Origin: Loktanella sp. 3ANDIMAR09
GTDB taxonomy: Bacteria; Pseudomonadota; Alphaproteobacteria; Rhodobacterales; Rhodobacteraceae
Direction of reading: 5' to 3'
Assembly (NCBI RefSeq): GCF_001420005.1
Contig: NZ_LJAK01000003.1
Coordinates: 310,001 to 374,000 of the forward strand
Length of the DNA stretch: 64,000 nucleotides
Shown here: piece after piece, positions 1-64,000 of the stretch
Layout of the letters: the number at the start of each line of letters is the position of its first letter
How positions within the stretch are numbered: the stretch's first letter is position 1
Made by a program: the position numbers and the translations under genes
The notes under the pieces: model-generated
What the model saw: only the letters and a program-made list of their open reading frames with translations
Database searches by the model: none
Told to the model about the DNA's origin: nothing

Positions 1-873
1 ACCGGCATCAGCCAGCGGGCCAAAGATGGCGGCGGCGATACCGGGGCGGTCGGCGACCGAAATCAGGGTCATCTTTGCCTCGTCACGGGAATAGGCCACA
101 CCGGCCACGACGTTGTTTTCCATTATGTCCTCCTCGGCGCACACCAGCGTGCCCGCATTGTCTGATGGTTCTTCGAAACTGGACAGCACCCGCAGTTTCA
201 CGCGGTAGCGCATCGCCAGTTCGACCGAACGGGTCTGCAACACCTTGGCCCCCAGGGAGGCCAGTTCCAGCATTTCCTCGAACGCGATGCGGTCCAGTTT
301 GCGCGCCTTGCTCGTGATGCGCGGGTCGGTGGTATAGACGCCGTCCACGTCCGTGTAGATATCGCAGCGTTCCGCACCGAATGCGGCGGCAAAGGCGACG
401 GCGGTCGTGTCAGACCCGCCGCGCCCAAGCGTCGTGATCCGGCCTTCGGGGCTGATCCCCTGAAAACCTGCGACCACCGCGACCTTCATGCCGTCGGCGA
501 ATTTCGCCTCGATGTTGTCGGTCGGGATCGCCTCGATCCGGGCGTTGGCATGCGCGGACGTCGTCTGCACCGGCACCTGCCAGCCCTGCCACGACCGTGC
601 GGGAATATCCATTTCCTGCAACCGCAGCGCCATCAGACCGGCGGTGACGTTTTCGCCCGACGACACCACGGCATCATATTCGCGCGCGTCATACAGCGGG
701 GACGTCTCGTTGACCCAGCCCACCAGCTCGTTCGTCTTGCCCGACATCGCCGACACCACGACGATCACGTTGTAGCCATTGGCCACCTCGCGTGCCACGC
801 GTTTGGACGCCCGCGCGATGCGGTCAAGGTTTGCGACCGAAGTGCCGCCGAATTTCATCACGAGGGTGGGCAT
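1..873 (-). CDS. lysC: Aspartate kinase, 5' part only (runs off the window)
   Basis: Phosphorylates L-aspartate, the first step to lysine, threonine, methionine and diaminopimelate, in the cytoplasm. The 291 visible residues open with [13 protein letters not shown], the aspartokinase nucleotide-binding signature, and contain [15 protein letters not shown] and [14 protein letters not shown], the conserved aspartate-binding part. The family is usually about 410 residues, so most of the C-terminal ACT regulatory region lies beyond position 1. The ATG at 873 is right because the family motif begins within a few residues of it. The next gene upstream, the SDR, reads the same way and stops 69 bp before this start. 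Confidence 0.96.
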
Positions 874-942
874 GTCTGGTCCCCATTCTGTTCCGACAGG
901 CGCTTTAAGCCAGCACCGGCCCAAGGGCAATGCGTATCGCCG

Positions 943-1590
943 TCAAACCGGGTGGGTTTGGCCGTCCCAGGTCAGAAATTCGCCCGTCGTGGCCAGCGAC
1001 AGCGCGGCAAAGCGTCTGATCAATCCGGCAGCGGACGCCTCTGGCGTGATCGCCGCCGTGGCCCCGCCCATGTCGGTCTGCACCCAACCGGGGTGATAGA
1101 TGCCGACGGCGATCCCCTTTGGGGCCAGGTCATGCGCCAGGTTGCGGCCAAGGTTCAGCGCCGCGGCCTTGGATGCGCGGTAGGCATAGCGGCCGCCGTT
1201 GGCCAGCGTGTTCGATCCCAGTTGCGACGAAATGATCACGATCTTGCCGCCCGCCCGGCGCAGATGCGGCAGCACGGCCTGCACCGTCAGAAACACACCC
1301 GTGACATTCACGGCAAAGGACTGCGCCCAGATGTCGGGGGAATATCCGTGATCCAGCGTCTCATCGCCGTCCAGTAGCACGCCCGCGTTGCACACCAGCA
1401 GATCCAGCCCACGGTCGCCCAGCGTGCCCGCCAGATCGCACTGGCTGTCCGGGTCGGTCACATCCAGCTGCACGAACGGTCCGTTTGCTGCGTCGCGATG
1501 CGTGCCCAGAACATCCCGGCCGTCCGCCAGCATCGCGTCCAGCAGGGCGCGCCCGATGCCGCGATTGGCCCCCGTGATCAATGTGGTCAT
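943..1590 (-). CDS. SDR-family NAD(P)-dependent oxidoreductase
   Basis: A 215-residue short-chain dehydrogenase/reductase. The dinucleotide-binding TGANRGIG motif is at the N-terminus, NAG follows near residue 70, and the catalytic part has SS..., then YAYRASK with Tyr and Lys in the YxxxK arrangement. The substrate cannot be told from sequence; short single-domain members like this are often called CsgA-type or carbonyl reductases. It lies between lysC and DUF1178 on the same strand, 13 bp after the DUF1178 stop, so the DUF1178-SDR pair may be co-transcribed. Proline- and glycine-rich but otherwise ordinary. Confidence 0.9.
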   Translation of the reverse strand: MTTLITGANRGIGRALLDAMLADGRDVLGTHRDAANGPFVQLDVTDPDSQCDLAGTLGDRGLDLLVCNAGVLLDGDETLDHGYSPDIWAQSFAVNVTGVFLTVQAVLPHLRRAGGKIVIISSQLGSNTLANGGRYAYRASKAAALNLGRNLAHDLAPKGIAVGIYHPGWVQTDMGGATAAITPEASAAGLIRRFAALSLATTGEFLTWDGQTHPV

Positions 1591-1603
1591 GGCGTCGTCC
1601 CTT

Positions 1604-1990
1604 TTAGTTGGTTGATTTGCGCGACCGGAACGGCAGCGGCAGGACCGGCACCTCGTCCGCGATCAATGCGCGGACCTCTGCGCCCGTCGCCTCGCCGTAG
1701 ATGGGGCGTTCGGGGGCGCTGCCGTCATGCTGTGCGCGTGCCTCCTTGGCGAATGATCCACCGACATAGGTCGCCGTGCTCTCGACATGTTTCCGCAGCT
1801 TTTCCAGCGGGGCGGGGTCGGGGGCCTTGGCTTGCACCTTGGGCGCCATCAGCGCCTTTTTGACGCGGATGGACCCACAGGTCGGACAGGACAAATGTCC
1901 TGATCCGGACAGGCTGTCATAGGCTGCCGCATTGGCAAACCAACTGTCAAAGCTGTGGTCATTGTCGCAGATCAGACTGTAACGGATCAC
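1604..1990 (-). CDS. DUF1178 family protein
   Basis: A 128-residue protein of the proteobacterial DUF1178 family, whose function is unknown. It begins MIRYSLICDNDHSFDSWF and has a CPTCGS pair near residue 36, so an N-terminal zinc-ribbon-like fold (C..H and CxxC) is likely. The middle is charged and low-complexity, and the C-terminal third (PIYGEATGAEVRALIADEVPVLPLPF) is the part that is conserved in the family. It heads a short minus-strand group with the SDR gene. Divergent from the HDAC-family gene at 2099; about 108 bp between the two starts must hold both promoters. Confidence 0.88.
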   Translation of the reverse strand: MIRYSLICDNDHSFDSWFANAAAYDSLSGSGHLSCPTCGSIRVKKALMAPKVQAKAPDPAPLEKLRKHVESTATYVGGSFAKEARAQHDGSAPERPIYGEATGAEVRALIADEVPVLPLPFRSRKSTN

Positions 1991-2098
1991 CGGCGCGGTC
2001 CCTTGTGTGATGACATTTATCTAAGGCGTCCGGCGTCGCATGCAAATGCCTGTCATGCGGTGGTGGCGATCTGACCTTGCGCCACTAGGTTAGGCCAC

Positions 2099-3220
2099 AT
2101 GCAGCCGCCAGTTTTCATCGGGTCCGAGATCTACCGCCATTCGTCCTACGGACCGTTCCACCCGCTGCGGGTGCCGCGCGTGTCCACAGTGATGGACATG
2201 TGCCGTGCGATGGGGTGGTTGCCCGCCGATCAATACCTGAACTCTCCGCGCGCCAAACCTGCCGCCCTGCTGTCCTTTCACACGCCCGAATACATCGCAG
2301 CCCTGCAACAGGCGGAACGCGATCAATCCGTCACCGACGCTGTCCGCGCCCGTCATGCGCTGGGCACATCCAACAACCCCGTGTTTCCCGAAATGTGGCG
2401 CAGGCCCGCCACCTCTGCCGGGGCCGCGATGCTGGCCGGAGAGCTGTTGCGTGACGGTGGCACCGTGTTCACGCCCGCAGGCGGCACGCACCACGGCTTT
2501 CCCGACCGGGCGGGCGGGTTCTGCTATCTCAACGATCCTGTGCTGGGCATCCAGTCGGTCCGCCGCAGCGGCGCGCGCCGGGTCGCCTATATCGACATCG
2601 ACGCGCATCACTGCGACGGGGTCGATCATGCCTTTCGCGACGATCCCGACACGCTGCTGATTTCCACGCACGAGGACGGTCGCTGGCCGCGCACCGGCGC
2701 GCTGGACGATACGGGCGCGGGCAATGTGTTCAACGTCCCCCTGCCGCGCGGTGCATGTGACGACGATATGGCGCTGGTGCGCGACGCCGTCATCCTGCCC
2801 GCGCTGACCGCATTCCGCCCCGATGCCATCGTCCTGCAATGCGGGGGCGACGCGGTGGACGAGGACCCGCAATCGCGCCTGTCGCTGTCGAACAATGCGC
2901 ATTGGGACGTGTTGCGGGCGATCCTGCCACTTGCGCCACGGCTGATGGTGCTGGGGGGCGGTGGCTACAACCCGTGGTCCGTCGGACGGTTGTGGACCGG
3001 CAACTGGGCCATCCTGAACGGTCACGCCATCCCCGACACCCTGCCAATCGCGGCGCAAAACGTTCTGTCCGCCTTGCGGTGGGACGGGCAGCGCCGGGTC
3101 AAGGTGCCGCCGGACCACTGGATCACCACGCTGCGCGACGCACCGCGCCATGGGCCGGTCCACACCCAAACCCGCGATGCAGCAAGGCAACTGGCCGGGC
3201 GGCTACGGGCTTGGGCCTGA
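2099..3220 (+). CDS. Histone deacetylase-family (AcuC/HDAC-like) deacetylase
   Basis: A 373-residue zinc amidohydrolase of the arginase/deacetylase fold. The residues that shape the active site are visible: GGTHHGFPDRAGGFCYLND holds the tandem histidines, and YIDIDAHHCDGVDHAF carries the zinc-binding Asp and His. A GGGGYN loop near residue 286 matches the family. Bacterial members act on acetyl-lysine (as AcuC on acetyl-CoA synthetase) or on acetylpolyamines; the substrate cannot be decided here. It precedes modA by 42 bp and could share its transcript, but no functional link to molybdate is evident. Confidence 0.9.
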   Translation: MQPPVFIGSEIYRHSSYGPFHPLRVPRVSTVMDMCRAMGWLPADQYLNSPRAKPAALLSFHTPEYIAALQQAERDQSVTDAVRARHALGTSNNPVFPEMWRRPATSAGAAMLAGELLRDGGTVFTPAGGTHHGFPDRAGGFCYLNDPVLGIQSVRRSGARRVAYIDIDAHHCDGVDHAFRDDPDTLLISTHEDGRWPRTGALDDTGAGNVFNVPLPRGACDDDMALVRDAVILPALTAFRPDAIVLQCGGDAVDEDPQSRLSLSNNAHWDVLRAILPLAPRLMVLGGGGYNPWSVGRLWTGNWAILNGHAIPDTLPIAAQNVLSALRWDGQRRVKVPPDHWITTLRDAPRHGPVHTQTRDAARQLAGRLRAWA

Positions 3221-3262
3221 TGCCACCTTGCCCCCGCGCCGGACAGACAGGATAGTCGCCGC

Positions 3263-4000
3263 ATGAAACACCTCTTTGCCTTGCTTCTGTCGCTTCTGCC
3301 CGGTCTGACCGCGGCGCAGGGCGTCACCGTCTTTGCCGCCGCCAGCCTCAAGGAACCGCTGGACCAGATCGCCCTGACACAGCCGGATGTGACAGTAACC
3401 TACGCAGGCAGCGGCACGCTGGCGCGGCAGGTCATGGCGGGCGCGCCTGCCGATCTTGTGGTCCTTGCCCATCCCGACTGGATGGACGCGCTGGAACAGG
3501 ACGACGTGTTGGTGCCCGGCAGCCGCGTGGACCTGTTGTCGAACGAAATCGTCCTTGTCGCGCCACAAGAGACGCCCGCATTGGATCTGACCCCGGGCGC
3601 GTTGACCGATGCCCTTGGCCCCGATGGACGCCTCGCCATTGGTCTGACGGCATCGGTTCCGGCAGGGATCTACGGACGTGAGGCGCTTTTATCGCTGGGC
3701 CTCTGGGACGCCGTTTCAAACCGCCTTGCCGAAACCGATTCCGTGCGCAGTGCGCTGGCCCTCGTCGCACGTGGCGAGGCACCACTCGGCCTTGTCTATG
3801 CAACCGATGCGCGGGTTGAACCGACGCTCAAGGTGGTCGCCCGTTTCCCGCAAGGTAGCCACGCACCGATCCTGTATCAGGCCGCGGTTGTCCGGGGTGA
3901 AAACGAGGATGCAGCACAGGCTCTCTTGCGTGCGTTGCAATCACCCGAGGGTCTGACCGCCTTTGTCGGGGCCGGGTTCCTGCCCGCGGGTCAGCCGTGA
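3263..4000 (+). CDS. modA: Molybdate ABC transporter, periplasmic binding protein
   Basis: A 245-residue periplasmic molybdate-binding protein. It has a Sec signal peptide (MKHLFALLLSLLPGLTAAQG) and the ModA features VFAAASLKEPLDQIA and a serine-containing TYAGSGTLARQ loop that binds the oxyanion, followed by LVVLAHPDWMDAL. The length fits the family. The stop overlaps the start of modB (ATGA-type overlap at 3997-4000), so the two are translationally coupled. Only 42 bp separate it from the upstream deacetylase gene, and I see no ModE-like palindrome there. Confidence 0.95.
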   Translation: MKHLFALLLSLLPGLTAAQGVTVFAAASLKEPLDQIALTQPDVTVTYAGSGTLARQVMAGAPADLVVLAHPDWMDALEQDDVLVPGSRVDLLSNEIVLVAPQETPALDLTPGALTDALGPDGRLAIGLTASVPAGIYGREALLSLGLWDAVSNRLAETDSVRSALALVARGEAPLGLVYATDARVEPTLKVVARFPQGSHAPILYQAAVVRGENEDAAQALLRALQSPEGLTAFVGAGFLPAGQP

Positions 4001-4692
4001 CGCTGGGCCTTGATCCAGCCACCTGGGGGGCTGTCCTGCTGTCACTGCGCATTGCTGCAGTCGCCACGCTGTGCAGCTTGCCGCTGGCCATCGCCGTCGC
4101 ATGGCTACTGGCCCGCAAGCAGTTCTGGGGGCGGGGTCTGCTGAACGGGCTGGTGCATCTGCCGCTGGTGCTGCCGCCCGTGGTCACGGGCTATCTGCTG
4201 TTGGTGCTGTTCGGCACCCAGGGTCCCATCGGTGGCTGGTTGCGCGACACGCTGGGCGTCACGCTGGCATTCCGCTGGACAGGGGCCGCACTCGCTGCTG
4301 CAATCATGGCGTTTCCCCTGGTGGTCCGCGCGATCCGTCTGGGGTTCGAGGCCGTCGATCCGGGGCTCGAGGATGCGGCCGCGACCCTTGGCGCCAGCCG
4401 CACCCGCATTTTCGCAACCGTGACACTGCCGCTGATCGGTCCGGCCGTGCTGGCAGGGGCGGTGCTGGGCTTTGCCAAGGCGCTGGGCGAATTCGGTGCC
4501 ACCATCACATTCGTTGCCGCGATCCCCGGCCAGACCCAAACAATCCCGACGGCGATCTACGGGCTGTTGCAGGTGCCGGGCAGTGACGGGGCGGTGGCGG
4601 TTCTGGTGACCATCTCCATCGTTCTGGCGCTGGGCACATTGGCGCTGGCCGAGGCGCTGTCGCGCCGGATGCAACGGCGGATCAGAGGATGA
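3997..4692 (+). CDS. modB: Molybdate ABC transporter permease
   Basis: A 231-residue inner-membrane permease of the ModB type with about five hydrophobic segments. The cytoplasmic EAA loop that docks with the ATPase is visible as EAVDPGLEDAAATLGASRTRIF near residues 112-132. GYLLLVLFGTQGPIGGWL is also typical of ModB/CysT permeases. It starts GTG at 3997 inside the end of modA and ends overlapping modC by 4 nt, the usual modABC order. Specificity for molybdate over tungstate is taken from the neighbouring ModA. Confidence 0.95.
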   Translation: MTLGLDPATWGAVLLSLRIAAVATLCSLPLAIAVAWLLARKQFWGRGLLNGLVHLPLVLPPVVTGYLLLVLFGTQGPIGGWLRDTLGVTLAFRWTGAALAAAIMAFPLVVRAIRLGFEAVDPGLEDAAATLGASRTRIFATVTLPLIGPAVLAGAVLGFAKALGEFGATITFVAAIPGQTQTIPTAIYGLLQVPGSDGAVAVLVTISIVLALGTLALAEALSRRMQRRIRG

Positions 4693-5744
4693 TCGATGTC
4701 GCGGTTCAAAAACGGTTGGGTGATTTCACACTGGACGCGCAGTTTGCGGCCCCCGACGGGATCACCGCGATCTTTGGTCGGTCGGGGTCGGGAAAAACCA
4801 GTCTGATCAACGTCGTCGCCGGATTGCTGCAACCCGACGCAGGCCATGTGCGCATCGACGGGACGGACCTGACACAGGTGCCGGTGAGGCGGCGGCGGAT
4901 CGGCTATGTTTTTCAGGATGCGCGGCTTTTCCCGCATCTGAGTGTGGCCCAGAACCTCGCCTACGGCGGCACCCATGACCGGGAGGCCGTGATCGACATG
5001 CTGGGGCTGGGTGCGTTGCTGGACCGCCGCCCGGCGAAACTTTCGGGTGGTGAGACATCCCGCGTGGCCCTTGGCCGCGCGCTGATGAGCAACCCGCAGC
5101 TGCTGTTGATGGACGAACCACTCGCCGCCCTCGACACCCCGCGCAAGGCAGAGGTGATGGGCTATCTCGAACGTCTGCGTGATCGGTCGCAGGTCCCGAT
5201 CCTCTATGTCAGTCACGACATGTCAGAGGTCGCCCGCCTGTCCCGCACCCTTGTCATCATGGACGCAGGCCGCGTGGTCCGCGCGGGTCCGGTGGCAGAG
5301 GTGTTGTCAGACCCGCAGGCCGTCCCGCTGGTTGGCGTGCGCGACGCGGGTGCGGTGCTGACCGGGCGCGTGCAGGCCTTTGATGCGGACGATGAACTGA
5401 CGCAGGTCGCGCTGTCCTCTGCCACGCTGACCTTGCCGGGGCGGTTGGGGCCTGTGGGCGCGCAGGTCCGTCTGCGGGTTCCGGCGCAGGACGTGATCCT
5501 GTCGACGCAGGCTCCCATCGACATCAGTGCGCTGAACGTGCTGCCCTGCCGGATCGCCACGCTGATCGAGGGGCAGGGACCGGGCGTTGCCGTGTCGCTG
5601 ACCTGCGGCACAGACCGCCTGCTTGCGCGGATCACCCGCCGGTCCGCCCGCGCAATGGGACTGCGCGTCGGACAAGAGGTGCATGCCATACTCAAGGCGA
5701 CGGCCATCGCGGCGGCAGACGTGGGAACAGGGGACGCGCCATGA
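4689..5744 (+). CDS. modC: Molybdate ABC transporter ATP-binding protein
   Basis: A 351-residue ATPase energising molybdate uptake. It shows Walker A (GRSGSGKTS), the Q loop (YVFQDARLFPHL), a slightly non-canonical signature LSGGETSRVALGRAL, Walker B (LLLMDEPLAALD) and the switch His (YVSHDMSE). Residues 220-350 form the C-terminal MOP/TOBE region (RVQAFDADDELTQVAL...) that binds oxyanion in ModC. Starts by overlapping modB and ends overlapping gntK by 4 nt, so four genes are coupled in a row. Confidence 0.95.
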   Translation: MIDVAVQKRLGDFTLDAQFAAPDGITAIFGRSGSGKTSLINVVAGLLQPDAGHVRIDGTDLTQVPVRRRRIGYVFQDARLFPHLSVAQNLAYGGTHDREAVIDMLGLGALLDRRPAKLSGGETSRVALGRALMSNPQLLLMDEPLAALDTPRKAEVMGYLERLRDRSQVPILYVSHDMSEVARLSRTLVIMDAGRVVRAGPVAEVLSDPQAVPLVGVRDAGAVLTGRVQAFDADDELTQVALSSATLTLPGRLGPVGAQVRLRVPAQDVILSTQAPIDISALNVLPCRIATLIEGQGPGVAVSLTCGTDRLLARITRRSARAMGLRVGQEVHAILKATAIAAADVGTGDAP

Positions 5745-6229
5745 AAATCATCGTCATGGGGGTATCTGGCTGCGGCAAAAGCCTGATCGGAGAGATGCTG
5801 GCCGATGAAATCGGCCTGCCGTTTCTGGACGGTGACGACCTGCATCCGCCCGCAAACATTGCCAAGATGTCGGATGGCAAGCCATTGAACGATGCCGACC
5901 GCGCACCCTGGCTGGATGCGGTGGGAGAGGCGCTTGCCGCCTGCGATCGGGTCATCGCCTGTTCGGCGCTGAAACGCATCTACCGCGACCGGATCAGGGC
6001 TGCCGCAGGTACGGTTTGTTTTGTCCATCTGGCAGGCGACAGGGCGGTGCTGCTGGACCGTGTGTCATCGCGGCCCGGTCATTTCATGCCGGCGGATTTG
6101 CTGGACAGCCAGTGCGAGGCGCTGGAACCACCCGGCAGCGACGAACGCGCCGTGACGGTCGATATCGACGCGACACCCGATCAGGTGCTGGCCGCGATCA
6201 TGGCAACCGGTCTGTGCGATGCAGCGTGA
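5741..6229 (+). CDS. gntK: Gluconokinase
   Basis: A 162-residue P-loop kinase that phosphorylates D-gluconate to 6-phosphogluconate. It has the P-loop GVSGCGKS, FLDGDDLHPPANIAKMSDGKPLNDADRAPWL, ACSALKRIYRDRIR and RPGHFMPADLLDSQ, all characteristic of the GntK/IdnK family; the length fits. The Cys in the P-loop and the missing Thr after KS (usually GSGKST) are minor variants. It is the fourth cistron of the mod run (ATGA overlap), an unexpected partner for molybdate transport. Its 3' end overlaps the convergent RNA methyltransferase gene by 32 bp. Confidence 0.93.
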   Translation: MKIIVMGVSGCGKSLIGEMLADEIGLPFLDGDDLHPPANIAKMSDGKPLNDADRAPWLDAVGEALAACDRVIACSALKRIYRDRIRAAAGTVCFVHLAGDRAVLLDRVSSRPGHFMPADLLDSQCEALEPPGSDERAVTVDIDATPDQVLAAIMATGLCDAA

Positions 6230-7310
6230 TGCGCAGGCCGCCATGCGGCACGGTGATCCGCGTCGGGGTAAACGGCAGGCCGGTCGCGCTGGCCAGTGAT
6301 GCCTCGCTGGTGACGACACCCACGCGCCAGCCGCTGAACCGGTCCAGCAGCGTTTTGCCCAAGGCCCCATACAGCGGATAGAGCAGTTTCTTGTTCCCGA
6401 TTCGCGCACCGTAAGGCGGGTTCACGATCACCAGCCCCGGCGGCCCGTCGGGGCGTTGCAGGTCGCTGACGGCGTGGTGGGTGAATGTCGCGCAATCCGC
6501 GACGCCAGCGCGGGCGGCGTTTTTCGCAGCCATGCCGACAGCCCCGGTGTCGCGGTCGGACCCATAAAAATGCAGATCCTGCGACGCGACCGGATCGCGT
6601 TTCAGCGCGGCGAACGCACCGGGGTCGTAGGTTGCAAGATGCTGGAACGCGAATTCTCGACTGCGACCCGGTTGCAGGCCTGCCGCAATCTCTGCCGCCT
6701 CGATCACGAATGTCCCTGATCCACACATCGGATCGACGACGGATTCTGTCCCCCTGTAGCCGCATTCGGCCAGAAAGAGTGCGGCGAGCGTTTCGCGCAT
6801 CGGGGCCTTGCCGACCCATTCCTTGTGCCCGCGTTTGTGCAGGCTCTCGCCGCTGGTATCGATGCTGAAGGTGACGGTGTTGTCGGCAATCCGCACCTTG
6901 AGCGTGACAGGGGCATCGGCGGCGATGGTGGTGCCCAACTCTTCTTTCAGGGCGGTTTCGATGCGTTGGGTCGCGGCGCGGCCGTGGTAGATCTTGGACC
7001 GTTTGTCGGTTGCGACCTCGACCCGGACGGGCACGTCAGGGCGCAGGTATGCGGCCCAGGGAAATTTGCGCGCGCGTTTGTCCAGCTGCGCGAGGTGGAA
7101 CGCCAGAAACGACCCGATCCGCACCAGCACGCGCCCCGTGCCGCGCAAGTCAAGGTTCGCGCGCCAGACGTCGGTCCAATCGCCCTGAAACGTCACGCCA
7201 CCCGGCACGGTGACTGCATCGGCAAAGCCTGCGGCGCGGGCCTCGGCCCGGACGGCGTGTTCAAGCCCGGGCGGGGCAGAGAGGAATATTTCAAAGCGGT
7301 GATCTGTCAT
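6198..7310 (-). CDS. THUMP-domain class I SAM-dependent RNA methyltransferase
   Basis: A 370-residue protein resembling the N-terminal methyltransferase half of E. coli RlmL (YcbY) and the YpsC family. An N-terminal THUMP RNA-binding region (residues about 45-155) precedes a Rossmann methyltransferase with DPMCGSGTFVIEAAE as the SAM motif and the base-flipping NPPYGARIGN motif. The likely substrate is a guanine or adenine in 23S rRNA or tRNA; the exact target is not decidable. It is alone on the minus strand, and its upstream region contains an unusual AT-rich palindrome (7383-7402). Confidence 0.9.
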   Translation of the reverse strand: MTDHRFEIFLSAPPGLEHAVRAEARAAGFADAVTVPGGVTFQGDWTDVWRANLDLRGTGRVLVRIGSFLAFHLAQLDKRARKFPWAAYLRPDVPVRVEVATDKRSKIYHGRAATQRIETALKEELGTTIAADAPVTLKVRIADNTVTFSIDTSGESLHKRGHKEWVGKAPMRETLAALFLAECGYRGTESVVDPMCGSGTFVIEAAEIAAGLQPGRSREFAFQHLATYDPGAFAALKRDPVASQDLHFYGSDRDTGAVGMAAKNAARAGVADCATFTHHAVSDLQRPDGPPGLVIVNPPYGARIGNKKLLYPLYGALGKTLLDRFSGWRVGVVTSEASLASATGLPFTPTRITVPHGGLRITLHRTDRLP

Positions 7311-7382
7311 GCACAGGCCCTAACCCGCCCGCGCCGCGCCGCATAGGGCAAAGCGGTGGGCGGGATATATGTCGATTCCGTG

Positions 7383-7402
7383 ATGTTTCGCATGCGAAAC
7401 AT
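7383..7402. promoter_or_regulatory. Perfect 20-bp palindrome in an AT-rich island
   Basis: ATGTTTCGCATGCGAAACAT reads the same on both strands. It lies about 73 bp upstream of the methyltransferase start and 70 bp after the transglycosylase stop. About 35 bp of AT-rich sequence follow it, unlike the surrounding GC-rich DNA. Half-sites TGTTTC/GAAACA resemble those of ParB parS sites, but the centre is 6 nt rather than 4. A dimeric repressor site is equally possible. Confidence 0.5.
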
Positions 7403-7471
7403 ATTATGTAATGAAAACATATATTTATGTGGCGCACGCTGGGTTAACACCGCAGATGTTGTGTCCGGCCC

Positions 7472-8635
7472 CTAGAGCGCGTTCAGCAAATCCAGCGTGG
7501 GCCAAGCGTCGGCAGGCAGGCCGCGGCGTGCCTGTTCCTGCTGAACCGCCTCTCGGGTCTTTTCGCCCAGGATGCCATCGGCACCGCCGACATCGTAGCC
7601 CAGCCCCTGAAGCCGCTCTTGCAGTTGCACCATCTGGTCGCCTGACAGGCCGGGGGCCGCGTTGCCGGCGTCATAGACCGGCGCGCCATTGATACGGGTC
7701 GCGAAATAGGCGGCCGTCAGCACATAGGTCAGCGACTGGTTCCATTCGAAATAGACGCGAAAGTTCGGATAGGCAAAAAACGCAGGCCCGTTGCGCCCCA
7801 TCGGCAACAGGACCGAGGCAGGCAGGCTGCCAGCGGGGGCGGCACCGTTGCGGATGTCGACGCCCAAGGCACGCCATTGATCGACGGTCATTTCCTTGTC
7901 CAGACCTGTCAGGGTCCAGTCCAGCCCGGCGGGCACGGTGATTTCCTGCAAGGCGGGCTGGTTCGGCACCCAGCCCAGATCGGCCAGCAGGGTGGCCGCC
8001 GACATCAGCGCGTCAGGGGCGGATGTCTTTAGCGTGACGTGGCCGTCGCCGTCGCCGTCGACACCGTTTTCGATGATGTCGCGCGGCAGCATCTGCACCT
8101 GACCGATTTCACCGGCCCAGGCACCCGTGGTGTCCAGCGGAAAGTCACCACGCTGATACAGTTCGATCGCGGCGATCAGTTCGGGGCGGAAAAGCTCTGG
8201 CCGGCGGCAGTCGTGGGCGAGGGTGAACAGCGCGTCGCGGGTGTTGAAATCACCCTGGATCTGGCCAAAGTCAGTTTCGAACGCCCAAAAGGCCAGCAGC
8301 ACCCCGCGCGGGATGCCGAAACGCGCCTCGATATCGTCAAAGATCCCGTCAAAGCGGTCGCCGTAAACCTGCGCGTTTTGCAGGCGGCTGGCGCTGATCA
8401 GGCGGCGCGAGAACGTGACGAAATCCAGTTGAAACACACCCTGTGCGCGGTCGGCGTTCAGCACCGACTGGTCGATGCTGGCGGTGTTCAGGAAATCGCG
8501 CGCCGCCTGCGGGTCGAGGCCAGCGGCGGTAGCCTCTGCCAGAACGCCCTGACGGAAACTGTCGATGGACCCGCCGCAGTCCTGGGCTGTGAGCGGGGTG
8601 GCGAGGCAGGTCAGGGCAAGCAGGGCGTGGCGCAT
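7472..8635 (-). CDS. Lytic murein transglycosylase (MltB family) with peptidoglycan-binding domain
   Basis: Cleaves the glycan backbone of peptidoglycan in the periplasm to 1,6-anhydromuropeptides. The 387-residue product has a signal peptide (MRHALLALTCLATPLTAQD), an SLT_2 catalytic region with LLAFWAFETDFGQIQG holding the catalytic Glu, and a C-terminal PG_binding_1 domain (DQMVQLQERLQGLGYDVGGADGILGEKTREAVQ). There is no lipobox Cys directly after the signal, although DCGG follows, so a soluble or loosely held enzyme is likelier than a lipoprotein. 50 bp separate it from the cobD stop. Confidence 0.93.
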   Translation of the reverse strand: MRHALLALTCLATPLTAQDCGGSIDSFRQGVLAEATAAGLDPQAARDFLNTASIDQSVLNADRAQGVFQLDFVTFSRRLISASRLQNAQVYGDRFDGIFDDIEARFGIPRGVLLAFWAFETDFGQIQGDFNTRDALFTLAHDCRRPELFRPELIAAIELYQRGDFPLDTTGAWAGEIGQVQMLPRDIIENGVDGDGDGHVTLKTSAPDALMSAATLLADLGWVPNQPALQEITVPAGLDWTLTGLDKEMTVDQWRALGVDIRNGAAPAGSLPASVLLPMGRNGPAFFAYPNFRVYFEWNQSLTYVLTAAYFATRINGAPVYDAGNAAPGLSGDQMVQLQERLQGLGYDVGGADGILGEKTREAVQQEQARRGLPADAWPTLDLLNAL

Positions 8636-8685
8636 GGGTTCGGTCCTTTGGTTGTTGGACCCTGATTAGCAAAGCGGAGGGCCGC

Positions 8686-9585
8686 TTAAAACAGCGTCAC
8701 GATCACAGTGGCGAAAACCGCCAACGCCCACGTCAGCCACAGCGTCCGGCAGGCCCGGTCGATATCGGACGGGCCGATATGGTGTCGGCCACCCGGGTTC
8801 ACAAAGGGATAGTCGCGCAGCGCACCGTCATAGCTGCGCGGTCCCGACAGCGCGATGCCCAGCACGTGGGCCATCGCGGCCTCGGGCCAGCCTGCGTTGG
8901 GGGACCGGTGCAGCGGGGCCTCGGCCATGATGGGTGCGATGCTGCGGCGGCTGGGCGCGGTGGCCCAGATGAGGGCCGCGGTCAGGCGGGCGGGCACCCA
9001 GTTCAGCACATCGTCGAACCGTGCTGCGGCCCAGCCGAAATCTGCGTATTTCGGCGTGCGGTAGCCGATCATGGAATCGGCGGTGTTGGTGATCTTGTAG
9101 ACCAGCAGGCCGGGCAGGCCCGCGACGGCAAACCAGAACGCAGGTGCGATGACGCCGTCGGACAGGTTTTCCGCCGCTGATTCAATCGCGGCGCGGGCGG
9201 TGGCGGGTTCGGACAGGGTCGCCGTTTCACGGCCCACGATCATGGCAACGGCAGCGCGCCCCTGCGCCAGCCCTGCCCGCAACCCGGTGGCCACGGCGCG
9301 CACATGATCCACAAGGCTGCGCTGCGCGAGCAGGATCGCCAGCACGATCACATCGACCCAGGAACCGGGGACGGCCATGAGCGCCAGACCAAGCAGCGCA
9401 GCACCCAGGCACAGCGCGGCAAAGCCAAGCGCGCCGTTTCTTTTGCGCCTGTCGCCCGTGTTGAAACGGGTATCGATCCAGCCCACGGCGCGGCCCATCA
9501 GGACGGCGGGATGCGGCAGGCGGGACCACAGCCAGCGCGGTTCGCCCAGCAGCGCGTCCAGCAGCATCCCCAGAAGCAGCGTCAA
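8686..9585 (-). CDS. cobD: Adenosylcobinamide-phosphate synthase (CobD/CbiB)
   Basis: Membrane enzyme that attaches (R)-1-amino-2-propanol (or its phosphate) to adenosylcobyric acid in cobalamin synthesis. The 299 residues include DALLGEPRWLWSRLPHPAVLMGRAVGWID at the start and ESAAENLSDGVIAPAFWFAVAGLPGLLVYKITNTADSMIGYR in the middle, both diagnostic of CbiB, and several transmembrane segments. It overlaps the upstream cobC gene by 4 nt (9582-9585), so cobC-cobD are coupled. The symbol follows the Pseudomonas denitrificans naming. Confidence 0.95.
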   Translation of the reverse strand: MTLLLGMLLDALLGEPRWLWSRLPHPAVLMGRAVGWIDTRFNTGDRRKRNGALGFAALCLGAALLGLALMAVPGSWVDVIVLAILLAQRSLVDHVRAVATGLRAGLAQGRAAVAMIVGRETATLSEPATARAAIESAAENLSDGVIAPAFWFAVAGLPGLLVYKITNTADSMIGYRTPKYADFGWAAARFDDVLNWVPARLTAALIWATAPSRRSIAPIMAEAPLHRSPNAGWPEAAMAHVLGIALSGPRSYDGALRDYPFVNPGGRHHIGPSDIDRACRTLWLTWALAVFATVIVTLF

Positions 9586-10517
9586 AAGGCGCCCTCGATC
9601 TGGTCCCAGCGGTCGGGTGCCGGCAGGCCAAGGCGCAGCCAGTCGTCCGCATAGGGAAACACGCGCGACCAGATCTTGTGCTGGGCCAGATGGGTCTGGG
9701 CTGCCTGCGCGTCGGCCACGCGGTAGAGGCGAAACAGGCTGGTGCCGCCGATCACCTCGGTCCCTTGTTTCGTCATGAGCGCGTCCAGGCGGGCGGCGTC
9801 GGCGGTCAGGCGGGCATTGGTCTCATCCGCCCACTGCGGGTCTGACAGCGCCTCTGCGCCGATGCGCAGGGCCGGGCCAGAGACAGGCCAGGGACCGATG
9901 GCGTCGCGCAGGTCCGCGATGATCGCAGGATCACCGATGGCAAAGCCTAGCCGCAAACCGGCAAGGCCCCAGAATTTGCCAAAGCTCTTGAGCACGATCG
10001 TGCCGGGCCGGGTGGTCAGTGCGACCAACGATTCATCCGGCATGGTGTCGCAAAAGCTTTCGTCGATGATGCAAAACGGGGCGTTGGCCTCGACGGGTGT
10101 CCAGGTCAGCCCGTCGGGGTTGTTGGGGTGCACGGCAACCAGTGCGTCGGCTGCGTCATCGGCCAGCGTCCAGCCTGCCGCGCGAAAGGCGGCACCGTGT
10201 TCGTTGTAGGTGGGGCCGGGGATCGCGACCTGACCGGGGGGGCGCAGACGCGGCAGTTGCGCGATCGGGGCGGATGCGCCCGGCGTCGCCAGAACGGCGG
10301 CCGCATCGGGGATGCGCCAGAACGCGCGCGCGCTGTCCTCCAGCCGTTGTCGGGCAGCACTGTCGGGCAGATCGGCCCAGTCGGCGGTGGGCAGGGCGGG
10401 CACCGGATAGGGCACGGGATTGATGCCTGTGGACAGGTCCAGCCATTCGGCGCGTCTGCCGCCAAAGCGGGCGATGGCCGCATCCAGCCCGCCGCCGTGA
10501 TCACGGGGTGTCGTCAT
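9582..10517 (-). CDS. cobC: Threonine-phosphate decarboxylase-type aminotransferase (CobC)
   Basis: A 311-residue PLP enzyme of aminotransferase fold type I that supplies the aminopropanol arm with CobD. LDLSTGINPVPYPVP near residue 25 is the classic CobC/HisC-like N-terminus, and VLKSFGKFWGLAGLRLGFAIG contains the PLP lysine. I start at ATG 10517 (MTTPRDHGGG) because the family begins there and it overlaps the DUF1636 stop by 4 nt (ATGA). The open frame continues upstream, but that part is a shadow of the DUF1636 gene in another frame. Confidence 0.92.
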   Translation of the reverse strand: MTTPRDHGGGLDAAIARFGGRRAEWLDLSTGINPVPYPVPALPTADWADLPDSAARQRLEDSARAFWRIPDAAAVLATPGASAPIAQLPRLRPPGQVAIPGPTYNEHGAAFRAAGWTLADDAADALVAVHPNNPDGLTWTPVEANAPFCIIDESFCDTMPDESLVALTTRPGTIVLKSFGKFWGLAGLRLGFAIGDPAIIADLRDAIGPWPVSGPALRIGAEALSDPQWADETNARLTADAARLDALMTKQGTEVIGGTSLFRLYRVADAQAAQTHLAQHKIWSRVFPYADDWLRLGLPAPDRWDQIEGAF

Positions 10518-10885
10518 TGGTCGTCCGGCAGTGGCGGGTGGCGGGTGACAAAGTGGCCTTTGATCGCGGCAGGCCATTCGCGGTAGGGCACCTGCCCGTT
10601 GCTGCTGTCTGCATGTTTTGCGGCATAGGCGACGATGCCTTGGGCGGCCTCCGGCGTGGCCTCGAACCGGCCGAGGGTGTAGTTCAGCTTGCCCTGTGCC
10701 TGCACCGCGACGTTGCAGCCATGCGCGCAGCCCATCAGGCAGGACACGCGGCGGGTGCGCAGGGTGGTGTCTGCGGCGGCGGCCTCGACCAGTGCGGCCA
10801 GTGCCTCGCCGTCGGTCGGTGCGCCGCTTGCGGCGTTCCAGTCGTCGCGCTTGCAGGTGTCGCAAACGGTAATCCAGGTGGTCAT
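10514..10885 (-). CDS. DUF1636 (cysteine-rich, metal-binding) protein
   Basis: A 123-residue protein of DUF1636, often encoded with cobalamin genes and annotated as a metal-binding protein. Cys residues are arranged as CDTCKRDDW at the N-terminus and CLMGCAHGCN in the middle, suggesting a thioredoxin-like [2Fe-2S] or other metal site; this is inference. Function unproven; a role in cobalt handling or as a redox partner is plausible from position. I chose ATG 10885 (MTTWITVCDTCKR) rather than an in-frame ATG 75 nt upstream because conserved residues begin here. First gene of the DUF1636-cobC-cobD unit. Confidence 0.88.
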   Translation of the reverse strand: MTTWITVCDTCKRDDWNAASGAPTDGEALAALVEAAAADTTLRTRRVSCLMGCAHGCNVAVQAQGKLNYTLGRFEATPEAAQGIVAYAAKHADSSNGQVPYREWPAAIKGHFVTRHPPLPDDQ

Positions 10886-11128
10886 GGTCGCGTGCCTCGT
10901 TTGGTTGGCGTCTATCAACCGAATTTCAGGCACGGATACAAGGGTCGCGACCTGTGGCATCTGGCCTTTGGGGGCGATCCCGTTGTGCGAAAGCGGCAGG
11001 GTTGCGTCAGTGGTCCGGTATTATCCCAAGGTTGCTGACCGGCGGGTTTCCCCGGTTCCAGAGCGGGAAATAGCGCAAGTTTGATGCATTGCCTCGTCGG
11101 GTACAGGCAAAAGCGCTAGCTTTGTCGT

Positions 11129-11551
11129 ATGGGACATGCGGGACGGAACACGCGGGCGTTGATTGTCGAACCGGATGCCGATCTGGGGCGGCTGTGGGCG
11201 CGTCATCTGGAACATCTGGACATCGATGTCGTGCTGACAGCCACAGCCCCCGCGGCCGTCACCGCACTGGAGGCGGGCGGTTTCGACGTCATCGTGATCA
11301 ACCTCGAACAGGACAACGGGTCGGCGCTGGCGGTCGCGGATGTCGCGTCGTTGCGCCATCCACGTGCCAATGTCGTGTTCGTCACCAGTGGCCGGTTCTT
11401 TTCGGATGGGTCGATCTTTGCCTTTAGCGGCAATGCCCGGATGATGGTCCAGTCAACAACTCCGCCGGACGACCTGGCCCAGATCGTCCGGCATTACGGA
11501 AGCGGTGTCAGCCCCGCTGATGCGGTGCCGCAAAGTCCGGCCAAGGATTGA
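11129..11551 (+). CDS. Receiver-like protein without the phospho-acceptor Asp
   Basis: A 140-residue single-domain protein with a CheY-like pattern: RALIVEPDADLGRLWARHLEH, then DVIVINLEQDNGSALAVA, then NVVFVTSGRF and a final helix. The usual phospho-acceptor at the end of strand 3 is Asn58 (VINL) instead of Asp, and the K of the KP motif is not visible. It therefore looks like a pseudo-receiver that binds partners without phosphorylation. No kinase or output domain is next to it. The 3' end overlaps the convergent GST gene by 44 bp. The start is uncertain since no strong ribosome-binding site is seen. Confidence 0.7.
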   Translation: MGHAGRNTRALIVEPDADLGRLWARHLEHLDIDVVLTATAPAAVTALEAGGFDVIVINLEQDNGSALAVADVASLRHPRANVVFVTSGRFFSDGSIFAFSGNARMMVQSTTPPDDLAQIVRHYGSGVSPADAVPQSPAKD

Positions 11552-12494
11552 TCGGCACGATCCGGTGCGGATTGATCGTGTCGTGACTGTAATAATAATG
11601 CTGCGTGATATGATCCATGTTGACCGTGTCGGACACGGGTCCGTCCGGCGTATCCCACTGGTACAATTCGCGGGTGTAGGCCCAGAGGTTGGGGTAATCG
11701 ACGATCCTGCGCCTGTTGCATTTGAAATGCGTCGCATAGACGTTGTCGAACCGCACAAGCGTCGTCCACAGCCGCCAGTCGGCCTCGGTGATGCGCGCGC
11801 CCATCAGGTAGCGCTGCTGCGACAGCCGATCCTCGAGCCAGTCAAGGCTGTCGAACAGGGGAGTAATCGCATCGTCATACGCAGATTGCGTCGTGGCAAA
11901 GCCGGACTTGTACACACCGTTGTTGACCGTGTCGTAGATGCGGTCGTTCACGGGGGCGATGGCGTCGCGCAGATCGGCTGGCCAGTAGTCGTCGGTATTG
12001 CCGGTGATCCCGTCAAAGGCGCTGTTGAACATCCGGATGATTTCCGACGATTCGTTGCTGACGATCACGCCTTGCGCCTTGTCCCACAACACCGGCACGG
12101 TCACGCGGCCGGTCATGTCGGGGGTGTCGCGCAAATAGACCTCGCGCATGTAATCCAGGCCGAACAGCGCATCCCCGGTCGCCCCGGGATAGCTGTCATC
12201 CAGCGTCCAGCCCTCACCCAGCATATGCGGGTGCACCACCGATACGTCGATATGCGCCTCGAGCGATTTCAGCAGGCGAAACACCAGGGCGCGGTGCGCC
12301 CAAGGGCAGGCATAGGACACATAGAGATGATAGCGTCCGCTTTCCGCCTTGAACCCGGCCTTGCCGGTCGGGCCCGCGCTGCCATCGGCGGTCACCCAGT
12401 TGCGGAATGTGGATTCCTTGCGCTCGAACTTGCCGCCCGTCTCTGACGTGTCGTACCATTTGTCTTGCCATTTTCCGTCGACCAGCAGGCCCAT
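11508..12494 (-). CDS. Glutathionyl-hydroquinone reductase (ECM4/YqjG type GST)
   Basis: Reduces glutathionyl-hydroquinones and related conjugates with glutathione. The 328-residue length and the motif YVSYACPWAHRALVFRLLK, with the catalytic Cys before P-W, are typical of the Xi-class ECM4/YqjG enzymes, as is the C-terminal RFDNVYATHFKCNRRRIVDYPNLWAYTRELYQ. Start ATG 12494 (MGLLVDGKWQDKWYDT) fits the family; a longer in-frame extension upstream is non-conserved. GAGAGAC upstream of the ATG can serve as ribosome-binding site. Confidence 0.94.
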   Translation of the reverse strand: MGLLVDGKWQDKWYDTSETGGKFERKESTFRNWVTADGSAGPTGKAGFKAESGRYHLYVSYACPWAHRALVFRLLKSLEAHIDVSVVHPHMLGEGWTLDDSYPGATGDALFGLDYMREVYLRDTPDMTGRVTVPVLWDKAQGVIVSNESSEIIRMFNSAFDGITGNTDDYWPADLRDAIAPVNDRIYDTVNNGVYKSGFATTQSAYDDAITPLFDSLDWLEDRLSQQRYLMGARITEADWRLWTTLVRFDNVYATHFKCNRRRIVDYPNLWAYTRELYQWDTPDGPVSDTVNMDHITQHYYYSHDTINPHRIVPINPWPDFAAPHQRG

Positions 12495-12796
12495 GATGTC
12501 TCTCCCTTGTCTGTTGGGGTTACACCTAGGGCAGTCTGCCTGATGGCCAAACCCTGCCGCACGCGCAGGGCCTGTGCACGGATTGCGGCAGTGGTTGACC
12601 CGGTCAGCCTGTCGCAGAGTGACGCAAGATGTCGGACCACGCATTGCAGCGCCGCGCGCGGCACCCTATACGCAGTCCCGACGAAGCCCCAAACGGGGCC
12701 AGAGCGGTTGGTGGCAAGCGGTCGACCCTGACGGGGACTGTGACGCTGCATCGTCATGCAAAAGCTCTGGTCCATGACACACGCCCGGAGACCGCC
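12495..12796. other. Intergenic region between divergent GST and the cbiX group
   Basis: These 302 bp must carry the promoters of the GST gene (minus) and the small protein-cbiX operon (plus). I see no gene. One short inverted repeat, GTCATG...CATGAC (about 12754-12779), lies just upstream of the small-protein gene. A string resembling a B12 box, CCCGGAGACCGCC, touches its start codon at 12784-12796, but the other conserved blocks of a cobalamin riboswitch are absent. Confidence 0.5.
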
Positions 12797-13003
12797 ATGC
12801 GCCTTTTGACCGCGACACTGATCCTTACCGGCGGCACGGCTGCCGCACATCCCGGACATATCGTGGATGCGGCGGGGCATAATCACTGGGTTGCGGGGAT
12901 CGCGCTGGGTGCGGCCGGTCTGGCCGCCCTTCTGGGCGCGCTCAAGGGGCGCAAGACCCGTGCAAAGAAATCCACCCCCAAGTCCGAGGAACAGCCCGCA
13001 TGA
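12797..13003 (+). CDS. Small His-containing membrane or exported protein next to cbiX
   Basis: A 68-residue product: an N-terminal signal-like segment (MRLLTATLILTGGTAAAHPGHIVDAAGHNH), one hydrophobic segment (WVAGIALGAAGLAALLGALKG) and a basic tail. The HPGHIVDAAGHNHW stretch after the predicted cleavage would face the periplasm and could bind Co2+ or Ni2+; this is inference. It ends in an ATGA overlap with cbiX, so the two are translated together. Short proteins like this next to CbiX occur in Rhodobacteraceae, but I cannot assign a function. Confidence 0.75.
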   Translation: MRLLTATLILTGGTAAAHPGHIVDAAGHNHWVAGIALGAAGLAALLGALKGRKTRAKKSTPKSEEQPA

Positions 13004-14211
13004 AAACCGGTGTGATGATCTGCGGGCATGGCTCGCGCAGTCAGTCGGCGGTGGATGAATTCGCGACACTGGCGCAAAAACTGCCGGCCTATCTGCCTGA
13101 TGACTGGCTGTGCGACTATGGCTATCTGGAATTTGCGAACCCCGTGATCCGCGACGGTCTGGACCGTCTGCGTGCGGCCGGCTGTGATCGCATTCTGGCC
13201 GTGCCGGGCATGCTGTTCGCCGCGATGCATGCGAAAAACGATATTCCGACGGTGCTGAATACCTATGCGGCCCAGCACGGTGTGACGGTGAACTACGGTC
13301 GCGAATTGGGCGTCGACCCCAAGATGATCGCCGCCGCGGCAGGGCGCGTTCAGGAGGCGGTGGATCGCGCCAATGCCAAACATGGTGCGCTGTCGCTGCA
13401 CGATACCTGCCTGGTGGTGATCGGTCGCGGCGCATCCGACCCCGATGCCAATGGCAATGTGGCGAAAATCGCCCGGATGCTGGCCGAGGGCATGGGCTTT
13501 GGCTGGCACGAGGTCGGCTATTCCGGCGTGACCTTCCCGCTGGTGGAACCCTGCCTGCAACACGTGGTGCGGCTGCCCTATAAACGGGTCATCGTATTCC
13601 CGTATTTCCTGTTCTCGGGCATTCTGATCGACCGGATTTACGGATTTACCGACCGCGTTGCCGCCGAAAACCCGGATGTGCAATTCGTCAAGGCGGGTTA
13701 TCTGGGCGATCATCCCAAGGTCCTCGAAACCTTTGCGGAACGCATCAGGGAACAGGCAGGTGCAAATCCGCCGCCCAATTGCGGCGTCTGCGGCTACCGC
13801 AACCAGGTGTTGGCCATGGCCAAGGGTGAGACCCGCCGTATCAGTGCGGCCGACCGCACCCATCCGGCCTTTGGCGACGTGCCGCCTGCGCTTTGCGTGC
13901 TGTGCAAGTACCGCACACAGGTGCTTGGCTTCGAGAGCGAGGTCGGTGCCGTCCAGGAAAGCCACCACCACCACGTCGAGGGACAGGGCGCATCCGCACC
14001 CGGATCAAACGTCGCCGATTGCAGCCTGTGCGACACGTTCTGCACCGGCCTGTGCAGGCTCGAGGCGCAGCATGACCACAGCCACGATCACGACCACAAG
14101 CACGGGCACGGGCATCATCACCATCACGACCACGATCACGCCCATCCGGTCTATCCGCATGCCCATCATCCCCACGGCCCCGAAAGCGCGCGCAAGACCC
14201 GTAAATCCTGA
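13000..14211 (+). CDS. cbiX: Sirohydrochlorin cobaltochelatase CbiX with Cys motifs and His-rich tail
   Basis: Inserts cobalt into sirohydrochlorin (precorrin-2 level). The 403-residue protein has two chelatase-like halves: residues 1-125 (MICGHGSRSQSAVDEF) and about 135-255 (VVIGRGASDPDANGNVAKIARML). A Cys-rich region follows with CxxC pairs at 261/264, 299/302 and 341/344 plus Cys348 and Cys352, then a His/Asp-rich tail (residues about 358-392). A Cys cluster and His stretch are known in long-form CbiX, where an Fe-S centre and metal loading are proposed. It is coupled to the upstream small protein by an ATGA overlap. Confidence 0.92.
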   Translation: MKTGVMICGHGSRSQSAVDEFATLAQKLPAYLPDDWLCDYGYLEFANPVIRDGLDRLRAAGCDRILAVPGMLFAAMHAKNDIPTVLNTYAAQHGVTVNYGRELGVDPKMIAAAAGRVQEAVDRANAKHGALSLHDTCLVVIGRGASDPDANGNVAKIARMLAEGMGFGWHEVGYSGVTFPLVEPCLQHVVRLPYKRVIVFPYFLFSGILIDRIYGFTDRVAAENPDVQFVKAGYLGDHPKVLETFAERIREQAGANPPPNCGVCGYRNQVLAMAKGETRRISAADRTHPAFGDVPPALCVLCKYRTQVLGFESEVGAVQESHHHHVEGQGASAPGSNVADCSLCDTFCTGLCRLEAQHDHSHDHDHKHGHGHHHHHDHDHAHPVYPHAHHPHGPESARKTRKS

Positions 14212-14215
14212 TCCG

Positions 14216-14250
14216 CGCATCATCTTGCCGAAAATACTCCCCCCGGAGGG
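14216..14250 (-). repeat. Extragenic repeat, subtype A (inverted copy)
   Basis: The minus strand reads CCTCCGGGGGGAGTATTTTC, then GGCAAGATGATG. It is the same block found at 16211, 18790 and 22863, here in opposite orientation, between cbiX and cobH. Confidence 0.75.
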
Positions 14251-14283
14251 TCCGCCCTCTCGTTCCCGCAAAGGCGTCTGCCC

Positions 14284-14922
14284 GTGAGACCCTACGAAAA
14301 AGACCCCAAGGCGATCTACGCGCAAAGCTTTGCCACCGTGCGGGCCGAGGCACGTCTGGATCGGTTTCCGCCCGGCATGCGACCGGTAATGACGCGGCTG
14401 ATCCATGCCTGCGGCATGGTCGAGATCGCGGACAGGCTGGTGTTCTCAGCCGGTGCGGCTGAGGCGGGTGCCGCGGCGCTGGCGGCGGGCGCTCCGATCC
14501 TGTGCGACTGCGAGATGGTCGGCGCGGGCATTATTCGCCGTTATCTGCCGGCCAACAACCGCGTGATCGTGACATTGAACGACGACCGCGTGCCTGCGCT
14601 GGCACAAGAGATCTGCAATACCCGCTCGGCGGCGGCCGTTGATCTGTGGGATGCGGATCTGGCGGGCGCTGTGGTCGCCATTGGCAATGCGCCCACGGCG
14701 CTGTTTCATCTGCTGGAGCGGATCGATGCAGGCGGGCCGAAACCTGCTGTGATCCTCGGGTTCCCTGTCGGGTTCGTCGGGGCCGCGGAATCAAAGGCAG
14801 AGCTGGCGGCCAATCCCAGGGGGTGCCCCTATATCGCGCTGCGTGGGCGACGGGGTGGATCTGCGATGGCATCAGCCGCGGTGAATGCCCTGGCCGCCGG
14901 ATTACCGGAGGATGCGACATGA
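14284..14922 (+). CDS. cobH: Precorrin-8X methylmutase (CobH/CbiC)
   Basis: Moves the C-11 methyl group to C-12 to give hydrogenobyrinic acid or the cobalt-containing equivalent. The 212 residues start YEKDPKAIYAQSFATVRAEA, the CbiC signature, and carry the catalytic region LIHACGMVEIADRLVFS with the conserved His. GFPVGFVGAAESK near residue 160 is also diagnostic. The GTG at 14284 is used because the conserved sequence starts right after it. It lies between two repeat-bearing gaps of 72 and 61 bp. Confidence 0.95.
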   Translation: MRPYEKDPKAIYAQSFATVRAEARLDRFPPGMRPVMTRLIHACGMVEIADRLVFSAGAAEAGAAALAAGAPILCDCEMVGAGIIRRYLPANNRVIVTLNDDRVPALAQEICNTRSAAAVDLWDADLAGAVVAIGNAPTALFHLLERIDAGGPKPAVILGFPVGFVGAAESKAELAANPRGCPYIALRGRRGGSAMASAAVNALAAGLPEDAT

Positions 14923-14928
14923 GCGACG

Positions 14929-14951
14929 CCAAATTTTCTGCGAAAATTTGG
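14929..14951. repeat. TTTT-core hairpin C1 (CTGCG loop)
   Basis: Left arm CCAAATTTT, loop CTGCG, right arm AAAATTTGG: a perfect 9-bp stem. It is the first of two hairpins in the cobH-cobL gap. Confidence 0.85.
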
Positions 14952-14952
14952 A

Positions 14953-14975
14953 CCGGATTTTCGCAGAAAATCCGG
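14953..14975. repeat. TTTT-core hairpin C2 (CGCAG loop)
   Basis: Left arm CCGGATTTT, loop CGCAG, right arm AAAATCCGG. It lies one base after C1 and ends 8 nt before the cobL start. The 23-bp unit is repeated exactly at 18767-18789. Confidence 0.88.
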
Positions 14976-14983
14976 GGCCCCCG

Positions 14984-16186
14984 ATGAACACGCCCTGGCT
15001 GCATATCGTGGGGATCGGCGAGGACGGCCTGGATGGGCTGGTGCCCGCGACCCGCGCGGTCGTCGAGGCCGCAGAGGTGATCCTGGGCGGAGAGCGTCAC
15101 CACGCGCTGTCTGAAGGGATCACCGCCGAGCGACTGGGCTGGCCGTCCCCGTTCGATGCGATGATCGACACGATCCGGGGGCTGCGCGGACGGCGGGCGG
15201 TTGTGCTGGTGACCGGTGATCCGCTGTGGTTTTCGGTGGGCGCACGGATCGGGCGTGCGATCGACCCGTCCGAGATTGTCTATCATCCGCAGCTGTCGGC
15301 CTTTCAGCTGGCCGCGGCCCGCATGGGGTGGAGCCTGGCTGACGTCGAAACCCTGACGGTACACGGGCGGCCCGTAAGCCAGATGGTGGCGTTCATCCAG
15401 CCTGACGCGCGGCTGCTGATCCTGACAACTGGCGCCGAGACGCCAGCGCAGATTGCAGAATTTCTGACGGCGCGCGGCTTCGGGCAGTCGCGGATGACCG
15501 TGCTGGCGGCCATGGGTGGCAAGGACGAGGCACGCTTCGACGGTCTCGCCGCGCATTGGGATCATGTGGTCCCGGCGTTCAACACGCTGGCCGTGGAATG
15601 TATCGCTGCCCCCGACGCGGCCCTCTTGCCGCGGGTGCCGGGGCTGGACGATACACTGTTCCAATCCGACGGCACGATGACGAAGCAAGAGGTACGTGCC
15701 GCGACGCTGGCCAAGCTGATGCCGATGCGCGGTGCGCTGCTGTGGGATATCGGCTGCGGGTCGGGATCGGTCGCGATCGAATGGATGCGCGCGGCCCGCT
15801 ACGCCCGCGCCATCGGGATCGAACCGCGTGACGACCGGCGCGCGATGGCAGGGGCAAACGCCCTTGCCCTGGGCGCACCCCGGTTGGAATTGATCGAAGG
15901 CACCGCACCTGCTGCATTGGACGGACTAGCCCCGCCTGATGCGATTTTCATCGGTGGCGGTTTGTCCGAGGAGGTCTTTGCCGCGGCCTGGGCTGCGCTG
16001 CGGCCGCTGGGGCGTCTGGTCGCCAATGCTGTGACACTGGAATCAGAGGCGGTCTTGATGGCGCTGCACGCGCGGCACGGTGGCGATCTGGTGCGGCTGT
16101 CGGTTTGCCGGGCGGAGCCCGTGGGGCGGCTGACCGGATGGCGACCCGCGATGCCCGTGACACAATGGAGCTTGGTAAAGCGATGA
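14984..16186 (+). CDS. cobL: Precorrin-6Y C5,C15-methyltransferase, decarboxylating (CobL = CbiE-CbiT fusion)
   Basis: Methylates C-5 and C-15 and decarboxylates the C-12 acetate during corrin synthesis. In the 400 residues, 1-200 are CbiE (WLHIVGIGEDGLDGLVPATR, TGDPLWFSVG) and 230-400 are CbiT (GALLWDIGCGSGSVAIEWMRAA, the SAM-binding motif; IFIGGGLSEEV). Start ATG 14984 (MNTPWLHIVGIGEDG) fits the family; an upstream in-frame start would run through the hairpins. The hairpin pair C1/C2 directly precedes it and may mask or present the start. Confidence 0.95.
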   Translation: MNTPWLHIVGIGEDGLDGLVPATRAVVEAAEVILGGERHHALSEGITAERLGWPSPFDAMIDTIRGLRGRRAVVLVTGDPLWFSVGARIGRAIDPSEIVYHPQLSAFQLAAARMGWSLADVETLTVHGRPVSQMVAFIQPDARLLILTTGAETPAQIAEFLTARGFGQSRMTVLAAMGGKDEARFDGLAAHWDHVVPAFNTLAVECIAAPDAALLPRVPGLDDTLFQSDGTMTKQEVRAATLAKLMPMRGALLWDIGCGSGSVAIEWMRAARYARAIGIEPRDDRRAMAGANALALGAPRLELIEGTAPAALDGLAPPDAIFIGGGLSEEVFAAAWAALRPLGRLVANAVTLESEAVLMALHARHGGDLVRLSVCRAEPVGRLTGWRPAMPVTQWSLVKR

Positions 16187-16210
16187 TCGGGCTGTGGTGT
16201 GGGGGCGGGT

Positions 16211-16244
16211 GCCTCCGGCGGGAGTATTTCCGGCAAGATGATAC
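16211..16244 (+). repeat. Extragenic repeat, subtype A
   Basis: GCCTCCGGCGGGAGTATTTC followed by CGGCAAGATGATAC, in the cobL-cobI gap. The GGGGGG that follows (16245-16250) is the probable ribosome-binding site of cobI, so the repeat abuts the translation start signal. Confidence 0.8.
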
Positions 16245-16256
16245 GGGGGGCGTCGC

Positions 16257-16958
16257 GTGAGTGGCGTCCTTTATGGTGTCGGGCTGGGGCCGGGGGCACC
16301 GGATCTGATCACCCTGCGTGCGGCACGGTTGATCGGTGGCGCGCGGGTTGTGGCCTATCCGACACTGGCGGGCGGCCAGAGTTTCGCGCGGTCGATTGCG
16401 GCGGACCTGATTGCACCAGATGCGGTCGAGATTGTCATGGACGTGCCGATGAGCGTGGAGCGTGCCCCCGCGCAGGCGGCCTATGACGCGGGGGCCGCAC
16501 GGATTGCGGCGGCGCTGGAGGCCGGGGATGATGTGGTGTGTCTGTGTGAGGGGGATCCGTTTTTCTACGGGTCCTTCATGTATCTGTTCGCGCGGTTGTC
16601 GGGTCGGTTCCGGTGTGAGGTGGTGCCGGGTGTGACATCCGTCGCGGCCTGTGCTGCGCGCGCGGGGCGACCTCTGGTGGCACGCAACGAGCGTCTGACA
16701 GTGCTGCCCGGTCCGCTGCCCGAGGCTGAATTGCGCGACAGGATAGCGGGTGCGGAAAGTGTCGCGATCATGAAGGTCGGGCGGCATCTGGCCAAGATCC
16801 GCGACGTGATTGCCGGATTGGGGTTGCTGGACGCGGCGGTCTATGTGGAACGCGCGTCACTGCCCCAAGAGGTTGTTTGCCCGCTGGCGGAGGCACCGGA
16901 AACGGCCCCGTATTTTTCGATGATCTTGCTGACCAAAGGAGCCGATCCGTGGCTATAG
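16257..16958 (+). CDS. cobI: Precorrin-2 C20-methyltransferase (CobI/CbiL)
   Basis: SAM-dependent methylation of C-20 of precorrin-2 (or cobalt-factor II). 233 residues of the corrin/porphyrin methyltransferase fold: GVGLGPGAPDLITLRAARLI at the start, CEGDPFFYGSFMYLFARL and VVPGVTSVAACAARAGRPL in the middle. The GTG start at 16257 begins the conserved sequence. Its last 10 nt overlap the GTG start of the next gene. Which metal state the enzyme prefers cannot be read from sequence, though CbiX and CbiG nearby favour cobalt-containing substrates. Confidence 0.95.
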   Translation: MSGVLYGVGLGPGAPDLITLRAARLIGGARVVAYPTLAGGQSFARSIAADLIAPDAVEIVMDVPMSVERAPAQAAYDAGAARIAAALEAGDDVVCLCEGDPFFYGSFMYLFARLSGRFRCEVVPGVTSVAACAARAGRPLVARNERLTVLPGPLPEAELRDRIAGAESVAIMKVGRHLAKIRDVIAGLGLLDAAVYVERASLPQEVVCPLAEAPETAPYFSMILLTKGADPWL

Positions 16959-18766
16959 AACCGGTTGTTTTGGCGCTGTCGCGCTCTGGTGAGGCCGTGG
17001 CGCACCGGGTGGCGGCCGTCCTGGGCGCGCAGGTGCATGGGCGTGTGGACCGCGTTGATGTGGCGGATGCATTTTTCGACAATGCGCTGGATCACGCGCG
17101 AGATCTGTTCGCAGCCGGCGTGCCGGTGGTCGGTGTCTGTGCAAGCGGCATCCTGATCCGGGCGGTCGCACCCTTGTTGGCAGACAAGACCGCAGAGCCA
17201 CCCGTGGTGTCGGTCAGCGATGATGGTGCGGTTGTCGTGCCGTTGCTGGGTGGTCATCGCGGGGCGAACCGGCTGGCTGCGCGGATTGCAGAGGCTTTGG
17301 GGGCCGTGTCGGCGGTCACAACGGCGGGTGATGTGGCATCGGGCGTGGCACTGGATGCGCCGCCTGCAGGGTGGCGTCTGGTCAATCCAGCTGATGCCAA
17401 GGACGCGATGGCGGCGTTGCTGTCGGGTGGTGGAGCGCGGATCAAGGGGCCGGATGCGGCAACGGCGACCTGGCTTGCCGATTTGCCGGTGGGTGACGGC
17501 GTGACGATCACCTGCGGGACAGCCCCTGCATCAGACCTTGGCGGTCATCATCTGCATTTTGCCCCGCAGCGGTTTGCGCTGGGCGTGGGCTGCGCGCGCG
17601 ATTGTGCGGTGGCGGAACTGGGGGATCTGGTCCGTGGTGTTCTGGCAGACGCCGGGATCGCGCCAGAGGCGGTGGCCTGTGTCAACACGATCGGGTTGAA
17701 GGCGGACGAGCCTGCGATCCTCGCGCTTGCGCAGGAACTGGGCGTGCCGCTGCGGTTGTTCGGCGCCGATGCGCTGGAGGCGCAGACCCCGCGCCTGGCC
17801 AATCCGTCTGACGTGGTTTTTGCCGAGGTCGGCACCCACGGCGTCAGCGAGGCTGCGGCGCTGGCACAGGTCGGCGAGGCAGGTGCGCTGGTCGTGGAAA
17901 AGCGCAAGACGGCGATGGCGACCTGTGCGGTGGCGCAGGCGGATGTGCCGCTGGTCGCCTTGCAGGGGGCCGCGCGGGGGCGCTTGTCCATCGTCGGGAT
18001 CGGACCCGGGCAGGCGTCATGGCGCACACCAGAGGTCTCGCGGCTGGTGGCAGAGGCCGAAGAACTGGTGGGATACGGGTTGTATATCGACTTGCTGGGG
18101 CCGCTGGCCGTCGGCAAGGCGCGGTCGGATTTCCCGCTGGGCGGTGAAGAGGACCGGTGCCGCTATGCGCTGGAGCAGGCGGCCAAGGGCAAGAACGTGG
18201 CGCTGGTCTGTTCGGGCGATGCGGGCATCTATGCGATGGGTGCGCTGGTGTTCGAACTGCTGGACCGGGGGCCGGACCAGATGGGCGTGTCGGATGCGGC
18301 GCGGCGGGTGGAGGTCATATCCTCGCCCGGGGTGTCGGCGTTGCAGGGTGCTGCGGCGCGTGCGGGTGCGCCATTGGGGCATGATTTCTGCGCGATCTCC
18401 CTGTCGGACCTACTGACGCCGCGTGACGATATCCTGCGGCGCCTGCGCGCGGCGGCGACGGGCGATTTCGTCATTGCGTTCTACAATCCGGTGTCGCGGA
18501 CGCGGCGGACCCTGCTGGCCGAGGCGCGGTACATCCTGTTGCAGCACCGTCCGGCGGATACGCCGGTGATGCTGGCGACCTCATTGGGCCGACCCGAGGA
18601 GCATCTGCGCTACCGGCGGCTGGACGCGCTGGAGGTCGACGAGGTGGACATGCTGACCGTCGTGCTGGTCGGGTCGAGCAATTCGCGGCTGGCGCAACTG
18701 GGTGAGGGGCCGCGGATGTACACGCCGCGCGGCTATGCGCGCAAGATCGACGGTGATCTGGCGTGA
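16949..18766 (+). CDS. CbiG-CobJ fusion: cobalt-precorrin-5A hydrolase + precorrin-3B C17-methyltransferase
   Basis: A 605-residue bifunctional corrin enzyme. Residues about 1-120 are CbiG N-terminal (GVCASGILIRAVAPLLADK, LLGGHRGANRLAARIAEAL). Residues about 210-330 are the CbiG C-terminal/CobE part (FALGVGCARDCAVAELGDLV, TIGLKADEPAILALAQELGVPLRLF, VEKRKTAMAT). Residues about 345-600 are CobJ/CbiH (GRLSIVGIGPGQASWRTPE, CSGDAGIYAMGALVFE, FYNPVSRTRR). CbiG opens the delta-lactone and releases acetaldehyde; CobJ contracts the ring. I start at GTG 16949 because AAGGAG sits 8 nt upstream, although the open frame extends further into cobI. Confidence 0.93.
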   Translation: MAIEPVVLALSRSGEAVAHRVAAVLGAQVHGRVDRVDVADAFFDNALDHARDLFAAGVPVVGVCASGILIRAVAPLLADKTAEPPVVSVSDDGAVVVPLLGGHRGANRLAARIAEALGAVSAVTTAGDVASGVALDAPPAGWRLVNPADAKDAMAALLSGGGARIKGPDAATATWLADLPVGDGVTITCGTAPASDLGGHHLHFAPQRFALGVGCARDCAVAELGDLVRGVLADAGIAPEAVACVNTIGLKADEPAILALAQELGVPLRLFGADALEAQTPRLANPSDVVFAEVGTHGVSEAAALAQVGEAGALVVEKRKTAMATCAVAQADVPLVALQGAARGRLSIVGIGPGQASWRTPEVSRLVAEAEELVGYGLYIDLLGPLAVGKARSDFPLGGEEDRCRYALEQAAKGKNVALVCSGDAGIYAMGALVFELLDRGPDQMGVSDAARRVEVISSPGVSALQGAAARAGAPLGHDFCAISLSDLLTPRDDILRRLRAAATGDFVIAFYNPVSRTRRTLLAEARYILLQHRPADTPVMLATSLGRPEEHLRYRRLDALEVDEVDMLTVVLVGSSNSRLAQLGEGPRMYTPRGYARKIDGDLA

Positions 18767-18789
18767 CCGGATTTTCGCAGAAAATCCGG
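18767..18789. repeat. TTTT-core hairpin C3, identical to C2
   Basis: CCGGATTTT-CGCAG-AAAATCCGG starts immediately after the cbiG-cobJ stop codon. It is base-for-base the same as 14953-14975 and is followed directly by a subtype A repeat. Confidence 0.88.
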
Positions 18790-18823
18790 GCCTCCGGCGG
18801 GAGTATTTTGGGCAAGATGATAC
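18790..18823 (+). repeat. Extragenic repeat, subtype A
   Basis: GCCTCCGGCGGGAGTATTTT then GGGCAAGATGATAC, matching the copy at 16211 at nearly every base. It ends 13 nt before the cobM ATG, and AGGGG just after it can serve as ribosome-binding site. Confidence 0.8.
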
Positions 18824-18836
18824 AGGGGTGTGCGGC

Positions 18837-19610
18837 ATGACGGTTTATTTCATCGGGGCGGGGCCGGGCGATCCTGAATTGCTGACGTTGAAGGCTGCGC
18901 GATTGATCGGGGCTTGCCCGGTGTGTCTATACGCGGGTTCGCTGGTGCCCGAGGAAGTCGTGGCGATTGCGCCGGAGGGCGCGCGGGTCCTGGATACCGC
19001 ACCGATGACGCTGGAAGAGACCCATGCGGAGATCGTCGCGGCCCACGCGCGCGGCGCGGACGTAGCACGGGTGCATTCGGGTGATCCGTCGCTTTATGGT
19101 GCTATTGCGGAACAGATCCGGCGGTTGAAGGCGGATGGGATCGATTATGCCATCGTGCCGGGCGTGCCGGCCTATGCGGCCGCAGCGGCGGCGATGGGAA
19201 CGGAACTGACCGTGCCGGAGGTCGGCCAATCCATCGTTCTGACCCGCATGAGCATGAAGTCGACCGGCATGCCCGCTGGCGAGACCCTGGAGAACTTTGC
19301 CCGGACCGGGACCACGCTGGCGATCCACCTTGGTATCAGGGCATTGCGCGACATCGAACGGGTGCTGACCCCGCATTACGGTGCCGATTGTCCGGTGGCG
19401 GTCGTTTACCGCGCGTCCTGGCCCGATCAGCTGATTCTGCGCGGCACGCTGTCGGATATTCACGCACAGGTCCGCGCGGCCAAGATCACGCGCACGGCCC
19501 TGATCATGGTCGGCCCTGTGTTGGGCGCGCAACACGGGTTTCCGGACTCGGCGCTTTATGATGCGGCCAAACCCCATGTCCTGCGGCCTAAGGCGCGCAA
19601 GACGGGGTGA
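18837..19610 (+). CDS. cobM: Precorrin-4 C11-methyltransferase (CobM/CbiF)
   Basis: Methylates C-11 (precorrin-4 or its cobalt form). 257 residues: MTVYFIGAGPGDPELLTLKAARLI, CLYAGSLVPEEV, RVHSGDPSLYGAIAEQIRRL and the diagnostic RMSMKSTGMPAGE segment leave little doubt. Start ATG 18837 is where family similarity begins. Last gene of the plus-strand corrin run; a possible terminator hairpin follows at 19629. CobK, CobF and a CobG/CobZ are not in this window. Confidence 0.96.
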   Translation: MTVYFIGAGPGDPELLTLKAARLIGACPVCLYAGSLVPEEVVAIAPEGARVLDTAPMTLEETHAEIVAAHARGADVARVHSGDPSLYGAIAEQIRRLKADGIDYAIVPGVPAYAAAAAAMGTELTVPEVGQSIVLTRMSMKSTGMPAGETLENFARTGTTLAIHLGIRALRDIERVLTPHYGADCPVAVVYRASWPDQLILRGTLSDIHAQVRAAKITRTALIMVGPVLGAQHGFPDSALYDAAKPHVLRPKARKTG

Positions 19611-19628
19611 TCGTGCCGCAGGTGCAGT

Positions 19629-19647
19629 GCCGCATTGCGGCGGCTTT
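19629..19647 (+). terminator. Possible terminator after cobM
   Basis: GCCGC-ATT-GCGGC hairpin followed by GGCTTTT. The stem is only 5 bp, and alternative pairings with an upstream GCCGC (19615) exist. Confidence 0.4.
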
Positions 19648-19705
19648 TGTCACTTGAAATTTACCGGCAGCGCATAATCTTGTCTTGCAAGCAAGGGAGT
19701 GCGCC

Positions 19706-20056
19706 ATGAACGACATCCTACCAGACGCGATCCGCAAAGGTTTGCAGGAGGCCCGCCGCGTGTCATTGGACCGCGGGGAACGGCTGTGTGTGCACGACGG
19801 TGATGATGTCTATCGCATCCTGCGGTTCTGGCAGGATGGCATGGCGCTGGATGCCGGTGCCTGTGACAAACTGCGCGGCCGCGTCGATATCTACGATGGT
19901 GCGCGGCATCTGTATCAGGCGCTGATCCTTGGCGCGGATGTGACCGACGGCGAATGCCATTTCCGGTTCAAATGGCTGCATCCGGTTCGCCAGACCGCGG
20001 CGCTGGATTTCGAAAGCGAGTTGCGCGCGCCGGCGGGTCTGCTGACGCGCGCATGA
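19706..20056 (+). CDS. Hypothetical protein
   Basis: A 116-residue soluble protein with no signal or membrane segment: MNDILPDAIRKGLQEARRVS, then RGERLCVHDGDDVYRILRFWQDGMALDAG, and an ending LDFESELRAPAGLL. I do not recognise the family. GGGAG is well placed 6 nt before ATG 19706, which supports this start over an upstream TTG. The acidic/basic balance and codon use match the neighbours, so it is probably a genuine Rhodobacteraceae gene. Its stop lies 10 bp from the convergent MalY gene. Confidence 0.7.
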   Translation: MNDILPDAIRKGLQEARRVSLDRGERLCVHDGDDVYRILRFWQDGMALDAGACDKLRGRVDIYDGARHLYQALILGADVTDGECHFRFKWLHPVRQTAALDFESELRAPAGLLTRA

Positions 20057-20065
20057 TCTGCCGCA

Positions 20066-21235
20066 CTATTGAAGGTCGGCAAAGGCCTTTTGCAGGCGGC
20101 TGACCGCGTCCTCGATCTGGGCGCGGGGGGCGCCGATGTTGAAGCGCAGGAACTGACCGCCACCCTTGCCGAAGGTGGGTCCGTGATTTGCCGCGATCTG
20201 TGCGTCGTTCTGAACGCGTGACGTGAAATCGGCAGCGGACATGCCTGTCCCCGAAAAATCGACCCAGGCGAGGTAGGTCGATTCCAGCTGCATGCTGTGC
20301 ACACCGGGGATCGTGTTGACGCCTGCATCGAAAATCCGGCGGTTTTCGTCGAGATAGAGGCGGAGCGCATCGACCCATGCCGCACCCTCGGGCGAATAGG
20401 CGGCGGTGGTCATGAACAATCCGAAACTGTTGGGCGACATGCCAAGTGCTGCCATGCGCGCGGCAAATCGTGCGCGCAGGTCGGGATCGGCAATGATGAC
20501 GTTGCCGCCGTGGCTGCCCGCGATGTTGAAGGTCTTGGTCGCGGAGGTCATCATCACCAGCCGGTCGGCGATCCCGTCGATCTGCGTCATCGGGATATGG
20601 GTTTGCCCCGGGAACGTCAGGTCGTGGTGGATTTCGTCCGACAGCAGGATCAGTTCGTGCCGCTTGGCGAATGCGGCGACCGCCTGCAGTTCGGCGCGGG
20701 TCCAGACGCGGCCGCCGGGATTGTGCGGCGAGCAGAGGATCAGCATCCGTTCGGACCCGTCCATCTGGGCGTCCCAGCTGTCGAAATCCATCTCGTAGCG
20801 GCCGTCGATATTGGCCAGCTCGCATTCCACGACACGGCGCCCGGATGCGTTTATCACGCGGGCGAAGGCGTGGTAGACAGGCGTCATCAGCACCACGCCG
20901 TCCCCCGGTTTCGTAAATGCGTCAAGGCACATGGCCGTGCCGTTCACCAGGCCGTGGGTGGTAAAGATATGCGCAGGATCGACGGTCCAGCCGTGGCGTT
21001 CCGCCATCCACCAGCAGATCGCGGCGCGGTAGTCGGTTTCATCCCCGAAATAGCCGAACACCCCATGATCGACCATGTCGGTGACAGCCTTGCGGATGCA
21101 GTCGGGGGCCTGAAATTCCATGTCGGCGACCCACATCGCGATCCCGTCCTCACGCGAGACGCCGTAGATGTCCTCCATCGCGTCCCACTTGGCGCAGTGG
21201 GTGTTGCGGCGGTTGATCGGTGTGTCGAAATGCAT
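20066..21235 (-). CDS. MalY/PatB-type PLP C-S lyase (cystathionine beta-lyase-like)
   Basis: A 389-residue fold-type I aminotransferase. It begins FDTPINRRNTHCAKWD, characteristic of the MalY/PatB group, and has the PLP Lys in MMTSATKTFNIAGSHGGNVI, with LCSPHNPGGRVWT and LSDEIHHDL upstream of it. Members cleave cystathionine or other C-S substrates to pyruvate, ammonia and a thiol. The physiological substrate is unknown. It is alone on the minus strand and divergent from the deformylase cluster, with about 136 bp between starts. Confidence 0.92.
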   Translation of the reverse strand: MHFDTPINRRNTHCAKWDAMEDIYGVSREDGIAMWVADMEFQAPDCIRKAVTDMVDHGVFGYFGDETDYRAAICWWMAERHGWTVDPAHIFTTHGLVNGTAMCLDAFTKPGDGVVLMTPVYHAFARVINASGRRVVECELANIDGRYEMDFDSWDAQMDGSERMLILCSPHNPGGRVWTRAELQAVAAFAKRHELILLSDEIHHDLTFPGQTHIPMTQIDGIADRLVMMTSATKTFNIAGSHGGNVIIADPDLRARFAARMAALGMSPNSFGLFMTTAAYSPEGAAWVDALRLYLDENRRIFDAGVNTIPGVHSMQLESTYLAWVDFSGTGMSAADFTSRVQNDAQIAANHGPTFGKGGGQFLRFNIGAPRAQIEDAVSRLQKAFADLQ

Positions 21236-21371
21236 GGGACTGCCTCTTGCTGTGGTGGTGACAGGTTCGGGGTAGGGCGCGCCGGGTGCAAGGCGAAAAT
21301 GGTGCAGGTCAGCGGATGCACAGGCGGGGGGCGATGTTGCAAAAGCCGCAGGCCCGGCCTAATTGGGGCGC

Positions 21372-21893
21372 ATGACAATACGCCCCATTCTGATCCATCC
21401 CGACCCGCGCCTGAAAAAGGTGGCCGATCCCGTGACCGCGGTCGACGACGCCTTGCGTACACTGGCCGCCGACATGCTGGAAACCATGTATGACGCGCCC
21501 GGTATCGGCCTTGCAGCGCCGCAGGTCGGTGTGATGCAGCGCATCATCACCATGGATTGCGTCAAGGAAGAGGGCGAGGACCCACGCCCCATGGTCCTGA
21601 TCAACCCGCGCGTGACATGGGCAAGCGAGGAGACGAGCAGCTATGAGGAAGGCTGTCTGTCGATCCCCGAGCAATACGCCGATGTTGAACGCCCGGCAGA
21701 GGTCGAGGTCACATGGATGGACCTGGACGGTGCCACGCAGTCCGAACGGTTCGGCGGCCTGTGGGCCACCTGTGTGCAGCACGAGATCGACCATCTGGAT
21801 GGCAAGCTGTTCATCGACTACCTGGGGTCGATGAAACGCCAGATGATCACGCGCAAGATGCAGAAGCTGAAACGCGAACGGGCGCGGGCATGA
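21372..21893 (+). CDS. def: Peptide deformylase, complete active site
   Basis: Removes the N-formyl group from new proteins; iron- or zinc-dependent, cytoplasmic. The 173-residue protein has all three motifs: GIGLAAPQ (residue about 45), EEGCLS with the metal Cys, and QHEIDHLDG with the two metal His and catalytic Glu. ATG 21372 (MTIRPILIHPDPRLKKVADPV) fits the family. First of three tandem def-like genes; the stop shares bases with the next start (ATGATG at 21890). The essential deformylase in this organism is most likely this copy. Confidence 0.96.
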   Translation: MTIRPILIHPDPRLKKVADPVTAVDDALRTLAADMLETMYDAPGIGLAAPQVGVMQRIITMDCVKEEGEDPRPMVLINPRVTWASEETSSYEEGCLSIPEQYADVERPAEVEVTWMDLDGATQSERFGGLWATCVQHEIDHLDGKLFIDYLGSMKRQMITRKMQKLKRERARA

Positions 21894-22345
21894 TGCCGAT
21901 CTTGCAGGCCCCGCATCCGGGTCTGCGGGTGGTTTGTGCGCCGGTTGCGGATTTTGATGATGGCCTGCGGGCGCTGACCGATGCGATGTTCGCGGCGATG
22001 TACGATGCGCCGGGGCGCGGGCTGGCCGCACCGCAGGTCGGTGTGCTGTCGCGAGTGTTCGTCATGGATGCCACCTGGAAAGATGCAGAGCCGCGTCCGA
22101 TGGTGTTCGTGAACCCGCAGATCGTGGATCGATCCCGCGACATGGCCGCGATCAGCGAAAGCTGTCTGTCGATCCCCGATCAGCTGGTGTCAGTGTCGCG
22201 CCCGGCCTGGGTGACGTTGCGCTGGCAAGGGCTGGACGGTGTGGAACAGACAGACACGTTCAAGGGTGTGGAGGCGGTCATCGTGCAGCACGAACGCGAT
22301 CATCTGGACGGCATCCTGATCACCGATTACGCGGTGCAGGCGTGA
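21890..22345 (+). CDS. Peptide deformylase homologue, second copy with variant motif
   Basis: A 151-residue deformylase-like protein. Motif I reads GRGLAAPQ and motif III VQHERDHLDG, keeping His-Glu-x-x-His. Motif II is ESCLS instead of EGCLS, a Gly to Ser change beside the metal Cys. It also lacks the C-terminal basic helix seen in the first copy. Activity is plausible but may be altered. Start 21890 or 21893 (ATGATG), inside the end of def; the stop overlaps the third copy (GTGA). Confidence 0.9.
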   Translation: MMPILQAPHPGLRVVCAPVADFDDGLRALTDAMFAAMYDAPGRGLAAPQVGVLSRVFVMDATWKDAEPRPMVFVNPQIVDRSRDMAAISESCLSIPDQLVSVSRPAWVTLRWQGLDGVEQTDTFKGVEAVIVQHERDHLDGILITDYAVQA

Positions 22346-22836
22346 CCCGGACGGTTGTGCGCTGGCCGCATAAGGCGCTGCGGACCCCCGCGGCCGATGT
22401 GCCTGACATCACCGATGACATTCGCAGCATCTGGGACGACATGATCGCCGTGATGGAGGCGATGCCCGGCGTTGGACTGGCCGCCGTGCAGCTGGGTATC
22501 CCGCTGCGGCTGGCGGTCGTGGACGCCAGCACAGCGCGGGGGCAGGCCGTGCGCATGGCCAACCCCGAGATCCTGCACGCGAGCGTGGAGCTGCGGGACC
22601 ACGAGGAGGCTTCGCCCTGCCTGCCGGGTGTAAGTGCCGTGGTCAAACGCCCGCGAGCGGTGACGGTGCGGTTTCTGAACGCGGATGGCGCGGTGGAAGA
22701 GCGCGATTTCGTCAGCCTCTGGGCCACGAGCGTGCAGCACCAGATCGACCACCTGGCGGGGCGGATGTATTTCGACCGGCTGGGCCGGGTCAAACGGGAC
22801 ATGCTGCTGAAACGTGCGGCCAAGCTGGGACGTTAG
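22342..22836 (+). CDS. Degenerate peptide deformylase homologue lacking the catalytic Glu
   Basis: 164 residues clearly of deformylase descent: GVGLAAVQLG (normally GIGLAAPQ), EASPCLPG (normally EGCLS) and VQHQIDHLAG. The catalytic Glu of HExxH is Gln134 between His133 and His137, and motif II has an insertion. Classical deformylase activity is therefore not expected. The frame is intact and the C-terminal tail DRLGRVKRDMLLKRAAKLGR resembles that of the first copy, so the gene appears maintained. GTG start at 22342, coupled to copy two. Confidence 0.9.
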   Translation: MTRTVVRWPHKALRTPAADVPDITDDIRSIWDDMIAVMEAMPGVGLAAVQLGIPLRLAVVDASTARGQAVRMANPEILHASVELRDHEEASPCLPGVSAVVKRPRAVTVRFLNADGAVEERDFVSLWATSVQHQIDHLAGRMYFDRLGRVKRDMLLKRAAKLGR

Positions 22837-22840
22837 CGGT

Positions 22841-22894
22841 GGGGGCGCTGCCCCCGGCTACGCCTCCCCCGGAGTATTTTTGGCAAGATGATGC
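22841..22894 (+). repeat. Extragenic hairpin plus subtype A repeat
   Basis: GGGGGC-GCT-GCCCCC hairpin (22841-22855), a short spacer, then CTCCCCCGGAGTATTTTTGG followed by CAAGATGATGC (to 22894). It lies between the convergent third def homologue and trpA. It could act as a bidirectional transcription end, though there is no T-tract after the GC hairpin. Confidence 0.8.
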
Positions 22895-22897
22895 GGA

Positions 22898-23689
22898 TCA
22901 GCCGCGGTGACAGCCGTCGGCCAGCGATTTGACGAAGGCGAGCACGTCGGCCACGCTTTCTCCGGCACCGATTTTTTCAACGATGGCAGAGCCTACGACA
23001 GCACCGTCGGCGATGCTGGCGATGGATTCCGCGGCCTCGGGCGTCTTGATGCCAAAGCCCACGATCACGGGCAGGTCGGTGTGCGATTTGATGCGCGCGA
23101 CCTCGGGGGCGACATCGGCGGATTGGGCCTCGGCGGTGCCGGTGATGCCGGTGACCGACACGTAGTAGACGAAACCGGAGGTGTTTGTCAGCACCTTTGG
23201 CAGGCGTTTGTCATCTGTCGTGGGCGTGGCGAGCCGGATGAAATTCAGTCCGGCCTTTTGCGCGGGAATGCAGAGTTCGTCGTCCTCCTCTGGAGGCAGA
23301 TCGACGATGATGAGACCGTCGATCCCCGCCTCACGGGCCTGGGCGAGAAATGTATCCACGCCGCGCGAATAGATCGGGTTGTAATAGCCCATCATCACGA
23401 TCGGGGTGGTGTCATCGGTCTGCCGCAGGGTGCGGGCGATTTCCAGCGTCTTGTCCAAGGTCATGTGCTGGGCCAATGCGCGCTGACCCGCCAGCTGGAT
23501 CGTGGTGCCGTCGGCCATCGGGTCGGTGAACGGCAACCCCAGTTCGATGATGTCGACGCCGGCAGCCGGCAGGCCCTGCACGATTTCGAGAGAGGTTTCG
23601 AAGGTCGGGTCACCGGCCATGACATAGGCGACGAAGGCCTTGCGGTTCTGAGCGCGGAGCTGGGCGAATTTGGCGTCGATCCGGGACAT
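22898..23689 (-). CDS. trpA: Tryptophan synthase alpha subunit
   Basis: Cleaves indole-3-glycerol phosphate to indole and glyceraldehyde-3-phosphate, in complex with TrpB. The 263 residues include [17 protein letters not shown] (with the catalytic Glu and phosphate-site neighbours), [12 protein letters not shown] with the catalytic Asp and [12 protein letters not shown]. Full length for the family. trpB is not adjacent; the upstream neighbour is the small membrane protein on the other strand. Confidence 0.96.
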
Positions 23690-23792
23690 GTGGCAGGCTC
23701 CTGTAGCGGGGTCGCGGATTACTGCCAGCGCGGGGCGCGGTTTGCAATGGGGCAGGGGGTGAAATGACGCGGAAGGGGCCTATGTGTGATCC

Positions 23793-23978
23793 ATGAATTA
23801 TTTGCTCGCCTTGTTGCTCCCGCCTCTTTCGATCCTGCTGGCCGGTCGGCCATTCATCGGGATCATCGTGTTTTTCATCTGGATCCCGGCACTGCTGTTT
23901 TCGGGCGGCCTGACGCACCCGATGTTCATCATCCTGGCCTGGTTGCTGATCTACGAGGGACGCAATCGCGCGGCCTGA
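23793..23978 (+). CDS. Small two-segment membrane protein, YqaE/Pmp3-like
   Basis: A 61-residue hydrophobic protein (MNYLLALLLPPLSILLAGRPF, then IGIIVFFIWIPALLFSGGL and a third hydrophobic stretch). The PP-x-x-L in the first segment and overall size resemble the UPF0057/Pmp3 proteolipids involved in membrane potential and salt stress, but similarity is limited and the C-terminus (LAWLLIYEGRNRAA) differs. It lies 104 bp from the divergent trpA start and 62 bp before ychF. Confidence 0.65.
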   Translation: MNYLLALLLPPLSILLAGRPFIGIIVFFIWIPALLFSGGLTHPMFIILAWLLIYEGRNRAA

Positions 23979-24040
23979 CCTCTTGAGTCTGCCACCGGGG
24001 ACGACTAGACGCGCGGGTGCACGGTCACAGGAGATGCGTC

Positions 24041-25138
24041 ATGGGCTTTAAGATGGGAATTGTCGGTCTGCCGAACGTCGGTAAATCGACCCTGTTCAAC
24101 GCGCTGACGCGCACGGCGGCCGCGCAGGCCGCGAATTTCCCGTTTTGCACGATCGAGCCGAACGTCGGTGATGTGGCGGTGCCTGACGCGCGGCTGGACA
24201 CGCTGGCCCGGATCGCAGGGTCCAAGCAGATCATCCCGACGCGCATGACCTTTGTCGATATCGCTGGACTGGTGAAGGGCGCATCCAAGGGCGAGGGGCT
24301 GGGGAACCAGTTCCTGGCCAATATCCGTGAATGCGATGCCATTGCGCATGTGCTGCGGTGTTTCGAGGATGACGACATCACCCACGTCGAGGGACGGGTC
24401 GATCCGGTCGAGGATGCGGCCGTGATCGAGACCGAACTGATGCTGGCAGACTTGGAGAGCATCGAAAAGCGTCTGGCGGGCCTTGTGCGCAAGGTGCGCG
24501 GTGGCGACAAGGAGGCGGTTCAGCAAGAGCGCCTGCTGAAGGCCGCGCAGGAAGTGCTGGAAGACGGACGGCCCGCACGGGTGGTCGCGGTTGACGCTGA
24601 TGATGCCAAGGCGTGGCGGATGCTGCAATTGCTGACGACGAAACCCGTCCTCTATGTCTGCAACGTCGAGGAAGACAGTGCGGGTGCCGGCAACAGCCAG
24701 TCCGCGCGTGTGGCCGAAATGGCGGCGGCGCAGGGCAACAGCCACGTTGTGATCTCGGCCCGGATCGAGGAAGAGATCAGCCAGCTGGAGGCCGAGGAAG
24801 CCGAGATGTTCCTGTCCGAGATGGGGCTGGACGAGGCGGGTCTGGACCGGTTGATCCGGGCGGGCTACGCGTTGCTGCATCTTCAGACCTATTTTACGGT
24901 CGGTCCCAAGGAGGCGCGCGCCTGGACGATTCCGGAAGGCACTTCTGCGCCCAAGGCGGCGGGCGTCATCCATGGCGATTTCGAGCGCGGCTTCATTCGG
25001 GCCGAGACCATCGCCTATGACGATTTCGTGGCCCTTGGGGGGGAACAGCCCGCCAAGGAAGCAGGCAAGATGCGTGCAGAAGGCAAGTCCTATGTCGTCA
25101 AGGACGGCGACGTGCTGCATTTCCTGTTCAACACCTGA
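24041..25138 (+). CDS. ychF: Redox-regulated OBG-family ATPase YchF
   Basis: A 365-residue P-loop ATPase that binds the ribosome and responds to oxidative stress. GIVGLPNVGKSTLFNALT is Walker A, NFPFCTIEPNVG the switch, FVDIAGLVKGASKGEGLGNQFL the DxxG region. The Asn of the usual NKxD specificity motif sits in VCNVEE, as expected for YchF rather than a GTPase. A C-terminal TGS domain (TYFTVGPKEARAW, VVKDGDVLHFLFN) completes it. ATG 24041 with GGAG upstream fits the family. Confidence 0.97.
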   Translation: MGFKMGIVGLPNVGKSTLFNALTRTAAAQAANFPFCTIEPNVGDVAVPDARLDTLARIAGSKQIIPTRMTFVDIAGLVKGASKGEGLGNQFLANIRECDAIAHVLRCFEDDDITHVEGRVDPVEDAAVIETELMLADLESIEKRLAGLVRKVRGGDKEAVQQERLLKAAQEVLEDGRPARVVAVDADDAKAWRMLQLLTTKPVLYVCNVEEDSAGAGNSQSARVAEMAAAQGNSHVVISARIEEEISQLEAEEAEMFLSEMGLDEAGLDRLIRAGYALLHLQTYFTVGPKEARAWTIPEGTSAPKAAGVIHGDFERGFIRAETIAYDDFVALGGEQPAKEAGKMRAEGKSYVVKDGDVLHFLFNT

Positions 25139-25148
25139 TGTCGGCGAT

Positions 25149-25174
25149 GTCAGGATTTTCGCGAAAATCCTGAC
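25149..25174. repeat. TTTT-core palindrome C4 (26 bp)
   Basis: Perfect self-complementary 26-bp palindrome centred on ATTTTCGCGAAAAT, outer arms GTCAGG and CCTGAC. It lies 10 nt after the ychF stop. Confidence 0.88.
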
Positions 25175-25178
25175 GGGG

Positions 25179-25200
25179 CCGATTTTTCGCGAAAAATCGG
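25179..25200. repeat. TTTT-core palindrome C5 (22 bp)
   Basis: Perfect palindrome with core TTTTTCGCGAAAAA and arms CCGA/TCGG. It is separated from C4 by only 4 nt, so two hairpins stand side by side. Confidence 0.88.
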
Positions 25201-25248
25201 GTGGGGGCGCTGCCCCCACGCCCCTGGGATATTTCTAACCAGAAGAAG
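25201..25248 (+). repeat. Extragenic hairpin plus subtype B repeat
   Basis: GTGGGGGC-GCT-GCCCCCAC hairpin (25201-25219) followed by CCCCTGGGATATTTCTAACC then AGAAGAAG (25221-25248). The stop codon of the minus-strand udgX gene (25235-25237) and its last four codons lie inside the subtype B block, so the repeat supplies the end of that protein. Confidence 0.8.
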
Positions 25249-26665
25249 TCAGGGCCGCGAGGTGGTTTGCAGCTGCGCGCAGGTCCTGTGCAAAGGTTGC
25301 TTGTGCCGTCACACTTTCATGGTCCGGTAGGCGGAGCAGGTAGGATGGGTGGACGGTGACAAAAACCGGCGTGCCCTCCGGGGTCACCTCGATCTGTCCG
25401 CGTCGTTTCAGCAGGCCGCCGCCGTCGCCTGTCAGGCTGGCGAGCGCGGTCGCACCCAGTGCGAGGATGAGTTTCGGCTTGATCAATGCGCGTTCCGTGT
25501 CGAGCCAGAATTTGCAGTGCTGCACCTCTGCACCGTTGGGGTTCTGATGGATGCGGCGCTTGGCACCTTGTTTGAATTTGAAGTGTTTGACCGCGTTGGT
25601 CACGAAGGCCGCGTCGCGGTCTATGCCTGATTCGGCGGCGATCCGGTCAAAGAGCTGACCTGCCGGGCCGACGAAGGGCTTGCCTATGCTGTCCTCGGCG
25701 TCGCCGGGCTGTTCACCGACGATCATCAATGCAGCGTCGCGCGGGCCGGTGCCGGGCACAACCTGGGTTGCGGGGCCATGCAGCGGGCAGCGCGTGCAGG
25801 TCTGAAGGCCCGCCTCCAGCAGGTTCCAGGATGCGGGCTGCGGTGTTTCGTTCAGTTGTTCGCGGATGCGGGCGACGCGGGCGGGGGCGAGGGTCGGCGC
25901 CGCATCGGCCATTTCGCGTACGCGGGCTTCGGCATTGGCGATCATGTCGGGGATGTGCTGCGCCTCTGGCATGTTTTTCCAGTATTTGCGCGGCATTTCG
26001 GAGGTCATGGCTTTGACCTTCAACCGGGCGGGGTTGAAGATATTCTTGAAATAGGTGCCCCACAGTTCCTCGGCCGCGTCATCGGGCAGGTCGGGTTTTT
26101 CCTGGCCCGGATGGAAGGTGAGTTTGCCGTCCTTAAAGTTGGCGGTGACGTCGGGGGTCACGATCATCCAGTCCATGTCGGCAAAACGGCGGGCAAAGAA
26201 GGGCGCGTTGGGTTCGAGCGTATGGTGTGTGGGTTCGAACCATGCGGCAAAGCTGCGGCGCGGACCGCCCGTGCGCAGGTCGCGAAACCGGACAAAGGCG
26301 CGCATCTTGTGTTTGCAGCGGTGTACGGCCTTTTCCATCTGGCGAAGCTTGGCAAGCTCTGCGTCGGCGCGGTCGGTCATCAGCCCCTTGTCGAGGCGTA
26401 GCCGCCAGAGCATGGCGTAGAGCCGGGCAAAGCGTTGCGGATCAGTGTGCCAGACAACCCATTTTGCCATTTCGACGAAGTCGGCAGGCACCTTGACGGT
26501 GCCGCGCACGGTCGGCGCGGGCAGGTCGGTTGCAAAGAGTTCAGCCTCGGCCCCGGCGAAATCCCATAGGATATCCTGCGGGGGGATGCGGGCGGCCAGG
26601 CAGGCGCGCGCCGCGTCGCGCCAGGCGTCCCAGGTGCCGATGCGGGGCAATGAAATCGTCAGCAT
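25235..26665 (-). CDS. UdgX-type uracil-DNA glycosylase with N-terminal DUF4130 domain
   Basis: A 476-residue fusion. Residues 1-260 are DUF4130 (TIGR03915-like: VVWHTDPQRFARLYAMLWRL, RKYWKNMPEAQHIPDMI). Residues about 275-470 are a family 4-related UDG: CTRCPL for the Fe-S cluster, GEQPGDAEDSIGKPFVGPAGQLF as motif A, and HPSYLLRLPD as motif B. KRRIH at 369-373 matches the UdgX-specific loop, whose His forms a covalent bond with the deoxyribose after uracil excision (known for UdgX of Mycobacterium smegmatis). It follows the radical SAM gene with a 1-nt overlap. DUF4130's role is unknown. Confidence 0.93.
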   Translation of the reverse strand: MLTISLPRIGTWDAWRDAARACLAARIPPQDILWDFAGAEAELFATDLPAPTVRGTVKVPADFVEMAKWVVWHTDPQRFARLYAMLWRLRLDKGLMTDRADAELAKLRQMEKAVHRCKHKMRAFVRFRDLRTGGPRRSFAAWFEPTHHTLEPNAPFFARRFADMDWMIVTPDVTANFKDGKLTFHPGQEKPDLPDDAAEELWGTYFKNIFNPARLKVKAMTSEMPRKYWKNMPEAQHIPDMIANAEARVREMADAAPTLAPARVARIREQLNETPQPASWNLLEAGLQTCTRCPLHGPATQVVPGTGPRDAALMIVGEQPGDAEDSIGKPFVGPAGQLFDRIAAESGIDRDAAFVTNAVKHFKFKQGAKRRIHQNPNGAEVQHCKFWLDTERALIKPKLILALGATALASLTGDGGGLLKRRGQIEVTPEGTPVFVTVHPSYLLRLPDHESVTAQATFAQDLRAAANHLAALTSSG

Positions 26666-27897
26666 CAGAAGAGTGACAGCTGTTCCGGCGGCGGCGCAAA
26701 ACGTGCACGCAGCGTGTCACTGTCGGTCAATCCGCCCGGTGTCCAATCGGCGCAGGTGATAAAGGCCTGCGCCTTTTTCAGTGACGCACCGAGGCGCAGA
26801 AGGTCATCATAGCGCAAGCTCCGGTGACGGCGCGTGGTCAGGATGCGGTGCACGGTTTTGGTGCCGAAACCGGGGACGCGCAGCAGCATTTCGCGCGGGG
26901 CCGTGTTCACATCCAGCGGGAAATGGTCGCGGTTGCGCAGGGCCCAGGCCAGTTTGGGGTCAACTTCGAGGTCCAGGTTGCCGTCCTTGGCTGTCGAGGT
27001 GATCTCGTTGACGTCAAAACCGTAGAACCGCATGAGCCAGTCTGCCTGATAGAGGCGGTGTTCGCGCATCAGGGGCGGTTTGATCAGGGGCAGTTTGGCC
27101 GTGGCGTCGGGGATCGGCGAAAAGGCCGAATAATAGACGCGCCGCAGCTTGTAGTCTGAATAAAGGCCAGTCGAGCGCGTCAGGATCGTCGAATCCGTGG
27201 CTCCGTCCGCGCCCACGATCATCTGCGTGCTTTGCCCGGCGGGGGCGAATTTCGGCGCGCGTTTGCCGGTGTGGCTGCGGTCCTTGGCGGCGTCGCGGTG
27301 CTGGCGCACCCCGCCCATCGCCGCGCGAATCGTCACCGGGTTCTTTTCGGGGGCAAAGGCCTGCACGGCGCGGTCGGTCGGCAATTCGACGTTGATCGAC
27401 AGGCGGTCGGCGTGGCGGCCCGCCTCCTCGATCAGTTTGGGGTCGGCGTCGGGAATGGTTTTCAGGTGGATATAGCCGCGAAAGTTTTCGACCTCGCGCA
27501 GGCGTTGTGCGATGCGGACCATCTCGCCCATGGTGTCGTCGGGGTTGCGCACCACGCCGGACGACAAAAACAGACCCTCGATATAGTTGCGACGGTAGAA
27601 TTCGAGGGTAAGCTGAACCACCTCGTCCACCGAGAACCGCGCGCGCGGGACGTTGGACGACACGCGGTTCACGCAATAGGCGCAATCGTAGATGCAAAAG
27701 TTGGTCATCAGGATTTTCAGCAGGCTGATGCAGCGGCCGTCCGGGGCGTAGGCGTGACAGATGCCGGACCCTTCGGTGCTGCCCAGCCCCTTGCCGTCGC
27801 GGCTGTCGCGGCGGGTCGTGCCCGACGATGCACAAGACGCGTCATAACGCGCCGCGTCAGAGAGAATCGCCAGTTTCTGATCAAGTGTCATAGCCAT
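26665..27897 (-). CDS. Putative DNA modification/repair radical SAM protein with helix-hairpin-helix
   Basis: A 410-residue radical SAM enzyme of the TIGR03916 type. CIYDCAYC is the CxxxCxxC cluster site that makes the 5'-deoxyadenosyl radical; upstream Cys residues (YDASCASSG, GICHAYAPDGRC) are family features. Near the C-terminus, LLRVPGFGTKTVHRILTTRRH is a helix-hairpin-helix of DNA-binding type. The substrate is unknown. It is coupled to the DUF4130-UdgX gene, and that pairing recurs in bacteria, which suggests a joint act on DNA. ATG 27897 (MAMTLDQK) has AGGA upstream; ATG 27891 is possible. Confidence 0.9.
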   Translation of the reverse strand: MAMTLDQKLAILSDAARYDASCASSGTTRRDSRDGKGLGSTEGSGICHAYAPDGRCISLLKILMTNFCIYDCAYCVNRVSSNVPRARFSVDEVVQLTLEFYRRNYIEGLFLSSGVVRNPDDTMGEMVRIAQRLREVENFRGYIHLKTIPDADPKLIEEAGRHADRLSINVELPTDRAVQAFAPEKNPVTIRAAMGGVRQHRDAAKDRSHTGKRAPKFAPAGQSTQMIVGADGATDSTILTRSTGLYSDYKLRRVYYSAFSPIPDATAKLPLIKPPLMREHRLYQADWLMRFYGFDVNEITSTAKDGNLDLEVDPKLAWALRNRDHFPLDVNTAPREMLLRVPGFGTKTVHRILTTRRHRSLRYDDLLRLGASLKKAQAFITCADWTPGGLTDSDTLRARFAPPPEQLSLF

Positions 27898-27995
27898 GTG
27901 TTCCTGATACGTTCTCATCACTGGTCGGGCAAGGGGCATTCCCTGCGACTGATCGCGCCGCTTGCAACTGTGGGGCGGGGTGGGGATGATGCGGC

Positions 27996-29018
27996 ATGGT
28001 AACGCTCAAAGACATTTCACGGGATCTCGGGCTGTCAGTGACACAGGTCAGTCGCGCCCTGGGTGATCACACGGATGTGAACCCGCAGACGAAACAGCGC
28101 GTGCGCGCGGCGGCGGACCGGCTGGGGTATCGGCCCAATGCCGTGGCACGCGGGCTCAAGACGGGGCGGTCGGGGATCGTCGCGATGGTGGTGTCCGGCA
28201 CGCGCAGCCCCGAGGTCAGCGCCCATTTGCTGGAAATCGTGATGGGGTTGTCGGCCGAATTTTCGCGAATCGGTTTGCGATTTGTGCTGCATGTGGCGCA
28301 GCCCGACGAGGACACCGCGCAGCTGCACGAGGATTTGTTTCTGGCAGGTGGCATCGACGGGTTCATCGTCATCAGCCCGCTGCGCCATGATCCCCGTATC
28401 AAGGCCCTGCGACGGCTGGGGGCGGCATTCGTGGTGCATGGGCGTGATCCCGACCAGCGACATGTGCATGTGGACATCGACAATCATGGCGTGGGCTACC
28501 GGCTGGCGGATCATCTGCTGGCGCGCGGACACAGGCGAATCGCGTTCCTGACCGCAGGGGATCACACGTTTTTCTCGCAGGAACGAGTGCGTGGATTGCG
28601 GCAGGCCTATGCCGACAGAGGGCTTGATTGTGCAGCGGCACAGGTGATCGGCATGCCGATGATCGCGCCCGAGGGGTATCGCGCAACGCGGGACCTGTTG
28701 TCGCAAACGCAGCCACCGACGGCCATCATCGCGGGCAACACCATGCTGGCGCGCGGGGTCTATGCCGCGGCGGCTGAATGCAATGTCGCGATCCCGGGGG
28801 AATTGTCCGTGATCACCCATGACGACGGGTTGGACCTGTTCGGCACCGATACATTTGATCCGCCCCTGGGTGGCACGATTTCACCTTTGTCGGATGCCTG
28901 GGTCAGCGTCGCGCGGACGTTGCAAAACATGATTGCTGCACAAAATGATGGGTTGATGGAATGCATATTACCGTTAGGGTTTAGGGAAGGCGGTTCGGTT
29001 CAGTCAGTTTTAGATTGA
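27996..29018 (+). CDS. aglR: LacI-family repressor of the agl operon
   Basis: A 340-residue regulator: an N-terminal LacI helix-turn-helix (VTLKDISRDLGLSVTQVSRALG, hinge RLGYRPNAVARGLKTGR) and a periplasmic-binding-like sensor domain. The N-terminal context VNPQTKQRVR is typical of the family. It lies directly before aglEFGK, and a perfect 16-bp palindrome with a central CG, the hallmark of LacI operators, sits between them. An alpha-glucoside or related sugar is the expected inducer; this is inferred from the neighbouring transporter. Confidence 0.9.
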   Translation: MVTLKDISRDLGLSVTQVSRALGDHTDVNPQTKQRVRAAADRLGYRPNAVARGLKTGRSGIVAMVVSGTRSPEVSAHLLEIVMGLSAEFSRIGLRFVLHVAQPDEDTAQLHEDLFLAGGIDGFIVISPLRHDPRIKALRRLGAAFVVHGRDPDQRHVHVDIDNHGVGYRLADHLLARGHRRIAFLTAGDHTFFSQERVRGLRQAYADRGLDCAAAQVIGMPMIAPEGYRATRDLLSQTQPPTAIIAGNTMLARGVYAAAAECNVAIPGELSVITHDDGLDLFGTDTFDPPLGGTISPLSDAWVSVARTLQNMIAAQNDGLMECILPLGFREGGSVQSVLD

Positions 29019-29044
29019 CGGCATTCGTAGAATTTGCCCTAAAT
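29015..29044 (+). promoter_or_regulatory. Predicted promoter of aglEFGK
   Basis: TTGACG at 29015-29020 as -35 and CTAAAT at 29039-29044 as -10, spacer 18 bp. The -35 overlaps the aglR stop codon. The operator begins at the last -10 base, so a bound repressor would block initiation. Confidence 0.5.
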
Positions 29045-29059
29045 CCGAAACGTTTCGGA
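29044..29059. promoter_or_regulatory. LacI-family operator (perfect 16-bp palindrome)
   Basis: TCCGAAACGTTTCGGA is fully self-complementary with the central CG step bent by LacI proteins. It is placed 30 bp before the aglE start and just downstream of the predicted -10, ideal for repression by the AglR protein encoded next door. No second copy is seen near aglR's own start. Confidence 0.85.
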
Positions 29060-29089
29060 AAAGACAAACTGTTATCTGGGAGGATATCA

Positions 29090-30448
29090 ATGACACGTAC
29101 AATCACCGGCGTTAGCGCTATCGCGCTGATCACCGTTGCGGGCTCTGCCTTTGCGCAGGACTTGATCGTTCCGCAGGGCGAAGGCGATTTCGCTTGGGCC
29201 GCGCTGGAGGAATTCGCAGCAAACTACGATTTCACGGGTGAAACGCTGAACGTGACTGGCGCCACCACGGGCGACGACGCACAGCGTTACCGCAACCTGT
29301 ATGCCTACTTCGAGCAGGCGACCGGTGCGACCGTCGAATATTCCGGTTCGGAATCCTTTGAGCAGGACATCGTGATCGCGTCGCAAGCCGGTGGTCTGCC
29401 TGACGTGGCACTGTTCCCGCAGCCCGGTCTGGCCAAGGACCTGGCGGCACAGGGCGCGCTGGTCCCCGTCGCCGAAGGCATGACCAATTTCATGGTCGAC
29501 AACTATGCGGCCGGCGAAAGCTGGAAGCAGCTGGCGACCTTCCCGGGTGCCGATGGCAACGAGGACGTGTTCGGCCTGTTCTTTGGTACGGACGTCAAAT
29601 CGCTGGTCTGGTACGTGCCCGAGCAGTTCGAAGAAGCCGGTTACGACATTCCTGAAACCCAGGAAGAGCTGATGGCGCTGAGCCAGCAGATCGTCGAAGA
29701 CGGTGGCACCCCCTGGTGCATCGGTCTGGGTTCCGGTGCAGCCACCGGCTGGCCCGCGACCGACTGGGTCGAGGACATGATGCTGCGCACTGCGTCGCTC
29801 GAGGATTATGACCGCTGGGTCAGCAACGACCTGCCGTTCAACGACCCGATCGTCGTCAACGCCATCGAGCAGTACGGCATGTATGCCCTGACCGAAGGTT
29901 TTGCAGACGGTGGCCCCGAGGCCGCAGCCACGACCGACTTCCGCGACAGCCCCGACGGCCTGTTCGACCTGCCGCCCAAGTGCTACATGCACAAGCAGGC
30001 ATCGTTCATTCCGATCTTCTTCCCAGAGGGTGTCGAGGCCGGTACGGACGTAGAGTTCTTCTACTTCCCGCCGTTCGAGGCGAATTCCGATCTGGGTCGC
30101 CCGGTTCTGGGGTCCGGTGGTCTGGCGTCCGTGACCAATGATCGTCCGATCACCACGGCGTTCATGGAATTCCTGGGCACGCCGATCGCGCATGAGCTGA
30201 TGATGACGCAGGGCCAGTTCCTGTCGCCCCACGTCGATGCGAACCTGGACATCTATACCTCTGACGTGCAGCGCGCACTGGGTGAGATCCTGACCACGGC
30301 CACGTCGTTCCGTTTCGACGGTTCCGACCTGATGCCGGGCGAGATCGGCACCAATGCGTTCTGGACCGGCATGGTGGATTACACCACCGGTGCGGATGCA
30401 CAGTCGGTCGCGGATGCGATCCAGAGCCGTTGGAACGAAATCAAGTAA
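29090..30448 (+). CDS. aglE: Alpha-glucoside ABC transporter, substrate-binding protein
   Basis: A 452-residue periplasmic binding protein for alpha-glucosides. MTRTITGVSAIALITVAGSAFAQ is a Sec signal, cleaved before DLIVPQ. The mature part shows the cluster-1 sugar-binding pattern (FEQATGATVEYSGSESFEQDIV, GGLPDVALFPQPGLAKDLAAQGALVP) and matches AglE length. GGGAGGA stands 6 nt before the ATG. A strong hairpin follows the gene, and the permease genes lie after it. The exact sugar (sucrose, maltose, trehalose) is not decided by sequence. Confidence 0.93.
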   Translation: MTRTITGVSAIALITVAGSAFAQDLIVPQGEGDFAWAALEEFAANYDFTGETLNVTGATTGDDAQRYRNLYAYFEQATGATVEYSGSESFEQDIVIASQAGGLPDVALFPQPGLAKDLAAQGALVPVAEGMTNFMVDNYAAGESWKQLATFPGADGNEDVFGLFFGTDVKSLVWYVPEQFEEAGYDIPETQEELMALSQQIVEDGGTPWCIGLGSGAATGWPATDWVEDMMLRTASLEDYDRWVSNDLPFNDPIVVNAIEQYGMYALTEGFADGGPEAAATTDFRDSPDGLFDLPPKCYMHKQASFIPIFFPEGVEAGTDVEFFYFPPFEANSDLGRPVLGSGGLASVTNDRPITTAFMEFLGTPIAHELMMTQGQFLSPHVDANLDIYTSDVQRALGEILTTATSFRFDGSDLMPGEIGTNAFWTGMVDYTTGADAQSVADAIQSRWNEIK

Positions 30449-30464
30449 ACACTTGATCTGAAAC

Positions 30465-30491
30465 TGCCGGGTCCCGCATCGGGGCCCGGCA
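30465..30491 (+). promoter_or_regulatory. Intercistronic hairpin between aglE and aglF
   Basis: TGCCGGG-T-CCCG-CAT-CGGG-G-CCCGGCA forms a long stem with one internal mismatch and a 3-nt loop. No T-tract follows. This arrangement after a binding-protein gene usually stabilises the upstream mRNA or partly stops transcription, giving more binding protein than permease; that role is inferred. Confidence 0.6.
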
Positions 30492-30537
30492 TCTGTGCCG
30501 GTTATCCGGCGAAATGCCGCTTTGGGAGGGGACGCGC

Positions 30538-31518
30538 ATGAACCCGGTTTTTCAGGGTCTGATTACAATTGGCATCGGCGTCGGGGGCATCTTTCTCTAT
30601 TTCGTCGCGTCCAATGCCTTGCTGGACAAGGTGCTGTTTCCAGCCAAGGGCAAGAACGCTTCTCGGAACATCAACCGCGCGAACACGGTCAGGCCATGGC
30701 TGTTTCTGGCCCCCACCATCATCGCGCTGAGCCTGTATCTGGTCTATCCGGTGATCGGTTCGTTCTACCGGTCGCTGTTCAACCGGTCCGGTGACGAATT
30801 CGTCGCCTTTAGCAACTACACCACGATGTTTGCGTCGTCCGAATTCCGCACCGCGTTCTGGAACAACGTCCTGTGGGCACTGGTCGTGCCGTCGGTTTCG
30901 ACCTTTCTTGGACTGCTGATCGCGCAGCTGACCGACAAGCTGCGCTGGGGCAATATCGCCAAGTCGCTGATTTTCATGCCGATGGCGATTTCGTTCGTCG
31001 GCGCGTCGCTGATCTGGAAATTCGTCTACGCCATCGACCCCGAACTGGGCATCATCAACGCGATCCGCGTGAACATGTTCGGGCTGGACCCGATGGACGT
31101 TCTGCAGGTCGCATTCTGGAACAACCTGTTCCTGATGGTCATCCTGATCTGGGTGCAGACCGGTTTCGCCATGGTGATCCTGTCGGCCGCCCTGCGTGGC
31201 ATCCCCGAGGAAACCATCGAGGCCGCGATCATCGACGGCGCGAACCCGTTCCAGATCTTTTTCAAGATCCAGGTGCCGCAGATCACCAACACCATCATCG
31301 TCGTGTTCACGACGACGACCATCCTGGTGCTCAAGGTGTTCGACATCGTCTACGCCATGACGGGCGGCAACTTTAACACGCAGATTCTGCCCAGCTACAT
31401 GATGCAATTCATGTTCCGCGATGACGGGCGCGCCACGGCCGTGGCCATCGTCATCATGCTGATCGTGACGCCCGTGATGATCCAGAACATCCGGCAAGCA
31501 CGCGCCGAAATGCGCTGA
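30538..31518 (+). CDS. aglF: Alpha-glucoside ABC transporter permease
   Basis: A 326-residue inner-membrane permease of the MalF class. About six to seven hydrophobic segments are visible, beginning MNPVFQGLITIGIGVGGIFLYFVAS and RPWLFLAPTIIALSLYLVYPVI. The EAA loop is EETIEAAIIDGANPFQIFFKIQVPQI. ATG 30538 with GGGAGGGGA upstream fixes the start better than an in-frame codon 24 nt earlier. Ten bp separate it from aglG. Confidence 0.93.
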   Translation: MNPVFQGLITIGIGVGGIFLYFVASNALLDKVLFPAKGKNASRNINRANTVRPWLFLAPTIIALSLYLVYPVIGSFYRSLFNRSGDEFVAFSNYTTMFASSEFRTAFWNNVLWALVVPSVSTFLGLLIAQLTDKLRWGNIAKSLIFMPMAISFVGASLIWKFVYAIDPELGIINAIRVNMFGLDPMDVLQVAFWNNLFLMVILIWVQTGFAMVILSAALRGIPEETIEAAIIDGANPFQIFFKIQVPQITNTIIVVFTTTTILVLKVFDIVYAMTGGNFNTQILPSYMMQFMFRDDGRATAVAIVIMLIVTPVMIQNIRQARAEMR

Positions 31519-31528
31519 GGGGGATACC

Positions 31529-32683
31529 ATGGACAATATTGCAGGTAAAAAATCCGGTCTGACCATCGCGGTGAACATCACGGTGTTCCTGCTGGTGTTG
31601 ATCTGGCTGATCCCGACCGTGGGTCTGTTCGTGTCGTCCTTTCGTGATCGCGATGCGATTTCATCGTCGGGCTGGTGGCTGGCGCCATTTTCCACCGAAC
31701 AGACGTTCCGGGGGCGGGGTGACGTTGATTCCATCACGCAGGACGGCGCGTTGTTCGTTTTGTCCGGCAACGTGTTTCAGGACCCCGAAATCGCGCCCGC
31801 ATTTCCCAACGGTGAAGGCGAAATTGCGGCCTTTGGTGATTCAGGCCGCGCGCCGGGTGAATATCCCGCAGGCGAAATTGCTGATCTGGGCGATGGCGAA
31901 ACACTGATCGTCGAGCCCAACGGCGACTATATCTACACGGTGCCCGAGGACCCTGGAAACAGGGGGCCGCGCTATTATGTGGTCGCGTCCACGCCGCCGA
32001 GTTTTACCCTCGACAACTATCGCACGGTGTTGAACGCGGGCGGCATGGGGCAGGCGTTCATCAACACGCTGACCGTGACCATCCCGACCACGATCATCCC
32101 GATCCTGATGGCGGCCTTTGCGGCCTATGCGCTGGCCTGGATGGATTTCCGCGGTCGTGCCTTTCTGATCGCGGCAATCATCGGCCTGCTGGTGGTGCCG
32201 TTGCAGCTGGCACTCGTGCCGATGTTGCAGCTGCATTACAATCTGGGGATCGGGCAGTCATTCCTGGGGATCTGGCTGGCCCACTCTGCCTTTGGTCAAC
32301 CGTTGGCGGTGTATCTGCTGCGCAACTACATGATCGGCCTGCCGCGCGACATCATCGAGAGTGCGCGTGTGGATGGTGGCACCGATTTCCAGATCTTCAT
32401 GAAGATCATCCTGCCCTTGTCGTTCCCCGCACTGGCCGCATTCGCGATTTTCCAGTTCCTGTGGACATGGAATGACCTGCTGATCGCCAAGGTGTTCCTG
32501 CCCAGTTCCGAAGAAGCCAAGGTCATGACCGTCAAGATCGCCGACGACCTGCTGGGATCGCGTGGCGGTGACTGGGGCATCCTTGCTGCCGCTGCGTTCG
32601 TGTCGATCTCGATCCCGCTTTTGGTGTTCTTTACCCTGCAACGCTACCTCGTCCGCGGCCTGTTGGCCGGTTCCGTGAAATAA
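31529..32683 (+). CDS. aglG: Alpha-glucoside ABC transporter permease, MalG type
   Basis: A 384-residue second permease subunit. The first hydrophobic segment (VNITVFLLVLIWLIPTVGLFVSSF) is followed by an unusually large periplasmic stretch (residues about 36-150) before the MetI-type permease domain; long members of this subfamily share it. The EAA motif is RDIIESARVDGGTDFQIFMKIILPLS. It ends 11 bp before the ATPase gene. The aglA alpha-glucosidase often found at this place in the operon is missing here. Confidence 0.93.
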   Translation: MDNIAGKKSGLTIAVNITVFLLVLIWLIPTVGLFVSSFRDRDAISSSGWWLAPFSTEQTFRGRGDVDSITQDGALFVLSGNVFQDPEIAPAFPNGEGEIAAFGDSGRAPGEYPAGEIADLGDGETLIVEPNGDYIYTVPEDPGNRGPRYYVVASTPPSFTLDNYRTVLNAGGMGQAFINTLTVTIPTTIIPILMAAFAAYALAWMDFRGRAFLIAAIIGLLVVPLQLALVPMLQLHYNLGIGQSFLGIWLAHSAFGQPLAVYLLRNYMIGLPRDIIESARVDGGTDFQIFMKIILPLSFPALAAFAIFQFLWTWNDLLIAKVFLPSSEEAKVMTVKIADDLLGSRGGDWGILAAAAFVSISIPLLVFFTLQRYLVRGLLAGSVK

Positions 32684-32694
32684 GGAGACCTGTC

Positions 32695-33786
32695 ATGGCT
32701 ACTCTTCAACTGACCGACGTCGCCAAGACCTATGGTGGAACCGTCGACGTTCTGAAAAACATCAATCTTGATATCAAGAAGGGCGAGTTGATCGTTTTCG
32801 TCGGACCATCCGGCTGCGGCAAGTCCACCTTGTTGCGGATGATCGCAGGTCTGGAAAAGATCACCGGCGGCGAATTGCAGATCGACGGGCAGGTGGTGAA
32901 CGACGTGCCACCCGCGCAGCGTGGCATCGCGATGGTATTCCAGTCCTACGCGCTTTATCCGCACATGACTGTGCGCGACAACATGACCTTTGCCCTGAAA
33001 CTGGCGAAAAAGTCCAAGGAAGAGATCGACGCCGCCGTGTCCAAGGCCGCCAAGATCCTGCAACTTGAACCCTACCTCGACCGTCTGCCCAAGGCCTTGT
33101 CGGGTGGCCAGCGCCAGCGGGTCGCCATCGGGCGGTCCATCGTGCGCGACCCCAAGGTCTATCTGTTCGACGAACCCCTGTCGAACCTCGATGCGGCGCT
33201 GCGCGTGGCCACCCGGATCGAGATTGCGCAGCTCAAGGAATCGATGCCGGATTCCACGATGATCTACGTGACGCACGATCAGGTCGAGGCCATGACGCTG
33301 GCCAGCCGGATCGTGGTGCTGGCCAACAAGGGGATCGCACAGGTCGGCACACCGCTGGAACTGTACGAGCGGCCGGAAAACGAATTCGTCGCGCAGTTCA
33401 TCGGGTCGCCCGCGATGAACCTGCTGTCAGGTGAGATCGTGGAAACCGGCGCGATGACCAAGGTGAACCTGGACGGCGGCGGCATCGCCGTTGCGGCCGT
33501 GCCGACACAGGCTGCCGACAAGGGCCTGAAGGTCAACGTGGGCGTCCGGCCCGAGGACCTGTTCGAGGCGCAAGGTGGCGATTTCATTTTCGACGCCAAG
33601 GTGAACATCACCGAAGCGCTGGGCGAGGTGACGCTGTTGTATTTCGAACCGCAGGGCGATCAGGATGCGCTGATCGGCAAGCTGCCGGGCATTCACGGCG
33701 ATCTGCGCGGCAAACCGGTCAAGATGACGGCCAAGCCCGAAAAGGTGCAGATTTTCCACAACGGTCATTCGCTGCACTACCGCTGA
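32695..33786 (+). CDS. aglK: Alpha-glucoside ABC transporter ATP-binding protein
   Basis: A 363-residue ATPase of the MalK/UgpC type. [16 protein letters not shown] is Walker [33 protein letters not shown] contains signature and Walker B, and [11 protein letters not shown] the switch His. Residues 240-360 are the TOBE/regulatory part. AAGGAG lies just before the ATG. A clear rho-independent terminator follows (33809), so the transcription unit ends here. Such ATPases are often shared among several sugar systems. Confidence 0.94.
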
Positions 33787-33808
33787 TCCAGCGGCCACAC
33801 TTTGCATC

Positions 33809-33833
33809 GGCGCGCCTGTCTGGCGCGCCTTTT
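33809..33833 (+). terminator. Rho-independent terminator of aglEFGK
   Basis: GGCGCGCC, loop TGTCT, GGCGCGCC, then TTTT. An 8-bp all-GC stem directly followed by a T-run, 23 bp after the aglK stop. Confidence 0.85.
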
Positions 33834-33889
33834 GCGTTACATGGGGCGCGATTTGGGGCATGGTCCGGCCAAAGACCCAAGGAAACACC

Positions 33890-34321
33890 ATGCCAACCAT
33901 CCTGATCCTGAACGGCCCGAACCTGAACCTGTTGGGCCAGCGACAGCCCGAAATATATGGGGCTGAGACGCTGGACGACGTGGCCGACCAGTGTCGCGCG
34001 GTGGTGGGTGATGCCGCAGACCTGCGGTTTGCACAGTCCAACCACGAAGGCGCGCTGGTCGATCTGATCCAGGAGGCACGCGGCACCACCGATGCCATCG
34101 TCATCAATCCGGGTGCCTATTCGCATACCTCGGTCGCGATCCTGGATGCACTGAACGCCTATGATGGTGCCGTGATCGAGGTGCATATCTCGAACATCCA
34201 CAAACGCGAGGCGTTCCGCCATCATTCCTATGTCTCAGGTCGCGCCGATGCGGTGATTGCCGGGCTGGGGGTTGAGGGATACGCCGCAGCGCTACGGCGT
34301 TTGATGCAACTTTTGTCCTGA
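33890..34321 (+). CDS. aroQ: Type II 3-dehydroquinate dehydratase
   Basis: Dehydrates 3-dehydroquinate to 3-dehydroshikimate in the shikimate pathway. 143 residues with [20 protein letters not shown] (catalytic Arg and Tyr region), [32 protein letters not shown] with the Asn and catalytic His, and [18 protein letters not shown]. The start ATG 33890, with AAGGAAA upstream, begins the family pattern. Stands alone between the agl and glp units. Confidence 0.97.
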
Positions 34322-34377
34322 CGGTTTCATTCCACCGCCGATGCCTTAGGTGAGGGGCAGACGCGAAGGAACGGATC

Positions 34378-35943
34378 ATGGACTACGATATTTTTGTTAT
34401 CGGCGGCGGCATCAACGGTGCGGGCATTGCGCGTGATGCTTCCGGGCGCGGGCTGCGCACGGGGTTGGCGGAAATGAACGATCTGGCCTCTGCCACGTCC
34501 AGCGCATCGACCAAGCTGTTCCATGGCGGTCTGCGCTATCTGGAATATTTCGAAATCAATCTGGTGCGTCACGCGCTGGCGGAACGTGAAACGCTGCTGC
34601 GTGCGATGCCGCATATTTCCTGGCCGATGCGGTTCGTGCTGCCCTACGCGCCCGAAATGCGGTTCGAGGGCGAAACACCGACGTCCAGGATCCTCAATGT
34701 CGTGATGCCCTGGATGAAGGGCCGTCGCCCGATGTGGCTGATCCGGTTGGGGCTGTTCTTGTACGACAACCTTGGCGGTCGCACGATCCTGCCGGGGACA
34801 AAAACGCTGGACCTGACCACCGGACCAGAGGGTGCCCCGCTGGAGGATCGGTTCAAGGTCGCCTACGAGTATTCCGACTGCTGGATCGAGGACAGCCGGC
34901 TGGTCGTGCTGAACGCCCGTGACGCACAGGCGCGGGGCGCGGATATCATGACGCGCACCCGTGTGCTGGCCGCCCACCGGACGGGCGATCACTGGACCAT
35001 TGATCTGGATGGCCCGGATGGCGCGCGCAGCGTGACAGCGCGGGCGCTGGTCAACGCAGGCGGCCCCTGGGTCGGGAACATAATCCACGACACCGTGCAG
35101 GTCGACAGCACCGAAGGCGTGCGTCTGGTGCGGGGTAGTCACATCGTGACCCGCCGCCTGTTCGATCATGACAAGGCGTATTTTTTCCAGGGCGAGGACG
35201 GGCGCATCATTTTCGCCATCCCCTACGAGACCGATTTCACGCTGATCGGCACGACAGACGCGGCCCACGAAAACCCCGACGAAAAACCCGTCTGCACCCC
35301 CGAAGAGGCGCAATATCTGGTTGATTTCGCCAATGCCTATTTCAAGAACGACATCACGACCGACGACATCGTCTGGACCTATTCCGGTGTGCGGCCCCTC
35401 TATGACGACGGGGCGAAATCCGCGACGGCCGCGACGCGGGATTACGTGCTCAAGGTCGAGGCGGATGGCGGTGCGCCGATCCTGAACATCTTTGGCGGCA
35501 AGATCACGACCTACCGCAAACTGGCCGAGGATGCGCTGGACAAGCTGGCCCCGTTTTTCGACGATCTTGCGCCGAAATGGTCGGCGGGTGTCGCCATGCC
35601 CGGTGGCAATTTCCCGGTCGAGGACGTGGCCAGCATGATTGCCGGATTGCAGGCGGATTTCGCATTCCTGACACCCTATTGGGCGGGCCGTCTGATCCGC
35701 GCCTATGGAACAGAGGCACGCGATATTCTGGGGGATGCGACAACGGCAGAGGACCTGGGTCCCGATTTCGGCGCGACCCTGACCGGGGCAGAGGTGCGCT
35801 GGCTGATGACCCGCGAATACGCCCGCACCGCAGAGGACGTGGTCTGGCGGCGCACGAAACTGGGTCTGCGGCTGGATGCAGGTCAGATTGCGGCGCTGGA
35901 CGCCTGGATGTCAGAAGCGGACTTTTCCACCCCCACCAAATAG
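34378..35943 (+). CDS. glpD: Glycerol-3-phosphate dehydrogenase (FAD, respiratory)
   Basis: Oxidises sn-glycerol-3-phosphate to dihydroxyacetone phosphate, feeding electrons to quinone at the inner membrane. The 521 residues start YDIFVIGGGINGAGIARDASGRGL, the FAD-binding GxGxxG, followed by SATSSASTKLFHGGLRYLEYFEINLV, typical of GlpD. GGKITTYRKLAEDALD near residue 380 completes the pattern. Next gene is glpK after 37 bp, so both belong to one glycerol-use operon. glpF and glpR are not nearby. Confidence 0.96.
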   Translation: MDYDIFVIGGGINGAGIARDASGRGLRTGLAEMNDLASATSSASTKLFHGGLRYLEYFEINLVRHALAERETLLRAMPHISWPMRFVLPYAPEMRFEGETPTSRILNVVMPWMKGRRPMWLIRLGLFLYDNLGGRTILPGTKTLDLTTGPEGAPLEDRFKVAYEYSDCWIEDSRLVVLNARDAQARGADIMTRTRVLAAHRTGDHWTIDLDGPDGARSVTARALVNAGGPWVGNIIHDTVQVDSTEGVRLVRGSHIVTRRLFDHDKAYFFQGEDGRIIFAIPYETDFTLIGTTDAAHENPDEKPVCTPEEAQYLVDFANAYFKNDITTDDIVWTYSGVRPLYDDGAKSATAATRDYVLKVEADGGAPILNIFGGKITTYRKLAEDALDKLAPFFDDLAPKWSAGVAMPGGNFPVEDVASMIAGLQADFAFLTPYWAGRLIRAYGTEARDILGDATTAEDLGPDFGATLTGAEVRWLMTREYARTAEDVVWRRTKLGLRLDAGQIAALDAWMSEADFSTPTK

Positions 35944-35980
35944 GCGATGATGTGCACTCGCGCGTCAGGGAGGAAGCGAC

Positions 35981-37474
35981 ATGAGCAAATTTATTCTGGC
36001 CATTGATCAGGGCACCACGTCGTCGCGTGCGATCCTCTTTGATGCCGAGATGAAACCCGTCGCCACCGCCCAGGAGGAATTTCCCCAGCATTTCCCGCAG
36101 TCGGGCTGGGTTGAACACGATCCGGCGGATTTGTGGACCTCGACGGCTGCGACCTGTCGGTCGGTGATCGAACGCGCGGGGCTGCGCGTCGGCGACATTG
36201 CCGCCATCGGCATCACCAACCAGCGCGAAACAACCGTGGTCTGGGACAAGACGACGGGCGAGGCGATCCACAACGCGATTGTCTGGCAGGACCGTCGGAC
36301 GGCCGCGATCTGCCGCGATCTGGCAGAGCACGCAGATACGGTGACCGCCAAGACGGGCCTGCTGCTGGACCCGTATTTTTCGGGGACCAAGCTGAAATGG
36401 ATCCTGGACAACGTCGAAGGGGCCCGCGAACGCGCCCGCAACGGAGAGTTGCTGTTCGGCACCGTCGATAGCTGGCTGATCTGGAAACTGACGGGCGGCG
36501 CGTCGCATGTCACGGATGCCACGAACGCCTGCCGTACGATGCTGTATGACATTCACAACGGGCGCTGGTCCTCGACCATCTGCGATCTGCTGGATATCCC
36601 GCAGCAGATGCTGCCGCAGGTGATGGATTGTGCCGCCGATTTCGGTGTGACGCGCCCGGATCTGTTCGGTGCCGAGATTCCTATTCTGGGTGTGGCGGGG
36701 GACCAGCAGGCAGCGACGCTGGGGCAGGCCTGTTTCCAGCCCGGCATGTTGAAATCCACCTACGGCACCGGGTGTTTTGCGCTGCTGAACACGGGAGATA
36801 CGCCCGTCGCCAGCACCTCGCGGCTGTTGACAACGATCGCCTACCAGTTGGACGGCAAACCCACCTATGCGCTGGAGGGGTCTATTTTCATCGCGGGGGC
36901 TGTGGTGCAATGGCTGCGCGACGGGCTGAAGCTGATCCGCGAGGCCAAGGAAACACAGCCCCTCGCAGAGGCATCCGACCCCGATCAGGACGTGGTATTG
37001 GTGCCGGCCTTTACCGGCCTGGGCGCGCCCTATTGGAACGCCGATTGCCGGGGTGCGATTTTCGGCATGTCGCGCAACACCGGACCCGAGGAATTTGCAC
37101 GAGCCGCGCTGGAATCCGTGGGCTATCAGACGCGCGATCTGCTGGATGCGATGCGCGCCGACTGGCAGGGGCAGGCGGGTGACGCCGCCCTGCGCGTGGA
37201 CGGCGGCATGAGCGCGTCCGACTATGCCATGCAGTTTCTGTCGGACATCATCGGTGCGCGTGTGGACCGCCCGCAGGTGTTGGAAACGACCGCGATGGGG
37301 GCGGCCTGGCTGGCAGGTTACCGCGCGGGGCTCTATCCCGATCAGGACGGCTTTGCCGCGACATGGGCGCTGGACCGGACCTTCGATCCGCAGATGGACC
37401 CGGACAAGCGGGCACAGAAATATGGCCGTTGGCAGCGGGCGGTGCAGGCGACGTTGACCTATACGGGCGACTGA
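35981..37474 (+). CDS. glpK: Glycerol kinase
   Basis: Phosphorylates glycerol to sn-glycerol-3-phosphate. A 497-residue FGGY kinase: [18 protein letters not shown] (phosphate 1), [45 protein letters not shown] and the C-terminal [19 protein letters not shown]. Length and motifs are standard. GGAGGAAG is 8 nt upstream of ATG. The 3' end overlaps the convergent DUF606 gene by 16 bp. Confidence 0.97.
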
Positions 37475-37905
37475 GCCGCTTTGACCTTGGGGCCTCGGCT
37501 GACCCACATCCCGGTGAGGATCAGCGCGACCCCGATCGTGCGCGCCAGTGGTGATCCCGGCGCGCCCGTGATCAGGTCGATCACCACGCCCGACACCATC
37601 TGACCCGCGATGATCAGCAGGGCGGTTTGCGCCGCCCCGATCCGCGTGACCAACCAGCTGGAGGCCGCGATGAACACGACGCCGCCCGTGCCGCCCAGCC
37701 AGGCCCACCACGGGACCTCGGCCACCTGTGCATCGCGCAACCCGCCAAAGATCAACGCGGCAATGGTCAGGGCGACAGCACCCACGATGTGATTCCAGAA
37801 CGACGATTCCAGCGCCGAGGTATTGAGGCTGAGACGGCCGTTGATCTGACGGCTGAGGATCACCAGAACACCGGCGGCAAAGGCCACGAGGACGGGCAGG
37901 ATCAC
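37459..37905 (-). CDS. DUF606 (YdcZ-like) small DMT-type membrane protein, downstream member
   Basis: A 148-residue integral membrane protein of the DUF606/YdcZ family in the drug/metabolite transporter superfamily: [22 protein letters not shown] at the start, [21 protein letters not shown], then two more segments and a terminal [12 protein letters not shown]. The charged GRL after the first segment is typical. It starts GTG 37905, overlapping its paralogue by 4 nt. Function is unknown; paired DUF606 genes suggest a heterodimeric transporter. Confidence 0.85.
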
Positions 37906-38372
37906 GCTGCACCTCCGAGAAAGATCAGGACCAGCGATCCGGTCACGATCAGCGCGAGCGCGGCCATGTCCCGCGCGCCTGGCATCCGTTGCCGCAGACC
38001 GAACAACCCGCGTGCGTCTGCGATCAGGCTGAACACCATCTGTCCCGCGAGCCCGATTGCCAACGTCCCGGACAGTGCCAGCGGCGTGTTCAAGGCATAG
38101 GACGTGGCCATCACGGTGACGGCCCCCGACAAACCGCCCGCATAGGACCACAGCGGCGGGCGTACCTTGCTTGTGCGGCCGGGGCGCAGGATCGCCAGTG
38201 CGATCAGGGCGGCCACGGTGCCCGTGGCGTGTGGCACCCAGCTTGAAAACAGCAATGACCCGTATTGCGCCAGCGTGCCGTTGAACAGCACCATCAGTGA
38301 CAACAGCCCGCCCGCGCCGAAGGCTGCGAGAAAGGCGAGCGGATGGGTCGGGGATTGTGTTGGGTCTGTCAT
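37902..38372 (-). CDS. DUF606 (YdcZ-like) small DMT-type membrane protein, upstream member
   Basis: A 156-residue paralogue of the next gene: LAFLAAFGAGGLLSLMVLFNGTLAQYGSLLFSSWVPHATGTVAALIALAIL, then three more hydrophobic segments and a DMALALIVTGSLVLIFLGG end. Sequence ahead of ATG 38372 in the same frame is non-hydrophobic and unrelated, so I start here. The pair may form one membrane unit. Divergent from rpsD; about 175 bp separate the starts. Confidence 0.85.
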   Translation of the reverse strand: MTDPTQSPTHPLAFLAAFGAGGLLSLMVLFNGTLAQYGSLLFSSWVPHATGTVAALIALAILRPGRTSKVRPPLWSYAGGLSGAVTVMATSYALNTPLALSGTLAIGLAGQMVFSLIADARGLFGLRQRMPGARDMAALALIVTGSLVLIFLGGAA

Positions 38373-38420
38373 GGGCGCAGATGTGCCTCCAATGCCCTGC
38401 AGGCACAAGCCCGCATGGTG

Positions 38421-38449
38421 TTGACAGCGTCGCGCACATGACCTAAGCG
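38421..38449 (+). promoter_or_regulatory. Possible rpsD promoter
   Basis: TTGACA (38421-38426), 17-bp spacer, TAAGCG as a weak -10. The -35 is consensus but the -10 is poor. It leaves a leader of about 90 nt with GC-rich hairpin potential (CCCCCGCAAGGGG) before the GTG start. Confidence 0.4.
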
Positions 38450-38546
38450 CCCCGGACACTGGTGTTGGTGGCCCCCGCAAGGGGATGCCTGTCGGGGGTA
38501 ACCCAAAGGACAACGCCCTTCGTAACGCAAATGAAGGAGATCAGCC

Positions 38547-39167
38547 GTGACCAAACGCACGTCTGCCAAGTACAAAATTGACCGCCGCATGGGCGAAAAC
38601 ATCTGGGGCCGTCCGAAGTCCCCGGTCAACCGTCGTGAATATGGCCCCGGCCAGCACGGTCAGCGCCGCAAGGGCAAGGTTTCCGACTTTGGTCTGCAGC
38701 TGCGCGCCAAGCAGAAGCTGAAAGGCTACTACGGCGACCTGACCGAAAAGCAGTTCCGTCGCATCTACGGCGAAGCCGAGCGCGTCAAGGGCGACACCGG
38801 TGAGAACCTGATCGGCCTGCTGGAGCGCCGTCTGGACGCCGTCGTTTACCGCGCCAAGTTCGTGGCAACCGTTTTCGCCGCACGCCAGTTCGTGAACCAC
38901 GGCCACGTCACCGTGAACGGCAAGCGCGTCAACATCCCGTCCTACCGCGTCAAGGAAGGCGACGTCATCGCTGTTCGCGACAAGTCCAAGCAGCTGGAAA
39001 TGGTGCTGGTGGCCGCCCAACTGCCAGAGCGTGACGTGCCCGACTACATGGAAGTCGACCATTCCAAGATGACCGCCACCTTTGTGCGGACCCCGACGCT
39101 GGGTGATGTCCCTTATCCGGTGACGATGGAACCGAACCTGGTCGTCGAATTCTACGCCAAGAACTAA
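38547..39167 (+). CDS. rpsD: 30S ribosomal protein S4
   Basis: Primary 16S rRNA-binding protein of the small subunit, 206 residues. [25 protein letters not shown] at the start and the S4 RNA-binding domain [44 protein letters not shown] are unmistakable. AAGGAG stands 7 nt before the GTG start at 38547. As in most alphaproteobacteria it is monocistronic rather than part of the alpha operon. A strong terminator follows. Confidence 0.98.
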
Positions 39168-39188
39168 TCGGTTCTGGCCCGCGATACG

Positions 39189-39215
39189 AAAGGCCGCCCC
39201 TTGGGGCGGCCTTTT
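39189..39215 (+). terminator. Rho-independent terminator of rpsD
   Basis: AAAGGCCGCCCC-TT-GGGGCGGCCTTTT: a 12-bp perfect stem with a 2-nt loop, closing A/T pairs and a T-run. Confidence 0.9.
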
Positions 39216-39324
39216 GCGTTTATCGGTATGTCCTTTCGCGGTGCGCCACCGGCCTTATTATTGGACGGGCACCGTCAGCGCCCGTAGGGTTTCCCTGTTC
39301 AAAGACAAAAGGGATCGGTGTGAA

Positions 39325-39978
39325 GTGACGAAGCCGGACGTATTGAATACGGACTTTATCTTGCGCGACGAGGCGGAGCTGCGGCAGTTGTTTGCCCCGA
39401 CGCATGATATCGCGATCAAGAAAAGTTTGAACCATTTGGACAAACATGCGCGCGCGTTCATTGAACGGTCGCCATTCATCTGCATTGGCACACAGTCGAG
39501 TAACGGCGCGGCAGATGTCAGTCCGCGCGGCGACCCTCCCGGTTTCGTCAAGGTGCATGACGACCGAACGTTGCTGATCCCTGACCGTCCGGGCAACAAC
39601 CGTCTTGATACTTTGACGAACATCATGACCAACGGTCATATTGGCCTGCTTTTTATCGTGCCCGGTTTCGACGACACGCTGCGCGTCAATGGCACAGCCG
39701 TCGTCACGCGGGACCCCGACCTAATGGTGCAGATGGCCGTGAATGATCGGACACCGACCGTTGCGATTGCTATCAGCGTCGATGAGGTTTTCATTCATTG
39801 TGCCAAAGCGTTCCGGCGCGCGAAGCTGTGGAGTCCCGATGCGCAGCAGGATCGAGGTGATGTTCCATCGTTGATGAATATCATCCTCGACCAGACGACA
39901 GGGGCACCAAAGGATCCAGAGCAACTGGCCAAGCTCGATCAAGACCTTGAGGCGGAGTATCGACAGACGATGTACTGA
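39325..39978 (+). CDS. Pyridoxamine 5'-phosphate oxidase-family FMN protein (MSMEG_1061-like)
   Basis: A 217-residue flavoprotein of the split-barrel PPOX group. FICIGTQSSNGAADVSPRGDPPGFVKVHDDRTLLIPDRPGNNRLDTLTNIMTNGHIGLLFIVPG is the FMN-binding core, and HCAKAFRRAKLW near residue 155 fits the MSMEG_1061 subfamily. Substrate unknown. I use GTG 39325 (TKPDVLNTDFI) since the upstream part of the frame is Arg/Tyr-rich and non-conserved. It seems less GC-biased than its neighbours, which might reflect recent transfer. Confidence 0.82.
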   Translation: MTKPDVLNTDFILRDEAELRQLFAPTHDIAIKKSLNHLDKHARAFIERSPFICIGTQSSNGAADVSPRGDPPGFVKVHDDRTLLIPDRPGNNRLDTLTNIMTNGHIGLLFIVPGFDDTLRVNGTAVVTRDPDLMVQMAVNDRTPTVAIAISVDEVFIHCAKAFRRAKLWSPDAQQDRGDVPSLMNIILDQTTGAPKDPEQLAKLDQDLEAEYRQTMY

Positions 39979-40041
39979 TGGCTGTGTCGCAAATCGGTAT
40001 GGGCAATCTATGCCGATGTCAGAACGCGACAACGTGAAGGA

Positions 40042-40057
40042 CCGCCCAACAGGGCGG
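40042..40057. terminator. GC-rich hairpin between convergent genes
   Basis: CCGCCC-AACA-GGGCGG lies 63 bp after the PPOX stop and 18 bp beyond the sorbosone-type gene's stop. No T-run on either side, so only a possible terminator. Confidence 0.45.
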
Positions 40058-40074
40058 CCCGAGTGTCATGCGAT

Positions 40075-41466
40075 TCAGTTCGAGTCTTTGGTTTCGGAAT
40101 CCGTTTCCCCGGCCTGTGATTGCGGGGCATCATATGTCACGCGCCAGACGGTGTTGCCTGTATCATCGGCGATGAACATCGCGCCGTCGGGGGCGAATTC
40201 GACATCCACGGGGCGGCCCCAGACCTCTGCCCGCTGGTCGTTTTCAACCCAGAACCCGGTGGCAAAGTTCTCATACGTTCCGGTCGGCATGCCGTTTTCA
40301 AATGGGGCGAACACGACCTTGTAGCCGGTGGGCTGGGTGCGGTTCCATGATCCCTTGAATGCGACGAAGGCACCGTTTCGATATGCCTCTGGCAGTTGCG
40401 CGCCGTCCTCGGGGAATTCGAGGTCCATCGCGGCGGAATGCGGCTGGAAAAACATGTCGGGTTCAAGTGCGGCTGCGACCTTGTCCGGGGCCTGTTCGGC
40501 GAAACCGGGCTGTGGGTTCTGACCGATGTAGGAATAGGGCCAGCCATAGAACCCATCCTGCTGCACGTTGATCAGGAAATCGGGCACGAGGTCATCGCCC
40601 GTGCCGTCGCGTTCCTGCACGACCGCGAACAAATCACCGCTGTCGGGATGGATCGCCAGCCCTGCGGGGTTACGCACACCGGTGGCCACGGTGCTGATCA
40701 GTGATCCATCGGGGCGAAAGGCCTGAATGGACGCGGGCACGCCCGGTTCGACCGAGATGTTCCCGTTCGACCCGATACCGACGTAAAGTGTGCCATCGTC
40801 ACCGATGGCGATGTCACGATTGACGTGACCAAAGGGACCGTCACCGAATGCGCCCTCTGGCGTGATCATGGTCTGGCCGGAAAAATCATGCTGCGGCACG
40901 CGTTCGTCCTGCGGCACCTCATCGACGGTCTGGTTTTGCGATCCGACAATGCGGATGCGGCCCTCGGTATAGGGCATGGCCCAGATGCCCATCAGGTCGG
41001 CAACGAGGATCTGCGGACCCTCTGCACCGTCGCGGTAGCTGACGCCGTAGGGCGCGGTGAACGGTTCGGCGTAGCGCGAGATCGTTTCCGCCGATCCGTC
41101 GCCATCCACGTCGCGCAGCAAGCCGATATAGCCAGCCGATTGATGGGCCACCAGAACATCGCCATTGGGCAGCACCTCGACCTGTCGCGGCGCGTCCTGC
41201 AATTGCGCGAACAGCGTCGCGGTAAAGCCTTCGGGCACGTTCAGTTGCGGCGGCGTATCGGCCAGCCGCAGGGCGGTATTGTTGACGTTCGGCCCCGTGT
41301 AGGGTTCGGGTGCCTGATCCATCGTGTAACGGAATGACAGCCCGACGGTGCGTTCCTGTTCGGGGGTCGCCTGACTGGACGGAATCGGTTCGTCCGTTGT
41401 TTCCTGCGCAAAAGACGGCGTGGCAAGGGCAGCAGTCGCGGTGGTCAGCAAAAGGGTTCTAAGCAT
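40075..41466 (-). CDS. Periplasmic PQQ-type sugar (sorbosone) dehydrogenase-family protein
   Basis: A 463-residue exported beta-propeller of the glucose/sorbosone dehydrogenase family. MLRTLLLTTATAALATPSFAQ is the signal. The mature part has NVPEGFTATLFAQLQDAPRQVEVLPNGDVLVAH, NRDIAIGDDGTLYVGIGSNGN, GVRNPAGLAIHPDSGDLF and PVDVEFAPDGAMFIADDTGNTVWRV. It may bind PQQ and oxidise sugars or aldoses, but many members have no proven activity. I start at ATG 41466; a 13-residue in-frame extension would spoil the signal peptide. Confidence 0.87.
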   Translation of the reverse strand: MLRTLLLTTATAALATPSFAQETTDEPIPSSQATPEQERTVGLSFRYTMDQAPEPYTGPNVNNTALRLADTPPQLNVPEGFTATLFAQLQDAPRQVEVLPNGDVLVAHQSAGYIGLLRDVDGDGSAETISRYAEPFTAPYGVSYRDGAEGPQILVADLMGIWAMPYTEGRIRIVGSQNQTVDEVPQDERVPQHDFSGQTMITPEGAFGDGPFGHVNRDIAIGDDGTLYVGIGSNGNISVEPGVPASIQAFRPDGSLISTVATGVRNPAGLAIHPDSGDLFAVVQERDGTGDDLVPDFLINVQQDGFYGWPYSYIGQNPQPGFAEQAPDKVAAALEPDMFFQPHSAAMDLEFPEDGAQLPEAYRNGAFVAFKGSWNRTQPTGYKVVFAPFENGMPTGTYENFATGFWVENDQRAEVWGRPVDVEFAPDGAMFIADDTGNTVWRVTYDAPQSQAGETDSETKDSN

Positions 41467-41596
41467 CGGATCCAAATTTTCTGTTTGTTTGCAATCGTGG
41501 ACCAACGCTTCGTAGCCACATCAGTTCCGGCACGGTCGAGAGAGGCGTTTCGCATGCCGCCTTTCGTCCGGATCGCAGGCGGGCTAGCAAGGCAGC

Positions 41597-43186
41597 ATGA
41601 GCAAACCGAATATCGTGATGATCCTGGCCGACCACGTGGCGTTTCACGGCCACTACGGGTCCGACCGTTATCCGTACCGCTGGCCGCACCTTGACCGGAT
41701 CGCAGGGCAGGGGGTGTGGTGCGATCAGGCGCGCTGCATCACGCCTGTTTGCACGCCGTCGCGCGCCAGTTTTTTGACCGGCAAGCGGCCCGATAAACAC
41801 GGGTTGCGCTGGAACAGCGAATACCCGATCCCGCACAACCGCCGTGATTTCCGCGACGACGAGGTGCTGTATCCGGCCTACCTCGCGCAGGCGGGCTATG
41901 TAAATCACTACTACGGGAAATGGCACTGCGGCGTGAACAAGACCGCCGCCGATTACGGTCTGACGGGGTGGAGCCTGCCGGAATACGGCAACCTCTATGC
42001 CTCTGACCGGTACAAGGCCTATCTGGCCGCGCGTGGTCTGGAACAGCCCCGCTGCCGGATCGACCATCACCTGCTGCGGCCGGAGCTGGACGGCACGACG
42101 GTCCTGATGGACCCCGAAGAGCCGTGGGACTTCATGGACGGGGCGGGCGTGCTGCTGGGCGATCCCGCGGCGCAGGAACAGAATTTCGTCGCCAATATCG
42201 CCGCCGACGCGATCCGTGATCTCGCGCGCGGGGACGATCCGTTCAGCATGGTGATCAGCCTGTGGGGGCCGCATCATCCCTATTACCCGTCCGAAGAATT
42301 TGCAGCGCTCATCAACCCCGCCGACATTCCGCCCTATCCCAGCTTTGCCGAGGATCTGTCGGACAAGCCGTGGCGTTACCGCGTACAGCGCGATCTGCGG
42401 TGTCAGCACAGGGCCGGTGAACGCTGGCCGGACTGGGGCATCTGGCAGACCGTGCTGGCGCGGGCCTATGCGGCCGGGTTGCAGACGGATGCGGCGATCG
42501 GGCGGATTGCGGATGTATTGGAGGCCGAAGGGATTGCCGACAACACGCTGTTCATCGTCACCGCCGATCATGGCGATGGGCTGGCCGCCCACGGTGCAGG
42601 CTGGGACAAATACAGCAGCTTCAGCGAAGAGGTCGCGCGTATTCCACTGGTCATGCGCTGGCCTGACGGACTGCCCGCCGGTGCCGCGATCAGCGATCCG
42701 GTCACGTTGCTGGACGTGACCGCCACGATGATCGACGCAGCCGGCGCGCCGGTAGACTTGCATCCGCTGGGGCTGGACGGTGACAGCCTGTTGCCGATGG
42801 CGCGGGGGGCAGCGCGGCGCGCGGCGTTGATCTGCGATCATTTCGGCCATTCCGGCGATATCGCGTTCCAGAAGATCCTGTATCTGGACGGGTGGAAATA
42901 CGTCTGTTGCTGGGGCGACGGGGATGAGCTGTACGATCTGACCGCCGATCCGTTTGAGCTGGACAACCGGGTGAATGATCCCGCGACCATCGACCGCCAG
43001 CACGTGATGCGCGACCGGATCATGGCGCATCTGGAGACACGCCGCGCCGCGCGGTCCACGTGGACGCCGGCCGCATTCTGGGAGGACGGGATCGTGTTCT
43101 CCTCGCCTGAATGGCCGCGCGAAGAAACGCTGCTGTTGTACAAGCTGCGCAGTCTTCAGGCCGATCCCGACTATCGCCCCGGCTGA
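41597..43186 (+). CDS. Sulfatase-family hydrolase
   Basis: A 529-residue alkaline-phosphatase-superfamily enzyme. NIVMILADHVAFHGHYGSD gives the first metal Asp. VCTPSRASFLTGKRP holds Cys52 in C-T-P-S-R, the position converted to formylglycine in type I sulfatases. TADHGDGLAAHGAGWDKYSSFSEEVARIPLVM provides later metal ligands. Substrate (sulfated sugar, choline-sulfate or phosphonate ester) is unknown. No sulfatase-maturing radical SAM gene is adjacent. Two TTTT-core palindromes follow it. Confidence 0.9.
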   Translation: MSKPNIVMILADHVAFHGHYGSDRYPYRWPHLDRIAGQGVWCDQARCITPVCTPSRASFLTGKRPDKHGLRWNSEYPIPHNRRDFRDDEVLYPAYLAQAGYVNHYYGKWHCGVNKTAADYGLTGWSLPEYGNLYASDRYKAYLAARGLEQPRCRIDHHLLRPELDGTTVLMDPEEPWDFMDGAGVLLGDPAAQEQNFVANIAADAIRDLARGDDPFSMVISLWGPHHPYYPSEEFAALINPADIPPYPSFAEDLSDKPWRYRVQRDLRCQHRAGERWPDWGIWQTVLARAYAAGLQTDAAIGRIADVLEAEGIADNTLFIVTADHGDGLAAHGAGWDKYSSFSEEVARIPLVMRWPDGLPAGAAISDPVTLLDVTATMIDAAGAPVDLHPLGLDGDSLLPMARGAARRAALICDHFGHSGDIAFQKILYLDGWKYVCCWGDGDELYDLTADPFELDNRVNDPATIDRQHVMRDRIMAHLETRRAARSTWTPAAFWEDGIVFSSPEWPREETLLLYKLRSLQADPDYRPG

Positions 43187-43194
43187 TTACGGGC

Positions 43195-43216
43195 CCTGTT
43201 TTTCGCGAAAAACAGG
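43195..43216. repeat. TTTT-core palindrome C6 (22 bp)
   Basis: Perfect palindrome: arms CCTG/CAGG around TTTTTCGCGAAAAA, starting 9 nt after the sulfatase stop. Confidence 0.88.
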
Positions 43217-43223
43217 ACGGCCA

Positions 43224-43243
43224 CCCATTTTCGCGAAAATGGG
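43224..43243. repeat. TTTT-core palindrome C7 (20 bp)
   Basis: CCCATTTTCGCGAAAATGGG, perfect palindrome, 7 nt after C6. Together they make another back-to-back hairpin pair. Confidence 0.88.
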
Positions 43244-43330
43244 GTGCGCCTGTGGTGGGCCTGCGCGCGCTTGTCACTGGTCAGTCTGCCCGCCGGGGGC
43301 TAGAACAGCGCAGACTAGAGGACGTATTCG

Positions 43331-44419
43331 ATGACCACTGCCATTTCTCCCCGCCGTTCGATCATGGACATCTCGCTGTACAAGGGCGGTGACAGCACCG
43401 TCGCGGGTCAGTCCAACATCGTGAAATTGTCGTCCAACGAGAATCCCTTTGGCCCGCCCGACGCGGCCAAGGACGCCGTCGCCCGCGCGGTGCACGAGCT
43501 GCACCGCTATCCTTCGACGGATCACGCGTCCCTGCGCCAGGCGATTGCAGAGGTGCACGGCCTGGATGCGGCGCGGATCATTTGCGGCGTAGGTTCCGAC
43601 GAGATCATCCATTTCCTGTGCCAGGCCTATATCGGTGATGGTGGCGAGGTGATCCATACCGAACACGGGTTCGCCATGTACCGGATCAGCACGCTGGCCA
43701 ATGGCGGCACCCCGGTCGAGGTCAAGGAGCGCGAGCGCGTCACGGATGTCGATGCCATCCTTGCGGCCTGCACTGACAGGACCCGCCTTGTGTTTATTGC
43801 CAATCCCAACAACCCCACCGGCACCATGATCGGTCAGGCCGAGATCACGCGTCTGGCCGAAGGTATCCCGCCACAGGCGATCCTGGTGCTGGACGGGGCC
43901 TATGCCGAATATGTCGAAGGATTCGATGCCGGTGCCGCCATGGTCGAGGCGCGCGACAACGTGGTCATGACCCGCACCTTTTCCAAGATTTACGGGCTGG
44001 GCGGGTTGCGCGTGGGCTGGGGCTATGCGCCGATGGCCATCATCGATGTGCTGAACCGGGTGCGTGGCCCGTTCAACCTGTCGTCGCCTGCGCTGGCTGC
44101 CGCAGAGGCCGCCGTGCGTGACGTGGATTTCGTGGCGCGCTGTCGTGCGGAAAACGCGCGCTGCCGCGACTGGATGGCCAATGCGCTGGCCGAACTGGGT
44201 ATCCCCTCGGACACCTCGACCGCGAATTTCGTGCTGGCGCGTTTCGCCTCCGAGGCAGAGGCCAATGCCTGCGACGATCACCTGCGGTCCGAAGGCATCC
44301 TGGTGCGACGAGTCGCGGGCTATAAGCTGCCCAATTGCCTGCGCATCACGGTCGGCGACGAATCCGCCTGCCGTCGCACCGTCCACGCAATCGCGCAATT
44401 CAAGGCGGGCAACGTGTGA
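43331..44419 (+). CDS. hisC: Histidinol-phosphate / aromatic aminotransferase
   Basis: A 362-residue PLP aminotransferase of the HisC family: [48 protein letters not shown] and the Schiff-base Lys in [22 protein letters not shown]. It overlaps the downstream tyrA gene by 4 nt, so in this place it may mainly transaminate prephenate or phenylpyruvates for tyrosine and phenylalanine; histidinol-phosphate use is also possible. Its start ATG 43331 fits the family. Confidence 0.93.
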
Positions 44420-45333
44420 GCGTGATCTACGACAAGGTCGCGCTGATCGGGCTGGGGCTGATCGCATCGTCGATGGCGCTGGCCATCAAGCGTGCGGGCC
44501 TCGCACGCGAGATCACCGGCTACGCCCGGTCGCAGCAGACCCGCGACATCGCCCGCGACATCGACCTGTGCACCGTCTGCGATACGGCCGCTGATGCGGT
44601 GCGCGATGCGGATCTTGTCGTGCTCTGCGTGCCGGTGGGGGCGATGGCCGCGGTGATGGCTGACATCGCACCCGCACTGAAAACGGGCGCGACCCTGTCC
44701 GACGTGGGATCGGTCAAGAAGGCCGTGATTGATGCGGTCGGTCCGCATGTGCCCGCAGGCGTGCATTTCGTCCCGGCTCATCCGCTGGCCGGGACCGAAC
44801 ATTCCGGTCCGCGTGCGGGGTTTGCCGAACTTTATGACAACCGATGGTGCATCATCGTGCCTGCCGAAGGCAGCGACCCTGCCGCCGTTGCGCGTCTGGC
44901 CGACCTGTGGCGCGGCATGGGGGCGAACGTCGACGAAATGGACGCCGAACATCACGATCTGGTGCTGGCCGTGACCAGCCACACACCGCACCTGATCGCC
45001 TATACCATGGTCGGCGTGGCCGACGACCTGAGCCGGGTCACCGACAGCGAGGTCATCAAGTATTCCGCCGCAGGGTTTCGGGATTTCACCCGGATCGCCG
45101 CCTCTGACCCCACCATGTGGCGGGATGTGTTCCTGTCGAACAAGGAGGCGACGCTGGAGATCCTCGGGCGGTTCACCGAAGAGCTGTTCGCCTTGCAGCG
45201 CGCGATCCGCACCGAGGACGGCGACCATCTGCACGATTATTTCACCCGGACACGGGCAATCCGGCGCGGCATCATCGAGGCCGGGCAGGATACCGATGCG
45301 CCCAATTTTGGCCGTGCCGTCAAGCCGCGCTGA
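44416..45333 (+). CDS. tyrA: Prephenate/arogenate dehydrogenase
   Basis: NAD(P)-dependent oxidative decarboxylation of prephenate or arogenate toward tyrosine. 305 residues: [22 protein letters not shown] is the nucleotide-binding fold, [11 protein letters not shown] the next strand, and [17 protein letters not shown] carries the active-site His. [15 protein letters not shown] is the C-terminal-domain landmark. GTG start at 44416 coupled to hisC. Whether it prefers prephenate or arogenate is unknown. Its last 38 nt overlap the extensin-family gene in another frame. Confidence 0.94.
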
Positions 45334-46222
45334 TCTGGCGGGCCTGTTGGCGCTGTGTCTGGCGCTGGCAGGGCCTGCGGGCGCGCAGGGCGCCGGTGAT
45401 CCACCGCGGCCCGTCGCGCGTAGTCTGGCAGAGGTGCCGCTGCCGCGGCCCGTGCCGCGCCCGCAGATCACGGGCCTGGCCGAGGATGTGGCCCGCAGCG
45501 CACCATTGGTGCGCCCCGTGCTGCGCCCGCGCACGGAACCCAGCCTGGCAATCGGATACGAGACGACGCCGCTGCGCCGGGCTGAACGGGACCTGTTTGC
45601 CTTCAGCCCCTTTGCGCCGCGTGCGGTGGACCGTCCCGCCTCACGCCCCGCCAGCATCTTCACCGCCGCCGCCGAGCGACGCCAGGCACGGCTGCGCGGC
45701 CAGGTTTGCGGCGATCCGGCCATTCAGGGAGAGGCGATTGGCAATATCGCGGGACCCGGGGCCTGTGGCGTGACCGATGCCGTGCGCGTCCGGTCGGTTG
45801 CCGGGGTCACGCTGCAACCGGCCCCCACGATTGATTGCAAGACGGCCAGCGCGATGAAGGCCTGGGTCGCCCAGGGCATCAAGCCCGCGGTGGGCACGAC
45901 AGGTGGCGGCGTGACCCGCCTGCGCGTCATCGGGCATTATTCCTGCCGCAACCGCGTCGGGGGCAGCTCTGGCAGCAGCCGCTTGTCGGAACACAGCTAT
46001 GGCCGGGCCGTGGACGTGGCAGGGATCGGGCTGGCATCGGGGCGCGAGATCACGCTTTTGACCGATTGGAACAAGCCAGCCGAAGGCGCGATCCTGCGGG
46101 AAGTCTGGCGTAGTGCCTGCGGGCCCTTTGGCACGGTTCTGGGGCCTGATGCCAATGCGGCGCACCGTGACCATTTTCACGTCGACACCGCCCGATACCG
46201 GTCGGGTAGTTATTGCAGGTAA
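45296..46222 (+). CDS. Extensin-family exported protein
   Basis: A 308-residue exported protein with a C-terminal extensin-like/DUF domain. After a signal-like segment (LAGLLALCLALAGPAGAQG) there is a proline/arginine-rich stretch (residues about 40-110), then CGDPAIQGEAIGNIAGPGACGVTDAVRVRSV and LSEHSYGRAVDVAGI, HRDHFHVD, metal-binding-like His/Asp motifs resembling D-Ala-D-Ala-type peptidases. Cell-wall related function is likely. The start at ATG 45296 overlaps tyrA by 38 nt; a GTG nearby is possible. Confidence 0.82.
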   Translation: MRPILAVPSSRADLAGLLALCLALAGPAGAQGAGDPPRPVARSLAEVPLPRPVPRPQITGLAEDVARSAPLVRPVLRPRTEPSLAIGYETTPLRRAERDLFAFSPFAPRAVDRPASRPASIFTAAAERRQARLRGQVCGDPAIQGEAIGNIAGPGACGVTDAVRVRSVAGVTLQPAPTIDCKTASAMKAWVAQGIKPAVGTTGGGVTRLRVIGHYSCRNRVGGSSGSSRLSEHSYGRAVDVAGIGLASGREITLLTDWNKPAEGAILREVWRSACGPFGTVLGPDANAAHRDHFHVDTARYRSGSYCR

Positions 46223-46231
46223 GGCAATGGA

Positions 46232-46260
46232 GCGCCCGTTCCGGGCGCACTGCATATTTT
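46232..46260 (+). terminator. Possible terminator after the extensin-family gene
   Basis: GCGCCCG-TTC-CGGGCGC (7-bp stem), then ACTGCATATTTT. The T-run is displaced by 8 nt, so efficiency is uncertain. Confidence 0.5.
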
Positions 46261-46320
46261 GACGCAGGAACGCGGCACCGTGCACAAGGCCGGCCCATGT
46301 CCGCTGCCCTATAGGTCACC

Positions 46321-46378
46321 GGGGGCGCTGCCCCCGCGCGTGCCGCGCTCCCCCGGGAATATTTGAGACCAGAAGAAG
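46321..46378 (+). repeat. Extragenic hairpin plus subtype B repeat
   Basis: GGGGGC-GCT-GCCCCC (46321-46335), spacer, then CTCCCCCGGGAATATTTGAG followed by ACCAGAAGAAG (46349-46378). Same composition as 25201-25248. Confidence 0.8.
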
Positions 46379-46388
46379 CATGGGCCGC

Positions 46389-46417
46389 TTGCCGCCGTAG
46401 GGTCGGGGTTCTATAAG
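46389..46417 (+). promoter_or_regulatory. Predicted ileS promoter
   Basis: TTGCCG (46389-46394), 17-bp spacer, TATAAG (46412-46417). It implies a transcribed leader of about 105 nt ahead of the ileS ATG. Confidence 0.5.
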
Positions 46418-46457
46418 CGCCACCGATGACGGGATTTCGGATCATACGAATTAGCCT

Positions 46458-46488
46458 CCCGGCGCGCTGAACCTTCGGCGCTGCCGGG
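46458..46488 (+). promoter_or_regulatory. Leader hairpin upstream of ileS
   Basis: CCCGGC-GCGC paired with GCGC-T-GCCGGG through one bulged base, with a loop of about 10 nt. It lies 41 nt before the start codon in the predicted leader. A regulatory role is not shown. Confidence 0.4.
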
Positions 46489-46529
46489 TCACGCTATGTC
46501 TCCACCGAATGACCGAAAGGACGCCCATC

Positions 46530-49460
46530 ATGTGCGCCGACACGCCCCAGACCTCTGACTACAAAAGCACGCTGAACCTGCCCCGCACGGATTTTCCGAT
46601 GCGCGCGGGCCTGCCACAGCGCGAGCCCGACTGGCTTGCGCGCTGGGCGCGGATCGGCGTCTATGACCGCCTGCGCGAGAAGCAGGGCCGCACGCCCTTT
46701 ACCCTGCATGACGGTCCGCCTTATGCGAACGGCAATCTGCATATCGGTCACGCGCTGAACAAGACTCTCAAGGATATGGTTGTGCGCAGCCAGCAGATGA
46801 TGGGTCGCGATGCGCGTTATATCCCCGGCTGGGACTGCCATGGCCTGCCGATCGAATGGAAGATCGAGGAGCAGTATCGCCAGAAAGGCCGCGACAAGGA
46901 CGACGTCCCGATCAACGAATTCCGCAAGGAATGCCGTGATTTCGCCGCCGGCTGGATCGATATCCAGCGCGAAGAGTTCAAGCGGTTGGGCATCACCGGC
47001 AACTGGGCCGATCCGTACCTGACGATGGATTTCCACGCCGAGCGTGTGATCGCCGCTGAATTCCAGACCTTCTTGATGAACGGCACATTGTATCAAGGGT
47101 CAAAGCCCGTGATGTGGTCCCCCGTGGAAAAGACTGCGCTGGCCGAGGCCGAGGTCGAATATCAGGACAAGGAAAGCTTTACCGTCTGGGTGAAATTCCC
47201 CGTCCGCGACACGGACAACGACGCGTTGCGCGGTGCCTCTGTCGTGATCTGGACAACCACGCCCTGGACCATGCCGTCGAACAAGGCGGTCGTCTATTCC
47301 TCGGATATTTCTTACGGCGTCTACGAGGTCACGGACGCGCCAGAGGACAATTGGGTCACCAAGGGCGAGCGGTTCGTGCTGGCTGACAGACTGGCCGAGG
47401 GTGTTTTCGCCAAGGCGCGGATCACGGAATTCACCCGTGTGTCGGACGCTGGCGATTTGTCGGGCACATCGTTGTCACATCCCCTGGCCGGGGCCGAGGG
47501 TGGCGAGGGCGAATGGGACCAGCCACGTGATTTCCGCGCGGCCGATTTCGTCACCGACGACGAAGGCACAGGCTTTGTGCACTGCGCCCCATCCCACGGG
47601 ATGGAGGAATTCGAGCTATACCGTGATCTGGGGATGCTGGAACAGGTCATCACCTACAACGTGACCGAGGATGGCACCTATCGCGCTGATCTGCCGTTCT
47701 TTGGTGGCAAGGCGATCCTGCGCACCAAGGCCAACAAGAAGAACAAGGCGAACCCCTGGGAAGGCGATGCCAATACCGCCGTCATGGCCAAGCTGGCAGA
47801 GGTTGGCGGTCTGTTCGCGCGCGGTGTGATCAAGCACAGCTATCCGCATTCCTGGCGGTCCAAGGCGCCGATCATCTACCGCAACACGCCACAGTGGTTC
47901 GCTGCCATCGACCGCGCGGTGGGCGACGGTCAGGACGACATGGGGACCACGATCCGCGAGCGCGCGCTGCGTTCCATCGATGAGTTGGTGACATGGACCC
48001 CGCAGCGCGGACGTAACCGCCTGCATGCCATGGTCACGCAGCGTCCCGACTGGGTGCTGTCACGCCAGCGTGCCTGGGGCGTGCCGCTGACCTGTTTCGT
48101 CAAACGTGGTGCGTTGCCCACGGACCCTGATTTCCTGCTGCGCAACGATGCAGTCAACGCCCGCATCCTGGATGCGTTCGAGGCCGAGGGCGCCGATGCC
48201 TGGTACGCCGACGGTGCCAAGGCGCGGTTCCTGGGGGATGACGCAAACCCTGACGACTACGATCAGGTGTTCGATGTGCTGGATGTCTGGTTCGATTCCG
48301 GGTCGACCCATGCATTCGTGCTGCGCGACCGGGCGGATGGTTCCGAGGACGGGATGGCTGACCTCTACCTCGAAGGCACGGACCAGCACCGTGGCTGGTT
48401 CCAGTCGTCCCTGCTGCAAAGCTGCGGCACCAAAGGGCATGCGCCCTATCGCGGTGTGCTGACCCACGGTTTCACGCTGGACGAAAAGGGCATGAAGATG
48501 TCCAAATCGGTGGGCAATACCGTGGCCCCAGAACAGATCATCCAGCAATACGGCGCGGATATCCTGCGCCTGTGGGTGGCGTCCTCTGATTATACCAACG
48601 ACCTGCGGATCGGTGACCAGATCCTCAAGGGGGTCGCCGACAGCTATCGTCGTCTGCGCAACACGCTGCGGTTCATGCTGGGATCGCTCGCCGATGTAAC
48701 GGCGGCGGATCATGTGGATGCGGCCGACATGCCGGAACTGGAACGGTTGATCCTGCACAAGCTCGCCGTGCTGGACCAGAACGTGCGGGCAGGCTACGCC
48801 GCCTATGATTTCCAGGGCGTGCTGCGCGCGATCTTCGACTTCACGACTCTGGATTTGTCGGCGTTCTACTTCGACGTGCGCAAGGATGCGCTCTATTGCG
48901 ACGGCGACACGCTGGAACGGCGTGCGGCCCGCACCGTGCTGGGGCTGCTGCATGCGCGGCTGACGACATGGCTGGCCCCGATCCTGTGCTTTACCATGGA
49001 AGAAGTCTGGCTGGAGGCGCATCCGGGCGACGACAGCTCTGTGCACCTGCAGGATTTCCCGCACACGCCGCAGGCGTGGCGTGACGATGCGCTGGCCGCG
49101 CGTTTCGACCAGATCCGCGCCGTGCGCCGTGTGGTGACGGGGGCGCTGGAACAGAAACGGATCGACAAGGAAATTGGATCGTCACTCGAGGCTGCGCCGA
49201 TTGTTTATCTGTCGCCTGAATATGCAGCCGTCATCCACGATGCGCAGGCCTTTGCGACGCTTTGCATCACGTCGCATGTGCAGCTGACAACCGATCCGGC
49301 ACCCGATGACGCATTCCGCTCCGAGGATGTGGCAGGCGTTGCCGTGCGGGTCCTGCGCGCAGAAGGATCGAAATGCCAGCGGTGCTGGAAGATCGAACCG
49401 GATGTTGGCCAGCACAGCCATGCGGATGTCTGTGGCCGCTGCGAAGACGCGCTGTCCTGA
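46530..49460 (+). CDS. ileS: Isoleucyl-tRNA synthetase
   Basis: Charges tRNA-Ile. A 976-residue class I synthetase: HIGH motif in PPYANGNLHIGHALNKTLKDM, the editing domain in the middle (VIWTTTPWTMPSNKAV), KMSKS in KGMKMSKSVGN, and a C-terminal zinc region CQRCWKI...CGRC typical of bacterial IleS1 enzymes. I start at ATG 46530 because AAAGGA is 8 nt upstream; a GTG or ATG 21 nt earlier is in frame. The stop is followed by a repeat cluster. Confidence 0.97.
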   Translation: MCADTPQTSDYKSTLNLPRTDFPMRAGLPQREPDWLARWARIGVYDRLREKQGRTPFTLHDGPPYANGNLHIGHALNKTLKDMVVRSQQMMGRDARYIPGWDCHGLPIEWKIEEQYRQKGRDKDDVPINEFRKECRDFAAGWIDIQREEFKRLGITGNWADPYLTMDFHAERVIAAEFQTFLMNGTLYQGSKPVMWSPVEKTALAEAEVEYQDKESFTVWVKFPVRDTDNDALRGASVVIWTTTPWTMPSNKAVVYSSDISYGVYEVTDAPEDNWVTKGERFVLADRLAEGVFAKARITEFTRVSDAGDLSGTSLSHPLAGAEGGEGEWDQPRDFRAADFVTDDEGTGFVHCAPSHGMEEFELYRDLGMLEQVITYNVTEDGTYRADLPFFGGKAILRTKANKKNKANPWEGDANTAVMAKLAEVGGLFARGVIKHSYPHSWRSKAPIIYRNTPQWFAAIDRAVGDGQDDMGTTIRERALRSIDELVTWTPQRGRNRLHAMVTQRPDWVLSRQRAWGVPLTCFVKRGALPTDPDFLLRNDAVNARILDAFEAEGADAWYADGAKARFLGDDANPDDYDQVFDVLDVWFDSGSTHAFVLRDRADGSEDGMADLYLEGTDQHRGWFQSSLLQSCGTKGHAPYRGVLTHGFTLDEKGMKMSKSVGNTVAPEQIIQQYGADILRLWVASSDYTNDLRIGDQILKGVADSYRRLRNTLRFMLGSLADVTAADHVDAADMPELERLILHKLAVLDQNVRAGYAAYDFQGVLRAIFDFTTLDLSAFYFDVRKDALYCDGDTLERRAARTVLGLLHARLTTWLAPILCFTMEEVWLEAHPGDDSSVHLQDFPHTPQAWRDDALAARFDQIRAVRRVVTGALEQKRIDKEIGSSLEAAPIVYLSPEYAAVIHDAQAFATLCITSHVQLTTDPAPDDAFRSEDVAGVAVRVLRAEGSKCQRCWKIEPDVGQHSHADVCGRCEDALS

Positions 49461-49462
49461 CC

Positions 49463-49511
49463 CTTCTTCTGGTCAAAAATATCCCTGGGGGTCCGGGGGC
49501 AAAGCCCCCGG
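49463..49511 (-). repeat. Extragenic subtype B repeat (inverted) plus hairpin
   Basis: CTTCTTCTGGTCAAAAATAT then CCCTGGGGG (49463-49491), the reverse complement of the subtype B block, next to the hairpin CCGGGGGC-AAA-GCCCCCGG (49493-49511). It begins 2 nt after the ileS stop and may help end the transcript. Confidence 0.8.
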
Positions 49512-49513
49512 CG

Positions 49514-49538
49514 GATCGGCTGGCGCAGCCAGTCGATC
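49514..49538. repeat. Hairpin GATCGGCTGGC-GCA-GCCAGTCGATC
   Basis: An 11-bp stem with one G-T pair and a 3-nt loop, right after the GGGGGC hairpin. Probably another part of the same extragenic element. Confidence 0.6.
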
Positions 49539-49601
49539 CACACCGGGTGTTGTTTTGCGCCAGGCACGATAACATGGTCCCTGTTCATCAAGGGGACAGC
49601 C

Positions 49602-50054
49602 ATGCCGGACCACATTCACCCTGACACCATCGCGCGCATGACCGCCGCATTCGCCAGACAAGGTATCATGCAGACTCTCGGCGTCACGATCGCCGAGGTG
49701 ACGGCCGGACGGGTGACGCTGACCCTGCCGTTCCGGACCGATCTGACCCAGCATCACGGATTTCTGCATGCGGGGGTCGTTACGACGGTCATGGACAGTG
49801 CCGCGGGCTTTGCTGCCTTTACCCTGATGGACGATGCGGCAGAGGTGCTGACAGCGGAATTCAAGGCGAGTTTTCTCAACCCTGCACGCGGGGACCACTT
49901 CCGCATGGTTGGCGAGGTCGTGAAATCGGGACGCACGCTCAGCTTTGCCGAGGCGCGCGCCTATGCGGTGACAGGCGATGGCGAAGTGCTGATAGCCACC
50001 CTGACGGCGACCATGATGGCGGTGCGCAACCCGGCACTGCGACAGGGCGCGTGA
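49602..50054 (+). CDS. PaaI-family hotdog thioesterase
   Basis: A 150-residue single hotdog-fold acyl-CoA thioesterase. QTLGVTIAEVTAGRVTLTLPFRTDLTQHHGFLHAGVVTTVMDSAAGFAAFTLM shows the HGG-like loop (LHAGV) and Asp/Ser typical of PaaI enzymes, and the substrate end VLTAEFKASFLNPARGDHF is standard. Substrate unknown. AAGGGG stands 7 nt before ATG. Coupled to ogt by a GTGA overlap, though no joint function is obvious. Confidence 0.9.
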   Translation: MPDHIHPDTIARMTAAFARQGIMQTLGVTIAEVTAGRVTLTLPFRTDLTQHHGFLHAGVVTTVMDSAAGFAAFTLMDDAAEVLTAEFKASFLNPARGDHFRMVGEVVKSGRTLSFAEARAYAVTGDGEVLIATLTATMMAVRNPALRQGA

Positions 50055-50503
50055 CTGCCGTTTTGTATCACGGTCCCTTGGGGCCGATTGGTGCCTGTGC
50101 TGCCGATGCGGGGATCACCCATCTTGTCTGGGGTGCTGGTACGCTGGCGTCCGGTCCGTTGGCCGATCAGTTGCGTGCGGAATTGGCGGCCTATTTCGCG
50201 GGGCATTTGCAGTGTTTCAGCGTCCCGCTTTCACCCGGGGGAACGGTGTTTCAGCAGGCTTTCCGGGCCGCCTTGCTGGCTATTCCGTCTGGACAGACCC
50301 GCACCTACGGAGAACTGGCGCGTGACCTTGGTGTCAGTGCGCAGGCGGTGGGGCAGGCGTGCGGTGCGAACCCGGTGCCGATCCTCATTCCCTGTCACCG
50401 TGTGTTGGGGGCTGGCGGATTGGGCGGATTTTCAGGTCCACGCGGGATCGAGGACAAGGTCGCGCTGTTGCGGCACGAGGGGGCGGCGGGACTGCTGATC
50501 TGA
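50051..50503 (+). CDS. ogt: Methylated-DNA--protein-cysteine methyltransferase
   Basis: Suicide repair of O6-methylguanine and O4-methylthymine in DNA. 150 residues: a short N-terminal domain and a C-terminal domain with TFQQ-like VFQQAFRAALLAIPSGQTRTYGELARDLG (helix-turn-helix) and the acceptor Cys in ILIPCHRVLGAGGLGGFSG. Length and motif PCHRV fit Ogt rather than Ada. Start GTG 50051. The gene ends 12 bp before the convergent pcs. Confidence 0.95.
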   Translation: MTAVLYHGPLGPIGACAADAGITHLVWGAGTLASGPLADQLRAELAAYFAGHLQCFSVPLSPGGTVFQQAFRAALLAIPSGQTRTYGELARDLGVSAQAVGQACGANPVPILIPCHRVLGAGGLGGFSGPRGIEDKVALLRHEGAAGLLI

Positions 50504-50514
50504 ACGCTGGCGCG

Positions 50515-51210
50515 TCAGCCTTCGGGGCCGTAGATGATCTGCTGCACGGCCCCGGCCAGCGTCAGGTAGACGCTGGTGATCACGAGGCCCACGTCGACGA
50601 AAAACGGATCGTCGAATGCGACCCAGGCGGCCCAACCGGCGAATATGACCCAGGCCAGCGACATGGGCAGCGTGATGTTGCGCCAGCGCATGGTCCGGGT
50701 GGGATGCACGAATTTCACCGGCACGAACATCGTGACGGCCAGCAGGAACACGATTCCAAGGCAGACCCACCAAGGCGGCGTCAGCGCGAACAGCACCAGC
50801 ACCAGCATGTTCCAGCATCCCGGAAACCCGCGAAAACTGTAGTCCGTTGTTTTCATGCGCGTATCCGAAAAATACAGCGCCGAGGTATAGGTGATGACGA
50901 TGATCGCCACCCAGCCCGACCAACCGTCCATCAGGCCCGATCCGTACAACGCATAGGCCGGTATAAAGACATAGGTCAGATAGTCGATGATCAGGTCCAG
51001 CAACACGCCGTCGAACTGCGGTGCATGGGTGTGTACGTCGTAGCGCCGCGCCAGTGGGCCGTCGATCCCGTCCACGCCAAAGGCCACCACCAGCCAGACG
51101 AACATCATCGACCATTCCTGCTGCACGGCCTCGAGCATCGCCAGCATGGCCAGAACGGCCCCTGTCGCGGTCAAGAGATGGACGCTCAGCGCTTTGTTGG
51201 CAGCAGACAT
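50515..51210 (-). CDS. pcs: Phosphatidylcholine synthase
   Basis: Condenses choline with CDP-diacylglycerol to phosphatidylcholine in the inner membrane. A 231-residue CDP-alcohol phosphatidyltransferase with the family motif DGIDGPLARRYDVHTHAPQFDGVLLDLIIDYLTYVF (spacing DG..AR.........DG...D...D) and about seven hydrophobic segments. The longer spacing is characteristic of bacterial Pcs. It implies that choline is available to the cell. Its neighbour across a 158-bp gap is a divergent methyltransferase. Confidence 0.95.
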   Translation of the reverse strand: MSAANKALSVHLLTATGAVLAMLAMLEAVQQEWSMMFVWLVVAFGVDGIDGPLARRYDVHTHAPQFDGVLLDLIIDYLTYVFIPAYALYGSGLMDGWSGWVAIIVITYTSALYFSDTRMKTTDYSFRGFPGCWNMLVLVLFALTPPWWVCLGIVFLLAVTMFVPVKFVHPTRTMRWRNITLPMSLAWVIFAGWAAWVAFDDPFFVDVGLVITSVYLTLAGAVQQIIYGPEG

Positions 51211-51368
51211 GGATGGCCTTTCGTATCGGTTTGATCCTCAGCATGTCGCGTTGCGACACGGAACACCAGTACACAAGCGGTGATTGACGCGGGGTGCATA
51301 AAATGAGTGACGGCCTGCCAGCAGAGGCGTAGTGAGGGGGGGCCTGAACCAAATGACGGAATCATTCC

Positions 51369-51983
51369 ATGTCCGCTGTTATCAAACCTGCCGACCAACG
51401 CAAACGCATCTGGCTGCTGCGCGGTCTGGGATTGCTTCTTGTGCCGCTGGTGCTGTTTACGACCTCGGCCTGGGGCGACGAAAGCATTATGGCCGAAGTG
51501 CTGGAACCGCTTGGCGCGCTGGTGGTCATCGCGGGCGTGTTGGGCCGGTTCTGGGCCATGCTCTATATCGGCGGGCGCAAAAACGGGATGGTGATGCAGG
51601 ACGGCCCCTATTCGATGTGCCGCCACCCGCTGTATCTGTTTTCGACCATCGCCGCGACCGGTCTGGGCATCATGCTGGGGTCCATCGTGCTGGCCGTCAT
51701 GATCGGTGGGTTGACCTACGTTGTGTTGATGCAGACCGCCCAAAAGGAAGAAGAGTTCCTGCGTGCGGCATTCCCGGACACCTATGCCGCCTATGCTGAA
51801 CGTGTGCCGCTGATCGTGCCTGATCTGTCGTTGTTTTCCACACCCGAAGAGGTGACGTTTTTCGTGTCCAACATGCGCACCAACATGGCGGATGCGCTGG
51901 TTTTCCTCGCCTTCATACCCCTGGCCGAAGCCATTGGCGGATTCCACGAGATTTTGGGCTGGTCCGCGCTGGCGATCTACTGA
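51369..51983 (+). CDS. Isoprenylcysteine carboxyl methyltransferase/phospholipid-methyltransferase-like protein
   Basis: A 204-residue membrane protein of the ICMT/PEMT superfamily. Several hydrophobic segments are followed by GPYSMCRHPLYLFSTIAATGLGIML, the SAM-binding RHP loop, and by QKEEEFLRAAFPDTYAAYAERVP, the EE..Y pair of the family. Substrate unknown. It is divergent from the phosphatidylcholine synthase, so a lipid-related target is possible; prenylated proteins are unlikely in bacteria. Confidence 0.85.
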   Translation: MSAVIKPADQRKRIWLLRGLGLLLVPLVLFTTSAWGDESIMAEVLEPLGALVVIAGVLGRFWAMLYIGGRKNGMVMQDGPYSMCRHPLYLFSTIAATGLGIMLGSIVLAVMIGGLTYVVLMQTAQKEEEFLRAAFPDTYAAYAERVPLIVPDLSLFSTPEEVTFFVSNMRTNMADALVFLAFIPLAEAIGGFHEILGWSALAIY

Positions 51984-52081
51984 AGGATTTCGGGCCGGGC
52001 TGGTTCACCTCGTTTGCATGGACCACACGCGATAGCGTTGCTATTCCAGCAGTGTGGAACCTCTTTGACGATGGTGGGCCT

Positions 52082-52621
52082 GTGGAATTTCATTTGGGAC
52101 ATCCGGGGCGTGCGCAGGAGATCCGTGATCTGTTTGCCGCGACGTTTGCTGCATCAGAAGGTGCAGACGAAGGCGCGTTGATCGGGGCATTCGTTGCCCG
52201 GATGATGCGTGAAACAGCTGACGCGGACCTCTTTGTCTGGTCTGCCTGTGATGACGGGGAGCTGCTGGGTTGCATCTTTTTGTCCCGGTTGACCTACCCG
52301 CAGGACGACCGGACGGCATTCATCCTGTCCCCTGTTGCGGTGAGAACCGACCTGCAAGGGCGGAGTATCGGGCAAAAGCTGATTGCCCACGGTCTGGACG
52401 ATCTGCGCCGGAGGGGCGTCGATTTTATGATGACTTACGGTGACCCGAATTACTATGTCAAAACGGGTTTTACGCCGATCACCGAAGATTTTGCAAAAGC
52501 ACCGCTGCCGCTGAGTTTTCCTGAAGGATGGTTGGGGCAGTCGCTGACGGTTGCGGATCAAAAACCCCTTGTGGGTCCGTCCAGCTGCGTGGCGGCGCTG
52601 AATAACCCGGACCTATGGTAG
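52082..52621 (+). CDS. GNAT-family N-acetyltransferase
   Basis: A 179-residue acetyltransferase. FILSPVAVRTDLQGRSIGQKLIAHGLDDLRRRGVDFMMTYGDPNYYVKTGFTPI holds motif A (Q/RxxGxG/A as QGRSIGQ) and the YYxKxGF signature of the YhbS-like subgroup. Substrate unknown. I chose GTG 52082 (VEFHLGHPGRAQEIRDLF) as start; a GTG at 52052 would add ten residues. Stops 7 bp from the convergent xerC. Confidence 0.85.
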   Translation: MEFHLGHPGRAQEIRDLFAATFAASEGADEGALIGAFVARMMRETADADLFVWSACDDGELLGCIFLSRLTYPQDDRTAFILSPVAVRTDLQGRSIGQKLIAHGLDDLRRRGVDFMMTYGDPNYYVKTGFTPITEDFAKAPLPLSFPEGWLGQSLTVADQKPLVGPSSCVAALNNPDLW

Positions 52622-52628
52622 CGCCGCA

Positions 52629-53543
52629 TCAGGCACGTGGGTGGGCGGCGTCGTAGACTTCCATCAGGCGCACGGAATCAACTGACGTATAGGCCTGTGT
52701 TGTCGACAGGCTGGCATGGCCCAAGAGTTCCTGAATCGTGCGCAGATCGCCACCTGCGGTCAGCAGGTGGGTGGCAAAGCTGTGGCGCAGCGCATGCGGT
52801 GTGGCGCTGGCGGGCAGGCCCAGTTGCAGGCGCGACACCTCCATCACCTTTTGCACGGCGCGCGGGTTCAGCGGACCGCCACGGATGCCACGAAACAGCG
52901 GCGCATTGCCGGTCAGGTCATGTGGGCACAGGCGGGCATAGGCATCGACGGCGGTGCGGGCAGCGGGGATCACGGGCACGATCCGTTCCTTGCCGCCCTT
53001 GCCCTTGATCCGCAGGATGTCGGGCAGTGGCAAATCGCGTCCGGTGAGGCTCAGCGCCTCTGATATGCGCAACCCGCATCCATAAAGGACGGTCACGACC
53101 GCCACGTCGCGGGCGGCGACCCAAGGTTCTGCCGCCTGACATTCGACCCGGTCGATCATCGCGCGGGCCGCGTCGATTTCCAGCGGGCGTGGCAGCTTTT
53201 TCGTGAATTTCGGGGCGCGGATGGACAGCACGGCCGTAGGTTCGAACCCTTCGCGGTCCGAGAGCCAGCGGTAGAATGTCTTTACCGCCGACAAGCTGCG
53301 CGCAAGACTGCGTGCACCCACACCGCGTCCGCGTTCGTGGGCCATCCAGGCGCGCATGTCGCCGGTCGTGATCCGGGCGATGGGGCCCAGACCCACCTGA
53401 TCGCCGTGGTGGGTCTGCATGAATGCCAGAAATCCCAGCACATCACCGCGGTAGGCTGTAATCGTGTTTTCAGATGCGCCGTTCAGCGCCCGGCAGTGGT
53501 CCAGCCATCCCGCAAGCGCGTGGGTCAGCTGGGGGGCGATCAT
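52629..53543 (-). CDS. xerC: Tyrosine recombinase XerC
   Basis: Resolves chromosome dimers at dif with XerD during division. 304 residues: SAM-like N-terminal domain (residues 1-95), then catalytic residues Arg in YGCGLRISEALSL, Lys in RIKGKGGKERIVP, HxxR in HALRHSFATHLL and His/Tyr in LLGHASLSTTQAYTSVD. ATG 53543 overlaps the upstream DUF484 stop by 4 nt; the frame continues further but that part is a shadow. DUF484-xerC is a known conserved pair in proteobacteria. Confidence 0.94.
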   Translation of the reverse strand: MIAPQLTHALAGWLDHCRALNGASENTITAYRGDVLGFLAFMQTHHGDQVGLGPIARITTGDMRAWMAHERGRGVGARSLARSLSAVKTFYRWLSDREGFEPTAVLSIRAPKFTKKLPRPLEIDAARAMIDRVECQAAEPWVAARDVAVVTVLYGCGLRISEALSLTGRDLPLPDILRIKGKGGKERIVPVIPAARTAVDAYARLCPHDLTGNAPLFRGIRGGPLNPRAVQKVMEVSRLQLGLPASATPHALRHSFATHLLTAGGDLRTIQELLGHASLSTTQAYTSVDSVRLMEVYDAAHPRA

Positions 53544-54259
53544 GCCGCCCCCTGTTCCAGCCAGCGTTTCAGCGTCCTTTCGAACACCCCGCCAAAGAAC
53601 GTCAGCAGGTCCGGACCCTGTTGCGGCGTGAACAGATGCGGGTCCTCTGATCCCATGACCAGCATGCCGGGCAGGCGACCGGTGCCAAGGTCCAGTTTCA
53701 GGCAGGCCTCTGACCGGATGTATTCGGCGGCTTCGCCGTAAACGTCGGCCCCGTGGTCCTGCACCTGCCGCAAGGTGACCGTGCGCACGGGAATGTCGCG
53801 GCCACGGGTGATATAGGCGTCGCAATAGCCCTGTTCGCCGACCGACAGAATGCCCGAAAGCGTCTTGATCGCGGGATCATCCGGGCTGGCTTGCGTTTCC
53901 AGCACCAACCGCATGGCGTCGACGCGCATGGTATCAGCGACATCGCCTGCAAGGTCCGCAAGAAAGGTCTCGAACTTTGACGCTTCCATCAGGCGCAGCA
54001 CGGCACGGTGCACCTGATTGGTTCCGGCCAGGTTGTCGTAGGCGGCAGCAATGACGGACCGGTGGGTGTCCTCCAGCCGGTCAAGACGCGCCTCGAGCCG
54101 TTCCATCGCGATACCGCGCAGATCGACGATATTGCTGCCCATGGTTTTTTCGTTCGCGGCCACCAGGGCGCGCATGATGTCGTGATCCTCCAGCACAAGC
54201 TGTGGATCGGACAGGATTCGGTCCCGGATGGGACCGGAAATCTGGGGCTGACTGCTCAT
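53540..54259 (-). CDS. DUF484 family protein
   Basis: A 239-residue protein of DUF484, function unknown, usually directly upstream of xerC. It starts MSSQPQISGPIRDRILSDPQLVLEDHDIMRALVAAN, has a coiled-coil-like middle (MERLEARLDRLEDTHRSVIAAAYDNL) and a GAF-like C-terminal half (LDLGTGRLPGMLVMGSEDPHLFTPQQGPDLLTFFGGVFERTL). Coupling with xerC suggests a joint role, perhaps in recombination or cell-cycle control; this is inference. Confidence 0.9.
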   Translation of the reverse strand: MSSQPQISGPIRDRILSDPQLVLEDHDIMRALVAANEKTMGSNIVDLRGIAMERLEARLDRLEDTHRSVIAAAYDNLAGTNQVHRAVLRLMEASKFETFLADLAGDVADTMRVDAMRLVLETQASPDDPAIKTLSGILSVGEQGYCDAYITRGRDIPVRTVTLRQVQDHGADVYGEAAEYIRSEACLKLDLGTGRLPGMLVMGSEDPHLFTPQQGPDLLTFFGGVFERTLKRWLEQGAA

Positions 54260-54721
54260 GTCACCTTCTTTTTGACGGTGTTATTTTGTCCGACCCTAGC
54301 AGATGATGCGCTGCGACGGACAGGAAAAATGCGGGCAGTTCGGCAGATGATGCGCGCAGGTGACAGGGCCGCCTCGTTTTTAGTCAAGGCCGCGATCTGT
54401 GCTGCATAAAGTGAAGGCGTTTTGCCACGGTCGGCAAATATCGCCGATCAGCGCAAGACTGGGATTGCGTCGGAGGCCGTCACGTTTCATGGAAAAGGAG
54501 AGTGGATGATCAACCCTCATGGCGCGTCCTGTGATCAGGGCGCGCCGCCCCTTTTTCCGGCACCCGCGATCGCAATACCCCGAAAATCAACCGTTTTGCC
54601 GCCCCTTGGGCAGGCAGTGGCGTATCCTGCGGGTCCGAATCACAGGTCGGACATCTGCGGATGCAGGTTGGCGGCGCGCGGTTTAGGCATTAGCTAGGTC
54701 ACTCTGACGGCAAAGGTCACC
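54260..54721. other. Intergenic region between DUF484 and priA
   Basis: 462 bp. It must contain the promoters of the divergent DUF484-xerC and priA units. It also has a short open frame (54506-54697) with a good ribosome-binding site. I see no repeat element or structured RNA that I can name. Confidence 0.5.
54506..54697 (+). CDS. Possible 63-residue small protein upstream of priA
   Basis: MINPHGASCDQGAPPLFPAP is the start of a 63-residue open frame ending GCRLAARGLGIS. AAAAGGAG lies 5 nt before the ATG, unusually good for a random frame. Against it: proline-rich, no recognised domain, and the composition is not clearly coding-like. It ends 24 bp before priA, so it could also be a leader peptide or spurious. 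Confidence 0.3.
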   Translation: MINPHGASCDQGAPPLFPAPAIAIPRKSTVLPPLGQAVAYPAGPNHRSDICGCRLAARGLGIS

Positions 54722-56914
54722 ATGACACCCTCTCATTTCCACGAAGGCCAGTTGATCGGCGTGCTGACGGCACAGCCATTGGGCCGTGTGCTGGATTACA
54801 AGGCACCGGAGGGTGGCTGTTTTTTAGGCGCTTTCGTCGAGGTGCCCCTAGGCCCACGCAAGGTGTTGGGCGTGGTCTGGCAGGCGGGCGCGGGTGATTA
54901 CGACTATGCCAAGGTGCGGTCGGTGATCCGCGTGCTGGACGTGGCCCCGATGCGCGACGAGATGCGCAGTTTCCTGACGCGGGCGGCGGATTACACGCTG
55001 ACGCCGCTGGATCAGATGCTGCGGCTGGCAACCCGTGCGCCGGGCCTGGGTGATGCACCGGGCATGCGCAAGGTCTACCGCCTGGGCAATGCGGAGCCCA
55101 CGCGACTGACCGATGCCCGCACCCGCGTGATCGAAGTGCTGCGCGATTATGGCGGGTTGTCGTTCACCGGCAAGGAATTGGCCGATATGGCGGGCGTCGG
55201 CACGTCGGTCGTCAAGGGGCTGGCAAAGCAAGGCGTCGTGCGTGAAGAGGACGCGCCCCGCGATATGCCCTATCCACTGCTGGCTGCCGATTATGGCGGC
55301 AAGACGCTGACCGAGGATCAAGAGGCGGGTGCTGCCGTCCTGCGCGAAGGGATCAAGGCGCAGACCTATGGCACGACCTTGCTGAAGGGTGTCACCGGAT
55401 CGGGCAAGACCGAAGTTTACCTGGAGGCCGTGGCCGAATGTCTGCGGCAGGGGCGGCAGGCGCTGGTGTTGCTGCCCGAAATCGCGCTGACGGGTGAATT
55501 TCTGGACCGGGTCGAGGCGCGGTTCGGTGCGCGTCCGGCGGAATGGCATTCGGGTGTGACGCAGACGGAGCGTCGCCGCGTCTGGCGGATGATCGGGCAG
55601 GGCGATGCGCAGATGGTCGTGGGCGCGCGGTCGGCGCTGTTCCTGCCCTACCAGAACCTGGGGCTGATCGTCGTCGATGAGGAACACGACACCTCATACA
55701 AACAAGAGGATGGCGTGCTGTATAACGCCCGCGACATGGCGGTGTTGCGGGCCGCAGGGGTGGGCGCGCAGGTTGTGCTGGCCTCTGCCACGCCAAGCCT
55801 CGAGAGCTGGGCCAATGTCGAGGCGGGCAAATACCGGCGGCTGAACCTGACGTCGCGATTCGGTGATGCGGTGATGCCGACCATGCGCGCCATCGACATG
55901 CGGGCCGAGGATCTGCCGGGCGGCAAATGGGTGTCCCCCAGCCTGCGGGTGGCTATTCAGGACCGCATCGACAAGGGCGAACAATCGCTGATTTTCCTCA
56001 ACCGGCGCGGCTATGCGCCGGTGACGCTGTGTCGGGCCTGCGGGCATCAGATCGGTTGTGACCATTGCGATGCGCGGATGGTCGAACATCGTTTCCTGAA
56101 ACGCCTGATGTGCCACCAATGCGGCGAGACGAAGCCGATGCCGACCGTTTGCCCCCATTGCGCGGCCGAGGATCGTCTGTCCGCCGTCGGCCCCGGCGTG
56201 GAACGCATGGGCGAAGAGGTGACAGAGCTGTTTCCGGACGCGCGTGTGGTGGTGCTGTCATCCGACCTGTACGGATCGGCGCGCGCGATGAAGGCGCATA
56301 TCGCCGAAATCGCGGCAGGCGGGGCAGATATCATCATCGGCACGCAGCTGGTGGCCAAGGGGCATAATTTTCCCAACCTCACGCTGGTGGGTGTGATCGA
56401 CGCGGATCTGGGTCTGCAGGGGTCCGATTTGCGCGCCGCAGAACGCACGTTCCAGCTGATGCGGCAGGTGGCGGGCCGGGCGGGCCGCGCGGAAAAACCC
56501 GGTGAGGCGCTGTTGCAGACCTATCAGCCGGAACATGCGGTCATTCAGGCCACGATTGCGGGCGACGAAGAGGCGTTCTGGTCCGCCGAGGCGGCAGAGC
56601 GCAAGGCGGCGGGCGTGCCGCCCTATGGTCGCATGGCGGGCATCGTGCTGTCGTCCACCAATGTGCAAGAGGTGTTTGATCTGGGCACGGCGATGGCTCG
56701 GCAGGATGCACCATTGCGCCGGATCGGGGCGCAGGTCTTTGGCCCCGCGCCTGCGCCGATTGCCCGGATCAGAGGGCGACACCGCGTGCGCCTGCTGGTC
56801 AAGGCGGAAAAGGGCGCGCCGCTGCAACAGGCGCTGGCCGACTGGGCGGCGCAGTTCAAACTGCGTGGCGAGCTGCGCATGGCCATCGATATCGACCCGC
56901 AAAGTTTCTACTGA
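54722..56914 (+). CDS. priA: Primosomal protein N' (replication restart helicase)
   Basis: Restarts stalled replication forks by loading DnaB. 730 residues: N-terminal 3'-DNA-binding domain (LIGVLTAQPLGRVLDYKAPEGG), helicase Walker A GVTGSGKTEVYLEAV, LIVVDEEHDTSYKQEDG (DEEH box), and eight zinc Cys in CRACGHQIGCDHC...CHQCGETKPMPTVCPHC. LRAAERTFQLMRQVAGRAGRAEKPG is helicase motif VI. Full length. The ATG at 54722 has AAAGG 6 nt upstream. Confidence 0.97.
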   Translation: MTPSHFHEGQLIGVLTAQPLGRVLDYKAPEGGCFLGAFVEVPLGPRKVLGVVWQAGAGDYDYAKVRSVIRVLDVAPMRDEMRSFLTRAADYTLTPLDQMLRLATRAPGLGDAPGMRKVYRLGNAEPTRLTDARTRVIEVLRDYGGLSFTGKELADMAGVGTSVVKGLAKQGVVREEDAPRDMPYPLLAADYGGKTLTEDQEAGAAVLREGIKAQTYGTTLLKGVTGSGKTEVYLEAVAECLRQGRQALVLLPEIALTGEFLDRVEARFGARPAEWHSGVTQTERRRVWRMIGQGDAQMVVGARSALFLPYQNLGLIVVDEEHDTSYKQEDGVLYNARDMAVLRAAGVGAQVVLASATPSLESWANVEAGKYRRLNLTSRFGDAVMPTMRAIDMRAEDLPGGKWVSPSLRVAIQDRIDKGEQSLIFLNRRGYAPVTLCRACGHQIGCDHCDARMVEHRFLKRLMCHQCGETKPMPTVCPHCAAEDRLSAVGPGVERMGEEVTELFPDARVVVLSSDLYGSARAMKAHIAEIAAGGADIIIGTQLVAKGHNFPNLTLVGVIDADLGLQGSDLRAAERTFQLMRQVAGRAGRAEKPGEALLQTYQPEHAVIQATIAGDEEAFWSAEAAERKAAGVPPYGRMAGIVLSSTNVQEVFDLGTAMARQDAPLRRIGAQVFGPAPAPIARIRGRHRVRLLVKAEKGAPLQQALADWAAQFKLRGELRMAIDIDPQSFY

Positions 56915-56942
56915 CCCGCCGCCGGTCGCCGCTGTTCGCCCC

Positions 56943-56970
56943 GCGGGCGGGGCAAAGGCGCCCCGCCCGC
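56943..56970. terminator. Strong GC hairpin between convergent priA and sbtA-like genes
   Basis: GCGGGCGGGGC, loop AAAGGC, GCCCCGCCCGC: 11 perfect GC pairs. No T-run, but placement 28 bp after the priA stop and 10 bp beyond the convergent stop suggests a two-way transcription end. Confidence 0.6.
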
Positions 56971-56979
56971 CAGCCCGTC

Positions 56980-58035
56980 TCAGATCAGCGCCTCGGCCAG
57001 GGCGACAAACAGCGGAATGCTGAGGATTGCGACGGGTGTCCCCAGCCCGGTCGACGTGCCGAGGTAGGCTGATGCGTTCGCCTCTGGCAGGGCGGCCCGG
57101 ATCGTGGGCGGGCCGGAGATGTCCGAACTGGACGCTGCCATGACCGACAGCAGCACCACGCCGCCTGCACTGAAGCCTGTCAGTTCATGTGCCACAAGGC
57201 CAACCCCGAACCCGATGAGGCCGTGAATGAAGGGGGCGGTCACACCATAGAGGATATAGGTATGGGCGACCTTGCGCAGTTCCGACAGCCGCGACCAGGC
57301 CTCCATCCCCATGATGAGCATCAGGATCGACAAGAGACCCTTGAACAGAGGTTCGTAAAAGCTGTGATAGACGGTTTCAGGCTGTGCAAATGCCCCCAGG
57401 ACAAGGCCCGCGATCAAGGCCGAGATGGCGGGGCTTTGAAAGGTATCGACGAGGATGTCGCGAACCATGCCGCTGTTGGTGCCTGCGTTGCCCGGCTTGG
57501 CGGTTGGTCCGCCCGCGATCACACCTGCCCCGCCGCTGACGGTGACAGCCCGCCTTGCGGCCGCGAGTTTCGCCATGGTGATCGCGGTCACGAGGGCTGC
57601 GATATCCATGAACGGATAGAGCGCCCCGATGAAGCCTTCGTAGGCTATGCCGTTGTCGTCGAGGACCGCCATGCCCGCCGCCAGCGTCGAGGCTGAGACG
57701 GCCCCGAACAGCCCTGCTGTTGCCAGCCCGTCGACCTGCGATACCCCCCGGTGACGCGCCAGCGTGACGCTGCCGATCAGCACGATGACGATGCCGACCG
57801 CCGCAGCCCCGAGGGCAGGCACGATCAGGTCAACCAGGTTTGCGCTGCGGATCGAGATGCCCGCACCCATCCCGACCTTGAGCAGCAGCAAGATCACGAT
57901 GAACTTGTACACCGGTTCGGGGATTTCAAAGCGGCTGCCGAGCGCCGCGAGCATCATGCCCGCGATCAGAAACGAAAGGGTCGGTTGCTGGAACTGGTCG
58001 AGGATCGTCGTGCCGATCATGATGATGGTGTCCAT
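56980..58035 (-). CDS. Sodium-dependent bicarbonate transporter (SbtA family)
   Basis: A 351-residue membrane protein of the SbtA family, known in cyanobacteria for Na+/HCO3- symport. About ten hydrophobic segments; TLSFLIAGMMLAALGSRFEIPEPVYKFIVILLLLKVGMGAGISI at the start and LFGAVSASTLAAGMAVLDDNG are family landmarks. The second half repeats the topology (SALIAGLVLGAFAQPETVYHSFYEPLFKGLLSILMLIMGMEA). In a heterotroph it could supply bicarbonate for carboxylases. A LysR gene is divergent, probably its regulator. Confidence 0.9.
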   Translation of the reverse strand: MDTIIMIGTTILDQFQQPTLSFLIAGMMLAALGSRFEIPEPVYKFIVILLLLKVGMGAGISIRSANLVDLIVPALGAAAVGIVIVLIGSVTLARHRGVSQVDGLATAGLFGAVSASTLAAGMAVLDDNGIAYEGFIGALYPFMDIAALVTAITMAKLAAARRAVTVSGGAGVIAGGPTAKPGNAGTNSGMVRDILVDTFQSPAISALIAGLVLGAFAQPETVYHSFYEPLFKGLLSILMLIMGMEAWSRLSELRKVAHTYILYGVTAPFIHGLIGFGVGLVAHELTGFSAGGVVLLSVMAASSSDISGPPTIRAALPEANASAYLGTSTGLGTPVAILSIPLFVALAEALI

Positions 58036-58113
58036 GGCGCTCTCCTTGTTTGGCTGTGGGGGGGGATTACGGCGCTGAAACGATAAATAAAAATATAGAT
58101 TTTCGACCTATTC

Positions 58114-58130
58114 GTTCTGTATAAAAGAAC
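58114..58130. promoter_or_regulatory. LysR-type binding site (T-N11-A) in the sbtA-lysR gap
   Basis: GTTCT-GTATAAA-AGAAC is a 5-bp inverted repeat containing the T-N11-A spacing of LysR boxes (T58116, A58128). It sits immediately before the LysR start codon in an AT-rich stretch, consistent with autoregulation and control of the divergent transporter. Confidence 0.6.
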
Positions 58131-58131
58131 A

Positions 58132-58998
58132 ATGGAGCGTTTGAACTATCATCATCTGCGATATTTCCGTGAGGTCGCTGTCACGGGGCATCTGGGGCAG
58201 GCTGCGGACCGTCTGAATGTGGCGCAATCGGCGCTGTCATCGCAGATCAGGCAGCTGGAGGACCGTTTGGGGCTGGCCCTGTTCGACCGGGTGGGGCGCA
58301 GCCTTGTGCTGACCGAGGCAGGGCGCATCGCGTTGGACCACGCCGACCGGATCTTTGGCGCGGGGGATGAACTGCTGGCGGTTCTGCGCCAGACCAGTGA
58401 TGCGCGCCCACCGCTGCGGGTAGGGGCGCAATCCACGTTGTCGCGCAATTTCCAGCTGCAATTCCTGGCCCCGCTACTGGGGGATGCCGGACGATCCTTC
58501 ACCCTGAAATCAGGTGGTCAGGGCAGCTTGCTGGATGATCTTGCGGGGTTGGCGCTGGACGTGGTGTTGACCACCCAGGTGCCAAGTGCAGCGGGATTTG
58601 CAGCACAGCGTATCGCCGAACAACCTGTGTTGCTGCATGGCCAGCCTGCGTGGATGGATCATGGGTCGTTGGCCGGCCTGCTGGCGCATGCGCCCATGAT
58701 CCTGCCCACAGAAAGCGTGATCCGTGCGGGTTTCGAAAACCTGTGCGCGCGTCTGGGGGTCACGCCGCAGATCGCCGCACTGGTGGACGACATGGCCATG
58801 GTGCGCCTGCTGGCGCGCGAAGGCGTGGGTGTCGCCGTTGCCCCATCGGTCGTCGTGGCGGACGAAATCGCGGGCGGCACGCTGATGACCGCGCCATTCG
58901 ACCTTGGCATCATCGAGCCTTTTTTCGCCGTGACGCTGCCGCGCAAGTTTCCGCATCCCGATCTGGCGGATTTGCTGGCGGTGCATCACGCGGGTTGA
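58132..58998 (+). CDS. LysR-family regulator, probably of the SbtA-type transporter
   Basis: A 288-residue regulator: winged HTH in residues 1-60 (LNYHHLRYFREVAVTGHLGQAADRLNVAQSALSSQIRQLEDRLGLALFDR) and an inducer-binding domain (LRVGAQSTLSRNFQLQFLAPLL). The LNYHHLRYF start and LGQAA are typical of the NhaR-like subgroup, linked to sodium or ion responses, which fits a sodium-dependent transporter. Divergent from that gene with 96 bp between starts. Confidence 0.88.
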   Translation: MERLNYHHLRYFREVAVTGHLGQAADRLNVAQSALSSQIRQLEDRLGLALFDRVGRSLVLTEAGRIALDHADRIFGAGDELLAVLRQTSDARPPLRVGAQSTLSRNFQLQFLAPLLGDAGRSFTLKSGGQGSLLDDLAGLALDVVLTTQVPSAAGFAAQRIAEQPVLLHGQPAWMDHGSLAGLLAHAPMILPTESVIRAGFENLCARLGVTPQIAALVDDMAMVRLLAREGVGVAVAPSVVVADEIAGGTLMTAPFDLGIIEPFFAVTLPRKFPHPDLADLLAVHHAG

Positions 58999-59039
58999 TC
59001 CCTCTCGCCAATCCGTTCGGGCGGGGTTAGATCTGCGGC

Positions 59040-60269
59040 ATGCGTATTGTCAAACTGACCGATGCCCGCACGTTGCCGTTCTGGCGCAGGCCCTTTTTCC
59101 TCTTGTTCCTGATGGCCATGGCCATGCCGGTCGCGTTTTCGACATGGTCGGCGCTGCTGAACAATTTCGTGGTCGAGGTGGCGGGCTTTGACGGCGCGGA
59201 TATCGGGCTGCTGCATACGGTGCGTGAAATACCGGGATTTTTCGCCATTGGTGTGATCGCGCTGATCATGGTGATGCGCGAACAGGTGTTGGGTCTGGTT
59301 GCCTTGCTGTTGCTGGGGGTGTCGACGGCGGTCACGGCCTGGTTCCCGCAGATGGGCGGCATCCTGACGATCACGATGCTGTCCAGCATCGGGTTTCATT
59401 ACTTTGAGACGGTGAACCAGTCGCTGCAACTGCAATGGATCGACAAGGCGCGTGCGCCGCAGATGCTGGGCTGGATCATGGCGGCGGGGTCGGGGGCGAC
59501 GCTGGTGGCCTATGTGGCGATCGTGATGACCTGGCAGACGCTGGGGCTGTCTTACAATTTCGTATACCTGGTGTCGGGTGGGTTCTGTGCGGCGGTCGCG
59601 GTGTTCGCGCTGTTTGCCTATCCGCAGTTCGAGGCCCCGCATCCGCAGCTGAAAACCTTTGTCCTGCGCAAACGCTACTGGCTGTATTACGCGTTGCAGT
59701 TCATGGCCGGTGCGCGGCGGCAGATCTTTGTCGTCTTTGCAGGATTCATGATGGTCGAACGGTTCGGGTTCGACGTGCATCATGTCACGTCGCTGTTTCT
59801 GATCACGCTGGTGGTCAACATGCTGATCGCACCGCTGTTGGGGCGGATCGTGGCGGTGTTCGGTGAACAGCGCGCGCTGTTGTTCGAATACATTGGCCTT
59901 GTCTGCGTGTTCCTGGCCTATGGCGGGGTCTATTTCTTTGGCTGGGGCGTGGCTGTGGCGGCGTCTCTCTATGTCATCGACCACATCTTTTTCGGGTTGG
60001 CGCTGGCGTTGAAGACCTATTTCCAGAAAATCGCGGACCCTGCGGATATCGCGCCGACGGCGGCTGTGGCGTTCACGATCAATCATATCGCGGCCGTGTT
60101 CCTGCCGGTGCTGCTGGGGCTTTTGTGGCTGGTGTCGCCGGGTGCGGTGTTCGGTCTGGCAGCGGGTATGGCGGGCGTATCGGTCTGTCTGGCGCTACTG
60201 ATCCCGCGCCATCCGGTGCCGGGACACGAGACGCGGCTGGTGGGTTTTGCTGCGCCGCAGGCGGGCTGA
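59040..60269 (+). CDS. Major facilitator superfamily transporter
   Basis: A 409-residue permease with about 12 hydrophobic segments, e.g. [61 protein letters not shown] and the repeat after residue 210 ([27 protein letters not shown]). Substrate unknown; I do not recognise a specific subfamily. It has no close partner: the LysR gene upstream ends 41 bp before, msrA begins 62 bp after. Confidence 0.85.
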
Positions 60270-60331
60270 CGCATCTGGAAAAGATGACGATCGTCCCTAT
60301 ATTCAGGGTATCCCAAACAGGAGATTCACAC

Positions 60332-60979
60332 ATGTTTTTCATGTCCCGCGCCAAGTCCGAAATGGTCAGCCCCGAAAACGCCCTGCCGGGGCGCGATCAG
60401 CCGATCCCGACAGAAACGACCCATCACGTGCTGGGCACCGACATCAAGGATGTGCCCGCCGGCATGGACATCGCCGTGTTCGGCATGGGGTGTTTCTGGG
60501 GAGTGGAGCGCATGTTCTGGAAACTGGACGGCGTCTATTCCACCTCTGTCGGCTATGCCGGGGGCTATACCCCGAATGCCACCTACGAAGAGGTGTGCAG
60601 TGGCAAGACCGGCCACAACGAGGTCGTGCGCGTGGTCTACGACCCCGGCAAGATCAGCTATGAGGATCTGTTGCAGGTATTCTGGGAAGGTCATGATCCG
60701 ACCCAGGGCATGCGTCAGGGCAACGATGCTGGCACGCAATACCGGTCCGGCATTTATGTTGCGAATGCCGATCAGCGTGCCGCGGCAGAACGGACCAAGG
60801 CGGATTTCCAGCCGCGTCTGACGCAGGCAGGCTATGGCCAGATCACGACCGAGATCGTGGATATGCCGGAATTCTATTTTGCCGAAGGTTACCACCAGCA
60901 GTATCTGTCCAAGAACCCGAACGGCTATTGCGGGATCGGCGGCACCGGGGTGACCTGCCCGATTGGCACTGCGGCCTGA
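60332..60979 (+). CDS. msrA: Peptide methionine sulfoxide reductase A
   Basis: Reduces methionine-S-sulfoxide in proteins. 215 residues: [57 protein letters not shown] contains the catalytic Cys of GCFWG. The end [27 protein letters not shown] supplies resolving Cys residues. CAGGAG upstream of ATG 60332 fixes the start; a longer upstream frame is not conserved. A clear terminator follows. Confidence 0.96.
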
Positions 60980-61005
60980 CACTGATCTCAATGGCGAAAC
61001 GGCTG

Positions 61006-61036
61006 AACACCGGGTGCTGCGGCATCCGGTGTTTTT
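61006..61036 (+). terminator. Rho-independent terminator of msrA
   Basis: AACACCGG-G-TGC paired with GCA-T-CCGGTGTT around the loop TGCG, then TTTT: a 12-bp stem with one G-T pair. Confidence 0.85.
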
Positions 61037-61138
61037 GCATCGGGCGTGGCGATCGCACGGCCTTCTGGCTGGATCTGACGTTCAGACACTGGCGATCCGT
61101 GGCCAACCGCGCTAGCGATACCGCAAAGGAGACCCGCG

Positions 61139-62005
61139 ATGACAACCTGGACCGCATTGACCACCACAAACGGCCGCGCGCCGGCCGAAGATCTGGCCGA
61201 ACGGCTGGAACACCTTGACCCCGAGGCTACAGGCATCGGTGTGTTCGAGGTCGAGGATGGATCGGGCCTGTTCGAGGTGGCCGCCTATTTCACCGACCCG
61301 CCGGACGCGGTGCAACTGGCTGTGCTGGCCAAAATTGCGGGGGCTGCGGATTTCAACATCTCTGAAGTGCCGGACGAGGATTGGGTGGCCAAGGTGCGCC
61401 GCGATCTGCCGCCCGTCGCGGCTGGCCGTTTTTTCGTCTATGGTAGCCACGATGCGGACAAGGTGCCCGATGACAAGATCGCGCTGCTGATCGAGGCGGC
61501 GATGGCATTCGGCACCGGGCATCATGGCACGACGCTGGGGTGTCTGCTGGCCTTTGACAGATTGGTCGACCAGGGTTTTGTGCCGCAGAATGCGGTAGAT
61601 ATCGGCGCGGGCACGGCCGTGCTGGCGATGGCTGCGGCCCACATCAGCCCCAACCGGGTGATCGCCACGGATATTGACCCGACTGCCGTCGAAGTGAGCA
61701 TCGCCAACACGGTCGCAAACGGTCTGAAAGGACGTATCGACAGCATTGTTGCCGCTGGTTTCGATGCGCCAGCGCTGGATGAGGCAGCCCCGTTCGATCT
61801 GGTCTTTGCCAACATCCTGAAGGGCCCGTTGGTGGCGATGGCCCCTGCGATGTTCCGCGCGACTGCGCCGGGTGGCTATGCCATATTGTCAGGAATCCTG
61901 AATGAACAGGCCGACAGTGTCGCGGCCGTTTATGTCGGCTCTGGATACAATGAGGTGCAAAGGGACAGCATTGGTGACTGGACGACGATAACGCTCTGCA
62001 AATAA
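61139..62005 (+). CDS. prmA: Ribosomal protein L11 methyltransferase
   Basis: Trimethylates L11 residues, using SAM. 288 residues: an N-terminal substrate domain and a C-terminal Rossmann domain with AVDIGAGTAVLAMAAAHISPNRVIATDIDPTAVEV and DLVFANILKGPLVAMAP, the N-I-L motif of PrmA. MAFGTGHHGTTLGCLLAFDRLV is the canonical region before motif I. AAAGGAGA precedes ATG 61139. Length is close to the usual 290-295. Confidence 0.95.
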   Translation: MTTWTALTTTNGRAPAEDLAERLEHLDPEATGIGVFEVEDGSGLFEVAAYFTDPPDAVQLAVLAKIAGAADFNISEVPDEDWVAKVRRDLPPVAAGRFFVYGSHDADKVPDDKIALLIEAAMAFGTGHHGTTLGCLLAFDRLVDQGFVPQNAVDIGAGTAVLAMAAAHISPNRVIATDIDPTAVEVSIANTVANGLKGRIDSIVAAGFDAPALDEAAPFDLVFANILKGPLVAMAPAMFRATAPGGYAILSGILNEQADSVAAVYVGSGYNEVQRDSIGDWTTITLCK

Positions 62006-62101
62006 GGCGGAAAAACGGCTTATTTGGGCGTTTCTCTTGCCCGTTTCATGGCGCGGGGGCTAAGGTGTCCGCGACCGGGTGGGGATCTGGGGATTAGTGC
62101 A

Positions 62102-62446
62102 ATGAGTATGTCAAAAGGCGGCCTTGGCCGCAGCCAAGGCGTTATATACACCAGCCGTCGCCGGTTGAGCCACGGCAAGACGTTTACGATCGACGACAAC
62201 AATCTGATTGTCGCGCAACCCATCGGGTATCGCCCTGCGTTCCCGTGGCGCGGTGTGATGATCATCCTTGTATGCTGTTTCAGCATGAAGGCATTCGTCA
62301 TGGGAATCATGAGCGAGGCTGACTATGCCGCGCGGTTGGAGCAGTTGAACGAGGGTGTTCGGCTGGAACGGGTCGCGGCGTGGGTGATGCAGCCCGATCC
62401 CGTGTCTGGTGCGATTGCCGGATTCTGGGCACCGTCCCGGCACTGA
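62102..62446 (+). CDS. Hypothetical membrane-anchored protein
   Basis: A 114-residue protein: basic N-terminus (MSMSKGGLGRSQGVIYTSRRRLSHGKTFTIDDNNLIVAQPIGYR), one hydrophobic segment (PWRGVMIILVCCFSMKAFVMGIM), and an acidic/amphipathic C-terminus with ADYAARLEQLNEGVRLERVAAWVMQPDPVS. I do not know the family. The layout predicts a single-pass inner-membrane protein. A good terminator follows at 62477, supporting a real gene. Confidence 0.7.
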   Translation: MSMSKGGLGRSQGVIYTSRRRLSHGKTFTIDDNNLIVAQPIGYRPAFPWRGVMIILVCCFSMKAFVMGIMSEADYAARLEQLNEGVRLERVAAWVMQPDPVSGAIAGFWAPSRH

Positions 62447-62476
62447 AGCAAAAGAGCCTGCCCGCCAGCAAGATGT

Positions 62477-62511
62477 GACGCGACCGTGTCGGGCATGGTC
62501 GCGTCGTTTTT
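62477..62511 (+). terminator. Rho-independent terminator
   Basis: GACGCGACC, 11-nt loop, GGTCGCGTC, then GTTTTT. A 9-bp perfect stem 31 bp after the 62102-62446 gene. Confidence 0.85.
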
Positions 62512-62519
62512 ATGTCCGC

Positions 62520-62720
62520 TTAGCGGTAGGTGCCGCGGGCAACGGCGTCGATGTCGGCGCGGGTCAGGCCCAGGTCATCCAGCTCTCTTGCGGTCAGGCC
62601 CGACAGGGCCTTGCGGGTAACGCGGGCGTCATTCCATGCAGCGATTGCGGAAAACATCGTGCCGACAAAGCGCAGTGATCGCGGCAGGTTAAAGGTGCGG
62701 GAGTTTGAAATTACGGCCAT
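62520..62720 (-). CDS. DUF1127 domain protein
   Basis: A 66-residue basic protein with the C-terminal DUF1127 motif [35 protein letters not shown] (W-x-x-A/R...L..L....L.D.G..R.DI). Small DUF1127 proteins in alphaproteobacteria bind RNA and affect phosphate and carbon metabolism in some species; the function here is not known. ATG 62720 ([18 protein letters not shown]) is chosen over an upstream extension. Divergent from ruvC. Confidence 0.9.
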
Positions 62721-62960
62721 TGGATCGTCCTGTGGGGTTTTTGCGCTGCACGCGTGGGCAGCGGTGAATATCATGATTGCCACGTAATTGGGCGGTGTAT
62801 GAATCAGAACCCCCGATTTTCGCATGGCCCATATGCAAAAAACGCCTGGTGCTCGCGGCGGCGCAGGCTGGGGCGCGCCGCTGCGGCGCTGATCTTGCTT
62901 GGTGTTTGTTCCCGCTTTGTGCTAGCCCTGTGGCCAAAGAAAACAAAAGGGGGCGTGGGC

Positions 62961-63467
62961 ATGCGGGTTTTGGGCGTCGATCCGGGGTTGCGGAACATGG
63001 GCTGGGGCATCGTCGATGTCGCCGGCAGTCGCATCACGCATGTGGCCAACGGGGTCTGTCACGGCACCGGCACCGATCTGGCAGACCGTCTGCTGGCGCT
63101 GCATCTGGCGCTGACGCAGGTGATTGCGGATTACGCCCCCGATCAGGCCGCGATCGAACAGACGTTCGTGAACAAGGACGCGGTCGGTACCCTGAAACTG
63201 GGGCAGGCGCGGGGGATCGCACTGCTGGTCGTCGCACAGGCCGGGATCAAGGCGGGGGAATATGCGCCCAATGCCGTGAAAAAGGCCGTCGTCGGTGTGG
63301 GTCACGCGGCCAAGGCGCAGATCGACCACATGGTGCGATTGCAACTGCCCGGCGTGCAATTGGCCGGGCCTGATGCGGCGGATGCGCTGGCCATCGCGAT
63401 CACCCATGCGCATCATCTGCAATCGGCGGGCCATCTGTCCCGCGCCATCGCAAAGGCGGCATCATGA
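62961..63467 (+). CDS. ruvC: Crossover junction endodeoxyribonuclease RuvC
   Basis: Resolves Holliday junctions with RuvAB. 168 residues; the catalytic acids are visible in [16 protein letters not shown] (Asp), [11 protein letters not shown] (Glu) and [13 protein letters not shown] (Asp pair). GGGGGCGTGGGC upstream of ATG 62961. An in-frame extension upstream is not conserved. It overlaps ruvA by 4 nt (ATGA). Confidence 0.96.
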
Positions 63468-64000
63468 TCGGTAAAATCTCGGGCCGGATCGACTATCGGG
63501 GGACGGATCACGTGCTGATCGACGTGCGCGGCGTGGGCTATGTGGTCTATGTCAGCGACCGGGTGATGGCAAGCCTGCCCGGCAACGGCGAGGCGGTGGC
63601 GCTGTATACCGACCTGCTGGTGCGCGAGGATATTTTGCAACTTTTTGGGTTCACCACCTTGGTGGAAAAGGAATGGCACCGGCTGTTGACGTCGGTGCAG
63701 GGGATCGGGGCCAAGGCGTCGCTGTCGATCCTGGGGGCCCTGGGCGCAGAGGGCGTCAGCAAGGCCATCGCACTGGGCGACTGGAACGCGCTGGCCAAGG
63801 CCAAGGGCGTGGGGCCCAAGACCGCGCAGCGCGTCGCCAACGAATTAAAGGACAAGGCCCCCGCCGTCATGGCAATGGGAGGCGGTGCAGCGGCCGTGCC
63901 GGATGATGACACCGTGATCGAGGCGGACGCACCCGCCGCGAGGCGCAAAACGCCAAGCGCACCGCGCCAGAACCCTGCACAAGCCGAGGCGCTGTCGGCC
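63464..64000 (+). CDS. ruvA: Holliday junction helicase subunit RuvA, 5' part
   Basis: Binds four-way junctions and loads RuvB. The 179 visible residues begin [31 protein letters not shown] (OB domain) and continue with two helix-hairpin-helix motifs, [20 protein letters not shown] and [19 protein letters not shown]. The frame runs to the window edge; the C-terminal RuvB-binding domain is mostly outside. The Ala/Pro-rich linker (residues about 145-175) is typical. ruvC-ruvA-ruvB order is expected. Confidence 0.94.

Follow-up and report, generated by a model that had tools for sequence, protein, structure and literature searches.

Dispersed hairpins at gene ends in Rhodobacteraceae and a candidate cognate protein of about 76 amino acids

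Hairpins of the window and their copies in the genome

We analysed seven hairpins in a window of 64 kb (the whole stretch of DNA under study) from a genome of the Rhodobacteraceae, which is referred to below as G000. The hairpins, none of which was assigned to a strand, are as follows.

14929..14951, no strand: hairpin CCAAATTTTC-TGC-GAAAATTTGG, 6 nt past the stop of the plus-strand gene 14284-14922
14953..14975, no strand: hairpin CCGGATTTTC-GCA-GAAAATCCGG, 8 nt upstream of the start of the plus-strand gene 14984-16186 (CbiE-type, by similarity)
18767..18789, no strand: single hairpin, abutting the TGA of the plus-strand gene 16949-18766 (CbiG and TP_methylase domains)
25149..25174, no strand: hairpin GTCAGGATTTTCGCGAAAATCCTGAC, 10 nt past the stop of the plus-strand gene 24041-25138 (YchF-type GTPase)
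25179..25200, no strand: second hairpin of the 25149 pair, 34 nt from the stop of the convergent minus-strand gene 25235-26665 (DUF4130 and UDG domains)
43195..43216, no strand: hairpin CCTGTTTTTCGCGAAAAACAGG, 8 nt past the stop of the plus-strand gene 41597-43186 (sulfatase domain)
43224..43243, no strand: second hairpin CCCATTTTCGCGAAAATGGG, 7 nt beyond the first and preceding the plus-strand gene 43364-44419

All seven were found, with perfect arms, where a preliminary description of this DNA had placed them. As it had noted, six stand in back-to-back pairs 1-7 nt apart (the gaps inside the three pairs are 1, 4 and 7 nt), and one is identical to another, namely 14953 to 18767; the loop of 14953 is the inverted version of that of 14929. 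In the window, no Rfam family matched above its gathering score. The half-site GAAAA[AT]TCGG, counted in the window alone as a check for a DNA uptake sequence, occurs three times, once outside the hairpins.

The preliminary description had named few copies genome-wide, mostly mismatched arms and no intergenic enrichment as outcomes that would speak against a family, and we found the opposite of each. G000 contains 41 copies of TTTTCGCGAAAA and 10 of TTTTCGCAGAAAA, with none of either reversed control, and the broader pattern TTTTCN0-6GAAAA gives 97 matches per strand versus 11. A typical copy is a palindrome of 22-23 nt, of which 10 bp form the stem and 2-3 nt the loop, and copies often come as doublets. 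Over the 51 cores, 241 of 255 outer-arm positions are paired, and 41 copies are perfect in all five arm pairs, compared to a mean of 6.3 and a maximum of 14 in shuffles. One core (L052) has no arms, is probably a chance occurrence and was omitted from the gene-context count, in which 32 of 34 sites are intergenic; at the other two, one of them the 18767 site, a predicted gene start lies over the hairpin. It should be noted that gene contexts come from a simple gene finder based on codon usage; it was trained on the window and is less reliable for other genera.

The hairpins mostly stand close behind stop codons: at 23 of the 34 sites a stop is no more than 15 nt away, and many sites are 0-10 nt downstream of it, whereas 12% of the intergenic bases of the window are as close to a stop (the distances at L004 and L008 were assigned by hand, as the distance to the preceding stop). 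The neighbouring genes are convergent at 15 sites, tandem at 15 and divergent at two, with an uncertain gene start at two more; in several convergent pairs, each stop codon is abutted by its own hairpin. Exact-core doublets in G000 (n=11) have a core-to-core distance of 28 bp in nine cases and 29 bp in two.

These properties could suggest intrinsic terminators, which we rejected for lack of a U-tract: at least four T within the 10 nt after the hairpin occur in one of 51 copies (three of 51 on the opposite strand), and where TTTT occurs within 15 nt (10 of 51), it belongs to the left arm of another hairpin. A terminator scan of positions 13000-27000 gave 10 candidates versus 8.9 in shuffles. 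One composite terminator-like case (25219-25195) involves hairpin 25179, the T-run of which comes after a GC-rich stem on the minus strand. The earlier conclusion that these are not plain terminators thus stands, whereas the reason offered for it, gene orientation, is weak because terminators also occur between convergent and tandem genes.

Conservation of pairing and variation among species

We found 25 cells changed on both sides, versus 6.7 after shuffling, with a covariation score of 0.366 versus 0.092. Pairing, rather than arm sequence, is conserved, as had been proposed from the seven hairpins of the window, and selection keeps the arms paired. The core, originally described as fixed, is not so everywhere: the loop differs between species (GC/GCA, TA, AA/TT, GTA/TAC and GTC/GAC), and covariation extends to the upper stem in two of the copies inspected (L030 and L058). 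Mismatches on the sense strand (three U.G versus one A.C and three others) are thin wobble evidence for RNA.

In a comparison of G000 with the sister species G297, substitutions were found at 8 of 460 arm positions (1.7%), 173 of 2469 positions in the intergenic flanks (7.0%) and 21 of 183 positions in the spacers (11.5%). This comparison covers 30 aligned sites of 34: L005, L007 and L058 have no G297 stretch, and L054 was skipped due to a long insertion; the armless L052 was not among the 34. Most G297 stretches were retrieved via the core, so that core conservation is biased, while arm conservation is unaffected by this choice. A hairpin is present at every compared G297 site, once as a fused hybrid, and therefore no recent movement is seen. 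For example, hairpin 14929 has an identical copy in G297, and the G295 version has the loop GTC. A hairpin of this type is absent at the orthologous place in G301 (for 14929) and in G299 (for 25149), and in other members of the genus the 18767 site carries hairpin-like sequences that, as judged by eye, are unrelated. Only two G000 sites were also found in other genera; so few shared sites fit mobility as well as a regulon.

Outside the family, a class-wide search of 385 genomes (five of them Rhodobacteraceae) revealed no genome approaching counts of 20-79. The highest totals, with controls in parentheses, are 12 (7) in G588, 11 (12) in G682 and 10 (1) in G669, followed by 9 in G507 (6), G609 (5) and G705 (0); G669 and G705 exceed their own controls. 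Among the matches listed, a Roseovarius look-alike, with a fixed motif of ~60 bp that contains two TTTCGCGAAA, was put aside as a different family. A viral origin was rejected as well: the exact doublet and CCGATTTTTCNNGAAAAATCGG have no viral matches and a second pattern matches one viral contig. Among viral sequences, 54 stretches fit the peptide pattern of the small protein described below, and none of them encodes a relative.

A small-protein gene with its own hairpins

The companion gene, which lies outside the 64-kb window, encodes a protein of ~76 amino acids with invariant W, F, R, R, G, R and C. This protein is common, with homologues in 160 of the 394 Rhodobacteraceae genomes searched, yet 29 members compared to Pfam, NCBIfam, PHROGs and PDB sequences yielded no convincing relative. 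A homologue at L153 is broken by a stop. At E up to 5, the Pfam list comprises four unrelated families (best E 0.1) and does not include DUF1127, and one member had a weak Alba-like NCBIfam match (E 0.048). We recognised neither a domain nor a catalytic motif. The 29 members have a net charge of +1 to +8; this mildly basic charge and the motif tracking presented below are the grounds for proposing nucleic-acid binding.

Within 90 nt behind the stop of the small-protein gene, at least one hairpin was found in 63 of 70 genes and at least two in 48. By the same criterion, the corresponding numbers are 7 and 0 for 90 other genes of the same loci, and 4.1% and 0.06% in shuffles; two hairpins follow 6 of 64 genes of the window, which had been chosen for its hairpins. 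The 70 genes, from 59 genomes (11 are second copies), comprise the 30 best, 20 of the next and 20 lower or second copies, picked among the matches listed; in L348, L353 and L357 a stop lies inside the match, and the 90 nt were counted from the first stop. Seven genes have no hairpin by this criterion; in one of the seven, L333, a doublet lies within a reading frame that is extended. The gene beyond the doublet differs among G000, G393 and G159, suggesting that the doublet and the small gene stay together.

In 24 of 48 cases, the two loops behind one gene are either identical or complements of each other, compared to 6.5% between genes. A second copy of the small gene has a different apical motif in five of nine genomes (G306, G319, G350, G393 and G377); in G020 both copies have the same loop, and no hairpin follows the second copy in G159, G061 or G232. 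The motif class tracks the protein tree, requiring 15 changes versus 25.2 after shuffling (minimum 19; n=63).

Ten genomes were compared for their dispersed loops: in six, the most frequent one is the loop of the small gene's own hairpins, and in the other four it is not. Among other cores or rows, it accounts for 39 of 49 in G000, 39 of 60 in G319, 26 of 38 in G086, 12 of 20 in G306, 4 of 4 in G274 and 20 of 23 in G393 (for which 25 of 30 rows were listed). Four genomes agree poorly: G241 (3 of 10 listed rows), G181 (3 of 8), G390 (2 of 5) and G200 (0 of 4). The comparison was made by eye on listed rows, own-gene rows being removed for G000, G393, G319, G086 and G306, and the argument is carried by the best-sampled genomes. 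The small gene is present in 22 of 24 high-copy genomes (all except G207 and G356) versus 138 of 370 others; the high-copy set, i.e., genomes with at least nine pattern matches, was compiled by eye with a cut-off picked after inspection of the table. Motif tracking and the association with copy number could reflect common descent.

Interpretation and relation to known repeats

The explanation we favour, with a probability of about one half, is a dispersed family of 3'-end hairpins with a cognate small protein, forming a post-transcriptional regulon. The protein would bind the apical part (TTTTC-loop-GAAAA in G000) of the hairpins, both at the 3' end of its own mRNA and in the dispersed copies, and these copies together would constitute the regulon. 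The hairpins themselves may be RNA structures of gene ends that form a barrier to 3'-5' exonucleases or terminating ribosomes, or a boundary between convergent transcripts. For a hairpin family that is REPIN-like in layout, we infer binding by the small protein and function at mRNA 3' ends.

The pairing of the ~76-aa protein with the hairpins suggests a hitherto unnoticed system. Tentatively, and at slightly less than even odds, it could comprise two components: a family of ~76-aa proteins, unlike any known family, that reads the tips of its own twin 3'-UTR hairpins, with private codes for many paralogues, and hairpins that in some lineages were copied close behind the stop codons of dozens of genes as a regulon (or, with the tiny non-transposase protein, as a REPIN-like replicator). 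If so, either the REPIN-type partnership of palindrome and protein arose again around a tiny, unrelated protein, or small hairpin-binding proteins can bring many genes under their control when the hairpin they bind is spread to gene ends. Several paralogue/hairpin codes within one bacterial family make both ideas testable.

The literature searched on palindromic repeats, REP/RAYT, terminators and small RNA-binding proteins (mostly non-subscription papers) yielded no account of the element. The preliminary statement that no named element fits holds insofar as neither a RAYT gene nor a GTAG/CGTC tag was found in G000, while the hairpins are laid out as REP/REPIN repeats are. GTAG- and CGTC-tagged REPs are 20-40-bp palindromes that form dimers between unidirectional or convergent, rather than divergent, genes, an arrangement shared by our hairpins; the CGTC type is reported mainly from alphaproteobacteria (available part of PMC3733652), and the main text of that paper does not mention Rhodobacter, Roseobacter or Paracoccus. 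Unlike tagged REPs, the 51 copies have no conserved unpaired word beyond arm position 5 on either side. In CIN1 of the related bacterium Rhodobacter sphaeroides, CcaF1, an RNA-binding DUF1127 protein, is co-transcribed with the CcsR1-4 RNAs directly downstream (as described in the portion of PMC10253847 available), a small-protein gene followed by repeated elements being the shared feature; in contrast, our protein has no DUF1127 match, the loops are 2-3 nt long, and the hairpins are dispersed genome-wide.

A less probable alternative is a REPIN-like mobile element, in which the inverted doublet is non-autonomous DNA that the small protein, either by itself or together with a host enzyme, would recognise and move as a folded single strand, gene ends being where insertions are tolerated. 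REPIN/RAYT systems of Pseudomonas and E. coli consist of dispersed inverted doublets with the cognate gene beside its own doublet (according to the available part of PMC3116915), and our family shares the inverted palindromes between genes, the gene beside its own doublet, an apparent source locus as in RAYTs, and several specificities per genome. Doublets were inverted in 23 cases, direct in three and of unlike loops in seven (41 with palindromic loops are uninformative), and one polarity prevails (TAC>GTA 7:1, TGC>GCA 6:0, GTC>GAC 4:1). One two-hairpin composite of CCGAG-type and CCTGA-type arms recurs at several places in G319. The species-typical loops and the hairpins missing in G301 and G299 also favour mobility. 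The unrelated partner, the AT-rich 10-bp stems, the covarying arms and the location mostly directly behind stop codons are unlike REPINs. On the other hand, the small protein has no recognised catalytic motif. The RAYT-type Y1 transposase (PF01797) was found in 38 of 394 Rhodobacteraceae genomes and, within the high-copy set, only in G241 and G356; with no match in the other 22 of 24, including G000, RAYT-driven REPs are not supported. Stasis relative to G297, purifying selection on the arms, and spacers and flanks that are dissimilar among the G000 copies argue against movement as well.

It is rather improbable that the hairpins are protein-independent structures of mRNA 3' ends (stabilisers, tandem terminators without U-tract, or ribosome-stalling hairpins), with the small gene merely another user. 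In E. coli, REPs that lie no more than 15 nt from a stop have been reported to stall ribosomes (RepRanger paper, available part of PMC12306157), to which our hairpins are similar in position and not in sequence; 446 of 4,072 E. coli REPs are that close, in contrast to 23 of 34 sites here. The many sites 0-10 nt past a stop and the unrelated hairpin-like sequences at the 18767 site would suit such structures, which leave unexplained the dominance of a single loop per species, the differences between species, and the small gene's near-constant hairpins and loop match. Finally, a double-stranded DNA operator or nucleoid-protein site, consistent with the perfect dyad symmetry, the one dominant core in one species and the 28-bp phasing of doublets, is very improbable given that the outer arms vary while their pairing is kept and that two of 34 sites lie between divergent genes, where promoters sit.

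Selection on hairpin pairing

All seven palindromes that the preliminary description had reported in the window were recovered by a script, at the same places and with perfect arms; the gaps inside the three pairs are 1, 4, and 7 nt. These hairpins, i.e., a TTTTC-loop-GAAAA core with outer arms, recur in the source genome (G000; 3.67 Mb, 34 contigs; other G numbers denote compared genomes, and L numbers their loci): TTTTCGCGAAAA was found 41 times and TTTTCGCAGAAAA 10 times, compared to zero for the reversed controls, and TTTTCN0-6GAAAA gave 97 matches per strand versus 11 for the control. There are 11 exact-core doublets (adjacent hairpins), with a core-to-core distance of 28 bp in nine and 29 bp in two.

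Pairing was counted in all 51 cores, chosen without regard to the arms, at five arm positions (255 cells). Outer arms pair in 241 cells, compared to a mean of 159 and a maximum of 180 when right arms were randomly reassigned (10,000 times), and 41 of the 51 copies have perfect arms (6.3 on average and at most 14 in the random sets). The 41 GC-loop copies, 20 of them distinct, have 18 distinct left arms; at the sixth arm position only 6 of 41 pair, thus the hairpin unit is 22-23 nt with ten base pairs. In these copies, 25 cells are changed on both sides versus 6.7 after shuffling, and the covariation score is 0.366 versus 0.092 when partners were shuffled and no more than 0.068 when they were slid. 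Across the 30 sites aligned with the sister species (G297), 8/460 arm positions are changed (1.7%), compared to 173/2469 other intergenic positions (7.0%), 21/183 positions of the spacers between hairpins (11.5%), and 1521/21,555 coding positions (7.1%). Because the arms differ between sites, yet stay conserved in each orthologue, the pairing is under selection, and the earlier claim that pairing rather than arm sequence is conserved holds. At one site of the sister species (L016/L060), a 28-bp deletion between two cores left a mismatched hybrid.

Gene ends and orthologous sites

Flanking genes at 34 G000 sites are tandem in 15 cases, convergent in 15, and divergent in 2; at the remaining two, including 18767 (window coordinate), the gene finder set a gene start over the hairpin. 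A stop codon lies within 15 nt at 23 of the 34 sites (two of the 23 were set by hand), compared to 12% of the intergenic bases of the window, which serve as a rough null (binomial P = 4.5e-14). Several convergent gene pairs have one hairpin directly adjoining each stop. A T-rich tail follows just 1 of the 51 copies (3 of 51 on the other strand); therefore, as had been proposed, the hairpins are not ordinary intrinsic terminators. At 25219-25195 (minus strand), a GC-rich stem continues into the T-run of the palindrome. Recurrent GGGGGCGCTGCCCC..GATATTT-like and CCTCCGGCGGGAGTATTT elements found beside some hairpins (L012, L034, L041, L047, L049, and L054) are perhaps the real terminators.

The 14929 site carries in G295 a doublet with loops GTC and GGC, other arms, and two T-G wobbles in the first hairpin; G006 retains one hairpin and G299 a remnant, no hairpin of this type was found there in G298, G300, or G301, and G296 was not placeable. 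At the 18767 site, inspection by eye revealed a long, GC-rich inverted repeat of unrelated sequence (GACGGTG...CACCGTC) after the stop codon in G295, G301, and G300 (L217, L221, and L222), and another hairpin-like sequence at the same place in G298 (L219). The interval between the genes flanking one hairpin site is ~800 bp longer in G297 (L226 versus L054).

The hairpin family and a small-protein gene

A survey of 394 Rhodobacteraceae genomes with TTTTCN2-3GAAAANNNGG, in both directions, found the pattern abundant in a minority (79 matches in G000, 61 in G319, 47 in G006, 40 in G086, 31 in G070, and 30 in G393), compared to mostly 0-3 for the control. Among 385 genomes from across the class, the counts outside Rhodobacteraceae fell far short of these (highest 12, control 7); G669 (10 matches, control 1) and G705 (9, control 0), from other alphaproteobacterial families, exceed their controls. 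The commonest loop is species-typical: AA/TT in G086, GTA/TAC in G393, GTC/GAC followed by GC in G319, and GCA/TGC in G306. Doublets with informative loops are inverted in 23 cases, direct in 3, and unlike in 7, 41 further doublets being uninformative on orientation due to a palindromic loop; polarity runs mostly one way (TAC>GTA 7:1, TGC>GCA 6:0, GTC>GAC 4:1). A single hairpin of this type, with loop GCC, lies on a predicted viral contig (L306:12727-12747).

When hairpin-adjacent genes were compared across genera, one 76-aa gene recurred beside a doublet in G000, G393, and G159, and the gene on the far side of the doublet differs among the three; a doublet also occupies the CysS-type/HMGL-type gene junction in G000 as well as in Yoonia ponticola. 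The small protein has 75-80 residues and a net charge of +1 to +8; its profile, A2, found matches in 160 of the 394 Rhodobacteraceae genomes, and W13, F18, R30, R31, G41, R52, and C67 are invariant in 29 members. Database comparisons gave no credible match: the best E was 0.1 in Pfam, 0.0088 in NCBIfam (a HAD-IIA hydrolase model; Alba for one member, E 0.048), and 0.13 for PDB sequences, and in PHROGs a single member matched a DNA methyltransferase family at E 0.0017.

We looked for 10-bp hairpins in the 90 nt after the stop codon of 70 small-protein genes from 59 genomes; at least one was found for 63 genes and at least two for 48. The same criterion gave 7/90 and 0/90 for other genes in the same loci, and 20/64 and 6/64 for genes of the window, a stretch that had been selected for its hairpins; mononucleotide shuffles gave 4.1% and 0.06%. 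Where a gene has two hairpins, their loops are identical or complementary in 24 of 48 cases, versus 6.5% between genes, and the outer six bases agree in 1 of the 48. The hairpins are thus linked to the small-protein gene. The gene is present in 22 of 24 genomes with at least nine pattern matches versus 138 of the remaining 370 (Fisher P = 1e-7, kinship ignored); it was not found in G207 and G356, which belong to the former group.

Motif class requires 15 changes on the protein tree (n = 63), compared to 25.2 after shuffling (minimum 19 in 2000 shuffles). Second gene copies were examined in nine genomes: the apical motif differs between copies in G306 (TTTTC-TGC/GCA-GAAAA, CTTCGTACGAAG, and TTCTTCGAAGAA), G319, G350, G393, and G377, the two copies in G020 have a common loop, and the second copy is without a hairpin in G159, G061, and G232. 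Leaving out the gene's own doublet, its loop is found in 39/49 dispersed cores of G000, in 4/4 dispersed hairpins of G274, and, among the rows listed, in 20/23 for G393, 39/60 for G319, 26/38 for G086, and 12/20 for G306; the match is poor in G241 (3/10), G181 (3/8), G390 (2/5), and G200 (0/4), again among the rows listed. A homologue broken by an in-frame TAG is found in an uncultured Roseovarius (L153:5571-5786, minus strand). Many of L313-L342 have TTAACC (in some TTTACC or similar) ~20-30 nt upstream of the small-protein start, a word that we take to be reminiscent of a CtrA half-site.

Proposed recognition, possible replication, and other repeats

Recognition by the small protein would be directed at the apical part of each hairpin; this would account for a tip that is nearly uniform within a genome and arms that are free. 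It would most likely take place on mRNA, because the sites lie at gene 3' ends and divergent regions are avoided. The sense strand has three U.G wobbles versus one A.C and three other mismatches, which is only a hint of RNA-level pairing. Such recognition would be expected to affect convergent read-through, the release of ribosomes, or how stable mRNA 3' ends are.

The main alternative is that the doublets are a REPIN-like replicator. Their layout is the same as in the REPIN/RAYT description (PMC3116915); however, RAYT, the Y1 transposase of such systems, was found neither in G000 nor in 22 of the 24 high-copy genomes. The two readings are compatible, since a doublet that was mobile may have been co-opted. 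A hairpin-binding small protein would work much like REPIN/RAYT, and the system recalls the CIN1 locus of R. sphaeroides. No description of the element was found in the mostly open-access literature on REP/RAYT, Rhodobacterales palindromes, 3' UTRs, and small RNA-binding proteins, and there is a fair chance that the system is a kind of its own.

Roseovarius has a different dispersed family with a fixed ~60-bp motif, agcggagcactgcgTTTCGCGAAAatctgtgattcaggttTTTCGCGAAAcgctttag (L092, L093, L097, and other loci), whose arms lack covariation; among the matches listed, it is repeated many times in Roseovarius sp. MMSF_3281 and R. litoreus and also occurs in Pelagivirga and a Loktanella MAG. A perfect, operator-like palindrome, ATGTTTCGCATGCGAAACAT, is seen at two places of G000 and one of G297 (window 7383-7402; L045:3274-3293; L076:3298-3317).

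Follow-up and report, generated by a model that had tools for sequence, protein, structure and literature searches.

The window analysed here, a stretch of 64,000 nucleotides from Loktanella sp. 3ANDIMAR09, carries on its minus strand a gene for a radical SAM protein (rSAM) and, immediately downstream, a gene for a DUF4130-UdgX fusion, the stop codon of the former overlapping the start codon of the latter by 1 nt (TGATG, base 26665 in both). An earlier reading made from the letters alone (hereafter the sequence-only reading) had proposed this layout and these identities, and both were borne out by NCBIfam profile searches, in which all three parts scored well above the respective cut-offs (Table 1), the match to TIGR03915 extending over residues 10-235 of the fusion, and by the concordant Pfam assignments Radical_SAM, DUF4130 and UDG. 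The rSAM protein belongs to TIGR03916 also by its pairing, as it is adjoined by a DUF4130 (TIGR03915) protein; COG4277 we take to be the same rSAM family. The ATG at 27897 is the sensible choice of rSAM start codon, the mechanical reading frame opening at 27939. The sequence-only reading had further stated that the pair is catalogued as protein families, which is indeed the case, as TIGR03916, TIGR03915 and TIGR03914 are named for their linkage, though the link of the pair to the SOS response is also already published (PMC8565304). A passage of a 2013 paper describes DUF4130 as an enzyme predicted to be mutagenesis-related and found in association with SplB-like rSAM proteins and uracil DNA glycosylases (PMC3765255), and the NCBI name of the rSAM family is putative DNA modification/repair protein (TIGR03916 model).

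Table 1. Features of the rSAM/DUF4130-UdgX operon, in window positions; residue numbers are those of the respective protein
Feature	Position	Strand	Evidence
LexA (SOS) box GAACGTATCAGGAAC	27900..27914	-	exact GAACN7GAAC; box end 2 nt upstream of rSAM ATG
rSAM gene, 410 aa, TIGR03916 rSAM_link_UDG / COG4277	26665..27897	-	TIGR03916, 583 bits (cut-off 343.5)
Further invariant cysteines C22, C47, C56 of rSAM, possible auxiliary Fe-S cluster (inferred)	27730..27834	-	alignment of 123 sequences
CxxxCxxC radical SAM cluster motif, C68, C72, C75	27673..27696	-	invariant in 123/123 sequences
Helix-hairpin-helix-like motif, rSAM residues 328-357	26827..26916	-	Pfam HHH_3; conserved R-V-P-G-x-G
C-terminal QLSLF, rSAM residues 406-410, predicted DnaN sliding-clamp-binding motif	26668..26682	-	conserved tail; matches consensus
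DUF4130-UdgX fusion gene, 476 aa, downstream of rSAM	25235..26665	-	ORF and profile matches
DUF4130 domain, fusion residues 1-235	25961..26665	-	TIGR03915, 206 bits (cut-off 112)
UdgX uracil-DNA glycosylase domain, fusion residues 238-464	25274..25954	-	TIGR03914, 304 bits (cut-off 190); similarity to MsmUdgX 6AJO
UdgX motif A GEQPG, residues 317-321	25703..25717	-	E318 102/102, Q319 100/102
R-loop KRRIH, residues 369-373, crosslinking His373	25547..25561	-	R371 and H373 102/102
Fe-S ligand cysteines C290, C293, C384 of the UdgX half	25514..25798 (span)	-	each 91/102
UdgX motif B HPSYLLR, residues 439-445	25331..25351	-	H 101/102, R 101/102

UdgX is in wide use as a laboratory tool, and the UdgX half of the fusion showed all the hallmarks of this family, namely motif A, an R-loop with its histidine, a motif B of the form HPSxLLR and the MsmUdgX fold. 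Structural alignment of its predicted fold with MsmUdgX (6AJO) gave a Z-score of 29.7 and an rmsd of 1.6 over 198 residues at 44% identity, and phmmer matched the two sequences at E 1.6e-46. The KRRIH loop with His373, singled out by the sequence-only reading, was found at just that place. As E318, R371 and H373 are invariant among the 102 UdgX-bearing relatives on which the residue counts of Table 1 are based, and Q319 is kept in 100 of them, the covalent trapping chemistry is probably retained; the three Fe-S ligand cysteines are lost jointly in several lineages, L071 representing a member of this type. With its active site fully conserved, this half would be expected to excise uracil and to cap the resulting AP site. 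Across phyla, DUF4130 is more divergent than rSAM, with identities down to ~20%, and the residues kept at this distance are L43, V114, R126, F127, P145, R160, W202, R214 and E234. A profile search of DUF4130 against the PDB returned no convincing match (best E 0.99), and in a fold search with the whole fusion model the matches were all taken up by the UDG half.

The rSAM protein, which is ~50% identical between the window and the gut-derived or Acinetobacter copies, contains three almost invariant cysteines in addition to those of its radical SAM cluster, C47 and C56 being present in all 123 aligned sequences and C22 in 122; the sequence-only reading did not mention them. These cysteines suggest an auxiliary Fe-S cluster, which we put forward only as a proposal, and for which lipoyl synthase and the MiaB-type enzymes provide precedents. 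The AF2 model (pLDDT 83.6) showed a radical SAM partial barrel, with low confidence in the segment that holds C22 and the residues before C47, and its nearest folds among the best 50 matches were HydE, lipoyl synthase (LipA) and biotin synthase (BioB); searched by sequence against known structures, the protein gave no match. The helix-hairpin-helix assigned to it by the sequence-only reading was weak as a Pfam match (HHH_3, E 0.0055, below the cut-off), although its R-V-P-G-x-G residues were mostly invariant in the alignment.

The LexA box in front of rSAM, at 27900-27914, is likewise absent from the sequence-only reading, as is the published SOS control of the operon. GAACN7GAAC is the reverse of GTTCN7GTTC, the alphaproteobacterial LexA motif (PMC8565304, PMC12700426), and boxes of the same type lie just upstream of recA (GAACACAATAAGAAC) and lexA (GAACAGAGGTAGAAC) of the same genome. 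When this genome was searched with the narrower pattern GAACRTAN4GAAC, only the operon was returned, because the spacers of the recA and lexA boxes differ. Within the window, three GAACN7GAAC-type matches versus 1.5 expected are uninformative by themselves, and it is therefore the conservation across orthologues that counts. An alpha-type box in either orientation was present near the rSAM start in 104 of 120 rSAM loci, compared with Markov-shuffle expectations of ~0.9 (GAAC orientation) and ~0.6 (GTTC orientation) for the same number of loci. The beta/gamma-type box CTGTN8ACAG was found in eight of the remaining loci, all of them non-alphaproteobacterial, and in none of the alpha-box loci; boxes with one mismatch were recognized by eye in four further loci, and no recognizable LexA box, one mismatch allowed, was seen in L084, L086, L173 and L175. 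A Caballeronia plasmid copy carries the CTGTN8ACAG box CTGTATAAACATACAG, and two Gram-positive-type boxes (GAACN4GTTC) were found in a gut-derived copy. Thus the operator type follows the lineage, which argues for real, maintained SOS control, and the window operon bears at its promoter the box appropriate to its own lineage, as a member of an SOS regulon should. LexA would accordingly be predicted to repress the operon here, as has been reported for relatives. LexA control of the COG1573-COG4277 operon was predicted in Bacteroidetes (PMC8565304, 2021), and the same paper points, with reference to Erill 2016 and da Rocha 2008, to SOS regulation reported earlier for Verrucomicrobia and Alphaproteobacteria. 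SOS control as such is already on record, and the present survey of boxes by lineage extends the published work.

At its extreme C-terminus rSAM ends in QLSLF, which also went unnoticed in the sequence-only reading. The usual clamp-binding motif of bacteria is QL[S/D]LF, with the broader form QxxLF, and the motif by which PolC binds DnaN is QLSLF itself (PMC12309361). A clamp-type motif was present in the final 12 residues of 120 of 122 rSAM orthologues, compared with 9 of 2237 other ORFs from the same loci and a mean of 1.4 of the 122 when the rSAM tails were shuffled, and after clustering at 70% identity it was found in 23 of 25 clusters. In the two exceptions, the tail reads QGSLF (L086) or is longer, with QLSFF lying 29 residues from the end (L176). 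Tails of this type were also seen in other phyla, as in Parabacteroides (Bacteroidota, QLILPF), Fusobacterium (Fusobacteriota, QLKLF) and Gemmatirosa (Gemmatimonadota, QLSLW), as well as in Acinetobacter (QLSLGF) and on unassigned gut contigs (QLSLF, QLSMF and QLSFF). The segment preceding QLSLF is variable in sequence and of low confidence in the AF2 model, and probably forms a flexible linker that exposes the motif, in the manner of sliding-clamp clients. With a short linear motif as the basis, rSAM is a candidate DnaN-binding protein. A literature search of incomplete coverage found no link between the rSAM family and the sliding clamp, and as far as can be checked the clamp motif of this family is new.

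The survey of co-occurrence that the sequence-only reading had suggested was carried out on 249 genomes of the phylum with profile cut-offs. DUF4130 was present in all 39 rSAM genomes and rSAM in 39 of 41 DUF4130 genomes (p 1.4e-43, uncorrected for phylogeny), so that the two are, by their co-occurrence, obligate partners. The families are also represented in Caulobacter vibrioides. UdgX is separable from them in both directions. It was fused to DUF4130 in 29 of the 39 rSAM genomes, about three quarters of the proteobacterial cases, and was absent from the other ten, which include two relatives of the same family as the window strain (G099 and G183). Conversely, it occurred in 9 of 210 rSAM-negative genomes, in one of them perhaps only through a contig end, and stood alone without rSAM in G139, G154 and G213. 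Two loci look like natural deletions. One of them (L045) has lost rSAM and the bulk of DUF4130, so that only a few bases separate its LexA box from a remnant of DUF4130, the C-terminal 35 residues, with UdgX intact behind it. In the other (L093) the box lies upstream of a DUF4130-UdgX gene without rSAM. Together, these patterns indicate a core of rSAM and DUF4130 and an accessory UdgX that may be retained alone by selection, both under probable SOS control. As far as can be checked, the separability of the two halves is a new observation on the family as a whole. Inserted genes occur between rSAM and DUF4130, and vary by locus: a hemerythrin in L060, L159, L162 and L163, a HigB-like toxin gene pair in L136, and a beta-helix protein with a second protein in L079 and L080. 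A conserved third gene was hence rejected.

This separability bears directly on the proposal of the sequence-only reading that one substrate is shared by the radical enzyme and the suicide-type glycosylase, for instance by conversion of a lesion to a uracil-like base which UdgX would then excise and trap. The tight operon, the gene fusion and the enrichment of UdgX in rSAM genomes over others (p 1e-21, again uncorrected for phylogeny) would all suit such a sequence of steps, but the ten genomes that do without UdgX, same-family relatives included, and the two loci that kept UdgX and the LexA box after loss of rSAM show that a shared substrate is not a necessity, and we regard it as unlikely. 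Even less credit can be given to a role of rSAM-DUF4130 in removing or reversing the UdgX-DNA adduct, that is, as the release step of the suicide glycosylase: UdgX adducts need some resolution, for which RecA or proteases have been proposed (PMC10359453), and the fusion would put both activities at the adduct, but many rSAM-DUF4130 genomes have no fused UdgX domain, and stand-alone UdgX occurs in genomes that lack rSAM.

The sequence-only reading had also left a choice between lesion processing and base modification. The SOS operator, the clamp tail, the invariant histidine and the co-occurrence of rSAM with DUF4130 speak for the former, and nothing found favours routine modification. A system installing a modified base in normal DNA, to which the NCBI label of rSAM would be suited, is improbable, as its operator would be damage-inducible rather than constitutive, as the neighbours identified within the window (YchF and a LacI-type regulator) include no restriction or methyltransferase partner, and as viral occurrence is confined to one IMG/VR contig and 10 of 50,697 phage records. 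Most of these ten are unannotated faecal scaffolds, and the annotated Acinetobacter 'phage' contig among them is probably bacterial, because it carries glyQ/glyS; with matches so sparse, a phage origin or a phage-borne system was rejected as the main context. Defence against uracil-containing phage DNA is very improbable too, since, for all that UdgX traps uracil in DNA and that the operon is patchy in occurrence and found in 158 plasmid records, LexA control and the clamp motif point to genome maintenance, 142 of the 158 plasmid copies are on non-mobilizable replicons, and neither protein matched a PADLOC model at E 0.01, which led us to reject a known anti-phage defence system.

The reading that we favour, with a probability of roughly 0.6, is an SOS-induced, clamp-recruited DNA-lesion enzyme made up of rSAM and DUF4130, with UdgX as an accessory AP-site trap. 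LexA would repress the operon from the box at the rSAM start until DNA damage relieves the repression. The rSAM protein, whose substrate we infer to be DNA, would then be recruited by its QLSLF tail on the DnaN clamp and by its helix-hairpin-helix-like motif, and would act together with DUF4130 on a lesion met while DNA is being replicated or in the course of post-replicative repair. The likeliest chemistry of the pair, though held at odds rather below even, is that a damaged base is directly repaired or converted by a radical reaction; the radical step would use the CxxxCxxC cluster, possibly with a second cluster at C22, C47 and C56. Meanwhile, UdgX would excise uracil and stay covalently bound through His373 in the manner of MsmUdgX, so capping the AP site and preventing its cutting in exposed or replicating DNA. 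The operon is common and, by its operators, probably damage-inducible, and the clamp tail, which would place the system at replicating DNA, makes its function concretely testable.

Among known systems, the closest is the COG4277-COG1573 SOS operon of TIGR03916, TIGR03915 and TIGR03914, of which the window copy is a member with the same proteins, gene order, fusion and SOS operator, and with no difference found. The UdgX half shares with M. smegmatis UdgX (6AJO, 6IOD) 44% identity, motifs A and B, the KRRIH R-loop, the crosslinking histidine and the Fe-S cysteines; however, MsmUdgX is a single-domain protein, while the window UdgX is joined to DUF4130 in one protein, whose gene follows rSAM. 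HMCES/YedK (SRAP) proteins protect DNA by covalent capture of AP sites, and are thus alike in action. SRAP has also been tied to SOS, according to a passage of PMC3765255, but its fold and chemistry are unrelated, and UdgX takes out the base itself as well. Spore photoproduct lyase (SplB) is, like the window rSAM, a radical SAM enzyme, and SplB-type repair is SOS-linked in several species (PMC8565304); the action of the window protein on damaged DNA is a proposal. Unlike SplB, rSAM has the extra cysteines, the helix-hairpin-helix-like motif and the clamp tail, and the SplB family neither matched it at E 0.01 nor appeared among its best 50 fold matches. Should rSAM-DUF4130 prove to use radical chemistry in DNA repair, spore photoproduct lyase would gain a counterpart of far wider distribution. 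We consider it possible, at slightly less than even odds, that it represents a second, non-photolyase radical SAM DNA-repair enzyme, widespread, SOS-induced and clamp-tethered, which with an auxiliary Fe-S cluster would perform a new chemistry on a replication-blocking lesion, UdgX being the AP-site trap delivered to the fork.

In an alignment of 102 UdgX-bearing orthologues, the crosslinking residues were all retained wherever the fused UdgX had lost its Fe-S cysteines, a loss that occurred in several lineages, and judging from these sequences a crosslinking uracil-DNA glycosylase devoid of an Fe-S cluster may exist. The Fe-S ligand cysteines were jointly absent from the UdgX halves of the orthologous loci L061, L065, L071, L072, L075, L095, L099, L101, L104 and L151. 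In L095, L099, L101 and L104, the His of the NAVKH motif was additionally replaced by R or Q; this His is probably the fourth Fe-S ligand of UdgX.

The radical SAM gene was separated from the DUF4130-UdgX gene by a hemerythrin-domain gene in L060 and L159, as assigned by Pfam match, and in L162 and L163, as assigned by sequence likeness. Another insertion is listed below, together with an open frame from the same strain as the window; this frame is preceded by a GAACN7GAAC box and is perhaps a UmuD-like SOS gene.

Features located in an orthologous operon and in the strain's own genome
Locus	Coordinates	Feature	Position
L136	5245-5868	HigB-like toxin gene and HTH-protein gene	between the radical SAM and DUF4130-UdgX genes, within the SOS operon
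L184	C3:219145-219501	154-aa open frame with LexA-type peptidase domain	own genome

None of the known LexA box types was found 5' of the radical SAM gene in the Xanthomonas loci L086 and L173. Both carry the palindrome GTCTCAN6TGAGAC in this upstream region, and its sequence is possibly that of an operator for a different repressor.

Plasmid copies of the operon were present in 158 records. On the Phaeobacter inhibens plasmid pPGA1_262 (L196), only a few genes separate the operon from a topoisomerase IB gene and a gene pair for a cisplatin-damage-response DNA ligase and exonuclease. A short DUF4130 protein, gp50 of Bacteroides phage BKO1-TP1 (L179), is encoded at the end of this induced phage genome, with no radical SAM gene nearby within the stretch seen.

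The UdgX halves of the Paracoccus loci L110 and L112 exhibit the family-4 form of motif A, GEAPG, while the R-loop (KRRIH/KRRLH) is still present, and by sequence they would represent natural counterparts of the Q53A mutant.
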